Both the position numbers and the translations under genes were made by a program. From Psococerastis gibbosa (lineage: Eukaryota; Arthropoda; Insecta; Psocodea; Psocidae), in the NCBI GenBank assembly GCA_963971405.1, contig OZ020490.1, positions 3,658,001-3,722,000 of the forward strand: a stretch of DNA of 64,000 nucleotides, in the 5' to 3' direction. Positions within the stretch are counted from its first letter, which is position 1; each line of letters opens with the position of its first letter. The notes beneath the pieces were generated by a model, which was given only the letters and a program-made list of their open reading frames with translations, was not told the origin of the DNA and made no database searches. Below, one piece after another: positions 1 through 64,000 of this stretch.

Positions 1-234
1 TTCTCGAAAACAAAAATTACGACCACAAAGCTGCCGCGTTCCGGGAGTAGTCATGGAATTCCGAAGGAAATGTAATGAACGAAATGAATGTAACGAGCAC
101 TTGAATATTGTATATTTAGGGCACAAGTTAAACATGGCATTTGAAATTTCGGAACATTCCGGGACTAAATTTACAATGCGCCCAGGGACCATAGCAGCTC
201 TGTTCAACCAACACAAAGGCCAAAGCTTTCCTTA

Positions 235-396
235 AGCGGGGATTCCATATACGTCAATCGTCAGTGAAAAATTGAAAAATGACGTTTTAGCAGACATTAA
301 AGACATACTAAAAATTCTGCTACCACGTCAATTTACGTCATTTTGACGTCATTTTTCAATTTTTCATTGACGATTGACGTATATGGAATACCCGCC
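235..396. mobile_element. Foldback MITE, TTA target (family F)
   Basis: Arms AGCGGGGATTCCATATACG and CGTATATGGAATACCCGCC pair over about 60 bp. TTA flanks both sides (232-234, 397-399). The inner part has TTTTAGCAGAC and TCTGCTACCACGTCA, the motif shared by the family. Confidence 0.82.
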
Positions 397-2000
397 TTAT
401 ACTAACGCATAAAGAGCATTATTGTAACCCCCCCTAAATATATACATCAAAAACCTATAACCGCCAACATTAATAGTCAATGACCACAAACGAGTATTTT
501 AACGGAAACCATAGAGGAACTGTAGCAATATAATCGGAAGAAGTGTTAAATTGGTTTATACTAATTAGTGCCGAGAAAGGAACAATCAGACTGTTATAGT
601 ATATGCATATATGTGTAAGTGACAAAAAGAAAGTAGACTTTGTCAGTACTGGAGACGTAGGAATACACCTGAAACGGAAATAATGACTTATTTGTTGTAT
701 TTATGTAAAATTAGGTGGCCTGTTGCGTAAGGATTGATTGAAGGTGAAGTATGGTACCAATATAGGAGAAAACTTGTAGGTGCGGCTTGGTACATACTGT
801 ATATATAGATAACTATAAGATCCTAATAAAGACAACACAACTAGTCGTTGTTACTTTACCATTTTCGTTTGGCCTTTAAATGCAGTCTTTGGAGTGTTGA
901 TGAGGCAATAGACTAATTGACAATTTTGAAAACCTATTTTAAAGCATTATTAAATTTATAACAATGCCTTAACATTATTAAGCAATTATATTCTTTTAAA
1001 ACGCTATTTAGTATGGGGGGGGGGGAGGAGTTTCCCATCTTCCTTAGTTTGCTGATTACGGGTCACCTGGGATTGGAATGTGACGTCATTTGTGATGCCA
1101 CGGGGGCGGCTAGTGGTCCACCACATCATGGCGACGATTTGGAATGTGACGTCATTTTCATGATACCCATGCATGTTAGTGTTTTGCCTTTTGAAATCCA
1201 GATGAAAAATGTAAATACAATAGTTGACTTACCTATAAAAACTATAAAAAAAAATGCCCTAGTACCATGTTGCGAGTTGATGGAATTGGTAACCTGAAAA
1301 AGGTTCGAATTGCCCGAAGAACTTTGCCATTCATTGAAATAAATAAGGTTTTCAGGTTTTCCTTATAAACATTGAAATGTACTTACACTTACAGGTAGAA
1401 TTTTGAAATTTGAATTAATATGTCTACATCAAAGGGAGAAAAAAATTGAAAACTCACCAAAAATATAGGCGAGGATTAATATTTATCAATTTGAATTTCC
1501 CGCGCATTTCGAACTCATTTTTTTTAAAACTATTAAATAAACCCGGTATTATGTTAATCCCAAATCACCATAATAGGACGGCTGGAATACAGTGGGTGTC
1601 ACCAGTGAGTTAGGAATTCCAAAAAGTGACTCAACCCCGAGTTCTCAGGAAACCGTATGACGCAAGCAGGCGGCCAAATTTATTTCTTGAAGCTGTTATT
1701 CTAGGTATTCCAAGCTTAAAAACCAACTGTGACGTCATTTATCGTCATGATCTCATGCTAGTTGCAATTATTAATGACGGATTGCCCAGTGTATGACAAT
1801 TTATGACAATAGTTTTTCTAACATAGGTATGGACCACCTGGGTTTTTTGAGTCATCAGTCACGAGGCAATTGAAAGTCGTCGACAAGGGTTGGGGGTAAT
1901 TGAAGCCGTGCCCCATTACGATAAAAATTCAAGCCTGCTTTTCTGAAAAACATTACCTAGAATTAGAAATGCTTAAAAAACTAAGCTATGTTATGCCTAT
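397..2000. other. AT-rich DNA, no gene recognised
   Basis: No splice-supported coding segment. Several TGACGTCA palindromes (around 1081, 1148, 1732) look like CRE sites but have no gene next to them. A G run at 1013-1025. Confidence 0.5.
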
Positions 2001-2004
2001 ATTT

Positions 2005-2398
2005 GCTTTCCAATTTATGCGTAGTATAAGGAAAGCTTTGGGACGGTCCAAATTTTCGATTCCGAGATTTCAACGGAATTACACGTCTTGAGGTCCCAGG
2101 AACCCAAAAAAGTGGTTTTTACGAAATGTCTGTCTGTCTGTCTGTCGCTCTGTCGCTCTGTCTGTCTGTTCATCGATTTCTGGGCAAACTACTCATTCGA
2201 TTATGATTAAATTCAGCATGTAGGTTAAAAAAAATCATACCACGGAACCATTTTTTTGCTTTCCAATTTATACGTAGTATAAAGAAAGCTTTGTGACGGT
2301 CGAAATTTTCGACTCCGAGATTTCAACGGATTTACACGTTTTGAGGTCCCAGGAACCCAAAAAAGTGATTTCTACGAAATGTCTGTCTGTCTGTCGTT

Positions 2399-2438
<40 letters not shown>

Positions 2439-3480
2439 GCGTCGATTTCCGGGCAAACTACTCGGTCGATTTCCGGGCAAACTACTCGGTCGATCTTGAT
2501 GAAATTCGGCATGTAGGTTCCCAAAAATCATACCTCAGAACTATTTTTTTTGGGCTAACTTAATTTGGGGGGGTTTTATTCTCAAAAAACTCCAAAAAAA
2601 GTCTAAAAAAATTATTTCTCAAAAATGGCAAAACCTGCCAGTATTGCTGTGTGGTAATCTGACCTATCTAGAATTTACTTCACCTCCAGTGACGTTAGAC
2701 GGACAACCCCCCCCCCCCCCCCCCCCGAGATATCGGAAATTTAACCATAGGAAAATTATTTACCATGAAATTACTCATTTTCTCTATCTACTAATTTTGA
2801 TAAATTGGAAAGCATGTTCGAGTAAACTCGGACCGGTTCTTTTATTTTGGGCTAACTCAATTTGGGGAGGGGGGGGGGGTTTATTCTCAAAAAACTCCAA
2901 AAAAATGCTTATAAAATTATTTCTCAAAAACGGCTCCAACGATTTCTTTTCAATTCACATATATTGTAGTCGTTATTAGTGTTGACAAAATGCGAGGGGT
3001 CGCTTGCCCGCTTGCCCCTTGATAGTTTGCTTCTGGGGTAAAAAAATAAAAATAACTAAATTTGAATGAAAAATGACTAAAAAATAATTTTTCTGGGAAA
3101 CCTTCCCATCGTAGATTTCTACCTTCAGGCATGTTTTAGGTGTTAAATTGAGTAACGAAACCGGACAGATTACTTTCCCAAAAAACTATTTGGTTTTGTG
3201 CAAAAAAAATGTTTTTGAAAAAATGATAGATAATTCACGGTCAAATGCATTACGTGCTCTGCCATTATTGCTGTGTGGTAATTTGTTGGTCTGACCTATC
3301 TAGAATTTACCTCACCTCCAGTGACGTCAGGTGGACCCCCCCCCCCCGAGATACTCGAAATTTAACTATAGAAAAAAATTTTACAGTGAAATTATTCATC
3401 TTCTCCATCTACTAATTTTGATAAATTGGAAAGCATGTTCGAGTAAACTCGGACCGGTTCTTTTAATTTAGTTTCGGAGG
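2005..3480 (+). repeat. (CTGT)n-centred dispersed repeat, compound copy
   Basis: Two head-to-tail copies (2005-2255 and 2256-2540) read CCAATTTATACGTAGTATAA, GAGATTTCAACGGATTTACA, CCCAGGAACCCAAAAAAGTG, then a CTGT run and GGGCAAACTACTCGGTCGAT. Downstream blocks also repeat: CTCAAAAAACTCCAAAAAAA at 2578 and 2883, and GAATTTAC(T/C)TCACCTCCAGT at 2671 and 3302. Other copies: 26795-27130, 45335-45420 and 45635-45990, 58905-59060 and 59100-59250 (-), 63740-64000. Short open frames over the CTGT run are repeat artefacts. Confidence 0.85.
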
Positions 3481-3734
3481 ACCACCCCCCTGGGCATGGG
3501 CATGCTACAGACTCAGCAGAGGGTTTGACTGGAATGAATTAATATACAGTGATCTTCTTCTTCTCCTGGCTCTACAGCCCTTGATGAGCAATGGCCCGCT
3601 CGACAGCACTCCGCCACTCATCTCGGTTTTGTACAACGCTCCACCACCTACGTACTCCCGATTCGCGATGGTCAATTTCCAACTCATCCTTCCAAGCATT
3701 TTCGGGGAAATATAAGAGATAGAAAACCATTATC

Positions 3735-3845
3735 AGACAATGAAAAAAAAAATCGCCAGTATCAGGCTCCGAACCAGACACCTCCAGACACTGCACCACA
3801 TAACCAAGTACTTTCACCACTTGACCGCAGTCATACCGCCCACAC
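3735..3845 (-). mobile_element. Possible tRNA-derived SINE
   Basis: On the - strand GACTGCGGTCAAGTGGTGAA and GGTGTCTGGTTCGGAGCC resemble A and B boxes 40-50 bp apart, followed by an oligo-T run (GCGATTTTTTTTTT). Support is limited to these motifs. Confidence 0.4.
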
Positions 3846-4216
3846 ATTAAAAACCAGATGACTAGACCGCAGACCGGTGTATGTGGTCCACTTGCGCTGG
3901 ATGATTGTGTATTATGTAATTACCAGAAGACGAACTGGAACCATATTTAACGGGGACCAGTTATTGAGGTTTCTGCCGTAACACTGCCCTCACGCACGGA
4001 AGGAACTGCCCTACTGCGGTTTATCTGAAAACCGGTGTACATTAATAATGAGAACGCTGTGTATGCCGGTATGGGTCTCTCATTAGCAGTGCCCTATTTG
4101 CGATCTTGTGGTCATGAACATGTCCAGCAGCCGCGATTTAACTGAAAGCCGGTGTACGTTCATATTGAGAACGCTGCGGTGCATTGCCGTTAAGGGCCTC
4201 ATTAACACAGCAATAG

Positions 4217-4728
4217 GGGTCTTCACAGTGCTCGTGTTATCGAGTTATACCTAGTTAAGTGTGTTATATCAAGTTAAGTTAACACACCGATAACCCGATA
4301 ACCAAGCTAACCAGCGTGCTATCTTAAACGCACTTCCAAGTTGGTTAAGTGTGCTATTTAACTTGCGCTGCGATCGATAGCACAGGTTTGACCACTGCCA
4401 TCTTTGTTTTTGTTGATTATTTTGAAACACGCGTTTAAAATTTTGTATTATTTAAATTTATTTGTATAATCTACTATCACAAGCAATTGCCGTAAATACT
4501 TAAAATTATAATAACCAAAATGAACAAAAAATATAAACAAATGTGGCAGTAGAATAGAGTTCTGCCACTTTCTTTAAAACCGTGCCACGAACGTCTGACT
4601 ACTGCCACGTTGTTTTCCCTGTTAAATGTAGCATAATAACTCATTCCCGAGGTACACTCACGATCTTGTGTTAACTTGGATAGCACATCTAACTCAATAA
4701 CTCGATAACACCAACACTGTGAAGACCC
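4217..4728. mobile_element. Foldback MITE, family G
   Basis: Ends GGGTCTTCACAGTG and CACTGTGAAGACCC, continuing GTGTTATCGAGTTAT in both arms. It interrupts a tandem repeat of about 120 bp (3955-4216, resuming at 4750). A one-ended copy lies at 62060-62135 (GATAACTTGATAACACCG). Target duplication is not clear. Confidence 0.75.
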
Positions 4729-4889
4729 TTTATATTTCCGAGCTTGTAACATGCTTATTTGGAAGACGGTGTTCGTTCATATTGAGAACGCTACGCCGAC
4801 AGGTTCACCATTAAGGCCATGTTGTGGCCAGCAACATGCCCAGCAGCCGCGTTTCTACGACAACCGCTGGCGGCAAAGTACCCATTAGT

Positions 4890-5160
4890 TGAATCCAGGC
4901 GCGGTGGTGGTTTTTCCTTTTGTATTGAGTCTCCAAATCGACTTCGATGGGGAGGGTGTAGCGTGTTTGCACTTGTACGAGTCTGTACACGCCATGCGAT
5001 CGGAGACGTGTCGTACCTCAACACGGGTACTAACTTACAGAGGCGACTGAAATGGTCAGTCGGATACATTAATTATTTAATTTGTTGACGAAACGTTTGG
5101 AAGTACGCTTTCAACCATAGCCTATCATCCCGGATTCTACTGCTTCGTCAAATAGAAGAA
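4890..5160 (+). repeat. Dispersed repeat family with GTTGACGAAACGTTTGGAAG
   Basis: Contains GAGTCTGTACACGCCATGCG, ATCGGAGACGTGTCGTACC, CAACACGGGTACTAACTTAC, GGATACATTAAT and GTTGACGAAACGTTTGGAAG. Copies or halves: 11815-11870, 24890-25045 (-), 34150-34380 (+), 40255-40420 (-), 50745-50905 (-), 61510-61580 (+). It is probably a SINE, but no clear polymerase III boxes were recognised. Confidence 0.75.
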
Positions 5161-5547
5161 GATAAAGTTAATAAAGAAGAAGAAGAAGACGACGACGACG
5201 ACGAGGAGGAATTGGCAGAAGGAAAAGAAGAAAATGGCGTCAACGATGACAAAGAGGAAGAAGAAGAAGATGATGGTGATGATGAAAAAGTTGAAGACTA
5301 AAAGGAATTAGAATTAGATGCAGAAGAAGAACGATTAGCATATCGCGTGGTTCACTCCACGGAGGCGTTAACTGAGTAAATCAAAGACAATAACGCAGAG
5401 GACAATCTAGTGGAAGATGGCCCGAAACCGGAAGACTTCCCATATACGACCCGTAGCAGACAGCACACATGCCGAAGTGTGAGGTAACGCCGGAAAGAAG
5501 TGCAAGCTACACCAAAGTCCAATACAAGAAGGTCGCAGAGAAAGTAG
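5155..5547 (+). pseudogene. Degenerate acidic open frame
   Basis: One frame stays coding-like through four stops (TAA 5299, TAA 5377, TAA 5485, TAG 5545). It starts with a very acidic run (EEEEDDDDDEEELAEGKEEN), then ELELDAEEERLAYRVVHSTE, DGPKPEDFPYTTRSRQ and a basic end. No start codon or splice context was seen. It could be a decayed nuclear or transposon protein; I cannot name it. Confidence 0.4.
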
Positions 5548-5599
5548 TCGAGCCTGATAGTTGCGTGGCTGAGCCCAAGGACGATTGCCTCGGCCTTGT

Positions 5600-5760
5600 A
5601 GAGGCGCTATAGGTCGCGTCGGAATGCCAAGCAAAGTGGTTCCGGAGTCCGCACTGCGCTTCGAAGGGTTACGATTGCTTTCAACAGAGGGTGGTTTCTA
5701 CAGGGGGTGGGTGGTCAGTAATTAGTGTGATCTGCCTGAGGATGTACAAGTGTCCCCCCT
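5600..5760 (+). repeat. Dispersed repeat, uninterrupted copy (empty site)
   Basis: The stretch matches 6035-6117 plus 6939-6985 as one piece: TGGTTTCTAC, a G run, GTGGGTGG, then AATTAGTGTGATCTGCCTGAGGATGT. It supplies the natural empty target for the MITE at 6118-6938. Confidence 0.75.
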
Positions 5761-6117
5761 TAGACAACACTGATAGTAACACGAGAACAGCAACATACAG
5801 GACAATTATAAGACTATGGACCAGGGACGAACTCAACAAATTACATTAATGAATTAGGTAGGCTATATTTAGGTATTGAGTTCTACCTTCGCACGCCGCT
5901 GGCATGAGGGGGCACTTCAACTGTATTTGTATTTGGATAAAAATTGTTTTAGGAAAAATACACGGTTATTTATTTATTTACGTCCATGGTGTTATTTATT
6001 GTAGGTTCTAGGTTCAGGGTACTTTGAAATGTCGAGCAAAGTGCTTCCGGAGTCCGCAATACGCTTAGGAGGGTTGCGATTGCTTTCGACAGAGGTGGTT
6101 TCTACTGGGGTGGGTGA

Positions 6118-6938
6118 CACTGGCGGTTTCAAGGGGCCGTGCCCCCCCCCTTCAAGGCCATAGCCGAGGGGGGCTTATTGGGCTGCAGCCCACCCCCCCA
6201 CCCCCCCCCCTCCCTGAAATAAAAAGATGACAATTAAATAAATCTAGTTCAGTAACATGAATATGTCTTCCTCTGTAAATTATAAACTTTACTGCTGTTA
6301 AAATAATAAAACCTCACTATTTCGGACCTATTTTTTCAACAACAACAAAATCCCCGGGGGAGACCCCCGGTCCCCCTGTTTGGAGCAATATGAATTAGCA
6401 TTCCTTTTTGAGCTATCCTGCTGTAAAACCCCTCTGTTTTGCAATTACATTTTCAAATTTTTCCCCCGGGGGAGACCCCCGGGCCCCCTCTTTGGGTTCA
6501 ATGCAATATTATTTTTATCAATACGCATTATTTTGTAAGCTATGTAAAATCCATACTTTACTGCTGTTAAAGTGCGTAAAACCCCCAATACTTTGCACTT
6601 ATATTTTCAAATTTTTCCCCCGGGGGAGACCCCAGGCTCCCCTCTTCGGGTTACATGCAATATTATTTCAATATTATCCAAAACCGTCGTAGTGATAGCA
6701 TTACGATTTAGTCCGCACATCCGCAAAATATTATAAGCCTGTGTTCGCGCCGAAGCTAAATCCTCCAATAAATTGACGTTTGATGTGCCTATGCTATCAT
6801 AGTATATACCAGTAACACCATAACATCTAAAGAATACACTAGATACAATTGAATTCTCAAGTTATAAATTTACACTAGATAGGATCACAGTATTGTCAAT
6901 GCCCCCCCCCCCTTTTGAAAATTCTAAAACCGCCACTG
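6118..6938. mobile_element. Non-autonomous hAT MITE
   Basis: Ends CACTGGCGGTTT and AAACCGCCACTG; flanks GTGGGTGA and GTGGGTGG are an 8-bp target duplication with one change. Inside are three related blocks of about 120-140 bp, each carrying the self-complementary string CCCCCGGGGGAGACCCCCGG or a close variant, plus C runs at both edges. It is inserted in a repeat whose uninterrupted relative lies at about 5635-5755. Confidence 0.88.
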
Positions 6939-7259
6939 GTGGGTGGTCATTAATAAGTGTGGTCCGCCTGAGGATGTCTATGGTGTTATGTAGGTGTTCG
7001 GTTCAGGTCAGCCGGCCGCCATACCAAGTTGAATCCAGCGAACCAGAGCAGGTTCAAAACTGCAGATAAATTGGTCGTGTGCACAGTGCCGGTAGGGAAA
7101 CATGGTAGGACTTGTCCTGGTCACCTCCGAACTAATCGTGTGACTTCACTGTGTTTCCCAAGTGGTTCGGAATCCACTATAATCAGGAGGTCCACTGGAG
7201 TCCGATGGGCCCACACCATGGCCTGGGACTGTGTCCAACCATACTACTACTACTACTAG

Positions 7260-8080
7260 GTTCAAGTCACTTTACATATGATTTTTCCTCGCTTTTATCC
7301 CTGTAGGTGAGGCCAGCGGGTAGGTTCTCTTCCACCCCTTGCGATTCTGTGTTTCGGCTACAGTTGCGCCTACAATTCAGAAGTCTTTCGCTTCTACTGT
7401 TAGCCTGAACTGTCCTCTTCTCCCCTCAGCTTCGATATTTTTTACCCGCTTTTTTATGCCATTTGGCTGCCTTCTTTCCTTATCAACTATGCTAGCTGAG
7501 TAGCTGTATTCATATTTTCAGTTCTAATTGTGTCGTCTACCAGCTAGTGTGAAGCCCAGAGCCTAGGATCAGGTCACTTTGGAATTCTAAAAGGAATATG
7601 CTTGGGATTGCTTTTTAACAAGGATAGATTATCTCTCAGCACTTAAATTCTTTGTCTTTCTCATTAGAACCGCTCCCTATCCGGCTCGTAATGAACACCC
7701 TGTAACAACCGTGCCGGTACACAATAATTTGGTAATGAGCCTATGGTACCTGTTGTGTCATATTATGACTGAACCTGCGGGCTGTAATTAGTACATCCTA
7801 TTGCAGTCAAGGCTATATTACCTTTAAATAGACTACCGCGACAGAGACCCCCATCAACAGACCCGGGTAATATGGGTATGCGGATCTATACAGACTCAAT
7901 AAATAGCTTAAAGTCCGTTTATGTATCGAGTGGTTATATCAAGCTATGCCCGTGTTGCATGCACGTGGAGAACCTGTCTGCTGTGTTAATAGTAAATAGA
8001 GGCCTCTTAGTCATCGAACAATTAGGGTCCCCTTCTCCTGACAATGGGCTCCACCCAAATTGTTCGTTGACTATGAGGTC
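7260..8080. other. Unassigned stretch
   Basis: Short ORFs only, with no family match, between a LINE 3' end (7190-7258) and the MITE at 8087. Confidence 0.4.
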
Positions 8081-8086
8081 CATGCT

Positions 8087-8329
8087 CAGTGGCGGCGCTA
8101 GAAATTTTAAGACGGGGGGGGGGGGCCATGAGGGGGCATGACTTCTACCTGGGGGGGGGGCAATGAAAACACAAAACATTTTTCATTAGGAGTAGGTATA
8201 TACACCGTTCAATAATTCTGCAATTTAACGCCATGTAAAATATCTCAAAAGTGGGGGGGGCCCGGAGGGGCCGGAGAAACGGTTGGTGGGGGCCAGGCCC
8301 CCTCGGGCACCCCCGTAGCGCCGCCACTG
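8087..8329. mobile_element. Non-autonomous hAT MITE
   Basis: Ends CAGTGGCGGCGCTA and TAGCGCCGCCACTG are perfect inverted repeats. Flanks TCCATGCT and TCCATGCC are an 8-bp duplication with one change. The interior has long G runs. Confidence 0.88.
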
Positions 8330-8617
8330 TCCATGCCAGTAATGGAAATTAGCACAGCAGGCAATGTAAAGTTCAACCAACCCTTTGTTTAATACAGACC
8401 AAAAGGCATTACTCAGAACCTCAGCTACTTTGAAGACAAGTAGTTAAATTATATTGTAGTAATATTGAAGAAGTTCCAGCCTGACACCAAAGAGTTCAAG
8501 AGGTTCTAGAGATAAAAAAAAAAGGAAAATGCGGTTGCTTGGAATGTCACTGACAACATGGTACCCATTCTGGAAGAGTTTGACCAGTTTTTTGATAAAT
8601 TTTTCTTATCTTTCCAG

Positions 8618-8694
8618 GTACTCGGCAGTAATTGCCTTCATCTTCTGTGCCATACTGGACTTGAAATGCATAAGTGCAGCCCGCAACCTCACAG
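8618..8694 (+). CDS. Candidate signal-peptide exon of the peroxidase
   Basis: A good acceptor (ttatctttccag) and donor (acag|gtacgc) bound an open stretch encoding YSAVIAFIFCAILDLKCISA then ARNLT. That is a hydrophobic core followed by a plausible signal-peptidase site. It ends in phase 1, exactly what the exon at 16884 needs (codon g|aa gives E). The start codon would be in an unseen upstream exon, or at ATG 8529 or 8544 if the frame is read unspliced. The link across an 8-kb repeat-filled intron is inferred from phase and character only. Confidence 0.45.
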
Positions 8695-9761
8695 GTACGC
8701 TACAATACGGTACAAATTAATGCAGTCGGATGAAAATTCTACTGGTCGTATTCTTATTAGATGGTTTTATTAAATTGATAAGATGAATTACCGAACGTAT
8801 CTAGATCTGAAGAGGAAGGTGCAAGACCGAGTGATCTGGAAGATGATATGCAGTGAGTTGTTGCTAACCAATCACTGTGACCTCAGACAGAATCGAATAC
8901 CCTTGCATCAGACGGCAGAGTTGCCTCTTCGCTGAACTTAGCTAAGTCACACTGACACCTGTTACATTGTGTCAATGTTAAGCATGTCTTAGCCTGTCCA
9001 TTGTCGCTTGTTGCCAGTGTAATGTAATAAATTATGGCGGGAAATGAATGTCTCATCTGTCCTATATAGAACTCTAATAGGCTTTTTTTTTAAACTGTTT
9101 TCTCACCCCTCCCCTCCGAAAAAATTCTCCTGCAGCAGCAGGCTGATCATCGCGATTATAAAACCGGTATTTATTTAATCCCCTGGTAACAAAAATGTAA
9201 ACAAGATAATTTTATAATGGAAAGTGCTATTCAAAATTTGTTTGTTTACATGTATAATACTAGGGTATTTATTTAACCCCGGTATTATAATCGCCTCGAT
9301 CAGGCTGCAGGCCTATTATACCGTATAAGTACAATATTTACTTATCCTGGGATTAATAATGTAAACAAAACAATTTTGAATTGAACTTTCCAATCTAAAA
9401 TTGTTTACCGTTTACATGACAGATTCAGTTAATCAAAATAATCGCCATAATAGGCCCGCTGACTCTACAGCTTTCTTTCTCGAAATTCGTTCGTCATCAC
9501 AACACATAATCCCATAAGCTAACAATGGCAACATACATAACAAATGAGAATTAATTATTCACGGCATTATTAGCCTGTTAGGACCCATGCTGTTTGAGCA
9601 CCCTATATGGCCCGCTAATTACTTCTGTGTTTTAGTCACGATTTAAGAAGCTATTAGGTAATACTGGAATAGACTAGGTGGTAAAGAGCTGGACTATGAA
9701 TTGCAGAAAGCTGCGGTTTGAAATTCAACATAAAAGAATTTTTTATTGGCTTTTTTAATGA

Positions 9762-10074
9762 GATTTCATCTACCTATTGAGACGGCGACCATGTTTCTTC
9801 ATAACTTTTCATTACATGACCCCCTGAGCCTAAAACAACCCCCGTTCAAAATGTGTTTCCTAAAATCGATATGTACATACTACCCGACCACGATAAGATG
9901 GCACTTGGAACACTTATAGAAATCGAATAAACTCGGTGTTCCGCTTATGAAAGTTTTCGAATAAACAAAGTGTTCCAAGTGTCATCCTATCGTGGTCTGG
10001 TTGTAAATACCTACATGCATACATATCGGGGGGGGGGGGGGGGGGGGGTCTCAATAGGTAGATGAAATCTCCAT
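9762..10074. mobile_element. Foldback element with a G run of about 23
   Basis: Outer arms GAGATTTCATCTACCTATTG and CAATAGGTAGATGAAATCTC, with an inner pairing GACCACGATAAGATGGCACT to GTCATCCTATCGTGGTC. A long G tract occupies 10027-10049. Class and target duplication are unresolved. Confidence 0.7.
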
Positions 10075-10116
10075 AAAATATTCCACCGCTGATCGGAACT
10101 TTTTATCATATAATAA

Positions 10117-10350
10117 TGTCCCTAGGGACTTTTTATGGACCCAGGCCTACATATAGTGGCCCACAGGTCCCTTGTCCAATGCCAACGACCCCATGGATTT
10201 CGGACATTGTTTGTATTGTTTCCGTACCAATTTTTGGCCATTGGCAAACTGGTATACGTGCTCGATGACAAGCTACGAGCGATAATGGATAAGCTGAGAC
10301 AAGCTTACCACTGACGCAATGTAACAGGCGAAAGCATAACTTAACCAAGT
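10117..10350 (+). repeat. Dispersed repeat with CCCATGGATTTCGGACATT
   Basis: GACTTTTTATGGACC, AATGCCAACGACCCCATGGA, TTTCGGACATT, TTGGCAAACTGGTA, GATAAGCTGAGACAAGCTTA. Other copies: 11165-11345 (-), 11517-11725 (-), 24075-24205 (+, partial), 57225-57480 (+). No coding frame or mobile-element end was identified. Confidence 0.75.
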
Positions 10351-10390
10351 GCAGATACTAGTCTGATGGGAACCTTAGCTTTGTTCGTAA

Positions 10391-10787
10391 GGCGCGGTTT
10401 CCACCGACCTGCTAGTGCTAAATACAAATACGGTGACGTGGTAACAGACATTCAAGACTTAGGCGGGGTTTTCCACCGACCTCGCATTGCAGAATGCAAA
10501 TGACATTGACGGTAATTTGAATTTTTCTTTTTATAGAATTATTATTAAAATGTTTGTACTTAACATATCCCATGAAGCCATTTTTTAATTTTAGTTTGTT
10601 TGTTTGTGATTTGACTCTATAATCATTGATCAATTTCAACTATGGCATAGAGTAAAACAAACATTTCCGTCAATGTCATTTGCATTCTGCAATGCGAGGT
10701 CGATGGAAACCCCGCCTACGTCTTGAATGTCTGTTACCACGTCACCGTATTTGTATTTAGCACTAGCAGGTCGGTAGAAACCGCGCC
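10391..10787. mobile_element. Foldback MITE, TAA target, carrying a nested copy (family F)
   Basis: Outer arms GGCGCGGTTTCCACCGACC and GGTCGGTAGAAACCGCGCC pair through CTAGTGCTAAATACAAATAC and GTGGTAACAGACATTCAAGAC. TAA flanks both sides (10388-10390, 10788-10790). Its centre is interrupted by a second element at 10462-10716. Confidence 0.88.
10462..10716. mobile_element. Inner foldback MITE with shared loop (family F)
   Basis: Tips GGCGGGGTTTTCCACCGACC and GGTCGATGGAAACCCCGCC, arms CTCGCATTGCAGAATGCAAA. The loop contains, on the - strand, ATGGCTTCATGGGATATG and a TTGATCAATGATTATAGAG segment that recurs at 21520-21763 and 44252-44683. It sits exactly in the centre of the outer palindrome. 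Confidence 0.88.
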
Positions 10788-11029
10788 TAAAGTGGTGAAA
10801 CGCGTCTGCCAGAAATATTTCTGGTCACAGCATATCAAATAGAGCTGTAGCCAATAGAGGAGACCTTCTACCAACCCTCAGGTCTAGACACTAGTAGTAG
10901 AATGGTTGGACACAGTCCCAGGCCACGGTGTGGGCCCATAGGACAGAGGTCTAGACACTAACTGAGTTATTTCTGTAACCAGCATGCAGCTTAGCATTAA
11001 CTTAATCTGGGAATAAAAATGTAAATCAT

Positions 11030-11835
11030 TTTAGAATGGAGCTTAGTGTTATTCAAAATTGTCTTTTTTACATTTTTAACCCCCCCCCCCTCCCCCAGAG
11101 TAAGTTAATATTAAGACTCATATCTGTATTTGGTTAAGTCGTGTTTTCACCTATTTCATTGAATCAATGGTAAGCTTGTCTCAGCTTGTCCATTATCGCT
11201 TGTAGCCAGTGTAGGTTGACATCGATAACGTATACCAGTTCGCCAATTGTTTCCGAAACAATACAAATAGTGTCCGAAATCCATGGAGTCGTTGGCATTG
11301 ACCAAGGCACCTATGGGCCACTGTGAATAGGCATAGGTCTATAAAAAGTAATTCAAAAAATTAAGTTAATATTAAACTGTATGTAGGCCCATTGTAAGCT
11401 AAACACATAACTAATTTGTTATTAATTATTCATGGTATTAATTGTCTTGTTTACATTTTTAACCCCCCCCCCCTCCGAGTAAGTTAATATTAAGACTCAT
11501 ATCTGTATTTGGTTAAGTCGTGTTTTCACCTATTTCATTGCATCAATGGTAAGCTTGTCTCAGCTTGTCCATTATCGCTTGTAGCCAGTGTAGGTTGACA
11601 TCGATAACGTATATCAGTTCGCCAATGGTTTCCGAAACAATACAAATAGTGTCCGAAATCCATGGAGTCGTTGGCATTAAACAAGGGGCCTATATGGGCC
11701 ACTATTAAGTAGGCTTAGTTCCATAAATAGTTATTCAAAAAATTTAGTTAATATTGAACTGTATATTAGTAGGCCCACTGTAAGCTAAACACATAACTAA
11801 TTAGTTATTAATTTGGAAGTTCACTTTCAATTCGA
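11030..11835 (+). repeat. Tandem duplication of about 400 bp
   Basis: 11055-11420 and 11446-11800 match in order: TTTACATTTTTAACCCCCCC, GAGTAAGTTAATATTAAGAC, TCATATCTGTATTTGGTTAA, the - strand repeat described at 10117, and CTAAACACATAACTAATT. It is a local duplication holding a repeat copy in each unit. Confidence 0.8.
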
Positions 11836-12517
11836 CCACGGCCCATCAGCCCGGATTCTACTGGTTCTTCAATAGTTATTAATGATTCATAGTATTAGAG
11901 GTCTATTAGGACCCACACTGTTTCAGCATCCTATATATGCTCTGCTAATTACTACTGTGTTTAAGTCATGATTAACGCCCCTGATGTAAGTTGGGAGATC
12001 CTATTAGGTAATACCTGCATGCGCATAGGCGCAGGAACTGTTTGTGGGCGAGAAGGGGGCACGAAAACCTACTAAAATTAGAAGTTCTGAGTAAGAAAAT
12101 AAATGGGCCGTTAAAACTTTCACTTTTAAACTGTAGTCCAGTCGGCAATTAGGTAGAATAGAATAGAATAGAATAGAATAAATATATTTTTAAAAAAGAA
12201 TGTAAAATAAGTACAATTTTGTGGCAATTGGAAGGGGGGCCCAAAGGATATCCCGTGCTGAGCCCCCCTTTTACAAAAATTCAAAATAAATAACGTGATA
12301 TAATCTAAAAATAAAAGGTTAACATTGGAATTTCTTATAGGGTCTTATATTTATTATTATATTTCTTATAGGTCTTCTTATAATGGGGAAAGTAGTTTGA
12401 AGTTTCCCAAGCTCAATATTTCGAGTTTTCCCTTTGCACGATTTGAGGCGTACCTCGGTTGATCGTTTAGTTATTTCAGGCAGGGGGCACCACGAGCAGG
12501 CGATCAACTTCACCCCC

Positions 12518-12773
12518 CTTTGCCTTTGCCTCCTTCAGAGCCCTCACTGGACACGACTCCCTAGCTTCACACCTACATAGGATAGGCGTATTCGACTCGT
12601 CCTCATGCCCCCTGTGTGGACACCCCTCAATGGTGGCCGATCATCTCCTTGGATGCCCGGAGCTTGCAGACGCTCGAGACTCGTCGGTGAACACAGGAGA
12701 ATATCTCCTCGCTGATCTATACTGGCATGCGCGACACCGAATGGCAGAGATGCCAAGAGTGGGCATTGGATAA
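12518..12773 (+). mobile_element. Non-LTR retrotransposon C-terminus
   Basis: An open frame ending TAA encodes LTGHDSLASHLHRIGVFDSS, then SCPLCGHPSMVADHLLGCPE. TGH..L..HL...G...S..C..C.....H.L..CP is the end of the RNase H region plus the C-terminal zinc knuckle of LINE ORF2. It is truncated at its 5' end. Confidence 0.82.
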
Positions 12774-12833
12774 TAAAATAAAAAAGTTTTCCCTTTGCAG
12801 TGTTATTGAAAACCTTGACGTCTATGATTGAGG

Positions 12834-12930
12834 AAAGTGTAAGAAAGAAAGAAAAAGAAAGAAAATTGTCTTTAATTTCCACATGGGCGAATTTTTGAGA
12901 CTTTCGGCCCACTCTTACAACTAACCCTTA
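12834..12930 (-). mobile_element. LINE 3' tail with (TTTC)n
   Basis: The - strand carries GAGTGGGCCGAAAGTC, CCATGTGGAAATTAAAGAC, AATTTTC and a TTTC run. The same 3' end on the + strand lies at 59240-59312 (GAGTGAGCCGTTCGCCCACA ... TTTCTTTCTTTC). Confidence 0.6.
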
Positions 12931-13671
12931 ATAATTAATTCAATTTACAAATTAAATTAAATTACAATTAACTCATATTAAACACAAACAAGACGGAATA
13001 CGATAAATAACTCCGCTAGGTCTTCTTCTTCTTCTTCTTCTTCTTCTTCTTCTTCTTCGTCAGCCAACGCCCGTCCTCGGCATTTGCCGCATAGTAGAGC
13101 TGGACCAATCCCTCCTGTGTCGCTGTTCGATTTTCTACCTAGCGAAGCCAACCTAATTCCTCTAGGTTGGCTTAGTAATAAAACAAAAAAGTCCTTATGT
13201 CCTTACATAGAATCAGCTGCAGTTGTAAATTAATTTAATACCCCTCTCAGCGATAGGAAAATCGGCCAATTAGCCAGAGTTCCTTGACCTTATGTACAGG
13301 TTGTGCCCATGGTATTTCAGAAATCGGGAGTCTTCCTTCCTACCTAATAAATGGTGTGACATTTGGCAGATAAGTGCCGGTCATTGTTATGATCTTGGGC
13401 AGATAGGGTCACTGCCACGTTTGACATTTCAAGGCGTTCGTGGTATTGTAACGCAAAGGGTATATTTGATAACATTGGATAGGTAGTATCATTTTTTTTT
13501 TCTTGACCCGCCGACAATCGTAATCAGTCGAGTGTTTCCGGTTGTTGGAGAGTCAACAATATTTACAATTTATGTAAAAAATATAAAATACATAACGTAC
13601 CACAAAACGCCGACAAACCTACCGGATCAAGGCAATTAGCAGCGCCTTTAAATAAGAGCAAACCCTATGCT

Positions 13672-13915
13672 CATAAATAAATAAATATTGACTTTTTTTC
13701 TATTATATTACTAAGCCAACGTACAGGAGTTATGGCTATAAAGCCCTCTCTTACACCTCACACTCAGCTAGAAAGACCCTGAACCGCATGCCCTCCGTAG
13801 CATGGCCCGAAAATGGGCGAATAAAGGCGAGTGTGGGACTCGAAGCATCAACCTTTCGGGAGAAAGTCGGAGTCTGTACCACTGCTCTACATGTCCTGAC
13901 ATGACATGCTCATGG
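13672..13915 (-). mobile_element. tRNA-derived SINE
   Basis: On the - strand it reads GTCAGGACATGTAGAGCAGTGG, a slightly altered B-box region (GCTTCGAGTCCCACAC), a body including GGCTTTATAGCC and TTGGCTTAGTAA, and a (TTTA)n-type tail. It is the same family as 15173 and 20437. Confidence 0.75.
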
Positions 13916-14164
13916 CTCGAATGGCGGATGATGTAGGAGGGACACCACAATGGCGGAGGAGGCAGATGGGCAAGAGATCAGTAATCCCTCTGCCTTGAGC
14001 GAAGGATATTGACCCAAAGACTGAGGGAGGGCCCTAACAGTAAACCCCAGCGGAGGCAGAGCGCTTATAGGGAAACCATCTCCCCACTGCCGCTAGGTCA
14101 ATCTCCCGCACAGTGGTACTACTGATTCAAAGCACAAATAGCAGCTTACGGATAAACCCAATGG

Positions 14165-14585
14165 TTGGAGGAGACCGCAAGCATCCATACGAAGTGCCTC
14201 ATCAAACATCCAGAAACCAAAAGGGGTAAGAGCCTACTAGCACTGGACAGAAGGCGCGTGCGTCGGGTGATCCCTGCTCACTGGTCACGGGAACTTCCAG
14301 CACCACCTCACCCGGATTGGTGTGCAAGTGGACAATGCCGACATTGTGCTATGGAGACCAAGAGTGGATGGCACATTCTCGCCGAGTGCCATATGATTTG
14401 GCGCCCAAGACTGGAACATCTGGGATGTACTATTGTTACTGACGACTGGGCTCCAGAAGTCGACCCGTGGCCATGGCGAGATTCACTGAAGCAGTGGGTC
14501 TCGACTAGAGCGACTGGGGGACCTATGGGCCCAAATTGCGGCCTGGGTCCCGACTGCTACAAATACTACTACTACAGATAAGAAA
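14165..14585 (+). mobile_element. Non-LTR retrotransposon C-terminus with (TAC)n tail
   Basis: Encodes RRRVRRVIPAHWSRELPAP and CRHCAMETKSGWHILAECHM (zinc knuckle), ending MGPNCGLGPDC before a TACTACTAC tail. The same 3' end occurs at 7190-7258 (+), 10893-10940 (-) and, as a tail, near 41855-41880 (-), so this is an older LINE family with several truncated copies. Confidence 0.78.
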
Positions 14586-14896
14586 TGAGTCCGGGGTGAC
14601 CCCCTCACGCTGCGTAACGATGGTGGAATCTGTTACACAACTTCGCGTTCTTCTACTAAGAACCCGCATGGGTTTCCCATGCATAGGGGCAAAATAAAGT
14701 GGCTGAAAAATAAAATAAACGGTGGAGGATATAGAAGAAATAGGCAGCCCTCTCCTCACACAGCGTAGGTGGCATTAAGAAGAAGAAGACGAAGATGTAG
14801 AAAATTCTGTGTGAAAGCCATGTTTAGTGAGGCAATATCAAACAATAAAGGATTGAGCTGTGGCATATAACTTTGTACTATAGCAATTAATGTTCT

Positions 14897-15102
14897 CAGT
14901 GCCGGACTAACCCATGGGCACTTGGGGCACAGGCCCACGGCCCCCAGCCCAGAAATGCCTAAAATTCTGGCCCCCAGAAACGAGATTTTTTTTTAGCCTG
15001 TAATAGAGAAATTAGAAGTTGAAGACATTCCAATCAGTTTTGAAATTGGCGGGAAATTGAACGTTTGCACCCACGGCCTCCACTGAGGTTAATCCGGCAC
15101 TG
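14897..15102. mobile_element. Non-autonomous hAT MITE
   Basis: Ends CAGTGCCGGACTAACC and GGTTAATCCGGCACTG. Flanks are AATGTTCT and AATGTGCT (7 of 8). The interior carries GGCCCACGGCCCCC-type strings. Confidence 0.82.
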
Positions 15103-15172
15103 AATGTGCTCGCAGAAGCTTAGTGCTTAGTGCACTAAGCTTAGTGCCGAAACCAGTTGCTTAAAATATATT

Positions 15173-15395
15173 TTAAATAAATAAATAAATATTGACTTTT
15201 TGTTCTATTACTAAGCCAACCTAGCGGAGTAAGGGCTGTAAAGTCATCTCTTACACTCAACTAGGAGAACCCGGGACCACATGCTTTACATGCCCTCCGA
15301 AACATGGCCAGAAAATGTAGCAAGTGTGGGACTCGAACCAACAATCTTCCGGGTGAAAGGCGGAGTCTGTACCACTACTCTAAATGTCCTGACTT
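15173..15395 (-). mobile_element. tRNA-derived SINE
   Basis: On the - strand: head GTCAGGACATTTAGAGTAGT, B box GGTTCGAGTCCCACAC, body GGTTGGCTTAGTAATAGAAC, and a tail of ATTT repeats. The whole structure is present. Confidence 0.8.
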
Positions 15396-16670
15396 TTATA
15401 GTATTACTTTTTACAAAGTTATTTTTTATTTCACTATGTCAATTTATGGTTGAATATTTAGGTGTAGCCGTATACAATATATTGTAGACATTAATATACA
15501 TGGATTGCTACCACGGCACCTAGCCCATGCAGAACAAATAATGTCTTTACTTTTGGTCACGTGACAAATAGGCTTATTATGGCAAGAAGTGGTTGACTCC
15601 ATTGTGTTCAATGCGATTTAGACGTATTTCATTGCCTGTTATTTAATCTATTTACCCATTTATTGAGTTTTTCTTTGGTTTGACATAATGGTCATATCTT
15701 GCTCTGCTTATAATTGCACTAATAGGTTCAAGAAATGTCGAGAAACGGGGGAAAATATTACTTTTCACAAGTACGTGTTCGCATGGTTTGGTCATTAGTT
15801 GAGGCAACATTTATGGTTTTATTTAATTTTTCTAAATTATTGTGTTAACAAATTGCACACTTTCAATTGTGTTGTATAATTTTAATACTAATTAGCAGTT
15901 GCTGTGGGTCAAAATAGGAAAAACCTATGTAGTTTCGATTAAATCGGAGAGTTATAAAAATTAACTTATAAAATAGATTTACCGAAAAATTTTTTTTTGG
16001 ATAGCCGGCCCTCCTAACTCCGTTCATGGGGTGGATCCAGGTGGGTGGTAGCTGCCTCCCTGTATCCGTCCATGGGGTCTTGCCAGAGAGACTACTTATT
16101 CTTATTCTAGTTGAAGTGTAGTCAAGGACAGATGAAGGGGGGAGCAGCCCCCAAAATCTTATAGGCTAGCCTGTTGTAAGTTGCCTAACTTATTACGTTA
16201 TAATGTAATAGATACTACATATGTTTATTATATTTTGAGCCAAATTACCCCCCCCCCCCCCCAATGGGCTGGATCTACCCCTGGTATAGGTAGGAGACTA
16301 ATTTTAGGAAGTTGAACACTTCAAATTTAGTCCCAATGCAATCAAATAGACAAACATGGTAAGATTGGACTAAATAGTTTGACTATCTTTTGTTAAATTG
16401 CTGCTTGACACAATATTTCTTAGTAACATTTTCCTAGCTGAATATTAATAAATCTTCATAAATGCCGGTGTGTGACCATAGAATATTGTTCTATAATAAA
16501 TAAATAAATGTTAAAAAAGCAAAAAATGTCAATTAATCGTATTAAAATAATCATTTAAATACATCAAATTTACACGTAAGTGTATATGGTATGGAACGCT
16601 TCTGCCATAATATCAGGTTTTGTCCGTTGCCGACAGCCCTGGCGCTCCTGGTGTATTTCAAGTGAATTTA

Positions 16671-16810
16671 GGCGCTTATTCCACCAACGTCAATAGTGAT
16701 AGTAAATGTAGTATTGACGTGGTAGCAGTCATTTTTAGACTGTCTTTAATGTCTGCTACCACGTCAATACTACATTTACTATCACTATTGACGTTGGTGG
16801 AATATGCGCC
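16671..16810. mobile_element. Foldback MITE, TTA target (family F)
   Basis: Arms GGCGCTTATTCCACCAACGT and ACGTTGGTGGAATATGCGCC, TTA on both sides. The centre has GACGTGGTAGCAGTC and GTCTGCTACCACGTC. It lies 70 bp before a peroxidase exon (16884). Confidence 0.88.
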
Positions 16811-16883
16811 TTATACATAGTTCAATGATTGTAGATATTGACTTAGTTACCTTACTTTACTTTACTTTGCCAATTTGTTTCAG

Positions 16884-17102
16884 AATTCACCCTATCACTA
16901 AAAGGAGACTTTGGAGCCTGGGGCACAGCAGCGTTACTAGCAGAGAAGGGGCTGCCCGGAGGCTTATGTCCGGAATCACCCGGAATATGTCCACCGTCGA
17001 AATACCGGGATCCTACCGGAATGTGCAACAATGTACGGCAACCCATGTGGGGATTGGCCGGAATGCCTTTCCTTAGATTGTTGCCTCCGCACTATTCGGA
17101 CG
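16884..17102 (+). CDS. Peroxidase exon: start of domain 1
   Basis: Acceptor tttgtttcag, donor gacg|gtaagt, phase 1 in and out. It encodes a linker ending CPESPGICPPSKYR, then DPTGMCNNVRQPMWG and LRLLPPHYSDG. This is the canonical opening of an animal peroxidase domain (R..DG.CNN...WG....RLLPP.Y.DG). It joins in phase to the exon at 28154 and completes the usual G after SD. Three decayed copies follow directly downstream. Confidence 0.88.
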
Positions 17103-20100
17103 GTAAGTGGTCACTTATGACATGCAGCGTTTGTGCTTAGAGTAAGTCCGGAATCAACAGGAATGTGTCCTCCGTCGAAATACCGGGTTCCCACCGGAAT
17201 GTGCAACAATGTACGGCAACCCATGTGGGGATTGGCCGGAATGCCTTTCCTTAGATTGTTGCCTCCACACTAATCTGACGGTAAAGCAGTCGAACATTTG
17301 TGATTAGCGTAAGTACGAAATCACCCGAAATATTATGTCTCCCGTCGAAATCCCGGGATCCTACCGGAACCGGAATGCGTAGCAATATTCTTAACCCATG
17401 TGGGGATCGGCCTTTCCTTTGATTGTTGTCTTCACGCTGTTCTGACTGTAAATAGTCACTAACCATATGACATACAACCTTTTCAACTTAGAGTAAGGTG
17501 GAATCACCCGGAATGTCCTCCGTCGAAATAACGGGATCCTACCGGAATGTGCAACAATATGCGTGAACCCATGGGTGGATTGGCCGGAATAAATTTCCTT
17601 AGAATGTTGCCTACACACTATGTGTATGTTATTATAACTACTTATTACTTACACAATGTTTGCACTTAGCCTGAGTCCGAAATACCCGGTATATAGGCTA
17701 CCTGACAAATAGCTGCAGGGATATAATAGCATTTTTATTATAACACACGGCTATGGACTATAGTATAAAAGAGATAAGAACATTTGCTTCCAGAATCCCA
17801 GAATCCAAGAATATGTTTTTAATTTCAAATGCATATCGCCTATAATAGCCTACGTAAATCAAAATGGTCATATGTGACTTAACACCTTCTTCCATCTCCT
17901 ACCACAGCCATAACTATACAAGTATATGGGCTACCATTCTAATTAATTCATCTATTTACCTATTCACTGTCCATGTCAAACCTCATTCACAAACTATACA
18001 GGTACAATGGGAACAGATGTAAGAATACAATTGACGAACTACAAATTTGTTTATGGCCTGTTTACTACAATGTGGCGCTACCTAACAATGCCAGGTACAC
18101 ACAGGACCTATTGTCCCGTCCCGAATTGCATCATGACCTTCGTGCCGGCTTCTTAGGCAATCGGGGCATCGTAATGAATCGGTCAAAGGCGCCACAGTGC
18201 GTAAGAGATGCCATCTTGGGCGGAGACAAGCAGGGGTAGGAGTTCTACAGTATAGAAGAGATGGGACATTCACTCAAGCCATGGATATATTTCGAATTTT
18301 TGGTGCCACCTGCCATGAACAAATCTTCGACAAATCAGAGCTTGCCTCATTTAACGCTTACAAGCATCAATAATCCTGCTGATGTTGTTGTTGATCCTGT
18401 TGTTGTTTCTGTTGTTGTTGTTGTAGTTGTCGATGTTTCTGTTTTTGTGGTTGTTGCTGTTATTGTTGTTGCTGTTATTTCTGATGTTGGAGTTGTTGTT
18501 GTTGTTGTTGTTGTTGTTTCTGTTGTTGCTGCTGTTATTGTAATTTTTATTGTTGATATTTAGGTTGATTGTTGTTGTTGCTGTTGTTGCTGCTGTTATT
18601 GTAATTTTTATTGTTGATATTTAGGTTGATTGTTGTTGTTGCTGTTATTTCTGATGTTAGAATTGTTGTTGCTGCTATTGTTGTGGCTGCTGCTGTTGTT
18701 GTTGTTGTTGTTGTTGTTATTTTGGTTGATTGTTGTTGTTGTTGTCAACCAACTAGACTTAACCACCACGTCTGCCACGCCCTCTTCAACCACGACACTT
18801 CCACGCAACACTATTATAACACATTTCGGTTGCAAGATGTGTGCTAAGTGGTCAAAAAAGGCGTGTCAATTGGCCAAAGAGGAATTTTTTAACCGTGCGG
18901 GTGTTTCGATTATTTGACGACTACACAATTCCGCAATTAATCGGTCAGAGGCGTCAAATTACTTAAGAGAGGTCGTTTTGTGTGGAGACAGACAGGGGTT
19001 GAGTTCTAAATAGCAGAAATGGGACATTCGCATCCGCCATGGATATATTTCGAATTGCTTCTACCATCTACCGCGTCTTCTTCAACCACGACACTTCCAA
19101 GCGACATTAAATCCCGTCGTGGCACAAAGACGTGTTCAGGTTGGTCAAAAGAAGACATGTCAATTTACACTTACCGTAGGGCGGCGTTGTCAACTAAATG
19201 GAGCGTGTCGAGTCCTGGTCACATCCGAATTAATCATGTGACTTTACTATATTCCCCAAGTGGTTAGGAATCCACTATAATCAGGAGGTCCACCCTGTCA
19301 GTCAACTCCTCTTCTCCCTCTGATGAAGGAGTCTGCACCTAGGGTGATCAAGTTAACATACAGACTCACTCCCCCCGCCACGCTGACAGGGTTGCAGTAG
19401 AATTGCTGAATTGAAGAATTTCTGAAACGGAATTGGTGAAAAACTTGAGGCACCCTAAGAGAGAAGGGTGGGCGGGGGAGTCTGCTTCTTACCTTGAGGC
19501 ACCCTAAGGGCAGACTCCTTTACGTCAGGGAGTAGACTGACAGGGTGGACCTCCTGATTATAACAGATTCCGAACCATTTGGGGAACATTGTAAAGTCAC
19601 ACGATTAAATCGGAGGTGACCAGGACTCGACACGCACTTAGACTGACTGGTATAGTCTCAGCGCGTCATCATGACCCACCATATTCCCCTGCCAACGCTA
19701 TGCACACTACCAAATTTGCTGCTGTTTTAAATAGGTTCTGTTCTGGTGGATTTAACATGACAGTGGTACCTATTGCACTCACAATACTACCTACATTACG
19801 AAAGCCTTGAAAGGTGCAATGAAGTACCTAATATGCGTGAAACGCCATCCATATGAAATCACCATGGCAACACTCTGGATAGCCCAGAAACCCTATTCGC
19901 TAAAAAGCCATAGGCTAAACTGAGTGATTCAGCACATATAGCCTACATCCACCGTTACGTAACTTTCTTCATTGAGCCAAGTAGTATGTTTCGCACGCAA
20001 TACTAAATAACAAAGGTATTACTTTGTATACACTTACTTCCCGATCATATTTCTGTTGGGAGTTCCAATAGAAGTTTATTAGCGTATATTACTAGTACCT

Positions 20101-23100
20101 CCATGTTCATGTTATGGTGTAATACAATGTATATGAACACCATACATACTATGGCTACAAGTATGTAGGTCAATTTTGTTAGATTTTGAATTTTTCCCAT
20201 TAGTGGTGCTTAACGGCAGGGGGGGGCTTATACTATGGGCTTATGACGTAAATCAAATTAAATTTCCAAGAGGCCCACTATTTTCTACCCGTGTGAGTTT
20301 TCCGGCTTCTTTTCAGCCTATATAGGCCTATTGACGAGAAAATATTTTTTTTCTTTTTTATTCTTTCTACTGCTTTATTTTTTTTAAGGGTTCACATCTT
20401 TAATATTGTTGTTTTGTTTTGTCATGTTTTGTTGTTCATGTCAGGACATTTTCAGTAGTGGAACAGACTCCGACTTTCACCCGAAAGGATGCTTGTTCAG
20501 TCCCACACTTGCTACATTTCCTGGCCATGCTTCGGGAGTCATGTAAAGCAGGCGATCCCGGGCTTTTATAGTTGAGTATATGAGAGGGTTTTGTAGCCCT
20601 AACTCCGCCAGGTTGGCTTAGCCATAGAACAAAAAGTCCATATTTATTTTTTTATTTATTTATTTTGTTCGCAAAAATTACTCCATGGCTCATTCTGTGG
20701 TCGCTGTAGCAGCCTGAGACGGATCCAGCCCATTTTTGGGGGGAGGGTAGTTGTGTGTCAAAATAAGAAAATCATCTGTAAGATCGATTAAATCATAACA
20801 TAATAAATTAACTTACTAAATTTTTTTTGGGGGGGAGGGCACTACCCCCCCTATCCTCACCCTCCCCCCCCCCAGTATCCGCCCTTGGTTGCAGCAGAAG
20901 GATAACCTAAAACCTATCCTGGGCCTATTACGACAATGACAACGGAAATTCATAATTATTAGCGGTGCTAGAGAGTTTTAAAACCATCTGCGCTGCGACA
21001 CACTCTCACCCATAAGGGAAGCACTATGTACAAGCCAAAATTTAAAGTCATTGCATTATAGTGGGGTTTGCCATTGGTGTTTGGCCACCGGCTTAGCCCA
21101 GTTGGTAAAGCACCGGTCTAATTATGAACTGTAAGGCCAAGGTTCGAGATGCGAAATAAAAGAATTTTTTCCCGTCAGAATTTGAGTCGTCTAGTATCAA
21201 AGTTGCCAATGTAATCAGTGACCAAGTTTTCAGAAATCATATAAATCATATACTGTACTTAGGCGGGGTTTCCACCGACCTCTCATTGCAGAATGCACAT
21301 ACGTTGACGTTTTTTTTTTTTTTTAAATTGGTTTTAGAGCGACTGCAAGTTAGGGCTTGCTTATACGCCCACCGAGCCAATTGGTGTTTCGATTGAATAT
21401 ATTAATGGGTTACACTGCCCTTGTATTAAGACCTTTAGTTCCTCTTCATTTGCTAAGCTTCCTCTTCTTCTTCTTCTTCGATTGGATACGTTGACGTGGT
21501 AGCAGATATCATTAATAAAGGCGGGGTTTCCACCGACCTCTCATTGCAGAATGCAAATGACATTGACGGAAATTTTTGTTCTATGCCATAGTTAAAATTG
21601 ATCAATGATCATAGAGTAAAATCACAAACAAACCAAAATTAAAAAATGGCGTCATGGGATATGTTAAGTGCAAACATTTTAATAGATTTCTATAAAAAGA
21701 AAAATTCAAATTTCCCTCAATGTCATTTGCATTCTGCAATGAGAGGTCGGTGGAAACCCTGCCTAAACAAAACTGACAGTACAGCAACTTTTCTATTTAC
21801 AGGTTTTGTGGTTTCTAAAAAATTGGTCACTGATTAACTTACATTGGCGACTTGAAGACTCATTTGGTCCTCCCAAAGTAATGGGTTCCAAAATTTATAA
21901 TCAACTTGAACGGAACTTGATTCGTAGGAGGCTCCAGAGAGTAGAAAGGTAGAAAGAGTACCAAGAACTGTGGCCAATGTTACTGCGTTCTTCTTCTGCT
22001 TTAAATGGCTCTTCTATCAAAGATTGGCAACCATCATGGCAATTTGTACCTTCGAGACTATTACTCGGAAAAGGGAAGTCATGCTTTTGCCAAACTACTG
22101 CTTCATGTTTTTCAACCAGGATATTATTTTTCTGCCAGGAGCCCTCAGTCCCTCTTTCTTCCCTTGGATTATTGCATGAAGAACACCGATACTTTTCGTC
22201 TCTCATCACATGGCCGAAGTATGTTAGTTTTCGTTTCGTCAGCAGCAACTTGGCTTCTGGCTCGTCTTAGGACCTCAGCATTAAGGACACGATCTCTCCA
22301 GGATATGCGCAGTATTCGTCTGCATTTCCATATTTCGAATGCACTGATTCTGTTCTCCATAGCCTGTGTCAGAGTCCATCCCTCCATAACATATACACTA
22401 ATTAGGAACCCAGAAAATTTTACCATTCTCAATTGAAGATTCAACCGCAGATTCCGACACCAAAGTACTTTCTGAATTTTGGATAACATTTCGAGCTTGT
22501 TCAACGCGGCTGCGTTAGTGACAAAACACTGTACAGAAAAATGTGGAGGAATATTTCTTCTAATCTCTTAGTCCTTAATTACCTAAGTTCTCAATGACAG
22601 TTCAGCGATCGGTATTTTCTGTGAAATTTGTATTAGTTTAAAAAAAGTTAATTTATTTATTGTTTGTATCTCGTAACACCATCATTCAACAGTATGAAGA
22701 CAGTCTACGAAATATTGCAGTGTCGAGGTGATAAAACTAATTCATAAGAAATGTCAAACGGTCCGTGGTTTCCTTGAAGAAAAACCAAGGTTAGAGGAAG
22801 TAGGCTGCAGAGCAGTGCAACAAACCTTGGTAGAAACATTCGCGAATATTGGGAAACAAAGAAAGACTTTTGGGCCAAAACGCAGTGGGTAAAACGTCTG
22901 ATCGCTAATTCTAATACTTCTTTAACTACCTGTCTTATTTAACGCTTCCAAACATTATTAAATCAGGTTGTTCTTATTGTTGTAATTGCTGTTGCTGTTG
23001 CTGTTGTTTTTGATTCTGCTGTAGTAGAATTTGTTGTTGTTGTTGTTGTTGATGTTTCTGTTGCTTCTGTTCTGTGCCAAAACTCAGTGGGTAAAACGCC

Positions 23101-24320
23101 TGATCGCTAATTCTACTACTTCTTTAATTACCTGTCTTATTTAACGCTTCCAAACATTATTACATCAGGTTGTTCTTATTGTTGTAGTTGCTGTTGCTGT
23201 TGCTGTTGTTTTTGATTCTGCTGTAGAAGTTGTTGTTGTTGTTGTTGTTGTTGTTGCTGTTGTTGTTGTTGTTGTTGTTATTGTTCTTTCTGTTGTTTCT
23301 GTTCTGTGCCAAAACTCAGTGGGTTAACGCCTGATCACTAATTCTACTACTTCTTTAACTACCTCTTCTATCAAAAATGGGCGATCATCGTTGCCATTTA
23401 GACCTTGGAGACTGCTGCTCTGAAGAGAAGTCGTGCACTTGCCAAACCAATTGCCTCAGATTTTCCAACCAGGATGATCTTCTTTTACCGGGAGTCCTCT
23501 GTACTTTTACATCGCCTTTGTCCTCAAGGAGGGTCCGCGGCACGGCAGCGGCGTTTCCAAACAACTCTGCTTAGAGCGTCTTCCTTGTTCAGAGCGAGAG
23601 TCCTTATGTCTTCTTCGATTTTTCTGGGGAGTATCATTTTCGGTCTTCCCCGGGGGTGGGGTCCAGGATGTGTCATGTTCTGTATACGCTTTAGGAGGGA
23701 TGATACCTCTCTCCTCTGGACGTGGCCCCACCAGCTGAGTCATCTTTCCCTCAGTTTCAGTGCAACATCAGCAGTTTTCATCTCCAACCTACCTACCAAC
23801 TTACGGGGTCACTCCACACGACCTTCGCAGCATTCTCATCTCCGCCTCGTGGATTTTGTGTTCATCTCGCTTCCTGACCGCCCAACACTCCGCACCGTAC
23901 AGCATGCATGGTCTGATCACTTGCTTATATATTCGACCCTTGAGGGAGTCCCCTGTCTTTTTATCTTATCTTGGATTATTACTGAAGGCAACACTTTTCG
24001 TTCCTCAACACATGACCGAAGCATGTTAGTTTCTTAACCGTTTCAGAGACATTATTGGTATTATTACCGGATGAATTGCAGGCCATTGGCAAATTGGTTC
24101 AGCCCTCAATGTCAACCCACACCGACTGCAAGTGCCCATCGGCAAGCATAGACATGCTTATCAGTGACATTGCAACAGGTGATACCTCCACTTAACCAAG
24201 TATTGGAACGAGTCGCTGTATACCTAATTAAGTGGCTACTCAACAATGGCGGGTCCACGGGGGGGGGGGGCAGGGGGGTCATGACCCCCTTAATGAGTAA
24301 ATTCATTAGATACCTAGTAA

Positions 24321-24360
<40 letters not shown>

Positions 24361-27300
24361 CTCAACTTTTCAACAAAAAAATTACCTTTTAAACACAAAA
24401 AACTAGTGCCCTCCCCCCTAAATTTTCAGCTGGATCAAACCCTGTTTCTTTCTTTATAATTTCAAGTTTAAAAAATAATTCTGAAAATAATAATACCCTG
24501 AAAATTCTACGACCTTAGCCGAATGACCTCTTTTTATTCGACCTGCTTTAGGCATTAAAACGGATTGATGAGAAAGTCCTTGATAATCGTATTGCACGAA
24601 TATAATAAAATAAAATTAATAGTTGATTAGTAGTTCTTCAAGGTTACATTAATATACACTAGAATCAACCAAATCCATGATTTCTTATCAATTCACAAGC
24701 AGTTGACAATAGCTTCAGGTCTTCAGGTTAGGGTTTATATCCGGTGAACTGAAATAGACAACACATTATCTGACCTTATCTGTTAATATCTTAATAAAGA
24801 CAATGTACTAAACCAATTTGCACCCAGAGTTATTCTTATTTTATTATTATTGAAGGTTTTTTTTTTTTTAAAGGTTAATCGCATACAAACAATTCAATGA
24901 ATGTATCCGATTGACCTCTTCAGTCGCCTCACTAAGTTACCAAATAGGTACTTGTGTCGAGTTACGACACGTCTACGATCGCATGGCGTGTAGAGACTCT
25001 CGCACAAGTACAAGACGCTACCACCTGGCCATCGAATTAACTTAGACTTACTTACTGTAGACTGTAACTGTGCAAAATTTAAATGCAAATAGCAAATTAG
25101 AATTGAGTTGCCTATTAGCAAAAGCAATCCTCTCCATTTTTTTTTCAGTTTTGAGATATTCGCGCCATTTTTTTTTATTTTTCAATACTCTATCCGATGA
25201 ATCTGATATTGAGACGCAAAAGCAATTCTAATACTGTTAAAATTAGCTTTAAAAATTGTAATGTTATACCTCATGGCGTTGCGGCACAGCAGTTTTTTGC
25301 GGTTTCTGAAAAATCAACCTGGGTGGACAGGATTGCTTTTGCTAATAGGCAACTCAATTACTGATGTTATCTGGTTTCGTCGTTTCATCGTATATCGTAC
25401 AATGAACAATTAATTTATTTATTGCATCCATTGTATTACGGTTAAACTATTTTTTTTTTTTTTCATTCTCTAGGTCCAATAAAGTCATTATTCATTCATT
25501 CCAAAGTTGTTATACCGGTCGCCTTTTTGGCTTATTGTCACCCGGCTCACCTCCTTTTTGTAACTTTTCCACTTTGTGTCCCTCTGGTTACACTTCACTC
25601 CTTGAGCTCAGATGGCTGAGCCAGCACATGGACTAAAAAAAGTCCTGTTTTTCCTTCGTTATCTTCCGAGCATAATATATTGTATTCATCGCCTCAGCGA
25701 ATAGCCGCTCAATAACTATCTCCCAAACGTACACCAACGCCACTTAGACGTCTGCAAGCGTTTTGCATATTTTTGACATGTTTTTTCTGGGGCGATGGTG
25801 GGTTCGAGTCTCGCCGAAGTTTTCCTATATCCTCTAATTTCGGTTACTTGAACAAGTTGACGCAAGTCAGACTCCAAGGGGTTGTCCATTAATCACGTGA
25901 TGTTTTTTTAAACATTTTTTAACCCCTCCCTTGGTGATACGTGGTGAGGTTTAAAACAACCCCCCCCCCTCACCAAACATCACGTGTATTTTTTAGTACC
26001 TACAGAGAATCTTAAACTATTGATAATATTATTTTTAAATACAGGTATAAAGTATAATCTAATTTTATTTTAGAAAATTAAGGACCATGATAAAGGACTT
26101 CGTTCGTTGCCTGGCAACGGCGAGTCAAGGTCACACTACACACTTTTCGGTTAAGAAATCACGCGTTTGACGAAAAAATAAATAGGCCTACACGTGATAT
26201 CTGACTATACCCCCTCCCCCTTGTGATATTTCGTGATTTTTGTCGAACCCCTCCCCCCCCCCTCCCCTTCGAATTAATGGACCAACAAGAATCACTGTGT
26301 AGTGTGTTTCCACTCGACAACCTACAGGTCGGAGCATTTAATAGACACGTTTAGACCTAAATACCTGCCAATAACTGGCTCACAAGTCCCATTAGCGTTT
26401 GACAATTTGACAATTCTTAAGTCATCGTCGCATCCCAATATTTGCGTACCTAGAACTTTCTCTATCCATCAGGTATAGTGGCTATTAGCGGCATATTGTG
26501 TCCCCCATTTAAACGGTTGTTTGTATTGCGTAATATTGTAAGGTATACTCGCCCCTAGGCGCCAGTATCTATGTTCCTTTGTTAGCAAATAGTCTAGGTA
26601 GGTACCTGCTCTAGGTGTGGCTCGTACGCATTTGCGGAAAGATGAGAGGGAAAGACTATATAGTGAGATCACTGCATTAACATATGTTGGCATTATATAA
26701 TGAAGTAAACTAAGGCTGGATCTGTAGCCGTTCGTTCTAAGAATCTAAGATGAATTGTATGTTCTGCAGGTGCACAGACTTTTTGCATTCCTATTTAGGC
26801 TGGTGGGGTCGAAATTTTTGTTTTCGATATTTTAAAATTATTTTAGTGGATTTACACGTTTTGAGATCCCAGGAACCCAAAAAAGTGGTTTTTACGAGAT
26901 GTCTATAAGTTCGTTGATGCGTGGGCAAACTACTCGCCGTGAATTTTGATGAATTTCGGAATGAAAATCCACAAAAATTATGTCTCAGGACAATTTTTTC
27001 TATTTTGGCTATCTACATTATGGCGAATTTTATTTCCAAAAATTAAAAAAACAGCTTAAAAAATGGTTTAAAGTCACATAAAATGTACTTGCTATACTCG
27101 TAAATTTGAAAGCTCACTAGGTCACTTCCCTCCATGGCCGTAGCCAAGGGGGGGTTCGTGGGGGTTAACCCCCCCCCCCCCCCCCCCCCCGAAATGAAAT
27201 GGCTTCATACTAGATAGAATCGGATTTTGAAAGGAAAAATAAAAACCACTATGTAATACCAATGAAATTTCTAACCCCCCCCCCCCCCCCCGAAAAAATC

Positions 27301-30300
27301 CTGGCTACGGCCTTGCTTCCCCCCTTGATAGTTTGATTCAGAGTGACAAAGAATATAAGAAAGGTTCAATTTACATGAAAAAAATGTATAAAAAATAAAT
27401 TTGAGAAAAATTATAAGCGATCTGCAAGAAACCGGGCTCTCAAGGAAGGACACGCAAGACAGAACCATCTGGAAACGCCACAGCTCTGCCGCCGACCCTC
27501 CATGAGGAAATGGCGCGGAAAAAGAAAAGAAGAAAGAAATTCGAGATTGTATTCTCCAATTGTATACAAATTTATGAACGCCTTGGGGATATGGAAGGAG
27601 CCTCCTCGAAGAATGCGCTTCCTTGAAACTACAACAGAAGAATTGGGCGCCCCTGGTAACGGCGGAAATTACCACGTCGGCCTATCCTTCCACCATTGGG
27701 CCAAGTGACAACAACGCTACCGTGTCCTAGGCCCGGACACGTTAAGAAGAAGAACGCCTTGGTCTCTTTCCTTTCAAACACATACTGTATGCCCGGTTCA
27801 CACGGACGATTCTTGGAGTCGCGATTTGCCTACGTCTCCTGATTCCTCGTGAATGGTTGGTGCAAACCCTCAGGGTCTACTTCAGAAGGGCCTTAAACTG
27901 GCCTGTCTAGAGGCAAACCATGCACTTCCATGCTTTCAGCTTTAAGCCAGCTTCATCGTCAGGTCATCAACCGAAAATCACCTACTCACCCTATACAATT
28001 GAAAATACGTCGGCAAATCATGACTCCATGAACCTTCCGTGTGCACTGGGCCATAGAAAGGCATAGAAGGCAGCGACTATTACAATCACAATGGTTGAGC
28101 CACACTAATGTAAGTTGTTTAAGCTGCTTTAAAATATTTATCTTATTTTGCAGGTATATCAATGCCAATAGAATACGCTGAGGGGCCTCTGCCATCTGTG
28201 GCTGCGCTGTCTCGTGCAGTAACCAAAGATGGCCGCCATCCATATGTAACGGAAATGCTGGGGGTTTGGGGAGAACTTCTTCAAAAGGATGTCGCATCCA
28301 CATTTAATTCAGGTATCTATTTGTTTATGTACTATTTCTCATGACCAGGATAAACAAATGTATGGAGAGGGTGTCGGCGATGGGAATACCTGAACGCATG
28401 GGTTGTCCAAAATTGAGCAAGACGGCTTTGTCAACTGCTTCATGCATCGTCCACCAGTTGTTAAGAAACTGTATAACGCAGTCAGACCTGAAAATAATGG
28501 CTGAACACACAGCGGAGTGGGAGACTAGGAGCAAGTTCATGCTGGCTAACCCACGCAGGGTTGCCTACTAGCAGATGATGAAGATTAAGATAAAGATTAA
28601 GTAGAAGGAGAAGGTGAAGAACAAGAATAGGGAAGAGAAGAGTAAGTTGCAGGCGAAGAAGAGGGTGAAGGCTAAGCAGATGAAAATTAAAATGAAAAAG
28701 TAGGTGTTATCTACCTCCCTGCATTGCATGTAGTAATGTTAGGCCTATAATTTTAGGCTGCCGTAATAAACTGTTTCTTATTTCAGGAGCAAAGTGCTGT
28801 TCTGAGTTACCCAATGAAAGACAGCAAGAGTGTATGCCAATGCTCGACGAAGGAGGCTGTAAAGAGTATACGAGATCTCTTCCTGCCATGAAAGACTGCA
28901 AATTTGGTAAGAAGCAGCATACATTAAATTGACTTTGTCAATATTGTAGCCAAAGCTATGAAGATGGTGAGTCATCCTACGAGTATTGACAGGTCTCTGG
29001 GTATATGTGAGGTTGCATCTGGCAGCATGGGAGCATCTACAAGCCTCGTTACAAAAGGAAGTTCGACAACCGGAGATCTGATAAGAAATTCGTCATGGGA
29101 ACAAATAAACTGGTGATTGGTTGGGGCAAAAAAAGTATACTTCTGAACGCACATCTGAAGATGCCTAGGTCACAGGTGGGTCGAGTGGTACACCGTGCAC
29201 CTGCGACAAGTTAGCGACAAAAATCTGTAAATGTAGACTCTGGAGGTTTACACGAGCCCATTTACTTCCATGACACATTTCTCATCGGATCACTGGCGTT
29301 CAAGTCGCCGCTTGGCGCGTGTGCTCGGCCTAACTAAAGGATGGTTCAAACGAATGCAAAATAAATGCATGTTACAATGGCGTTAGAACGTTTGAACATG
29401 CGAAAATAATGTTATTAATAATTTGTAGTTATAATGTTAATAAAAATGGTTATTCTTTCAGAGCAACGTGAGCAAATGAATTTGGCATCAAGCTACATTG
29501 ACGGGTCAGATTTATATGGAGGCAGTGCACAGGAATTATCATCTCTTCGAGCGCATAGTGGAGGGCATGTCAATATTGAGAATTGCTCCAGGTTAATATA
29601 AATCCAAAATAAATTTGTAAATCACAATGCTAGTGTAAAGCTGAGTGTAAGTGAACCGGGTAAGGCAGCTGATAATGATGACGCCAACCTTTGCTAGGAA
29701 GAACAAGCACATCTAAAGTTTATTGTCATTGGAGTAGCTAGTGACTTGGCAGAGGTATTAACGTTACTTAACGATAAAGTTCTGTGGGAAGTGTTTATAT
29801 CGACAATCAAAAATGTAACAACTCTGAGACCTTGGAGTAGTGTCACGGACAAATTACTATAGTCATCCTCTGTGTTGGTGTAGTAAGACTTAAATATACG
29901 CACAATATATACTCTGTGTGCCCAATCCTCGTGACATAAAATCACTCGACCATGCTTCTTATATGCAGCTGCATGCTACCCACCTTCAGCAAACCGGTTG
30001 GGGTTGAAAACTTCCCTGAATGTAAAATTTTTCCATCTTCTAGACACACTACCACACAGTACCAACTGCGTACTTATCTGTTTAGCTAAAGCTCCATACA
30101 AGATCTGTTGAAACCTTATGAGCTATAGGACCTTTTTCTGAATTGTGGTGTCGTATCATATCATCTCGTATGCACTTACCTCATATTGGTCTATTGTGCC
30201 ACATACAGAGTATATCGACCACAACATTTCTACTAAAACCACAGGTATAAGGAGGGAGAGTGACCAAAACAAGGCTACAATATTGTACTTTACGATGGCG

Positions 30301-33300
30301 CCCAAAGGATGTATACGGTTTCATTGTTGCAGTTAGGCTATCTACTTCATCCCCGTTCATTTTAGATATGCTACTCAGTACTTTAACCACCTCTTTGATT
30401 GACTCTTCAACCTTTTCTTATTCCAGGTGCAAAAAAGGTACTCCTCTCGCCGCATTGTACACAACCCTCCTCCATCACCACAATCATCTGGCCAAGAACC
30501 TTCACACTGTAAACGCACACTGGGAAGACGACCGCCTTTTCCACGAGGCTCGAAGAATACTCGTAGCGGAAATCCAGCATATAACCATGACTGAATTTCT
30601 TCCAGTCGTTTTAGGAGAAGAGAATCTAGACTTTTACAACCTTATGCCTGCCAATAGGTTCTTTATGGGCTACTCTACGAAAGAGTCGGCTGGAGTCCTG
30701 AATGAAATAGCTGTGTCTGTACTTCCAGTTTTCAAAACTATGGTGTCATCTTCCTCGGTAAGAAAGCCCACTTTGTGAAGTGTACGAGTCTCATCTTTAG
30801 AAACTTTATCAGTGCGTTGCTCTTGCCATCTGAGCTTAGTCTGAAGTCCAAGGCCATTACCTCTATTCTAGTGATGATATTTTTTTAAGTATATTTTTAA
30901 ATGTCATAAGCTACCAGTCTTGAAGCCTAGTTTGATATTAATCTATCGTAACTTGGCTACGTACTTTTAAATGTTTTCTTAACATTTCAGTCATTGACAA
31001 ACGTATCGATTTTACCTTTTGCTATGACCATTGAGAACCTCGTCGGATCTCCCGCGAGAATGCCCAATGTAGCAGCCGAAGATATCCACAGAGCTCGAGA
31101 CCATGGAATTCCTCCTTATCAGAAATACTGGGCGATGTGCCATAATTCAACAGAAGATGATGCCAAACTTCCATTGCTGCGCAATTTATATGGGTTTGTA
31201 GATATATTATTTAAGTTTGTAGATCACCCACTACGATTTCAGGTTTTACTTCCGTAAAAATCTGGAGGGAATAATAGAGGGAACTAACGGAGAATGAAGG
31301 TTAGGCGTAGATCGTAGGTTCGAATCCCGTCAAGCCCAGTTTTTCTATTTCCTCTTATTTTCGGTACGTACCAGGAAGGAAGACTTTCAACATATATAGT
31401 AGAAGATTGCCGCAGTGTCTATCAATAAAACTACTGAAAACCGAATATGACAGAATCATTGTACATCTTTGTTGCCAACAAGATAGCATCAGTAATGAAT
31501 GACATTAGTTTAAAAATTACTACTACTTTAACGTGTAAGAATAATAGGAATTAGGCAACTTGATCTAATGTAACTAAGTATCTCCTATTTTCAGTAATGG
31601 GGCACACATCGATCTGACTGTAGGAGCTTTACAAGAAACTCCAGCTAAGGGGGCAGCTTTTGGCCCCACGTTTGGATGTATATTTGCACGGCAGTTACTT
31701 CGTACGAGATCTGGTGATAGGTTCTGGTATGAAAACGATGTGCCTCCTTCATCCTTTTCTCTAAGCCAACTCAGAGCACTGCGGCGAGTAAGTCTGGCCA
31801 GTATTCTCTGCAACGGTGCTCCAAGTGTCCAATACATCCAAACGAAGGCGTTTGTTCAACCAGATCCTTATTTGTAAGTACAATATTTGCCCACGATTTT
31901 TATGGGCAACAATTAATAGAGTAGGTATCGCACCATCCGTGATGTAGGCCAGACCTATAGGCAGGAAAAAGTTAAGAAGGTATGGCGTGTATGAGGCAAA
32001 AGATTTCGAAAAACCCCTAGAAGATACATGCATATATTAGTTGGTTGAAGACATCTTTTATATCCAGTTTCGCGTCATCCGATGTGTTTGTCTTAATTTC
32101 AGTGTCAGTGGAAGAATTTCTTGCTGCATCTAAATTTTCCATAATATTAAATGTTAATTTTGTTGATTCAGGAACAGTGATATTGGCTGTGATCTCCATC
32201 CGAAACTAGACCTAACTGCTTGGAAGGAAGAAACCACAAACCCTGTGCCGGATGATCTGGTCATGCAAGCTGTGCAGAGGGCCGAAGCTGATGTGGCCGC
32301 GAGAAGAAACGAAGAATACAACAGATGGGCTAGTCGTATGTTGAATTTTCCTTATAAGATTTAAGAGGTTTACTTGTGAAAAATAGCAGGAAATTATTTG
32401 TTCAAATGTTAACTATACCTTTTAATTGTAGAAGTAAGATCATGTTGCCACCATGCGTTGGCTAGGCGGCATAACCATGTCTTGAATTTATACTTCATGG
32501 CTCATCGGGCTAAAACACCATGGGCATAAGTTTAGTTCGGCCAATTTATGAAATAATTTGATTTTGACAGATGGTGGTGCTGATCCGAAGTCTCCAGTGG
32601 GAATAGCTGCGGCATTCAATAAAGCCAGAGTGGAAGCTCTCAATTTGGCAAATACCTCGCTTTTGTACGAATACGCAACAGAAGAACTTATGTCGTCGCT
32701 GCAAAAGTAAGTTCGACAATGAATTACTGAAATTCTTTTGAACAAGTAGGCCTAAGTATTCAAAGATTCGTTAAAGTTTCAAATGACCGGAATAGTTTGA
32801 AATCGGTATATTGAAGCTCGAGATCTTCTTCATTTTTTTTTGGCGTAATACCTCCTTTCAGGTGGTTATGCTTCGTACTCACTTGTAGTTAATATAATAA
32901 TTAACATAGTTGCGACTGCAAACTGCTAAGTGCGAGTATCTACTGTAGACAACATATATCCTTCAATACATACATTAGTACATGCTAACTTCCAATAAAG
33001 TTAAGTTGCTTTAAATCTTGTAGATTCATTCATTCTTTTTACTACCCACAAGATGTCCAGCTGAAATGGCCAGTGGGCTAATAACCCGACTTCAATATTA
33101 ATTGGATTGTCATTTACAGACTACGTCGCAGACGTCGCCAAATCTTTGACCCGTCCGGCTCTGATAACCTCCTCGGGTTCCCAACCGGTGGCGATTTCTC
33201 CCTCCCACCTGATCTTACGGACTCTCTTCAGGGTTTGGACTTAACCAACTTTATTCCAAGCTCACGGCCAGCAGTAGAGCCACAGTGTTTAGCTCGCGAT

Positions 33301-36300
33301 GGACCCGAAATATGTGACGAATCCTCACCTTTCAGAACTCATAGTGGGTATTGCAACAATTTGAAGAAGCCGCATTTGGGCAAGAGTGTGGCTACTTTTG
33401 CTAGGCTGTTGCCTCCAGCATATGAAAATGGTAAGAAGGTCCTGATAGTGAGAGTTACATACATTTACCTGCAGTTTGTTTAAAAAAATCCAATCGCTAT
33501 TAACTAAATTGAGATGTTTGAGAGCGTCTTGCTCGAAAGCCAAGGCCTATTGAGATGTACAAATTCTGAAATCCATTTCAATGGTTATACTATAGGTGTA
33601 GGCCTCATAATAGGGATGAATTCTGAATTCTCGAACGGTTTTAACACGCCCATGCAGCATGAGGGAGAGTTAAGAAGGATATGTGCATAGCAAATACTAT
33701 ACTACATAGCATATTGCATTGCATATAGCACATTTGTAAGGCCCACAAAAGTAAATTATGTTGAGTAGATTCTTTGAACATCAAAATCTGTAAGTAAAAC
33801 GTTTTTTAGGTCTGACATACTCACCTGTTTTCCTAAAATATCAATGTTTATTTCAGGAGTTTCGAAGCCTAGGCTTCATAGCACAAATGGACTTCCACTG
33901 CCATCTCCGCGTCTAGTCAGTACCATGATTCATGCCGATATTAGCAATCTACACCAGAGATATTCCTTAATGTTGATGCAGTTCGCTCAATTCTTGGACC
34001 ATGACATTACCTTCACGCCAGTCCACAAAGGTAAAACTAGAACACCATTTCGTCATATGACAATTATATATGATATGAGACACAAACTGTCAAACATCTT
34101 AAAAGTCTATAAGTTCAGTAGCATTATTAAAGGTGTCGTCCGTACGTCATGTTGACGAAACGTTTGGAAGTGTGCTTTCTGATAGACCACGAACCGTTTT
34201 GTACTACTTCATCTTCTGTCACCAGCTCGACTTCGATCGCCAGGTGGTAAGTAACGTGCTTGCACTTGTGCGATTCTTTACACGCCATGCGATCAGAGAC
34301 GTGTCGTAACTCAACACGGGTACTAACCTAACCTAAAGAGGTCAATCGGATACATTCATTAAATTGTTTATATGCGATTAATCTTTTCATTAAAAAAAAA
34401 AAAACTGAAATCTTTTGTAATTATAGCCTAGGTATTATCCTAATGGACAAAATAAAAGCTAAAAAGTGCTGTATTAATTAGTATTCTGTATTTATTCATT
34501 TTTCAGGTTTCTTTGCTTCAATCCCAGATTGCAGATCGTGTGACTCAGCTCTAACAGTTCATCCAGAATGTATGCCTATCCCAATTCCAAGGGGCGACCC
34601 TCATTATCCTCAAATAAATCAATCGACAGGAGCTAGGGTCTGTATGGCTTTCATGAGATCACTACCTGGACAGCAACAATTGGGTATGTTCCTTAAAAAG
34701 TATTACTTATCGGTAACTAAGCATCTGTACCTAAGTTTTCAGATGTTTACAAATTAGGATTTACTACTTTCCTACTTCTTGGAGCAGACGCCCAGAGTCA
34801 GGTAACTCAGACTGCATGATACATAATTTGTATGATGTCCCAATCAATCGCACTCAGAATAATTTCTAAAATTTCCCTCTCCGACCTACTCCTGGGATTT
34901 AGTGAACTGGAAGTCATTGAGGACTTAGTTTCTAGAATATTACCTTACTGCTCATTTCCTCTATTGTATTTCAGGTCCCCGTGAGCAAATTAATCAAAAT
35001 TCAGCCTTCATTGACGCTGCTCACATTTACGGAGAGCATGATTGCCAAGGCAAAGATCTTCGAAGTGGTTTTGGAGGACGAATGAACGTTACCAGACATC
35101 CAGTAGTAGGGAAGGATCTGCTTCCAACTTCACCTAACCATCCAGAGTGTAAGGCACCGTCTGGTCAGTGTTTCATCGCTGGTGAGTAACTCTAAATTGA
35201 AAACTTGTAAACAATGTAACCCCTTCTTGAAACCTCTACTATAGTAATTTTTAATGTCAAACATACTTTGCCTTATCAACTGAACCGATACCTACATTGA
35301 ATGATAACTTAGTTCATAAAATAGATAGTCCATACGGTACCACATTAGACGCGTCTACAGACATCAAGCATCTCAATAGTGGAACAATACTGACTACCGA
35401 CCTGACGGCAGAATTGAAATATAACTTAATAAAATTCATAGCCAATTAATTAACCACTTACAAAATTGTACTGTATCATGTCTAAACTGGTAAGAATAAA
35501 CTTATGATACATCGTAAGCATCTCCACACTCACTATGCAGATCATCGAACTCCAATACTACTTAATTACCTAATTTGAATGGACCATTGCCAGCAACCAA
35601 TATTACGAAGATTGACGCTTTTATGGAATCAAACATCTCTAGTGATAAGACTAAATGGATTAGGTAAGATACTGACAAAATTTACGCTCAAACAGTCCTC
35701 CAGGGTAACGAACCTACTATTTTCCAATACAACAAGGTAATAATTTTATGTTTTAATTTTTATAAGTTATCTATTGTTGACCTTTATTGGACCTCTCCTA
35801 ATTATCAGGACTCCAATCGGAACTTTCCTAATTCTCCTGACTGTCACCATCCTTTCTCTTACCGCATATTCAAAACTAGCTTGTCCTAGCAGTCCTAATT
35901 TGCGATCATATTCCTCTTCAGTCTTTAAACCTGTAGGAGTGCCGTGCTTACTGACTGACTGATTGATGGTGGTGGGTAGGGAGTCTAGGTCATATCGTGT
36001 CGCCATACATTTTTAAAAGTTATTGTAATGATCGTTCGACCTCCAGGCCCAAAAGGTATTAAGGTGAAGACAATGAAAGACGGACAATAATGTACCGCAA
36101 TTTCTAAATTAACAATTGAGTTGACAATAGTTAATATTGAATTGAATCAGTTAGATCAGTTTTGCTCTGTTAAGTTATAATTCTAAATTTTATAGGTGAT
36201 GGCCGAGCCAGTGAACAGCCGGCTTTGACTACCATCCACACCATTTTTATGCGTGAGCACAATAGAATCGCTGAAGGTTTGCACGCAATTAACTCACACT

Positions 36301-39300
36301 GGGACGATGAACTTCTTTATCAGCATGCTAGAAGAATTGTCACAGCATCCTGGCAACATATGGTATTCAATGAGTTTCTACCGCGAATTCTGGGTTGGAA
36401 TGCCATTAACTTATACGGATTGAAATTAAGGCCACAGGGATATTATAAGGGTAAGACCATTTAATTACTGCAGCATTTTCTAGAACAAGGATAAGACACC
36501 TAAGATTGATAGAGAATGGGTTGACTAGATGCGGATGGAGCTATGTAGAGCTTTTGTAAAGGAATCCCTAATAAAATGACGTCAAACGCCAGTGTTTTGA
36601 TTGGTGGGGCCCATGATTTGAATGATTTTATTGGCAAAGCGCAAGCACTTTCATAAACGAAAGTTGTCAATGGACCAATTAGTTCTGGGCTTACTTGTTA
36701 CTTTACAAGGGCCACAGATAATGATGAATATGATTATATGAGGTTATAGAATGGTCTTATTTGGATGATCATTATAATAATGTATTAATACCTGCGATAG
36801 GCTACGTAGTTTTTAGTCTAGGTAGAAACTTCTAGTTTCTGCCAATCTGACGCCATGGTCGGTGCACACTCCAAGGTCGTTGAAGTCTTTGGTCTCTTCT
36901 CGGTGGGAAAAGGATAAGTCGCTAGATGTTTCCACTTAGCGTTGCCCGGTTTTCATTCAAGTGTATAAAAAGCTATCTTCGGGGAGGCTCCTTTTCTGTA
37001 CCCTGATAGGCTATTGAAAGTTGCATATGAGTCACTTTTCACTTGGCAGCATCGGGAATGGTCAACATTTATTCATCTAATTCAGTATATTTATTGCAGG
37101 TTACAGCGACACATGCAATCCAAATGTAGTGAATGAGTTCGCTGCCGCAGCTTTCCGTATCGGCCACAGTCTTCTCCGCCCTCATATTCCAAGAATGTCC
37201 CCTAGTTATCAAACCTTGGATCCACCTCTACTGCTCCGTGATGGATTCTTTAACCCCGATATCATTTATAAGGTTAGTTAATTCATTGGAATGACTCAGT
37301 ATTGATAACAATGTTATGACTACCTGCCTGCCTGCCACGATTGCTATTTCAATAACTTAGTTTCCAGCGTTAAGGATGTGAAATTAATTTCTGTATGCTA
37401 CACAAGATGAAGTAGCTCCCTTTTTCAAATTTTATACTTATTTCCAGGCGCATATGGTTGATGAAATTACCAGAGGTCTTATCACGACTCCTGTGGAGAC
37501 ATTAGATCAGTTTATTACTGGAGAAATCACCAATCATTTGTTTGAAGATAGAAGAGTACCGCATTCAGGGATCGATCTCGCAGCACTGAACATTCAACGA
37601 GGTATTAATCCTAGAATATGAGGAATTATATATTCAGTATTGGAATCTACAACATACCATGTGTATTATAGTGTTTCAGGAATAGGCTAAGATAACCCTT
37701 CAGTGGACTCGTCCATCTAAAATCTACGGCAGACGAGGACAAAAGCAACGGTTGTTAGGGCTAGCAATTATACTGGACCAACGATCCTACAAATAAATCT
37801 AAGCCTCCAACTGGTCTGTCGCTATCACCATTACTTTTCCCTCTCGGCTCGACGAGTGGTTCGATTATATCGTTCTGCTGATCTTTCCTCGCCACTTCGC
37901 CTCGACACACCTCTGGGTGTTCCTGGCTTGACCGTGACGTGGTCAAACAATCCCAGCTGTACGAATGTATCATCTACTGCAAAATTCACAATTTCTAATC
38001 ATCATCAAGGTATTTTCAAATCGTAACCAACGCTATTCGCTCGTATATATAGGTACAATGACTACTCACTACAGTGTGATTTGCAACTTCAAGTGTGCGA
38101 CCACCTTTGACGTTCTACCCCGTGAACTTCCCCTTGTAGGTAAGGAATAGTGATTATTCGTCTTCAGAGAATCTAAACGACAGTGAGCGACAGGTTCCAC
38201 AGATCAAGAGCCCAGTGAAAGATGCGTTCTTTCTAATCATGAGGATATAGGGCCTATTCTGGTCGTGACAACGCCATTCTCTCGTTCAATGACTACCGTG
38301 CAGTTTGCAGCTCCAAGTGAGCTCCACATTTGACGATCCATCTTGTGAAGTGCCTCCTGCAGTGGTTAGACAGTGCTTCAGAGAATGAACGCGAGTGTTA
38401 ATGACATTAACAGCTGTTCCTTGTTGGAAAAACCTGCTAAAAGACTCATTGTACCTGATTATCCATACATTTTTAGGTCGTGATCACGCCATTCGCTCGT
38501 ACAATGACTACCGTGCGGTCTGCAACCTCAAGCGTGCCGCCACCTTTGACGATCTATCTCGTGAAGTACCTCCTGAAGTTATTACACGACTGCAGAGGAT
38601 CTACGCGACAGTGGATGACATCGACCTGTTCCCTGGCGGGATGAGCGAACGACCGGTGGCTGGGGGATTGGTCGGGCCGACGTTTGCATGCATAATCGCC
38701 ATTCAGTTTAGACAACTTCGGAAATGTGATAGATTTTGGTAAGTTTCTACTTTAATAAAACCCACTAGGGCGGACCACGGTCTTAGCCCTAGTTAAATTC
38801 ACAAAATTTTGAGGAGAGGCAATAGCCCTGCTTGTACTTACTGCGGTTTGATGGAGGGCAGTTTGGAACACCTCTTTATGACCTGTCCCAGCTTCAATGT
38901 GCCACGCTCGGTGCTTTTTAATAAATTAACTACCCAGACCACAGTTCCTTTCACATATATTCAGCTCCTGAGTGACGTCTCTGTGTTTAGCATCATTGAC
39001 GAATTTATTAGGCCTACTGCTTGCAATTTTGACGCATAAATGAATGTCTCCAAAGCCAAAAAAACCACTTCTTTTATTGTATGTGGGAGAGATAGGACAT
39101 TTGAACCCGTAAAAAAATTTTGTTTTCAAGAGCCACCAGACCAGTCATTGAAATGGCGTAACAGGTGGCTCCAGGATTTAAAAAAAAAATTGGCGGGCTC
39201 GAATGTCTCATATCTCCTATTGCATTATATTATTATTATTTTATTATATTATATTATATAACTTATAACTTATTATAACTTATAATTATAGAACTTAAAT

Positions 39301-42300
39301 CATTCCGCTGACGCATTAATCCGCTAAGGTATCTTTTATTTATTACAGTAGCTTGTTTTGTTGGCTACAAAATTCACACAGGTGCTGTAAATTCTGTAGA
39401 TAATAAAGACGTACTAATTATGAAAAGAGATGATTTACTCTCCTCACGAAACCCAGGCTGAACGTACCAACGGTTCTACACAACAATTACCATACCAGCG
39501 CCTCCGCGCGGCCAACTCTCTCATTCATTATGTGTTCGTTTCCCGCCAAATTAAAAAAAAAAATACTACAAACGCTATGTCAATGTTCGCACAGAGCGAC
39601 CAGTAAAAAAAAAAAAAAAATTGAACAGTCTGTTTCAATTAATAATTTAGTGATTAAATAATATATTCAGCAATATTGACAAGTTACTAAGGCGGGTATT
39701 CCACTGGTCAATTTTCCCGTCAAATGTGATTAAAAAGATGTTGGTAGCAGACCTACCATTATTATAACTTAATTGATAATAGATAAGTTAAGTATCTACA
39801 TATTAGTCCCTTTAAATTAAGTTATAATATGGTAGCAGACTCTTTTTAATCACATTTGACGGGAAAATTGACCAGTGGAATACCCGCCTAAAACCCCGCG
39901 TGGCCAACTCTCTCACTCACCATGTGTCCATTTCCCGCCAAATTCATAATAACTACAACTTCTATGTCAATGCCACTAGTAATAACGAATAAAATTGAAC
40001 AGTCTCTTTCATAAAAGCAAAGTGTCATTAGCTAAAAAGTTTTAACGAGTTTTCCGTAATTATTCAGTACAAATTTATAACTAACCTTTAGTAGTTACCG
40101 TGTTCAGGTGCACATGTACCGTATAGTAAATACCAGCCAGTCAGCATTATAAAGCTCGAGAACTGGCGAAGTTGATAACGTGTGCCAGATAGCCAATTAA
40201 TTTAAAATAAAATTCCTATCATTATCATGCAGTGTAGGTACCGCACAGTCTTTTTTTATGTAAAAGGTTAACCACGTGCAAACAATATTTAATGAATGTA
40301 TCTGATTGACCTCTTCACTCTTCAGTCGCCTCACTAGATTAGTAGCCGTGTTGAGTTACGACACGTCTCCGATCGCAATCCTCGCACAAGTACAGGCACG
40401 CTGCCACCTTGCCATCCATTTTGTAAATTCTATTCGAAATATTTTATCTCTGTTAACTATAAAGCACAGTAATAAGCATATACAGTAAATGGGCTCCTAA
40501 AGAGACTTCCATCAAACTAGATAGCAAACAACGAACGTTACATTGTCGCAGTAAATTTAATTAATTACGGTACACTACGGAATTCCTTTTAGAGCCATTG
40601 TACTGTACTGTAATTGCGTTGAACTATAATCAGTTCTTTGTATTACCCCCTTCCACCCCCCCCCCCCATTCCCATTCAAAATAATTAATTAAATTGGATG
40701 GCATCCGCTGGAAAATGCCTTTGACGTATTTGCTGACTAGCTGTTATCATTGTATTGGATTCGGTCTGTCATAAATACGAGATTCACTTAACTATTGTTA
40801 TCTGGTTTTCATAAAGCTTCATGAACAATAATTCTATTTCCTTGGGGTGTTTAGGAACAGAACATTTGAGGGGGGGGGGGATAGTGTTGGGACAAAAAAA
40901 ATCGAATAAACTTATGTAGTATTAAGTTAATTGCAACGTAATAAATTAAATTACAACAGACTTTTTGTTTTGTTTTTTTTTTGGGGGGGGAGGTAGCCAC
41001 CCCTGTAGCTGCGCCGTTGTTTAGGCATAGGCGTAGCTTGTGGAAAACCAGTGCTGTTGGTATCTCTGACTTTCAGCAACTCGCCAAAGTGACCAATCTG
41101 ACTGATCACTGTACTACGTCATGTCAGGGCGTCATTTTTGCAGCATTTTGCACTAAGGCGGTTATTCAGTCTGTCAATAATCCGTTATTTGAGGAGCTTG
41201 GTTACAAACGTGGCCAACTCCATTTTTTTCACAAAATGGGGTTTTGATCCGACCTTGCAGAAAATGTTAATGTCCACCTGCACGTTGTAAAATAAAGTGA
41301 CAAAAGCAGCCAGATTGCGCACAAAAGTCTGGGGTTAGCTATATAGACTTAATGCAATTTTCAACAGAAAATCCGCTCTCTTGAGAAATTCTACAACTTG
41401 GAGTTGGCCATGTTTGTAAACAGCCTCCTCATTTGTGCTATAAATGGAAAATAGATAGTAAAACCGTGTACCCTATTTCTAGACAAAAATATATGGACAT
41501 AAAATTACAGGGTGTGTCCCCTCAAGCCGAAGCGTGGGAGGGTGGCACAACAAACCTAATATAACTAAATATTAGGTTATAGAAGGTTATTTGCTTACAA
41601 AATATTTAAAGCTATCGCTAACTTAGATTGGGGTAAATTCAGTAGGGGCCCTCAAACCCCTTGAATAAAAAGGTGGGGAAACATAAAATGGGGAAAATAG
41701 GGAAAATGTGCTTAGGCTACGGCTTCTTCTTCTGCTTCCTCTTCGTCATCCTTCGAAGGGATGGGGGGGGGTCTTGAACTCGACCCGGTTGGACGCTAAC
41801 GTCTTGAGCTCGGCCATTGTTTTTCCTCTTGCTCCGGCAAGTTGTTCAATTCTTGTGCTAGTAGTAGTAGTAGTAGTAGTGTTCGTCGGATTAATAACGA
41901 CTTAGGCCTCATTTGGGTCTATAGAGCGACCCCGACTTGACTGTCCTATGCCAGCACATAGGACAGTGGACCTCCTGATTATAGTGGACCAGGACAAGTC
42001 CTACCATGTTTCCCTACCGGCACTGTGCACACGACCAAGTAATCTGCAGCTTTGAACCTGCTCTGGTCCGCTGGATTCAACTTGGTAACGCGGCCGGTTA
42101 ATTCTTGTGCTAAGTGTTATATATGCATTCTTTAGGTATAGGAATGAAGTTACATGGCATCAAGTTCCCAATTATAAGTTTATTATCTCAAAATCCAAAA
42201 CTCAGATACATTCAACCCACGCCATCTTCCTACAGTGACGCAACCACACATCCGCGCTAACTCATCAGCCAATCAGAGCGCACCTCATAGAACTATCTCA

Positions 42301-45300
42301 TCATCATACATAATAGTTAGGTTACAACTTTATTAAATTTCTGTTTCAGGCATGAAACCGAAAATCCGGTAACCAAATTCACAGAGGCGCAACTATTGGA
42401 GATAAAGAAAATAACTTTATCAAAAGTTCTATGTGAGAATATGGACCATAGGGGGGATATCCAAAGATCAGCATTAGATCAACCTAGCCCCTTTTTGTAA
42501 GTACCTAGCCCCTTTTTGTAAGTACCTAGGCTATCTGACAATGTTATTATGTAGTTTATATAAGCAAACACAGGCCTATTAGATCAGGGACGGATCCAGC
42601 CCATATTTTGGGAGGTAGTCCAGGATAGATAATTTTGTTTAAGACATCAAATTATAGTAGAATGAAACCCATTGGAAATGGAAGATAATAAGTATTTTTG
42701 TAAAAATTAAAAATAAAAAACCAAAACCTTTTTTTTTTTTTTTAAATTGGGGTACAGGTGTTACCTGTGTGCACTTAAGCCTATTGTGCCCCCTACAACA
42801 AAGAATCTACATATCTACATCACTTCCTCGAGGCCTATTTCCCTCAGGAGAGCCAGGACCTTGAGGGGATTTAGAAGTGGTAGGTCTTTTACATGTAATT
42901 GCAAGTTTCCCAAGCATGCTGCTCTTCTACGTGCGATTGCATCGCAGTGAAGGAGGATATGCTCGGGGTCCTCCGCTCCTTCGTTACAGAATCTGCATGC
43001 TCTAGACTCTCTGACACCTATGTTGGTCAGATGTCCATTCAAGTTGCAATGCCCAGAGAGGAATCCTGTGATCACACGCAGATGTCTCCTGTTCATATTA
43101 ATGCATACTTGGGCTCTTTTGCGCTGGTGGCTTCCCAGGAGCATTTTGGCTTGCCGAAGGCCCGGCAATGAGGTCCAGTATTCAGCCACTTTCAGGTTCT
43201 CCTTGCCTTTAACAAATCTGCGGGCGAGGGTTTCCCCAACACCGCAAAAAGGGTCGGAACCAAAACCTTGGTGTTTCTCATGAAATTTGAAGTTATGTGA
43301 AATAAGTGTAAACACTAAAGTTGTAGATATTCCTATTACCTACCTTTTTGCTATTTGATGTTTTTCCATTGGACTTGTAGTTTTGCCGGAAATGAAGATG
43401 TACCGTATTTCGCCCTTAAAAACCCACCCCTACTTCCCGAACTCAGATCGCCCGTAATTTATTTTTCCATCAATTTCTGTCATATTACCTTCCATTTCCA
43501 ATGGGGTTCATTCTACTCTAAGTTTATGTCTTATTTCACCATTTTTCAAGGGATCTACCCTGGACTAAGGAGGGGTAGTTGTGGAACAAAATAGAATAAA
43601 TTCATGTATTAGTAGTATCAAAAGTAAAGTAAAAAGTAAATTCGTGTCGGGGTGGTACTACCCGTGGTACAGGAGTTTTCAGGTTGCATCAACAGCCTCC
43701 TGTTTAACCTATCGACAGTCAGGGAAGACTGCCGGGACCGCCGGCTTTACATGCCCTCCGAAGCATGGTAGTCAGAAGATAAATAATTGTACCACTAGAA
43801 AATTTTGGCATTCGGGTGGGACTCGAACCAGTCACCCTCTGGATGATAGTCCGAGTCGTTACCTCTACGCCATTCTGACTACTATTACGTTAGTAGTATC
43901 GATTAAGTTATAACTCAATAAATTAATATACAACAGAATTTTGTCTTTTTTGGAGGGCAGCTACCCTCTGTCCCGATCCGTCCATGTATTAGGGTATTAG
44001 GTTAGTTTACAATGTTTCTTTAATATAAAAATGTTAAGTCGAGTATTTTAACGACGAAAAATAGCCGAAGTGGAAAGTAAGTAAGTGGCAAGAGCATGAA
44101 AAATAAAAGAAGAAAAGAAAATGAAAAATTGCATTCAAATATGAAAGTGAAGTGGCGAATGAAATAGTGCTAGACTGTTAGAGGCTATGGAAGAATAGAG
44201 ACAGCTTCTACGGTACCCCATATAATAAATAGAAGAGCGGGCATTTGCTAAGGCAGCTATTCCACTTGTCAATTTTTCTTCAATTTTAATAATGTCATTG
44301 ATGGAAAATCATCAATGTTGCATTTGTATTTTTACACCTCATTGCACTTGTCTTCAATAATTGACCATTTTCGTTTTCAATTTTTTCCCAATTTTGTAAG
44401 TTTGCCCACCGTCTTTCTTTTAATTTTATAACCTACATACAAGAAATGTTATGATTTAAATTATGAAATAATTCGTTTGTTCTCAAGAAATTAATTACAA
44501 TTAATTATCATCTCCAGACGACGCCATTGTTTAATTTTAGTTTGTCACTGTTTGCAAAACGTGATTTTCTCTATATGATTATTGATCAAGTTTAACATGC
44601 GGAAGTTGAAATAGACAATGACGTAGAGTAAAGAAAAACTCTAATCGATTGTTGAAGAAAAATTGACAAGTGGAATAGCCGGCTTAAACACGAAAATGTG
44701 GTGCACACCATCATTGAAGGCACAGTGGAAGGAACCGATAGAAGAGGGCGGCCGAAGAAGGAATTCATGGATCAACTGAAGGAGGAAGCAGGAGCTCAAA
44801 CGTACCAAGAGCTGAAGAGGACCGAGAGAGCTGGGGATGATATGCAGGGAGTTGCTGCCAACCAATCGTTAAGATTTTGACCTCAGATGAAGAAGCAGTG
44901 TCCCAATTCCATATCAATAACTCCATATCCCAAAACTGTAGTTACGTCTTGTTTTCATGTCACAATAGAATGGGTTCGGACTGACATTTTATTTAATAAT
45001 ATATCGTATACTAATACCGCCGAACCCCTGTATGAGATAAGCCGCAGAAAAAGTAAGTATAATAAATTTATTGTGCCTTGTTTCAGAAATCCTCGGGTTC
45101 CTTGTCATTCAATCCCAGACATAGATCTGGGCGCGTGGCGCGAAGGGGCCGGCTGCAACGTGAATGGCAGGCAACTTCCTATTGGAGGAACGGCTGTGCC
45201 AACGCCCTGCACTAGCTGTGTCTGCACGGCCCAAGGGGTAAGAACAAAATGGCTGCTCCCAGGTCAAGACAGGCCATAGCCAGTGGGAGTCCGGGGGGTC

Positions 45301-46856
45301 CGGACCCCCTCCCCTTAATATTTGCAATGTACACTTGATAGAATGGAGTTTTAAATATATTGAGGTTACCTCACCTCCGGTGACGTCAGTTGGAACCCCC
45401 CCCCCCCCAATAAAAAAATTTCTGGCTACAATGGCTACAATCTGTGCCAGGTTGCAGAGTTCTGTAGGAGAGATGCGACATTCGCTCCTGCCAATTTATT
45501 TATTTATTTATTATGTGGCACATATCTATATAGTTTCTTGGAGGTCCTACGCTCATTCCCAGCATTTTTATGGTTAGGCAACTAGCATAGTATTCCTATG
45601 CCGTTATGAGAAATGCATCAGGTTGTGTTGGATGTTTTCCCATTTATACGTTATTATGAGGAAAGCTGTGTGATGGTTGAAATTTTCGATTTCGCTATTT
45701 TGAGGTCACTGGAACCCAAAAAAGACAAGTAGTTTTCGAAATGTCTGTCTGTCTGTTCGTCAATTTGTGGACATAAATGAAGTTTGTCATGTAAATTCAA
45801 AAAAGTCATGTCTCGGGATAATTTTTTTCGGCTAACTCAATTATTGGGGGGCCTTGCCCTCCAAAAACTACAAGACGGCTAAACATTTTTATAACAAAAA
45901 ATAGCTGCAGCGATTTCTTTTAAATTCATGATGGTATTGTAGTCGTTATTAACATAAACAACCCCAACTGGTCTCTTGCCCGTTGATAGTTTGGTCGTGG
46001 TGGCAAAAAAAAAATGACAGACTCAATTTTCATGAAAATGACTAAAACAAATTGTTTAAGGAACTTATTGATCGATGCTTTCTAACTTCATAAATACAGT
46101 AACAAAACGGTACAGGTTGCTTTCCCAAGCAAATTTTAGGTTTCGAATAAAAAAATTATTATTATTAATAAAGCACAACTTTTAAATCGGCCAACGGCCT
46201 TACCATGTTGAATCCATGAGAGCAGGGCATGTTTCAAACTGCGGCAAACATGGTAGTGTGCACAGCGTTGGCAGGGGGACATAGTGGGATATGATAACGT
46301 GCTGAGACTACACCAGTCACTTTATGTGCGTGTTGAGTCCTGGTCACCTCCGAATTAATCGTGTGACTTTACCATGTTCCCCAAGTGGTTTGGAATCCAC
46401 AATAATCCACTATAACCACCCTGTCCGTCAACTCCCCTTCTCCCCGAGGTGAAAGAGTCTGCCCTTAGGGTGCCTCAAGTTAAAAACAGACTCACTCCCC
46501 CCGCCAGGCTGACAGGGTTGCTTAAAGCCGAAATGCCGAAAGCAGGCGTTGGAAACAACATCAACTTTTAGTTGATTAATATTTCTTTTTTCCAGGCTCA
46601 ATGTGCTTCTCTTCGTATCACCGACTGTGAACAACTTCTTCGGGAGTGGTCCAGGGAAGCTGTTCTTCGGGACGATATCTGTACCACACAGTGCGGCTTC
46701 CTCCTCAGGGACTCAGTAACCCAGTCCTCTGGCAGTGACATTTCCTTCACCACTAGACAACCTGGCAAACCTAGGAAGATTTCTTCAATAATTCCCGATT
46801 TGGTACCACCGCCTCCTAGACGCCGGTTTAAAATTTCCGCGTTTTTGAGAAAGTAA
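16884..46856 (+). CDS. Double-domain animal haem peroxidase (gene-level model)
   Basis: Spliced model: 16884-17102, 28154-28312, 28787-28906, 29462-29591, 29990-30058, 30427-30757, 30991-31193, 31595-31873, 32172-32335, 32571-32706, 33120-33430, 33857-34030, 34507-34683, 34975-35181, 36196-36450, 37100-37272, 37448-37601, 38477-38738, 42350-42496, 45087-45237, 46596-46856, with a possible signal-peptide exon at 8618-8694. Every junction has GT/AG and codon phase is continuous to a TAA stop, giving about 1,385 residues. Seen: two peroxidase repeats (roughly residues 70-560 and 690-1255) and a cysteine-rich tail. Family knowledge: animal haem peroxidases (peroxidasin, chorion peroxidase, peroxinectin) oxidise substrates with H2O2 outside the cell. 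Two-domain insect homologues of similar length exist (Drosophila CG10211 type, from memory). Inference: an extracellular matrix or cuticle enzyme with an active C-terminal and an inactive N-terminal domain. Introns hold many transposons, yet no exon is broken. Confidence 0.9.
17140..17640 (+). pseudogene. Three tandem decayed copies of the domain-1 opening exon
   Basis: Copies lie at about 17145-17281, 17315-17450 and 17488-17632, at a spacing of about 170-185 bp from the real exon. The first still reads CPPSKYR, GMCNNVRQPMWG and LRLLPPH but has TAA where the real exon has the Tyr codon before SDG. The second has lost its frame inside the CNN region. The third has TAA directly after CPPSK. 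Intron pieces (gtttgtgcttag, ggtaag-like) are repeated too, so whole exon-plus-flank units were duplicated. Further fragments resembling the unit start occur near 17665-17690. Confidence 0.8.
18360..18750 (+). repeat. (GTT)n-rich tract with internal duplication
   Basis: Interrupted GTT/GCT triplets for about 390 bp, with GTAATTTTTATTGTTGATATTTAGG repeated in two units (near 18538 and 18600). The flanks also repeat: 18170-18300 resembles 18940-19060 (GGGACATTC, CCATGGATATATTTCGAATT). Open frames through the tract on both strands are low-complexity artefacts. Confidence 0.8.
19205..19640. mobile_element. Long inverted-repeat element
   Basis: The left arm (GTGTCGAGTCCTGGTCAC ... AATCAGGAGGTCCACCCTGT) and right arm (ACAGGGTGGACCTCCTGATT ... 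GTGACCAGGACTCGACAC) pair over about 100 bp. Solo relatives of an arm lie at 7100-7195, 41945-42100 (-) and 46185-46420. Confidence 0.75.
20437..20670 (+). mobile_element. tRNA-derived SINE
   Basis: The + strand copy of the family: TGTCAGGACATTTTCAGTAG, degenerate B box TGTTCAGTCCCACAC, CTCCGCCAGGTTGGCTTAGC, AACAAAAAGTCC, and a TTTA-repeat tail. Truncated relatives lie near 13155-13200 and 60600-60690. Confidence 0.75.
20714..20887. mobile_element. Non-autonomous hAT MITE
   Basis: Ends CTGAGACGGATCCAGCC and CAGTATCCGCCCTTG. Flanks are GTAGCAGC and GTTGCAGC (7 of 8). The interior (GGGTAGTTGTGTGTCAAAAT ... TTTTTTGGGGGGGAGGGC) matches the element at 58126. Confidence 0.75.
21081..21180 (+). mobile_element. 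tRNA-like SINE, second family
   Basis: A-box-like GGCTTAGCCCAGTTGGTAAA, B box GGTTCGAGATGC, then AAATAAAAGAATTTTTT. A relative at about 9675-9755 has TAGGTGGTAAAGAGC, GGTTTGAAATTC and ATAAAAGAATTTTTTATTGG. They do not end in CCA and lack a clean cloverleaf, so they are SINE heads and not tRNA genes. Confidence 0.6.
21262..21519 (+). mobile_element. One-armed family F foldback with an insertion
   Basis: It begins TTAGGCGGGGTTTCCACCGACC and CTCTCATTGCAGAATGCAC, then ACGTTGACG. It is broken by an oligo-T start and about 180 bp of unrelated DNA ending in a CTT run, and resumes GATACGTTGACGTGGTAGCAGA. The second arm is missing; a full element follows directly. Confidence 0.6.
21520..21763. mobile_element. 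Foldback MITE with MADF-like loop (family F)
   Basis: Tips GGCGGGGTTTCCACCGACC and GGTCGGTGGAAACCCTGCC. The loop on the + strand opens ATGGCGTCATGGGATATG and reads MASWDMLSANILIDFYKKKN. This looks like the start of a MADF DNA-binding domain (W....LI..Y), of a type carried by PIF/Harbinger elements. Confidence 0.8.
21901..22505 (-). mobile_element. LINE reverse-transcriptase C-terminus, frameshifted
   Basis: Two overlapping - strand frames encode MEGWTLTQAMENRISAFEIW, KCRRILRISWRDRVLNAEVL and then KRKLTYFGHVMRDEKYR. This is the conserved end of the RT region in many invertebrate LINEs (Y/M..E.WT......R..AFE.W..RR.L.I.W...K..YFGH..R). At least one frameshift separates them. The + strand open frames here are shadows. 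Confidence 0.82.
22875..23365 (+). repeat. Tandem duplication with (GTT)n
   Basis: The unit GCCAAAACTCAGTGGGTAAA ... CTACTTCTTTAACTACCTGT ... CATCAGGTTGTTCTTATTG plus a GTT/GCT tract occurs twice, and a third start precedes the LINE fragment at 23365. Confidence 0.8.
23365..24035 (-). mobile_element. LINE reverse-transcriptase C-terminus, degenerate
   Basis: On the - strand 23850-23960 reads YKQVIRPCMLYGAECWAVRK and HKIHEAEMRMLRRSCGVTP before a stop. Separate stretches match other LINE ends, including a second family at 23370-23500 like 21901. Open frames on the + strand (up to 210 codons) are antisense artefacts. Confidence 0.75.
24430..26800. other. Large intron segment, mostly unassigned
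   Basis: Holds a dispersed repeat (24890-25045), GGTCCAATAAAGTCATT with an ATTC tail at 25472-25500 (probable LINE 3' end), a SINE-like head near 25790 and the MITE 25878-26288. Two direct copies of TTGCCTATTAGCAAAAGCAATCC or its complement lie at 25108 and 25337. No exon was recognised. Confidence 0.5.
25878..26288. mobile_element. MITE with TTGTCCATTAATCACGTGAT ends
   Basis: Left end GGGGTTGTCCATTAATCACG and right end TTAATGGACCAACAAG are imperfect inverted repeats. Inner CCCCTCCC tracts and CACGTGAT strings recur. This end sequence type is widespread in invertebrate genomes (from memory). Confidence 0.6.
27133..27315. mobile_element. Non-autonomous hAT MITE
   Basis: Ends CATGGCCGTAGCCAAGG and CTGGCTACGGCCTTG. 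Flanks are CTTCCCTC and CTTCCCCC (7 of 8). It has C runs of about 20 and 16 inside. It sits within a (CTGT)n-family repeat that resumes after it. Confidence 0.82.
27418..27510 (+). mobile_element. LINE ORF end
   Basis: The frame DLQETGLSRKDTQDRTIWKR then HSSAADPP and a stop matches the usual last residues of a LINE ORF2 (DR..W......DPP). Only this end is present. Confidence 0.6.
28154..28312 (+). CDS. Peroxidase exon: domain 1, lost distal-haem site
   Basis: Acceptor cttattttgcag, donor attcag|gtatct, phase 1 in and out. It encodes GISMPIEYAEGPLPSVAALS and then VWGELLQKDVASTFNS. The second motif aligns to FAQFLDHDITFTPVH of domain 2. The calcium/haem-linking Asp becomes Gln and the distal catalytic His becomes Lys, so this site should not work as a peroxidase. 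Confidence 0.88.
28787..28906 (+). CDS. Peroxidase exon: domain 1, Cys-rich segment
   Basis: Acceptor tatttcag, donor tttg|gtaaga, phase 1. It encodes AKCCSELPNERQQECMPML and CKEYTRSLPAMKDCKFG. The cysteine pattern matches the corresponding domain-2 exon at 34507 (CDSALTVHPECMPI ... CMAFMRSLPG), so the disulphide scaffold is kept although the active site is not. Confidence 0.86.
29462..29591 (+). CDS. Peroxidase exon: domain 1, SSYIDGSDLYG
   Basis: Acceptor attctttcag, donor ccag|gttaat, phase 1 in and 2 out. It encodes EQREQMNLASSYIDGSDLYG and then LSSLRAHSGGHVNIENCS. The motif REQ.N..SSY.DGS.LYG is a hallmark of animal haem peroxidases. Confidence 0.9.
29990..30058 (+). CDS. Peroxidase exon: domain 1, short PEC exon
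   Basis: A 69-bp exon that is easy to miss. It has acceptor caccttcag and donor caca|gtacca, and reads SKPVGVENFPECKIFPSSR then HTTTQ. It aligns with LLPTSPNHPECKAPSGQ of domain 2 and restores a segment that would otherwise be missing. Both neighbouring phases (2 and 2) fit. The donor is weak, so an exon-skipped isoform, also in frame, is possible. Confidence 0.7.
30427..30757 (+). CDS. Peroxidase exon: domain 1, lost Arg/Glu and proximal His
   Basis: Acceptor cttattccag, donor cctcg|gtaaga, phase 2 in and 0 out. It encodes CKKGTPLAALYTTLLHHHN, then AHWEDDRLFHEARRILVAE and IQHITMTEFLPVVLG, which are family-typical. In an ungapped alignment with domain 2 the catalytic Arg and haem-linking Glu (GDGRASEQ) are absent. 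Near its end NEIAVSVLPVFKTMV replaces NEFAAAAFRIGHSLL, so the proximal haem-ligand His is Lys. Confidence 0.9.
30991..31193 (+). CDS. Peroxidase exon: domain 1, RARDHG exon
   Basis: Acceptor aacatttcag, donor atgg|gtttgt, phase 0 in and 2 out. It encodes AMTIENLVGSPARMPNVAAE followed by DIHRARDHGIPPYQKYWAMC. The R.RDHG.P.Y motif is highly conserved in the superfamily and is kept even in this inactive domain. Confidence 0.9.
31295..31390 (+). mobile_element. tRNA-like SINE fragment in a peroxidase intron
   Basis: B box GTAGGTTCGAATCCCGTC followed by TTTTCTATTTCCTCTTATTTTC. A similar head and tail at about 25790-25865 reads GGGTTCGAGTCTCGCC then TTTTCCTATATCC. Only the 3' half of the promoter is clear. 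Confidence 0.5.
31595..31873 (+). CDS. Peroxidase exon: domain 1, GPTFGCIFARQ / DRFWYEN
   Basis: Acceptor attttcag, donor attt|gtaagt, phase 2 in and out. It encodes LTVGALQETPAKGAAFGPTF, then GCIFARQLLRTRSGDRFWYE and a LSQLRALRRVSLASILCNG helix. This is the normal C-terminal core of a peroxidase domain. Confidence 0.9.
32172..32335 (+). CDS. Peroxidase exon: inter-domain linker I
   Basis: Acceptor ttgattcag, donor agtc|gtatgt, phase 2 in and 1 out. It starts SDIGCDLHPKLDLTAWKE, equivalent to the PD.DL.AW motif that closes a peroxidase domain. A charged, probably helical stretch follows (AVQRAEADVAARRNEEYNR) and leads into domain 2. Confidence 0.82.
32571..32706 (+). CDS. Peroxidase exon: inter-domain linker II
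   Basis: Acceptor attttgacag, donor aaaa|gtaagt, phase 1 in and 2 out. It encodes PVGIAAAFNKARVEALNLAN and LLYEYATEELMSSLQK. This is a helical linker without catalytic motifs, and it fits both neighbours in phase. Confidence 0.8.
33120..33430 (+). CDS. Peroxidase exon: start of domain 2
   Basis: Acceptor catttacag, donor aatg|gtaaga, phase 2 in and 1 out. After a basic stretch (LRRRRRQIFDPSG) and a proline-rich linker it encodes PFRTHSGYCNNLKKPHLGKS followed by FARLLPPAYENG. This is the same domain-opening motif as the exon at 16884, confirming an internal duplication. Confidence 0.92.
33857..34030 (+). CDS. Peroxidase exon: domain 2, distal His
   Basis: Acceptor tatttcag, donor aaag|gtaaaa, phase 1. 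It encodes GLPLPSPRLVSTMIH and MQFAQFLDHDITFTPVH. The LDHD motif carries the distal catalytic His and the Asp that binds calcium and links haem in this family. All are present, in contrast to domain 1. Confidence 0.95.
34507..34683 (+). CDS. Peroxidase exon: domain 2, Cys-rich segment
   Basis: Acceptor catttttcag, donor ttgg|gtatgt, phase 1. It encodes DCRSCDSALTVHPECMPIPI and STGARVCMAFMRSLPGQQQ. Conserved cysteines and the C..F.RS.P signature match the superfamily. Confidence 0.92.
34975..35181 (+). CDS. Peroxidase exon: domain 2, REQINQNSAFIDAAHIYG
   Basis: Acceptor tgtatttcag, donor gctg|gtgagt, phase 1. It encodes PREQINQNSAFIDAAHIYGE, LRSGFGGRMNVTRHPVVG and HPECKAPSGQCFIAG. It leads directly into the catalytic-Arg exon. 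Confidence 0.93.
36196..36450 (+). CDS. Peroxidase exon: domain 2, catalytic Arg and Glu
   Basis: Acceptor aaattttatag, donor aagg|gtaaga, phase 1. It encodes GDGRASEQPALTTIHTIFMR, then EHNRIAEGLHAINSHWDDE and WQHMVFNEFLPRILGW. The Arg in GRASEQ is the distal catalytic Arg and the Glu is the usual haem-linked residue. Both are intact. Confidence 0.95.
37100..37272 (+). CDS. Peroxidase exon: domain 2, proximal haem-ligand His
   Basis: Acceptor tttattgcag, donor ataag|gttagt, phase 1 in and 0 out. It encodes NPNVVNEFAAAAFRIGHSLL and RPHIPRM. FR.GHS.. holds the proximal His that coordinates haem iron. Confidence 0.95.
37448..37601 (+). CDS. Peroxidase exon: domain 2, NHLFED / LAALNIQRG
   Basis: Acceptor tatttccag, donor cgag|gtatta, phase 0 in and 1 out. 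It encodes PVETLDQFITGEITNHLFED and GIDLAALNIQRG. DL.A.NIQRGRDH is one of the best-conserved peroxidase motifs; it is split here between this exon and the one at 38477. Confidence 0.94.
38018..38400 (+). pseudogene. Two decayed tandem copies of the RDH exon
   Basis: Two partial copies of the exon at 38477 lie just upstream, at about 38025-38150 and 38264-38400. The second still begins GTCGTGACAACGCCATTC and reads RDNAILSFNDYRAVC before a TGA in place of the AACCTCAAGCGTGCC region. The first has insertions near the start and keeps CNFKCATTFDVL. The DNA after the copies (cttcagagaat) is repeated as well, so the duplication includes intron. They lack complete frames and are unlikely to be used. 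Confidence 0.75.
38477..38738 (+). CDS. Peroxidase exon: domain 2, GRDHAIRSYNDYR and GPTFACII
   Basis: Acceptor acatttttag, donor tttg|gtaagt, phase 1 in and 2 out. It encodes GRDHAIRSYNDYRAVC, then IYATVDDIDLFPGGMSERPV and GPTFACIIAIQFRQLRKCDR. All are hallmark segments of an active peroxidase. It is the last and only intact member of a three-copy exon array. Confidence 0.95.
38809..39040 (+). mobile_element. LINE C-terminal fragment in a peroxidase intron
   Basis: Open frame with CTYCGLMEGSLEHLFMTCPS and NVPRSVLFNKL. This is the C..C...EG.LEHLF..CP knuckle typical of LINE ORF2 ends. The upstream part is absent. Confidence 0.72.
39490..40050 (+). repeat. Direct repeat flanking a foldback MITE
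   Basis: GGCCAACTCTCTCATTCATT, TTTCCCGCCAAATT, ATGTCAATG and ATTGAACAGTCT appear in the same order at 39508-39640 and 39900-40010, with the MITE 39691-39888 between them. Confidence 0.75.
39691..39888. mobile_element. Foldback MITE, TAA target (family F)
   Basis: Arms GGCGGGTATTCCACTGGTCA and TGACCAGTGGAATACCCGCC are perfect, with inner GTTGGTAGCAGACC and ATGGTAGCAGACTC and TAA on both sides. It separates two copies of a roughly 150-190-bp direct repeat (39500-39690 and 39895-40050). Confidence 0.88.
41187..41443. repeat. Short inverted repeat in a peroxidase intron
   Basis: GAGGAGCTTGGTTACAAACG with GTGGCCAACTCC pairs with GGAGTTGGCCATGTTTGTAA and ACAGCCTCCTC. It may be a small foldback MITE; no target duplication was found. 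Confidence 0.55.
42350..42496 (+). CDS. Peroxidase exon: domain 2 C-terminal helix
   Basis: Acceptor atttctgtttcag, donor ttttt|gtaagt, phase 2. It encodes WHETENPVTKFTEAQLLEIK and SKVLCENMDHRGDIQRSALD. It is the usual FW.E....FT..QL.EI.K..L...LC domain end. A 3.6-kb intron of repeats precedes it. The donor and the 15 bases before it are directly duplicated downstream (see the tandem-donor entry). Confidence 0.94.
42482..42525 (+). repeat. Direct duplication of a splice donor
   Basis: The 22-base string that spans the exon end and its donor (cctagcccctttttgtaagt plus 2 bases) occurs twice in a row, at about 42482-42503 and 42504-42525. Use of the second donor would place an in-frame TAA just after PSPFL, so only the first gives full-length protein. 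Confidence 0.85.
42815..43290 (-). mobile_element. LINE RNase H / zinc-knuckle fragment
   Basis: About 150 open codons on the - strand encode LKVAEYWTSLPGLRQAKML, RRHLRVITGFLSGHCNLNGH and ACRFCNEGAEDPEHILLHCD. These are the RNase H end and the C..C....E...H.L..C knuckle. It is 5'-truncated and still open, so relatively young. Confidence 0.85.
43555..43985. mobile_element. Decayed hAT-type MITE split by a SINE
   Basis: The left part (GGAGGGGTAGTTGTGG, ACAAAATAGAATAAA) and right part (TTTTTTGGAGGGCAGCTACC, GATCCGTCCATG) together match the 58126 subfamily. A 270-bp SINE separates them. Confidence 0.6.
43620..43889 (-). mobile_element. tRNA-derived SINE with 11-bp target duplication
   Basis: Read on the - strand, the head has a polymerase III A-box-like TGGCGTAGAGGTAACGAC and a B box GGTTCGAGTCCC, and it ends in an A/T-rich tail. 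TTAGTAGTATC flanks both sides (43609-43619 and 43890-43900). Target duplication plus tail indicates retroposition. Confidence 0.85.
44252..44683. mobile_element. Foldback MITE with shared loop, inserted beside a LINE end (family F)
   Basis: Tips GGCAGCTATTCCACTTGTCA and TGACAAGTGGAATAGCCGGC, with TAA on both sides. The loop has AGACGACGCCATTGTTTAAT and ATGATTATTGATCAAGTTTA, matching the loops at 10462 and 21520 although the arms differ. Confidence 0.82.
44687..44880 (+). mobile_element. LINE ORF2 terminus
   Basis: Encodes IIEGTVEGTDRRGRPKKEFM, DQLKEEAGAQTYQELKRTE and GVAANQSLRF, then a stop. Relatives are at 50355-50530 (-; EGTNRRGRPKKEFIDKLKED) and 8795-8900 (+; LKRKVQDRVIWKMIC). A family F foldback abuts its 5' side. 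Confidence 0.78.
45087..45237 (+). CDS. Peroxidase exon: domain end and VWC-like start
   Basis: Acceptor ccttgtttcag, donor aaggg|gtaaga, phase 2 in and 0 out. It encodes NPRVPCHSIPDIDLGAWREG (domain-closing PDIDL.AW), then AGCNVNGRQLPIGGTAVPTP and CTSCVCTAQG. The C.V.G..LP.G.....PCT.CVC pattern resembles a von Willebrand C-type module. Confidence 0.92.
46596..46856 (+). CDS. Peroxidase last exon: Cys-rich tail and stop
   Basis: Acceptor tttttccag, phase 0, ends in TAA at 46854-46856. It encodes AQCASLRITDCEQLLREWSR and DDICTTQCGFLLRDS, completing the cysteine module. A low-complexity tail rich in Ser, Pro and basic residues follows (PDLVPPPPRRRFKISAFLRK). No AATAAA was found close behind; AT-rich DNA follows, so the polyadenylation site is not assigned. 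Confidence 0.92.
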   Translation, partial: AQCASLRITDCEQLLREWSREAVLRDDICTTQCGFLLRDSVTQSSGSDISFTTRQPGKPRKISSIIPDLVPPPPRRRFKISAFLRK

Positions 46857-47156
46857 CCTAGGGAGCCATTAAGACTGAATATTTTTAAGATTCTCCGATA
46901 CCTGACCGGATATTGTTGTAAATACTATTTTATTTAGTTTGTTGTTTTTTTATTGAGAGGAATTTCCTGTGATAAGGACTTGTGAAAATACTAGATTAAG
47001 TTATTGTACCTACTTTGGTAGTAACTCGTGCGGAAATTTGGAGTTTGTTTTTCTTGGTTTACTTTACCCATTATGAATAAGTCTATAATTTATACTGATT
47101 GGCTTTTTTGAATGGCATACCTTATTACGTATCAATTTGTTTTGTAGTGATGACCC

Positions 47157-48022
47157 CATTGGCGTAAATAGGGGGTCCTGGGAAGGGCATAGCCCCCCCC
47201 CCCCCCAGGATTTCTGGTGACAAAGACGTTATGGAGGCTAAAGGCATAGTATCCACAATGACGAAAGGGAAATTAATTCTTAGCATGCTTATTTTATATA
47301 AAAAATCATTATGAAAAAAATCAACATACCGGTATGGACCAAGTACTTTCACAAAAAATATATTACCTACTCAAAATAATTAAAACCCCAATACTTCAGA
47401 CCTATTTTTTGCAAACTTTTTCCCCGGGGGTGACCCCCGGGCCCCCATGAGTGGTAGGCTTATGCTTATTCCTCGGTAATATCTCAACTGTACTGCTTCC
47501 AAAATGAGTAAAACCTCACTAATTTGGGCCTTTTTATCAATTTTTTCTCCGGGGGAGACCACCTGCCCCCCCTTTCTCCAGGGTATAAAATGCTCAAAAC
47601 CTCACTAATTTCGGCCCATTTATCAATTTTTTTCTCCGGGGGATTTATTTATTTATGTAAATCCGCCCCCGGTACCACTACCTACATTTTGAACAGGTTC
47701 GGCAATTTAGCCGTCATGCATATAGAGAATGAGACGACTTGGTCGCTGAGCGTGTCAGAAAAAAAAAATTCAGGAGACTAAAAACAATTTTTTTTTTAAT
47801 TTTTAAAATTTCGAAAACAAAAGTTTACTAGGCCTATTTAGTTTTTTTTGTTTTACTGAATTTGTTAGTTTAGTGTATAATTTATTTCATACATATAAAA
47901 AAAAATAATAATAAAGTCATATAATTTACTAGGCATACTGCAGAAGTGAAAGAGTAATGAACCCAACTCTTGGGGTCCTAAAGCCCACCCCCTTCCAGAA
48001 ATTTCGGGAATTTACGCCAATG
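47157..48022. mobile_element. Non-autonomous hAT MITE, long form
   Basis: Ends CATTGGCGTAAATAGG and GGAATTTACGCCAATG. Flanks are GATGACCC and GATGACCA (7 of 8). The inside shares the CCCCCGGGGGTGACCCCCGG blocks with the elements at 6118 and 49060. A short (TTTA)-containing insert lies near 47640-47700. Confidence 0.85.
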
Positions 48023-48254
48023 GATGACCAATACGATATACAATAGAACTATTTATTATGGGTACTACTCTGTAGATTATAGTCGAATTAGGCCTATGTT
48101 TTCTAGCCTCATTTCAAGCCGTGAAATAATGCCCATTCTTAACGCTATTGTGACTGCAGTAGCCTAATCCGCTATAAAAGATGTTGCATTAAAAATTTTA
48201 GCCCATCATACTTGTTCTTTTCTTAGACGAAACCTACTCTACTATTATACAAAA

Positions 48255-48578
48255 CAGTGCCGGGTTTGGCCTTAGGGGGGCTCGTGGGCGGTAGGCCGGA
48301 ATTGTGTGAGGGTCTTTTCCAGGGCAGAAAAGCCACCCTTAAACGAATAGGCCTATTCCACTATCAATTATAAAATGGAGACACAGGATGCAAAATAGAA
48401 AAAGTCGATTAATCATTAATGTGTTCCAATTTCCAATTTCTAGCCAAATATTTCGACAAGTGTGTTTCATTTAGTTTTTTGATTTTTTAACCTCTTGTAA
48501 TTTTGTATTTTGTGGCTTTACGAGGGGGCCCTTTTTTTGTGGGGGGCCCTCCTGGCCCCATAGCCAAACCCGGCACTG
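48255..48578. mobile_element. Non-autonomous hAT MITE
   Basis: Ends CAGTGCCGGGTTTGGC and GCCAAACCCGGCACTG are perfect inverted repeats. Flanks are ATACAAAA and ATACAGAA (7 of 8). Confidence 0.88.
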
Positions 48579-48714
48579 ATACAGAACCGAAAAACCAAGT
48601 CACAATTAACAATGGAACTTTCTTGAACTTTCGCCAACAGTATCTACTGCATCTGTATTTATATATTATAGTCATGTGATGTAAGTTTCTTCATTATATG
48701 CTTCTTCTAGTGAG

Positions 48715-49000
48715 CATTGCTGACCAACATGGCAATTTGTACCTTTGAGACTGCTGCCCAGAAGAGGGAAGTTGTGCTCTTGTCAAACCACTGCTGCAGG
48801 GGTTTTAAACAGGTTGTTGTTCTTCAGTTCCTTTCGTGCCTCGTCACATGGTCGAAGTATGTTAGTTTCGGTTTCTTAACCGTCAGCGGAAACTCTGCTT
48901 CTGTATCCATTCGCACTAGGCTCTCAGTATTAGGGATATATCCAAGAAATGCCCATTATTCGTCTGTCCTATCCACATTTTTAGTCTTAAATATTTGGAA
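48715..49000 (-). mobile_element. LINE terminus fragment
   Basis: The DNA matches 21980-22330 in order (ATGGCAATTTGTACCTT, GAGACT, CAGAAGAGGGAAG, CACATGGTCGAAGTATGTTAG), that is, the same - strand LINE, with internal deletions. Confidence 0.72.
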
Positions 49001-49059
49001 TTTGTGTGAATGATATAGTTATATTGTATAATTCTTCATTGAAATAACATTTTCACCAC

Positions 49060-49662
49060 CAGTGGCGTAGCCAAGGGGAAGGGATCTGCCCCCCCCCCAA
49101 ATTTAGCAAAACAGCAAATTGTTCAGGTATTTATTTTAAAAAATTCCCCCGGGGAGACCCCGGCCCCCCGTTTCCAGTTTTGTCAATATAGTTACAAGTT
49201 ATCGTTTGCAAAGACAAAATTTTTTGCTGACAAACTATTTCAGGCCTATCTTTTAAATAACATTCCCCGGGGTAGCCCCCGGGGGCTACCCTTCTTAGCT
49301 GTAATATTCTTCACATGCAAAATATATATTTTGGGCATATTCTTAATCAAAATAATTCCCCCGGGGGAGACCCCCAGACCCCTCTTTCATGCAGTAGGCC
49401 TACTATTCTTTGGCTGTAAAACCAAAACGTTATTAGAATACGTTACAAGACGTACATAGGCCTACATCAAAATGTGTAAAACTCCACAATTTCAGGCCTA
49501 CTTTTTTTCTTCAAAAACCTGTCAAACCGTCAATGAGAACGGCTTTCCTCTTTTTCTTCTATTTAACGAAAATTGGGGGGGGGGGGCAAATTAAACACTG
49601 CTCCCTTCGAAAACTTATCTGGTAACATTTTAGTCTATTATTCTCTTCTTGCTACACCACTA
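49060..49662. mobile_element. Non-autonomous hAT MITE
   Basis: Ends CAGTGGCGTAGCC and GCTACACCACTA are imperfect inverted repeats. Flanks are TTCACCAC and TTCCCCAC (7 of 8). Three inner blocks carry CCCCGGGG-type palindromes. Confidence 0.8.
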
Positions 49663-50354
49663 TTCCCCACTGATGTATACTTATACAGTAGCCTATATCT
49701 CTGATTTCTAATATTGGTAGACTAGGTACTTTCTAATTTCTTCTTCTTCTTCCTTCCACTAAGTGAACTCAAATCACAATCACTAGTCACCTGTACCAAG
49801 TATTCCACAGCTTAGTACTACGAAAAAACATTATTTGTCCATTATAGACTCCAGCATACAAGAAGAAAGACTGGAAAGAGTAAAAATAATGTAACTTTTC
49901 TTAGAAGGACACCGTTGTAGTTTGCTATCTGATAAGCTAAGCATGCTAAAAAGTTTGTGTGCCGTGGTTTGGGTTCCCAGAAGTCTCCTTTGTTTACCTC
50001 ACGTGTACAGTAGCTTAGTGGGAGAACGAGCTATGTTTCAATTGGTTGGCAGAGTATTACCTGCCGTTTACGTTCTTAGTACTACTATTGGGAGTATGGT
50101 CACTATAGGTACAATGCCATTGATAGACCCAGACTGTCAGGAGCGCACTAAGGTTTTGGTATTTTTGATTTTTTAAGATTACGCAGTGCGGAGGAAAAAT
50201 ATGAAATAAATTGTAAGCTAAATTTTCATAATTTTTGGTGTGTAAATTTTAAACTTTACTGCTGTCAAAATGTGGATCCCCCTCTTTTTATAAAGGGGAT
50301 ATCTTTTAGTTATAGTTTACCCCTGGGACCTCTGTTTTCCTGTTCTTCTTATGA

Positions 50355-50530
50355 GGGGACGATCTCAACGATTGGTTGGCAGCAACTCCCCGCATGTATC
50401 ATCCTCCAGCTCTCTCGGCCCTGCGCCTTCCTCTTCAGCTGTTGGTACGTTCAAGCTCCTACGTCCTCCTTCAGTTTATCAATGAATTCCTTCTTCGGCC
50501 GCCCTCTTCTATTGGTTCCTTCCATAGTGT
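50355..50530 (-). mobile_element. LINE terminus fragment
   Basis: On the - strand EGTNRRGRPKKEFIDKLKED then a stop and TYQQLKRKA. It is homologous to 44687-44880. Its + strand open frames are shadows. Confidence 0.72.
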
Positions 50531-51067
50531 CTCTTCTACTTTTTATTGCCATCACCATTAAAGGACAGGAGAGAGTCTCAAGTGTTATCTAAGATATAGT
50601 GTTTAATTATTTTCTTAAAGCTACTGAGTGAACTAGCTGCCCTGATCTCCAATGGTGGGTGATTCCAGTGGCGAATCGATTATAATACCGTAGATTGCCC
50701 ATGTCTTGTGGTCTATTTATTCTTGTTTTTAATGAAAAGGTTCATTGCATACCAACAATTAAATGAATGTATCCAAATCCAATAGACCACTTCAGTCGCC
50801 TCTATAGGCTAGAGCCCGTGTCGAGTTACGGCACGTCTCCGATCGCATGGCGTGTAGAGACTCGCACCAGAACAAACACGCTACCACCTTGCCATCGAAA
50901 TCTTTGTCTGTAAATTCTAACCCTTACTGCCATCAAAATTCGTAAGCCCGCAGTCTAACATTGCACGGAATATACCCGTATAGGAATGTGACAAGTTGTA
51001 AACAAAAAAGTAGAATACAATTTCGTTGTGTTGACATTATTGTCTTAAATTGCGCAATAAATATTCA

Positions 51068-51460
51068 CTCTCCCCTTTAAAGACAATGTTACCCCTTCCA
51101 TTCAAAGACAATGTTTCCCCTTCCCTTCAAAGGCAATTTCACCCCTTCCCGTCAATGACAATGTCACCCCTTCCATTCCAACACGATGTCACTCCTTCGA
51201 TTCAAAGGCATTTTTTTCCCTTCCCTTCAAAGACAATGTTTCCCCTGCCCATCAAAGGCAATGTCACCCCTTCCCTTCAATGACAATGTCACCCCTTCCC
51301 TTCAATGACAATGTCACCCCTTCCATTCCAATACGATGTCACTTCTTTGATTCAAATGCATTGTTTTCCCTTCAAAGACAATGTTTCCCCTTCCCATCAA
51401 AGGCAATTTCACCCCTTCCCTTCATTGACAATGTCACTCCTTCCCCTCGATGACAATCTC
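51068..51460 (+). repeat. 25-bp minisatellite
   Basis: About 15 copies of a unit like AGACAATGTTACCCCTTCC plus ATTCAA, with some point and length variation. It reads through in one frame (DNVSPSLQRQFHPFPS-like), but the composition is that of the repeat. Confidence 0.85.
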
Positions 51461-52050
51461 CTAGCGACCCATGAAAATAGCAGGACTCCATTTTTTCTCA
51501 TCGATAATTTTTTTTTTAAACGTTTGCAAGGTTAACAAAGGGTTTTTGTTGTCTTAAAAATTTTGTGTGGTTGCAGTTGCTCTGGTAGAATTTCGTGTAT
51601 CCTTTTTCAAATGGGCTGTTGATTGGTTGGTGCAAGAAAAAATCAGCATAATTGGGCGCACCCCATCACGTTTCCACCCCCAAAGTCGAACCCCTGGCCC
51701 TATCACATCAAACATAGCATGGCCAGAAAGAGGATGAATTGACGAAGACATGGTATAATTTAAATTGAGTTAGCCTTCTACATCTGCCCAAAAAGTTGCT
51801 TTAAACCCGCCCATGCAATTTAAATGGGGTGTTCAGGCACCCCATCGAGCGTGTCGCGCCACGGGGTGCCATCACAAACCAGCCCAACTCACTGCCTTGC
51901 TAAAATCTGTGTGTGGCGCGCCTGAAGAAGTGTTCAGTTAACTCTATTTTCTTTCTTATCTATTTATTTTCATTCTTTCTTCTTTCTAGCAAGCGTGCCG
52001 CGTGACGCGTGACGAACCAGCCCAACTTACTACCCTGCTAAAATCTGTAT

Positions 52051-52231
52051 GTGGTGCTACTAAAGAAGTTTTCACTTCAAACAAAGTATATTTCTGAACG
52101 CTCCTTAGAAGAGCTCTGGTTCGCCTTCTTGTCGAAGGGGAAACCTGCGTCATGCCAGTGTCAGAACTCTTCTGATGTAGACTTAGAGGTTATGCACCTA
52201 CCCATGATGCGCTCCAGGAACAAATTTAATA
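52051..52231 (+). other. Open frame interrupted by the hAT insertion
   Basis: A frame starting at ATG 52051 runs into the insertion point reading MRSRNKFNISL. If the element and one target copy are removed, the frame continues on the other side as VGIDRVYMKI and stops. It contains LEELWFAFLSKGKPA. There is a vague resemblance to the C-terminal region of hAT-derived domesticated proteins (W-rich helix, RN.LN), which is not enough to name it. It may be an older transposon or host exon. Confidence 0.3.
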
Positions 52232-52529
52232 TTAGCCTCCATGCGCGCCGACTTGTGCAAAATAGTGGTAAGGCACCGTGGCACGGTAAAACCTTTATAT
52301 TATATAGTATAACTTAAATATAGCCGGGAATTATTAAGAAAAACACAGTCAACGTACAATGGCTTAATTACTGTGCATTACAGTACTGTATATTGTCCAA
52401 AGTATAAGTAGTTAAGTACATGTCATTTTTCAATTTCTTTAATGACTATGAAATATGAATACGGTAACATTTTGTAACTGTAGTTGAAAGGCAATGCGAT
52501 TACATTTTTTAAATGAATACATAAATACA

Positions 52530-52927
52530 TTAAGAGGATATAGTACGTAGACACGTGGTCACCACAAATTCCAACACATTTTATTTTTTTATTCCTTTTA
52601 TATGAAAGATATCAAAACCCTGTTGCTACCGTGTATGTATTATTCCTCAAGGCATCGTAGTGTTATGAAATTTTTAATTTTAGATCTATAGTTTTTTATA
52701 TAAAGTGAGACTCGTCAGAAATTCGCTGAAGTTCTGACGAGTCTCTCTTTATATAAAAAACTATTGTATTGATCGAAAATTAAAAATTTCATTACACTAC
52801 TATGCCTTGAGCAATAATACATACACGGTAGCAACAGGGTTTTGATATCTTTCATATAAAAGGAATCAAAAAGTAAAATGTGTTGGAATTTGTGGTGACG
52901 ACGTGTCTACGTGCTATATCCTCTTAA
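52530..52927. mobile_element. TTAA-flanked foldback MITE nested in the hAT element
   Basis: A near-perfect palindrome of about 390 bp. The left arm starts TTAAGAGGATATAGTACG and the right arm ends CTATATCCTCTTAA. The arms pair through the ATTCCAACACATTTTA and CTGTTGCTACCGTGTATGTA segments to a small loop around 52712-52738. A TTAA at each outer edge suggests a piggyBac-type target, but TTAA is itself palindromic, so the class is inferred. It lies between the transposase stop and the left terminus of the hAT. Confidence 0.75.
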
Positions 52928-52996
52928 CACATTATTTGCAAATTGTGCTGCATTGCAAATACAGTAGGCCTATATGTAAATAGACTATAAACGAAT

Positions 52997-55675
52997 TTAA
53001 AATAAAGCGAACGTTGCTTTCCTCACTTGATTTTTTTTTATAAAGTCATTTACAATGGGTCTTAAGTCTAATGCATCTAGTTCCAATTGGTGCGCATTTA
53101 AGACAGCTAGATGATTCAGCCTAGCCTGCCCCATAGTGGACCGAAGATACGTTTTCAGACGTCGAAGTGAGCTGAACGACCGTTCAGCGGTTGCTGTCGT
53201 CACTGGAATGGTCCGGAGGATTTTAATGCTCTTTGTCACTTCCTCAACTAGATCTTTTATACTTCCTTCTTCTACGAGAAATTTTCTTACGTCACGCATC
53301 GTGGTGAGTGAGATCTTCCGTTGCTTAGAAATATCATGTAGCATTGACAGATGTAGGGAGAGTCTTCCAATGTCTATGTCATTACAAAAAAACTTTTGTG
53401 CATTTTCCAACGAGGAAATGCCTTGGGCCACAAAAGATGCAAGCTCTTCTTCCACAGCAACAACAGTATTAAGGGAGGATGTCTCAAAGCGCCTCCTTAA
53501 GCACATCAAAACTGTGTCGCATACCTCTATGTACATCTGCTTGAAGTAATTCTCTGCTCCTGTAAATTCGTGTCCTTGTCCTGCACCACCACAACTTTCC
53601 AATTTTTTTGGAATACGCCGTTGCCTAGGGAGTTCGGGATTGCCGACGAACTTCATCCTTTCTGTCTCCTCCAGGCACTGATCCCAGAATTTCTTATACT
53701 CCTCACGCCTTGCCGTCATAATGGCTATGAGAAAATCAATCTTCGCCTTAATTTCTGCCGCGCCGATATGGGGCGATTGTATTTGTGCGTTAACTTCTTC
53801 AAGTGGAGTCATTATTTTGCTGTACAACAAAAGATGAAAAAATGTTTTAAATGACTCCATTTGGTGGAGATATCCCGAGCACTTCGCAGCTGCGTCTGAC
53901 GTATCATTTTCGGAAAACTCTTCGAAAAAAATTGCGATTTTTTCATAATGCTTTAAAATTTTGTTGATACTTGAAGCTCTCATCGTCCATCTTGTAGGAC
54001 ATAGGGGACGTAGAGTTTTGATAGGTTTGGCATTACCTGGATCTGGGATATTTTTAAACATTTCCATACGCTTTGGTGATTCTCTGATAGTATTGATTAG
54101 GTCTTTGGCTAAATTCATAATGTCTCTCATACAAGGGAGGTGCTTTAAGCTATCTTCTACAGCTAAATTAAGATTATGAGCGGCACAATGTACATACATC
54201 GCTTGTGGTTGTAAATCAGCAACAAGTTTTTGCAATCCATTGAATTCCCCTCGCATTTGAGAAGCCCCATCATAGCACTGACCCCTAAGCTTGGAAAATG
54301 GCAACCCTAATCGAAGAAAAATGTCTTTGACTATCTCAAAAAGAGTTTGTGCCGTGGTATTCGGAGCCGCATACAAGCCTACGAAGTCCTCAAAAATATC
54401 CATATTGTCATCCACTGTTCGCAAACAAAACGTTACTTGCTCATGAACTGATATGTCTGTAGTCTCGTCCACCATAATGCTAAAATAGCCTCTATTCATT
54501 GCCCCTTGTACAACATTCTCCAAAACAGAGCGGCTCAACATTTCCACTATCTCGTTTTGAATATCGTGAGACATCCAGGTGTATTTTTTAGCTTTATGGC
54601 CTAACCACTTTTGCATTTCCGGGCAATCATCTTTTCTCAAATTGACCAGTTGCCAGAAATTTGAAGAAACGTCTTCATGGCCGCGGATGGCCAACCCTTG
54701 CCGACAAAGAAATCTCAAAGAAGAGAAGAGGCATAATAACGCTGAACGGGCACTCCTCATCTCGTTGTTCAAATTCTCATTTAGAAGTGTGGATACATTT
54801 ACGTTTTTCCCCGTTTTAAGAACGCTTTCTCTATGCGAACCACTATTTTCGTGCTTTCGAAAAGTTGCTGTAGCATTTTTCCAGTAGCTGAATCCTTTTT
54901 TTGTGAAAGTCTCCTCCTTCAGTTTACATAAAATTAACAGCCCATTACTTTCAGCTTCCTTACATATTTTGCAAAACACTAGTCCTCGGGAATACTCCAT
55001 CCAAGGGTACGTTTGAAGCCATGATTTATTGAATCCCCTTCGCTTAACAGCATTCTTATTTCCCGAAGAAGAATTTGGAATCGTAGCTTGCGTTAAGGCA
55101 GTTCCTGGGCCTGTTGAATAAAAAAAAATATATATTGCAGATATATTATGTTCTTTTAACACATATCTCATCGAGGCTTCTTGACCAAAAAGTGCTTAAA
55201 ATTGTAACTGGAGAAATAACTGTGCAATAGGGTTAACTGCTACGATTGGCCGTAGTCATGACTATATTTCGGAGGAGGTTCAGATTTCAGAGGTATGGGT
55301 CCACCCAGCCCCAAACAATTTTAAACTGTATGTAACGTGTCATTACGAGGTCCTGGCTAAAGCTATCTGCTATCCTGCTATATCACGACCAGCTTTTTAG
55401 ACTACACTATTGATTCTTCCCTATAAATCTCCCATTTAATTAATGGCAAGCATATTATTTCCATGTATACCTTAAACTGGACGTTAAAAAATAGTTCATA
55501 TATGTAGTAATTTCCCCTTTTTTTAACAGTCAATAAATGTTGACACATTTCCATTAATTGATTACCTACCTGACCCCGCAGATTCCGCCCTTCCGAGAAT
55601 TGTAGTTGCTGCTGATGTAGAAGGTTCCGTCACCATGGGTGTAGACTTTTCTTTGAAAAATTTTCTGATATCCAT
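52997..55675 (-). CDS. hAT transposase (ZMYM1-like), two exons
   Basis: Model complement(55570-55675, 52997-55110), 739 aa. Exon 1 starts MDIRKFFKEKSTPMV and ends in phase 1 at donor g|gtaggt. Exon 2 follows acceptor ttcaacag and reads GPGTALTQATIP onward. Domains in order: TTF/BED-like zinc finger (FCKICKE ... FRKHENSGSH, about residues 80-130); a DUF4371/RNase H-like core with acidic motifs MVDETTDIS (about 250) and GQCYDGASQMRG (about 316) and the YVHCAAHNLNL segment; and a C-terminal hAT dimerisation region IPVTTATAERSFSSLRRLKT followed by YLRSTMGQARLNHLAVLNAH. No stop or frameshift was seen, so it may be functional. Such genes are often annotated as zinc finger MYM-type protein 1-like, but terminal repeats and target duplication show this one is a transposon. 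Confidence 0.92.
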
Positions 55676-57659
55676 GCTTACAGACCCACTAGAACAAAAA
55701 ACAAGCAAACTTGTGAATTTAAAATGTAAGTTTAAAAGGGGAAAAATAAAATATATTAACCATATAGGTATATTATTTTGGCATTTTGCCCAGTTTTCAC
55801 TTCCAAATTTTAATTTCATTAATTTTTAAACCTACTTTTACGATCACGTGTCGGCCTTACTACATAAATTCGAAAGTACCATGTACGTGACAGTCATGTA
55901 AAAATATCACGAAGTACATTTATTGCAGTTCTACAATATTTTCTAATCATGATAATTCTCTATATATATTTTTTTGCCGTGACCGACCGTAACTGCAAGG
56001 TAGGTAAGTAGGCCTACACGTCTAAAATCTATACATAAGTCGGAACCTGTTTAGTTCTAGGCCAACCAAAGAAAATTCAGCTACTTACTACTAACTTAAA
56101 TTCCGAAATTCACTTTGTCAATGTAGTTTATTAGGGATTAAGTAACATACGGCATTAGTAGGTACAGTACAATAGGCTAATGTATGAGTAATAAAATTAA
56201 AACAAGAAGTTAATGTAAATTGGTGCTTACCTGTTCTTGTGTGAACTAGATTTGAGAACTTTCTATCAGTTTGTGAACGTTGAAAAGTGAACACAACAAT
56301 GGAAGAACATAGGGAAGAGAAGTCTTAATATCAATTAAACCAAAAGATTCAGTTTGGAGAGGAAAATAAAATAAAATATTGAACTTAACAATCATAAGCT
56401 ACACTTACTGTATGTATAAGCGTAAACACATTACAATTTACAAATTTACAAACATGGCCGCGACCGCCAATTTAAAATTTCGTGCCCTGATTGGTTGTTA
56501 CAGCCACTCTCTCGTCGGGGCCGCAAATTTGCGCCAATTTTGAATTTTCATTAACTTTATTCTATTTCTTGTTTTAATATTAAATTTTATTTTTATCTGA
56601 ACTTAATGCTACTTTAAAAAATAAGAAAAAATTGCAACAAAAATTCCTAATATTACTTTGAAAAGTGGTAAGGCACTGCCTTACCACTTTCCAAAGTGGT
56701 AAGGCACGTGCCTTACCATTCTATATGAAGTCGGCGCGCATGTTAGCCTCGTTGGGATCGACCGTGTGTACATGAAAATTTAAGGGGAAAAACCATCCGA
56801 ACTTTTTGATAGCCCCGCGACATACAGGCAAGCATGTTGCATGCCGTGTTTACGAGTTATCAGGTTCTGATTCGGGGGGCACAAAATCCGTGGAATCGGA
56901 CTTCGGAGTTCGGAGAGATAGGTTTATTTAGTATTGTAGTCCCCATGCGTCTTGCGTTGAGTAGCTAAGTTGAAAAGTTTCGTGTTTCGTATTTTCGTTC
57001 GCTCGGTTGGTGTGTAGTTTCATAAGTTAATTAGTGAAAGTTAAGCAAAGTTTAAGTTTGTGTTAATTCACCTGGAGACCTGTTTAACCTAAGAACATAG
57101 GTCTTACTTATGGTAAGCTTTTCTACAGTGTGCCATTCGGCGCTCAGGTCCGTAGCCAGGATTGATCTATTAGGGATCCAAGCGCAGACTTATAGACTTA
57201 GGTAGGCCTATTAGATAATATTTGTTTTGTTCAGAATGTCACTATGGACTTTTTATTGACCTAGGCCAGGCCTACTTAGTGGTCCATAGGTCATTTGTCC
57301 AATGCCAATGACCCCATGGATTTCGGACATTATTTCCATTCTTTGGATTGTTTCCGTATGAAATTTTGGCCTTTGGCAAACTGGTACGGATATACGTCCT
57401 CCATGTCAACCTGCACCGGCTACAAGTGATAACAGACAAGCTGTGACAAGCTTACCTTTGCTGCATTGTAACATGACCAAGTACAGATACGAGTAATCTC
57501 ATTCAGTTAGCTTACTTACTTACTTTTTCGTGTTCGAGGAAGAGACTCATTAAGTTTTTGGGCCCAGTGTTTTCCCACCTTGGCGCCGGCGCCATTGTCT
57601 GTGCACTCTGAAGTGCAGGTAGTGGGGCAGAGGGTGCATTGAAGCAGATGATTGTCGTC

Positions 57660-57851
57660 CAAGGACGGATTTTAGGGGGGGGGGGGGTCAGAGGGTCCGG
57701 ACCCCCCAAAATAAATTAACTTACACCAGATAACAATGAGTTTACAGTGGGAATTAAAAATAATTATGTTTTTCAATGATATAATCCACTGAACCTGCCC
57801 GCTGACCCCCGCCCCCCCCCCCCCCTAAATTGGAGGCAAAATCCGCTCTTG
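57660..57851. mobile_element. Non-autonomous hAT MITE
   Basis: Ends CAAGGACGGATTTTAG and AAAATCCGCTCTTG with a perfect flanking duplication TTGTCGTC. It has G and C runs just inside each end. Confidence 0.88.
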
Positions 57852-57878
57852 TTGTCGTCTTGACTCTTGGGTCGCACC

Positions 57879-58016
57879 CAGTGGCGGATTTACCAGTAGG
57901 CAACTGAGGCCTATATCCGCCCCCCCCCCCCTCCACAAGACATACAATAATTATTAATGTCCGCGACAAGGGAAATGCCTACCTGTTTATACGCACAAAA
58001 GCCAAATCCGCCCCTG
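57879..58016. mobile_element. Non-autonomous hAT MITE
   Basis: Ends CAGTGGCGGATTTACC and GCCAAATCCGCCCCTG. Flanks are GTCGCACC and ATCGCACC (7 of 8). It lies only 27 bp from the previous element. Confidence 0.86.
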
Positions 58017-58125
58017 ATCGCACCACATTCATACAAGCGACGCTTTGTTGGTTCGCTACTAGAGACTATCAATTTTTTTGTTCTGTGACTCATCACTCGT
58101 GTTCTGCTAAGCCACAGGCCAGAAC

Positions 58126-58278
58126 CAGGGGCGGATCCAGCCCATTTAGGGGGGGTAGTTGTGGGTCAAAATAGGAAAAACATATGTAGGATAGATTAAA
58201 TCAGATCTATTTACAATAGATTTACCAAATTTTGGGGGGGGCAGCTACCCCCCTTCCCCTCCCCTGTATCCGTCCTTG
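58126..58278. mobile_element. Non-autonomous hAT MITE
   Basis: Ends CAGGGGCGGATCCAGCC and CTGTATCCGTCCTTG with a perfect duplication GCCAGAAC. It belongs to a subfamily with inner GGGTCAAAATAGG. Decayed relatives occur at about 15905-16090, 16130-16285, 40860-41025, 42585-42770 and 43555-43985. Confidence 0.9.
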
Positions 58279-58554
58279 GCCAGAACTTTGATTTTACAGA
58301 CAAATTGTTGGAACGAACGAGCCTACGCGCGCCTGTAAAAGGCTTTACGAACTTTCTCGCCGCACCACAAACTTTCGTGTTCCAATGGCTTGTCGGACTT
58401 CGGACGGACTCGACAAGCTACGCGCCGTGGGAACATAGCTTAACAGATATTTCAGTGAATAGAACGGTTCGGTGGTTCGTTTAACGCAATCCGGAGAGGG
58501 GCACAAATAGACTGACTTCCAGGAATTTTGATTGCATGCGCCATGGGCGGGTCT

Positions 58555-58922
58555 CGAGCAATCCTATACGTATTGTAGCCTACTTGTAGTATCAGACCTA
58601 TGCTATCTAACCATTAACAATCTCTTGTAGCCAGTAGACAATCCTATGCGTAATGCTGCCTACTTGTAGTGTCAGACCTGAACATTGACTATCGCTTGTA
58701 GCCATTAGGGAATCCTATGCGTATTGTAGCCTACATATAGTGTCAGACCTGAACATTGACTATCGCTTGTAGCCATTAGGGAATCCTATCCGTATTGTAG
58801 CCTACTTGTTGTGTCAGACCTATGCCATCTAACCATTGACTATCGCTTGTAGCCATTAGGGAATCCTATGCGTATTGTAGCCTACTTGTAGTGTCATTGA
58901 CTATCGCTTGTATCCGTTAGTC
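58555..58922 (+). repeat. Tandem repeat of about 80-110 bp
   Basis: Five units with AATCCTATGCGTATTGTAGC, CTACTTGTAGTGTCAGACCT and TTGACTATCGCTTGTAGCCA, some carrying an extra GCCATCTAACC block. It is followed by a (CTGT)n-family end. Confidence 0.85.
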
Positions 58923-59685
58923 GATTTGTGGGCATACTACTCAGCGGATTTTGATGGAACTTTGTGTGTAGGTTCACAAAATTAATATCTCGGGACTTTT
59001 TATTTTTATTTTGGGCTAACTCAAATTTGGGGGGTTTTAGCCCCCCAAAACTCGGTTAAAAAAATAATAATAGTGAAAAAAGAAATGGCCCAACTGTTTT
59101 ATAATACAAGCAAATTCCCGAAACATGATTTTGGATGGCCTGTTTGCCAAATCATAATCATCAAAATCAAAATCCACCAAGTAGGTTGTTTGCCCACAAA
59201 TCGACGGACACACAGACTGACAATTCGTAAAAACCACTTTTTAATGGGTTAATTGTAAGAGTGAGCCGTTCGCCCACATGGCAAATAAAGACAATTTTCT
59301 TTCTTTCTTTCGTTGTTGCTCCTGTGCTCTCAAAACGTGTAAATCCGTTGAAATCTAGAAATCGTACACTTCGACCATCACAAAGCTTTACTTACCCTAA
59401 CGTAGAAATAGGAAAGCAAAAAGATAGGTTAAACGGAAATTCATCATGTTCGCGTGACTGTTTAAAAGGAAGTGGACAGTTAAAAGCTCAACAGCACAAC
59501 TTTCAGCTGAAAATTCCCCTGAAAATGACTTTATTTCAAAAAAATTCTTCGAAACTATTTATCCGAAATTGACTCATTCCGCTTCTGAGAAGAGCTATTT
59601 TGAAATTTTGCCTAAATAGGGGAGATATCTAAAAAAACGTGGTTTTACAAACCAAAAGGACTGGTTGATGAAACACTCCCTTGAC

Positions 59686-59858
59686 CAAAGCCGTGTTCAG
59701 GTTTTGATTTCGGGGGGGGGGGGGTCCAACCATTTTTTTAACGTAATTTATTACTGAATTGATGGATAAATTCTTCAAACCGTACAGGTTTACATACAAA
59801 AATTTATTTCGGGGGGGGGGTCCGGACCCCATGGACCACCCCCCTGGGCACGGCCCTG
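59686..59858. mobile_element. Non-autonomous hAT MITE
   Basis: Ends CAAAGCCGTGTTCAGG and CTGGGCACGGCCCTG with a perfect duplication CCCTTGAC. G runs flank the core. Confidence 0.88.
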
Positions 59859-59864
59859 CCCTTG

Positions 59865-62060
59865 ACTACTGCCGTTTGGGGTTATCGTGGCCAGCAAAAT
59901 GCCCGGTAGCCGCGTTTTCCCCTGCAAATTAAGGCAACGTCCTATTTAGTCTCATACAATATTCCTAATTACCGAAATCCTATGTATTTATCGGAATCAA
60001 ACCCGTCACAAAGTCACAAACGTGATCTCTAAAATAGTGATGGCATGTATTTGTTTGGGCCCAGCCGCCCAGAGCCTCATTGGATGTTATGATATCCTTT
60101 TTTTAACTCATTATTTGTTCAATAAATTTCCCCCACTTGGTGGAGTAACCAGTGAGGAGTAAATAAAAATAAATAATAAATAAATAGCTAGTAAGGTACC
60201 TATTACGATTTAAAATTTGAAATGCTTTTATTAAATTGCATTTGTAAGTAAAAAAATGTATAACAATTTTTAAATGATTGAATTATTTGAATTTTATTAT
60301 TCGCCTGCCTTAGAAAACTCCCGATTGAACTGAGAGCGGCAAGAAACGCTTTAAGTAACTTCCCTAAATTGCTTAGAGACCATCTCTTAGTGAAATCTTT
60401 CTGCACTGTCAATGAGGCACTAACACAATGACAATTACAGAACTACCTGATTTTGACGATTTTACTTTCTTGTCGATACCGGTACGGTACTGGCTGATTA
60501 CTTGACTGTATAATTTAACATAAATATATATATTTATATACACAATATATACAGTATATATATATTTATTTACATTGCCGATCGTTCTGTAGGAGGCAGG
60601 CTAGTTGAGCGTCACAGACGGCTATAACTCCGCCATGTTGGCTTTGTAATAGCACAGAAGTCGTTGTTTATTTTTTATTTAGTAATTATTCATTCGGAAC
60701 TATTCTTGCAAATTGGCTCATTTAGCTTCTGAGAAATGCTATTTTGGCCTAAGTAGGGAAGATATCTAAGAAAAGCTAATCACAATATTATATATATACA
60801 ATAAGATTGTTTATCAATTGATTAGAGTAAATATCGTATGCTATTATTATTAAACAACAATTATACACTCTTATTACTAAGACAGTAATTAGACTCTAGT
60901 TATTAGAGTGCTTAACAACTGATAGTATATTTCTTTAAGCTGTTATGAACTCAATAATTTTAGAGTTTAATTTTTTTTTTATAGCAAGCCGTACCGTATT
61001 GCTTTCCGTGCTTGATACGTTCATAGCACGGTCATGGTATGATACGGTGTAGTGGGCAGACTCCTTAAAAAACTAACCTGCTCGAGACAGCTTTGCGGTT
61101 TTACCAAGCGCGGGGCCTGTGACGGTTCCATGGAGCGGGGCCATAGTCTTCCCCAGAATAAATTTTTTCTCTTGAGGGAGGGCGGGGGGGAGGTGTGGTG
61201 AAACTGACAATAATGGGCCACGTTGACAAGTATTGGTAATCAGTGACAGATTAATTAAAAAAATCCGAATGCAATAAGGGCTTCGTACATAGGTAAGTAT
61301 GTACCTACTGTTGATACAAGAAAATGCCTCCAGTATAAATAACATTTCAGAGCGAATTTCCGCTTAAATTTAAAACTTCTTATTTTTTAAATATTTTTCT
61401 TACACATTTTTTGTAATGTACCAAATGGGTGATTTTTCTTTGAGCTGCTGAGCCTCTGAGATTCAATATAAGAAGTCTACGCAGTTCCACTGAAGATGCC
61501 GACCGCAGAGGTTGACGAAACGTTTGGAAGTACGTTTTCAGAACGACCACGGCCTATCATTCCGAATTACTTCGTCACTGGAGTAGTGTTCTGTCATTAA
61601 AAACAATGCAACGAACGTCCTCACTACGTTATTTACTCTATTATTTTTTCCTATTAACATATAATACTTATATTTATATTTATATTTATATTTATTATAC
61701 ATCCACAATTATTATTATATATATACAGTATATGAATGAATGAATGAATGTATCAAATATAGAACAATTTAAATACAATAATTGTAAAGCCCCACATGGA
61801 GACCTATAACAATTTACCCTACTCTAAAACTAAAGAAAAAAGAAAAAAAATCAATTAGACTTAATTAAACTTATTAAACTACACTTACATATTAATAACA
61901 GATCTCTCGTAAACACATAACAGTCTAGTCCACTATTTCAAATAAAGATTCCACCTCTTCCCGTCTCATCAGCCATTCCCGGACGAATTTGGAAAATTTA
62001 TTTATTGACAGCGACCCAGGACAAATATTAAGTAAGTTAAATAATTTTATATTATTATAA
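59865..62060. other. AT-rich DNA, no gene recognised
   Basis: AT dinucleotide runs (60520-60575), a SINE fragment (60600-60690), a dispersed-repeat half (61510-61580) and (TATATT)n near 61670. Short open frames lack support. Confidence 0.5.
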
Positions 62061-62149
62061 CTCACCCCGAGGCCACTTGGATAACACTTCTAACTAGATA
62101 ACTTGATAACACCGATATTGTGAACACACTTTGTATGTACTAACCGACC

Positions 62150-63645
62150 ACAGGCAGAAAATTTAATAATTACAAAAATGAATAACAAGACAAGACGCGC
62201 AGATATGAAATGGCTGCAGAGTACGTAAATCAACAAAGACTGCAAACTTGCCCTATAAAGTATACAATAGCTTAATTATAAAACAGAAAATAATTCAGTA
62301 TTCAAGCCAGATCGCTTTCCATCTCAAGATATCCAGATTTTCACTGGAATTCCCAGTATTAGTTTCTGTGAAGATTCTACTAGTTTTTTTTTAGCCTTGT
62401 TGTTTCGACATGTTGTTTATGACTTCACGCACTATACCTTTTTTCCAAAAGATAGACAGAACATATAACAATTAGAAAAAGGAAAAACAACCCTTCACGC
62501 GTAGAAAGACCATCACCCGGGACACGAAACTGAAATGAAAATAATAATAATAATAAATAAAGTACAAAGGAAAGCCTATTCCCTACTATTCTCCATGTGT
62601 ATGCAATAAGCCCAATTTCTGAAATCGCCGCAGATTACGTAAATCAACTACAAACTTGCCCTATAAAGTATACAATAGCTTAATTATAAAACAGAAAATA
62701 ATTCCGTATTCAAGCCAGACCGCTTTCCTTCTCCAGATATCCAGATTTTCACTGGAATTCCTAGTATTAGTTTCTGTGAAGATTCTACTAGTTTTTTTTT
62801 AGCCTTGTTGTTTCGACATGTTGTTTATGACTTCACGCACTATAACTTTTTTCCAAAAGATAGACAGAACATATAACAATTAGAAAAAGGAAAAACAACC
62901 CTTCACGCGTAGAAAGACCATCACCCGGGATACGAAACTGAAATGAAAATAATAATAATAAATAAAGTACAAAGGAAAGCCTATTCCCCACTATTCTCCA
63001 TGTGTATGCAATAAGCGCAATTTCTGAAATCGCTGCAGAGTACGTAAATCAACTACAAACTTGCCCTATAAAGTATACAATAGCTTAATTATAAAACAGA
63101 AAATAATTCAGTATTCAAGCCAGACCGCTTTCCTTCTCAAGATATCCAGATTTTCAATGGAATTCCCAGTATTAGTTTCTGTGAAGATTTTACTAGTTTT
63201 TTTTAGCCTCGTTGTTTCGACATGTTGTTTATGACTTCACGCACTATAACTTTTTTCCAAAAGATAGACAGAAAATATAACAATTAGAAAAAGGAAAAAC
63301 AACCCTTCACGCGTAGAAAGACCATCACCCGGGATACGAAACTGAAATGAAAATAATAATAATAAATAAAGTACAAAGGAAAGCCTATTCCCCACTATTC
63401 TCCATGTGTATGCAATAAGCCCAATTTCTGAAATCGCCGCAGAGTACGTAAATCAACTACAAACTTGCCCTATAAAGTATACAATAGCTTAATTATAAAA
63501 CAGAAAATAATTCCGTATTCAAGCCAGACCGCTTTCCTTCTCCAGATATCCAGATTTTCACTGGAATTCCTAGTATTAGTTTCTGTGAAGATTCTACTAG
63601 TTTTTTTTAGCCTTGTTTCGACATGTTGTATATGACTTCACTACC
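62150..63645 (+). repeat. Tandem repeat of about 400 bp, 3.5 copies
   Basis: AACTTGCCCTATAAAGTATA starts at about 62247, 62655, 63058 and 63463 (spacing about 405 bp). Units share CACGCGTAGAAAGACCATCA and an (ATA)n run and are more than 90 percent alike by eye; the last is cut at about 63640. No coding potential was seen. Confidence 0.85.
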
Positions 63646-63739
63646 TTTTTTTCTTCGTATCGTATTAATCGATTGTTTCGTATGCGTGTGATTTTCATTT
63701 TTACAATGCTAATTATGATGTTTCATTCTTGAGCAAATT

Positions 63740-63867
63740 GTTATTGCTTTCCAATTTATACGTAGTATAAGGAAAGCTTTGTGATGGTCGAAATTTTCGA
63801 TTCTGAGATTTCAACGGATTTACACGTTTTCAGGTCCCAGGAACCCAAAAAAGTGGTTTTTACGAAA

Positions 63868-63902
<35 letters not shown>

Positions 63903-64000
63903 GCATCGATTTCCGGGCAAACTACTCGGTCGATTTTGATGAAATTCGGCATGTAGGTTTATAAAAATTATACCTCGAGACCATTTTTTTTATTTGGGGC
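63740..64000 (+). repeat. (CTGT)n-centred repeat copy at the window edge
   Basis: Well-preserved copy: CCAATTTATACGTAGTATAA, GGATTTACACG, seven CTGT units, ATTTCCGGGCAAACTACTCG. It runs off the window end. Confidence 0.85.

What the first reader, a model, noticed from the sequence alone, without database searches (positions are those of the whole stretch)
235..44683. Foldback family with constant tips, constant inner motif and partly constant loop but different arms
Six loci (235, 10391/10462, 16671, 21262/21520, 39691, 44252) share outer tips GGCGGGNWTTCCAC and TTA/TAA flanks. Most share an inner GTGGTAGCAGAC motif, and three share a loop of about 100 bp. Yet the 30-60 bp of arm between tip and motif differs from copy to copy while still pairing with its own partner (for example ATATACGTCAATCG, AACGTCAATAGTG, GGTCAATTTTCCCG, CTGCTAGTGCTAAATAC). 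Arms that diverge but stay complementary need a mechanism such as hairpin-templated repair or gene conversion, or successive nested insertions that rebuild arms. I know of no standard MITE description that fits this.
Basis: partly seen in the sequence, partly recalled or inferred. Interest (0 to 1): 0.78.

Follow-up and report, generated by a model that had tools for sequence, protein, structure and literature searches.

The report
Mosaic hairpin transposons sharing one tip
The hairpin sequences are small non-coding jumping genes that share one end-tip; they fall into large inherited subfamilies in this animal-like genome, and the subfamilies look assembled by swapping ready-made arms and centres, not by constant rewriting of each copy.

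Summary
Searched directly, E1, E3, E5 and E6 are copies of genome-wide MITE subfamilies with inherited arms (listed copies 97-100% for E1 and E3, 86-91% for E5 and E6). E2 is an 88% relative of a 384-bp composite family (98-100%). E4 was not searched. In 30 E3 copies, 54 arm changes are unpaired and one pair is matched (40 to 0 without one polymorphic site), so copies are not continuously re-paired.

Subfamilies are nevertheless mosaics: the same arms carry different centres (E3 arms on a 140-bp and a 469-bp family), and one centre carries several arm sets, with clear switches at TTGACG. Template switching during repair, followed by amplification of each new palindrome, explains this best. The 3-bp TWA duplication and GG tip are PIF/Harbinger-like. 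No autonomous partner was found, but only 31 transposase loci were read.

Unexpected: target duplications are often imperfect (29 of 53 exact), most often at the middle base.

Verdict: new variant of a known kind.

The parts
235..396 (+). E1: 162-bp palindromic MITE, TSD TTA/TTA; left arm lacks about 21 bp present in the right arm
   Evidence: subfamily of 40 listed copies at 97-100%, the window copy included
10391..10787 (.). E2: composite MITE, TSD TAA/TAA; outer 72-bp arms enclose an inner element
   Evidence: 88% identical to the L023 composite, whose family has 40 listed copies at 98-100%. E2 itself was not searched genome-wide
10462..10716 (.). E2 inner element (long interior with ATGGCTTC remnant on the - strand); its flanks are near-inverted (TTA/TAC), not a direct duplication
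   Evidence: its own genome search did not complete
16671..16810 (.). E3: 140-bp palindromic MITE, TSD TTA/TTA
   Evidence: 40 listed copies at 97-100%, the window copy included
21262..21519 (+). E4 outer left half-unit (tip, arm, GTGGTAGCAGAT, ATCATTAATAAA), interrupted at 21310-21485 by a poly-T-headed insert flanked by ATACGTTGACG
   Evidence: sequence; tip and motif hits
21520..21763 (+). E4 inner element, long interior with ATGGCGTCATGGGATATG on the + strand
   Evidence: not searched genome-wide
39691..39888 (.). E5: 198-bp MITE, TSD TAA/TAA, AT-rich loop shared with elements that have other arms
   Evidence: 39 further listed copies at 86-90%
44252..44683 (-). E6: 432-bp element with short terminal repeats and a long interior (ATGGCGTC on the - strand), probably an internal-deletion product; flanks TAA/TTA
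   Evidence: 39 further listed copies at 87-91%

Best explanation
This is a large group of non-autonomous, PIF/Harbinger-like MITEs that share the end-tip (presumably what the transposase recognises: inferred). The group consists of many subfamilies, each apparently amplified from one founder (supported for those searched). Founders are chimeras of three modules: tip, arm pair and centre. Arm sets of short forms match arm sets of longer elements that look like internal-deletion products (identical for E3/L014; similar, 0.82-0.85, for L029/L033 and L012b/E4i). Most likely an element was broken or excised and then repaired; copying began in both native arms and switched template at short shared words (TTGACG, perhaps TGGTAGCAGAC) into the centre of another family member. 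That gives a symmetric element with one family's arms and another's centre, which then multiplied (inferred). Nesting adds a second route: an inner element sits in the loop of a short form, and the composite moves as a unit (shown by its copies at many sites).
For: Inherited subfamilies, 40 listed places per DNA query with the query's own place included: E3, E1 (27, plus one neighbouring place at 92%), E6 (36), composite (52), E5 (66), L014-long 93-96% (80), L025 96-98% (81), L033-long 96-97% (90). Unpaired changes in E3: 54 to 1, or 40 to 0 without site 6. Modules: E3 and L014-long arms identical over positions 15-48, E4i/L012b 0.85, L029/L033-long 0.82, against mean 0.54 between 17 representative elements and 0.44 for shuffled arms. 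The GTAGCAGA motif occurs in 10 of the 12 arm clusters, the long ATGGCKTC interior with four arm sets, the E5 loop with at least three.
Against: No autonomous element with these tips was found: 31 transposase loci of four lineages were read, none with the tips as its own ends. The direction of the swaps is unknown. The switch at TTGACG is clear in E3/L014 and L012b/E4i, but L029 and L033 arms drift apart before that word. The only candidate intermediate with unlike arms is L054. Elements other than the queries come from the flanks of 90 loci chosen by similarity to E1, E3 or a transposase, so the sample is not random. In E1 one site, and in single copies a few more, do differ in both arms together.
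Confidence: 0.66

Rival explanations
1. Continuous arm homogenisation: hairpin-templated repair or gene conversion keeps the two arms of each copy complementary while they drift from other copies.
For: Between subfamilies the arms differ on both sides together. In 24 distinct E1-type copies, 12 carry T at site 31 on the left, and 11 of these have the matching change on the right (1 has another change); L038 also has a matched change at site 7, and the E1-like copy in L029 differs at three more matched sites. Site 31 is a CpG in both arms, so two separate transitions are possible. E2 has 1 left-right difference but 9-15 differences from its relatives.
Against: 54 unpaired arm changes against 1 matched pair among 30 E3 copies, 40 to 0 without site 6. 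Within 9 composites the left-right difference (mean 3.1; 2.9 with E2) is close to the between-copy difference (3.4 left, 4.3 right). Matched differences between subfamilies need only one event per founder.
Confidence: 0.1
2. Several autonomous lineages with related interiors each gave rise to their own MITEs by internal deletion, with no exchange between families; common tips and interiors are common descent only.
For: Long forms (E6, E4 inner, L014, L033) look like deletion derivatives that share a leader and an ATGGCKTC start. Internal deletion is the usual proposed origin of MITEs.
Against: Short forms with different arms share one motif and centre that were not seen in the long forms with the same arms (L014, L033, E4 inner); without exchange the same arm changes would have to arise twice.
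Confidence: 0.2
3. Arms are rebuilt by successive nested insertions.
For: E2, L013, L022, L023, L035, L038, L050 and L056 contain an element inside the loop of another, and E4 has the same layout on its left side. L012:1770-1909 shows what an unfilled loop of this kind looks like.
Against: Explains only composites; E1, E3, E5 and E6 show no nested structure. In the symmetric composites the inner flanks are mirror images or nearly so (CAAGACTTA / TAAGTCTTG), not the direct duplication a plain insertion leaves.
Confidence: 0.05

Closest known systems
PIF/Harbinger (Tourist-like) MITEs; PHIS superfamily (PMC4482050; PMC2213677; passages seen)
   Same: 3-bp TWA target duplication, terminal repeat beginning with G, high copy number, no long coding frame in the elements, interior of some that looks like a remnant of an autonomous element.
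   Different: Terminal repeats far longer than the 14-25 bp that PMC2213677 quotes for autonomous elements; modular exchange of arm pairs; target duplications often unequal, most often at the middle base; transposase source not identified.
P-MITEs of Anopheles gambiae (PMC1562414, passages seen)
   Same: Several subfamilies; the authors propose internal deletion with repair from an ectopic template, and report one MITE whose two ends match different master subfamilies.
   Different: Different superfamily (P). Here both arms are exchanged together and one centre recurs with several arm sets.
Foldback elements and Tetris/DAIBAM of Drosophila virilis (PMC4079207, passages seen)
   Same: Modular non-autonomous elements with long inverted repeats; two elements share only the terminal portions; autonomous source not found.
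   Different: Tetris carries 220-bp repeats in its terminal repeats, and that paper says most foldbacks seem to belong to Mutator; here the arms lack such arrays and the duplication is 3 bp.
Pack-TIRs by gap filling and template switching in animals (PMC8277862, passages seen)
   Same: Template switching at microhomology inside TIR elements, in some cases followed by transposition of the chimera.
   Different: There the filler is non-TE sequence, gene sequence in some; here it would be another member of the same MITE group.

Membership tests
PIF/Harbinger-like (Tourist-type) MITE | 3-bp target-site duplication of TWA type | tested here: met
   Exact 3-bp duplication in 29 of 53 E1/E3 copies, most of them TTA or TAA; none reaches 4 bp in the 30 E3 and 22 E1 copies of those calls. 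Caveat: 21 of 53 differ at one base (10 at the middle base, 9 of these A/T swaps) and 3 at more.
PIF/Harbinger-like (Tourist-type) MITE | Terminal inverted repeat starting with G | tested here: met
   GGCG or GGTG at both ends in most elements listed; a few have one changed end base.
PIF/Harbinger-like (Tourist-type) MITE | Shares terminal repeats with an element encoding a DDE_Tnp_4 (Harbinger) transposase | tested here: inconclusive
   PF13359 transposases are abundant (150 places scored and listed of 220 candidates), but none of the 31 loci read (L061-L091, four lineages, flanks 1.5-2.2 kb) has these tips as its own ends. L061-L080 carry an E1 copy inside. L084-L090 have one 2-mismatch hit with no partner and no TWA flank.
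PIF/Harbinger-like (Tourist-type) MITE | Short, non-coding, high copy number | tested here: met
   65 to about 500 bp (the search window ended at 700 and 520 bp); 14,735 exact tip matches for one tip variant alone.
PIF/Harbinger-like (Tourist-type) MITE | Mobilised by a Harbinger transposase plus Myb-like protein | not testable with these tools
   Needs an excision assay.
Foldback (FB) elements | Arms made of tandem sub-repeats (recalled; Tetris passages agree) | tested here: not met
   Tandem Repeats Finder at score 30 shows in the six window elements only short arrays: 11 bp x 2.9 and two of 8 bp x 2 in E1, a 15-base T run and a (CTT)7 inside the E4 insert, 10 bp x 1.9 in the E6 interior.
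Foldback (FB) elements | Longer, Mutator-type target duplication of about 8-9 bp (recalled) | tested here: not met
   No duplication longer than 3 bp in 30 E3 and 22 E1 copies.

The most novel reading that the evidence does not exclude
A MITE centre can outlive the transposase lineage that made it by exchanging both arms at once: repair copies the arms of whichever element family is active and joins them at built-in switch words (TTGACG, TGGTAGCAGAC) to an old centre. Alongside this, insertion does not copy the target faithfully: the middle base of the TWA duplication is taken from the donor flank at one end and from the target at the other, so duplications are unequal.
Probability: 0.22. Interest if true: 0.65.

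Novelty: new variant of a known kind. Interest (0 to 1): 0.45.

Why it matters
How MITE families are born, and how they keep pace with diverging transposases, is an old open question. A genome with thousands of copies that share tips, with subfamilies of different divergence and recurring arm and centre modules, lets the order of swaps be read directly and the switch points tested. The unequal target duplications, if confirmed genome-wide, would bear on how PIF/Harbinger-type ends are cut and joined.

Tried and rejected
Chance matching of tips: rejected. Per-copy arm homogenisation: contradicted for E3; one search printed 56 unpaired positions, and the recount puts 2 of these in the loop and 14 at site 6. 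Inverted copying of flanks as the cause of TTA/TAA mismatches: not supported; inverted similarity reaches the fourth base in 9 of 19 such cases including 4 inner or artefact hits, in 5 of the other 15 (my count from the listing). Plain mutation as the cause: unlikely, 8 middle-base mismatches in 30 E3 copies against about 0.8 expected from element divergence, P about 2e-6, or 0.004 if the rate is tripled; but these copies were the best matches to the query, which lowers the expectation. The idea that the symmetric composites prove inverted copying of one outer half was weakened: a simple form with a nearly symmetric centre exists (L013:2205-2342). Within composites, left-right and between-copy differences are nearly equal, which is against homogenisation there. 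Autonomous partner: not seen in L061-L090 or in the 384-aa lineage (L091). Rows dropped: one search dropped 8 of 30 E1 copies whose anchors were mutated; one search gave 87 distinct candidates (45 direct, 19 inverted, 23 other), which include sub-hits such as L013:929, L038:1745 and overlapping window readings; one search gave 88 candidates in 14 clusters, 2 of them artefacts; L056 was left out of the composite means, having been in those. The first tip pattern did not complete and was replaced by a wider one; the E2 inner search did not complete and not repeated.
Full report
WHAT IS THERE. The window is animal-like DNA: a haem peroxidase exon, a hAT transposase frame with DUF4371, and a weak zf-RVT match below its cut-off. 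It is C15:3658001-3722000 of a 409-Mb assembly. The species was not identified. The reported tips and motif are far above chance; five of the six paired arms are among the nine longest inverted repeats of the window and the sixth ranks fifteenth. I call the elements E1 (235-396), E2 (10391-10787, with an inner element 10462-10716), E3 (16671-16810), E4 (21262-21763: a left half-unit plus an inner element 21520-21763), E5 (39691-39888) and E6 (44252-44683). E1, E2 outer, E3 and E5 have exact TTA or TAA duplications; the other boundary readings do not.

INHERITED SUBFAMILIES. The genome search scores only 40 candidates per DNA query, so counts are lower bounds, and the listed copies are the closest ones. 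E3: 40 places at 97-100%, the window copy included, 1092 first-look candidates. E1: 40 at 97-100%, plus one neighbouring place at 92%, 1240 candidates. E6: 39 besides the window copy at 87-91%, 2011 candidates. E5: 39 besides the window copy at 86-90%, 1001 candidates. A 384-bp composite built like E2 (copy in L023): 40 at 98-100%, 1508 candidates; the window E2 is 88% identical to it. E2 itself, E2 inner and E4 were not searched. The exact tip pattern with a TWA flank, one tip variant only, occurs 14,735 times; the reversed control occurs once. Some E1 copies share flanks because they sit inside larger repeats.

NO CONTINUOUS RE-PAIRING. I oriented 30 E3 copies by their loop and compared them with their consensus: 58 changes, 2 of them in the loop, 54 on one arm only, and 1 matched pair. 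16 of the arm changes, the matched pair among them, are at site 6, which is polymorphic; without it the count is 40 unpaired and none matched. In 24 distinct E1-type copies, 12 carry T at site 31 on the left and 11 of these have the matching change on the right; L038 also has a matched change at site 7, and the E1-like element in L029 differs at three further matched sites; the remaining changes are unpaired. In 9 composites the left-right difference averages 3.1 of 68 bases and the between-copy difference 3.4 to 4.3, almost the same. Arms therefore mutate mostly independently once a subfamily exists; matched differences lie mainly between subfamilies, that is, they go back to founders.

MOSAIC FOUNDERS. 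Scanning the fetched loci gave further elements with the same tips. At the threshold used, 88 candidates fall into 12 arm clusters after two artefacts are dropped. Left and right arms (positions 15-48) agree at 0.89-1.00 in 16 of 17 representative elements; the exception is E6 (0.71), whose repeat is short. Different elements agree at 0.54 on average and shuffled arms at 0.44. The same arms are found with different centres. E3 arms (identical over the 34 bases compared) also flank a 469-bp element in L014, itself a family with 39 further listed copies at 93-96%. The E1-like arms of L029 (0.82) resemble those of a 444-bp element in L033, a family with 39 further copies at 96-97%. The arms of L012:1770-1909 (0.85) resemble those of the E4 inner element. 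Conversely, one centre occurs with several arms: the GTGGTAGCAGAC motif followed by an ACATTAAAGAC-like loop in E1, E3, E2 outer, L009, L012:1770 and L013:2205, and the motif with another continuation in L025; the long interior with an ATGGCKTC start in E2 inner, E4 inner, E6, L014 and L033; the E5 loop in E5, L025 and L012:1178-1431, with partial copies in L047 and L010. L025 is again a family (39 further copies at 96-98%). The switch falls at TTGACG in E3/L014 and L012b/E4i, and next to TGGTAGCAGAC for the E5 loop; L029 and L033 drift apart earlier. Two lineages that never exchange DNA are unlikely to gain the same arm changes, so exchange of modules is the simplest account. Its molecular route is inference: repair of a broken or excised element that starts in both native arms and jumps to another element's centre. 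Template switching at microhomology in TIR elements is described (PMC8277862, passages), and repair from an ectopic template is proposed for P-MITEs (PMC1562414, passages).

NESTING. E2, L013, L022, L023 (two), L035 (two), L038, L050, L054 and L056 contain an E4-inner-like element at the centre of an outer short form, or a damaged version of that layout. L012:1770-1909 shows an unfilled centre of similar sequence. L056 has unequal centre flanks, as a plain insertion would leave. The flanks are exact mirror images (CAAGACTTA / TAAGTCTTG) in L013, L022, the first L023 copy and L050, and nearly so in L035, L038, the second L023 copy and E2. This suggests that one outer half was copied from the other after nesting; a symmetric starting centre is an alternative. 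Outer arms of two types occur together in L054.

TARGET DUPLICATIONS. Of 53 E1/E3 copies, 29 have an exact 3-bp duplication (13 of 30 E3, 16 of 23 E1), 21 differ at one base and 3 at more. Of the 21, 10 differ at the middle base (9 are A/T swaps), 6 at the first and 5 at the third. One search, with another choice of E1 copies, gave 18 of 22 exact. The middle-base rate in E3 exceeds what element divergence predicts, though the copies were chosen for similarity, which lowers that prediction. Inverted similarity does not clearly extend outwards. I keep this as an unexplained side result; carry-over of a donor base is one possibility.

TRANSPOSASE. PF13359 (DDE_Tnp_4) finds 150 listed places of 220 candidates. 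In one lineage, L061-L080 carry an E1 copy 540 bp (in L061) downstream of the transposase frame as a nested insert; L081 of the same lineage lacks it. None of the 31 loci read shows these tips as the ends of the transposase element, but flanks were 1.5-2.2 kb and only four lineages were read. Family assignment therefore rests on the 3-bp TWA duplication and the tip, which match the PIF/Harbinger description (PMC4482050 and PMC2213677, passages).

LITERATURE. Searches of the open library listed no paper whose title or shown abstract start describes symmetric exchange of MITE arm pairs. I saw passages of five papers and none in full, so this is weak evidence of novelty.

VERDICT. A real, very abundant and unusually modular MITE group. 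The striking 'arms diverge but stay complementary' is mainly a property of subfamily founders, not an ongoing process in each copy. New variant of a known kind.

Noticed in passing
L001-L060 flanks; window 44252-44683: Target duplications are often unequal, most often an A/T swap of the middle base of TWA (9 of 53 E1/E3 copies; also E6); inverted flank copying does not explain it.
   Followed up: partly
L061-L080, e.g. L061:2574-2735: An E1 copy is carried 540 bp after the transposase frame in L061 and at the matching place in the other 19 loci of a Harbinger-type lineage; L081 lacks it and its sequence diverges exactly at the insertion point.
   Followed up: partly
window 21310-21485: Poly-T-headed insert with flanking duplication ATACGTTGACG inside the E4 outer half-unit; looks like a retroposed SINE in reverse orientation.
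   Followed up: no
window 52530-52927: Long palindrome (161-nt arms, 94%) with a second palindrome in its loop, just beyond the end of the hAT DUF4371 frame at 52997-55195.
   Followed up: no
window 19203-19635: Another foldback with 107-nt arms (90%); no hit to the shared tip there.
   Followed up: no
L082:2485-2686, L084:2629-2822, L091:1132-1366: Other Harbinger-type loci carry inverted repeats with roughly 100- to 200-bp spans near the transposase gene; those of L082 and L084 are partly alike.
   Followed up: no
G000 C1, about 2.96-3.81 Mb: Ten consecutive tip matches, nine of one type, all on the minus strand, spaced about 57-130 kb: may be a large segmental array.
   Followed up: no
window 62239-63641: 404-bp unit repeated 3.5 times at 96%; a satellite-like array.
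   Followed up: no
window 11057-11813: 379-bp unit in two tandem copies, 92% matches.
   Followed up: no
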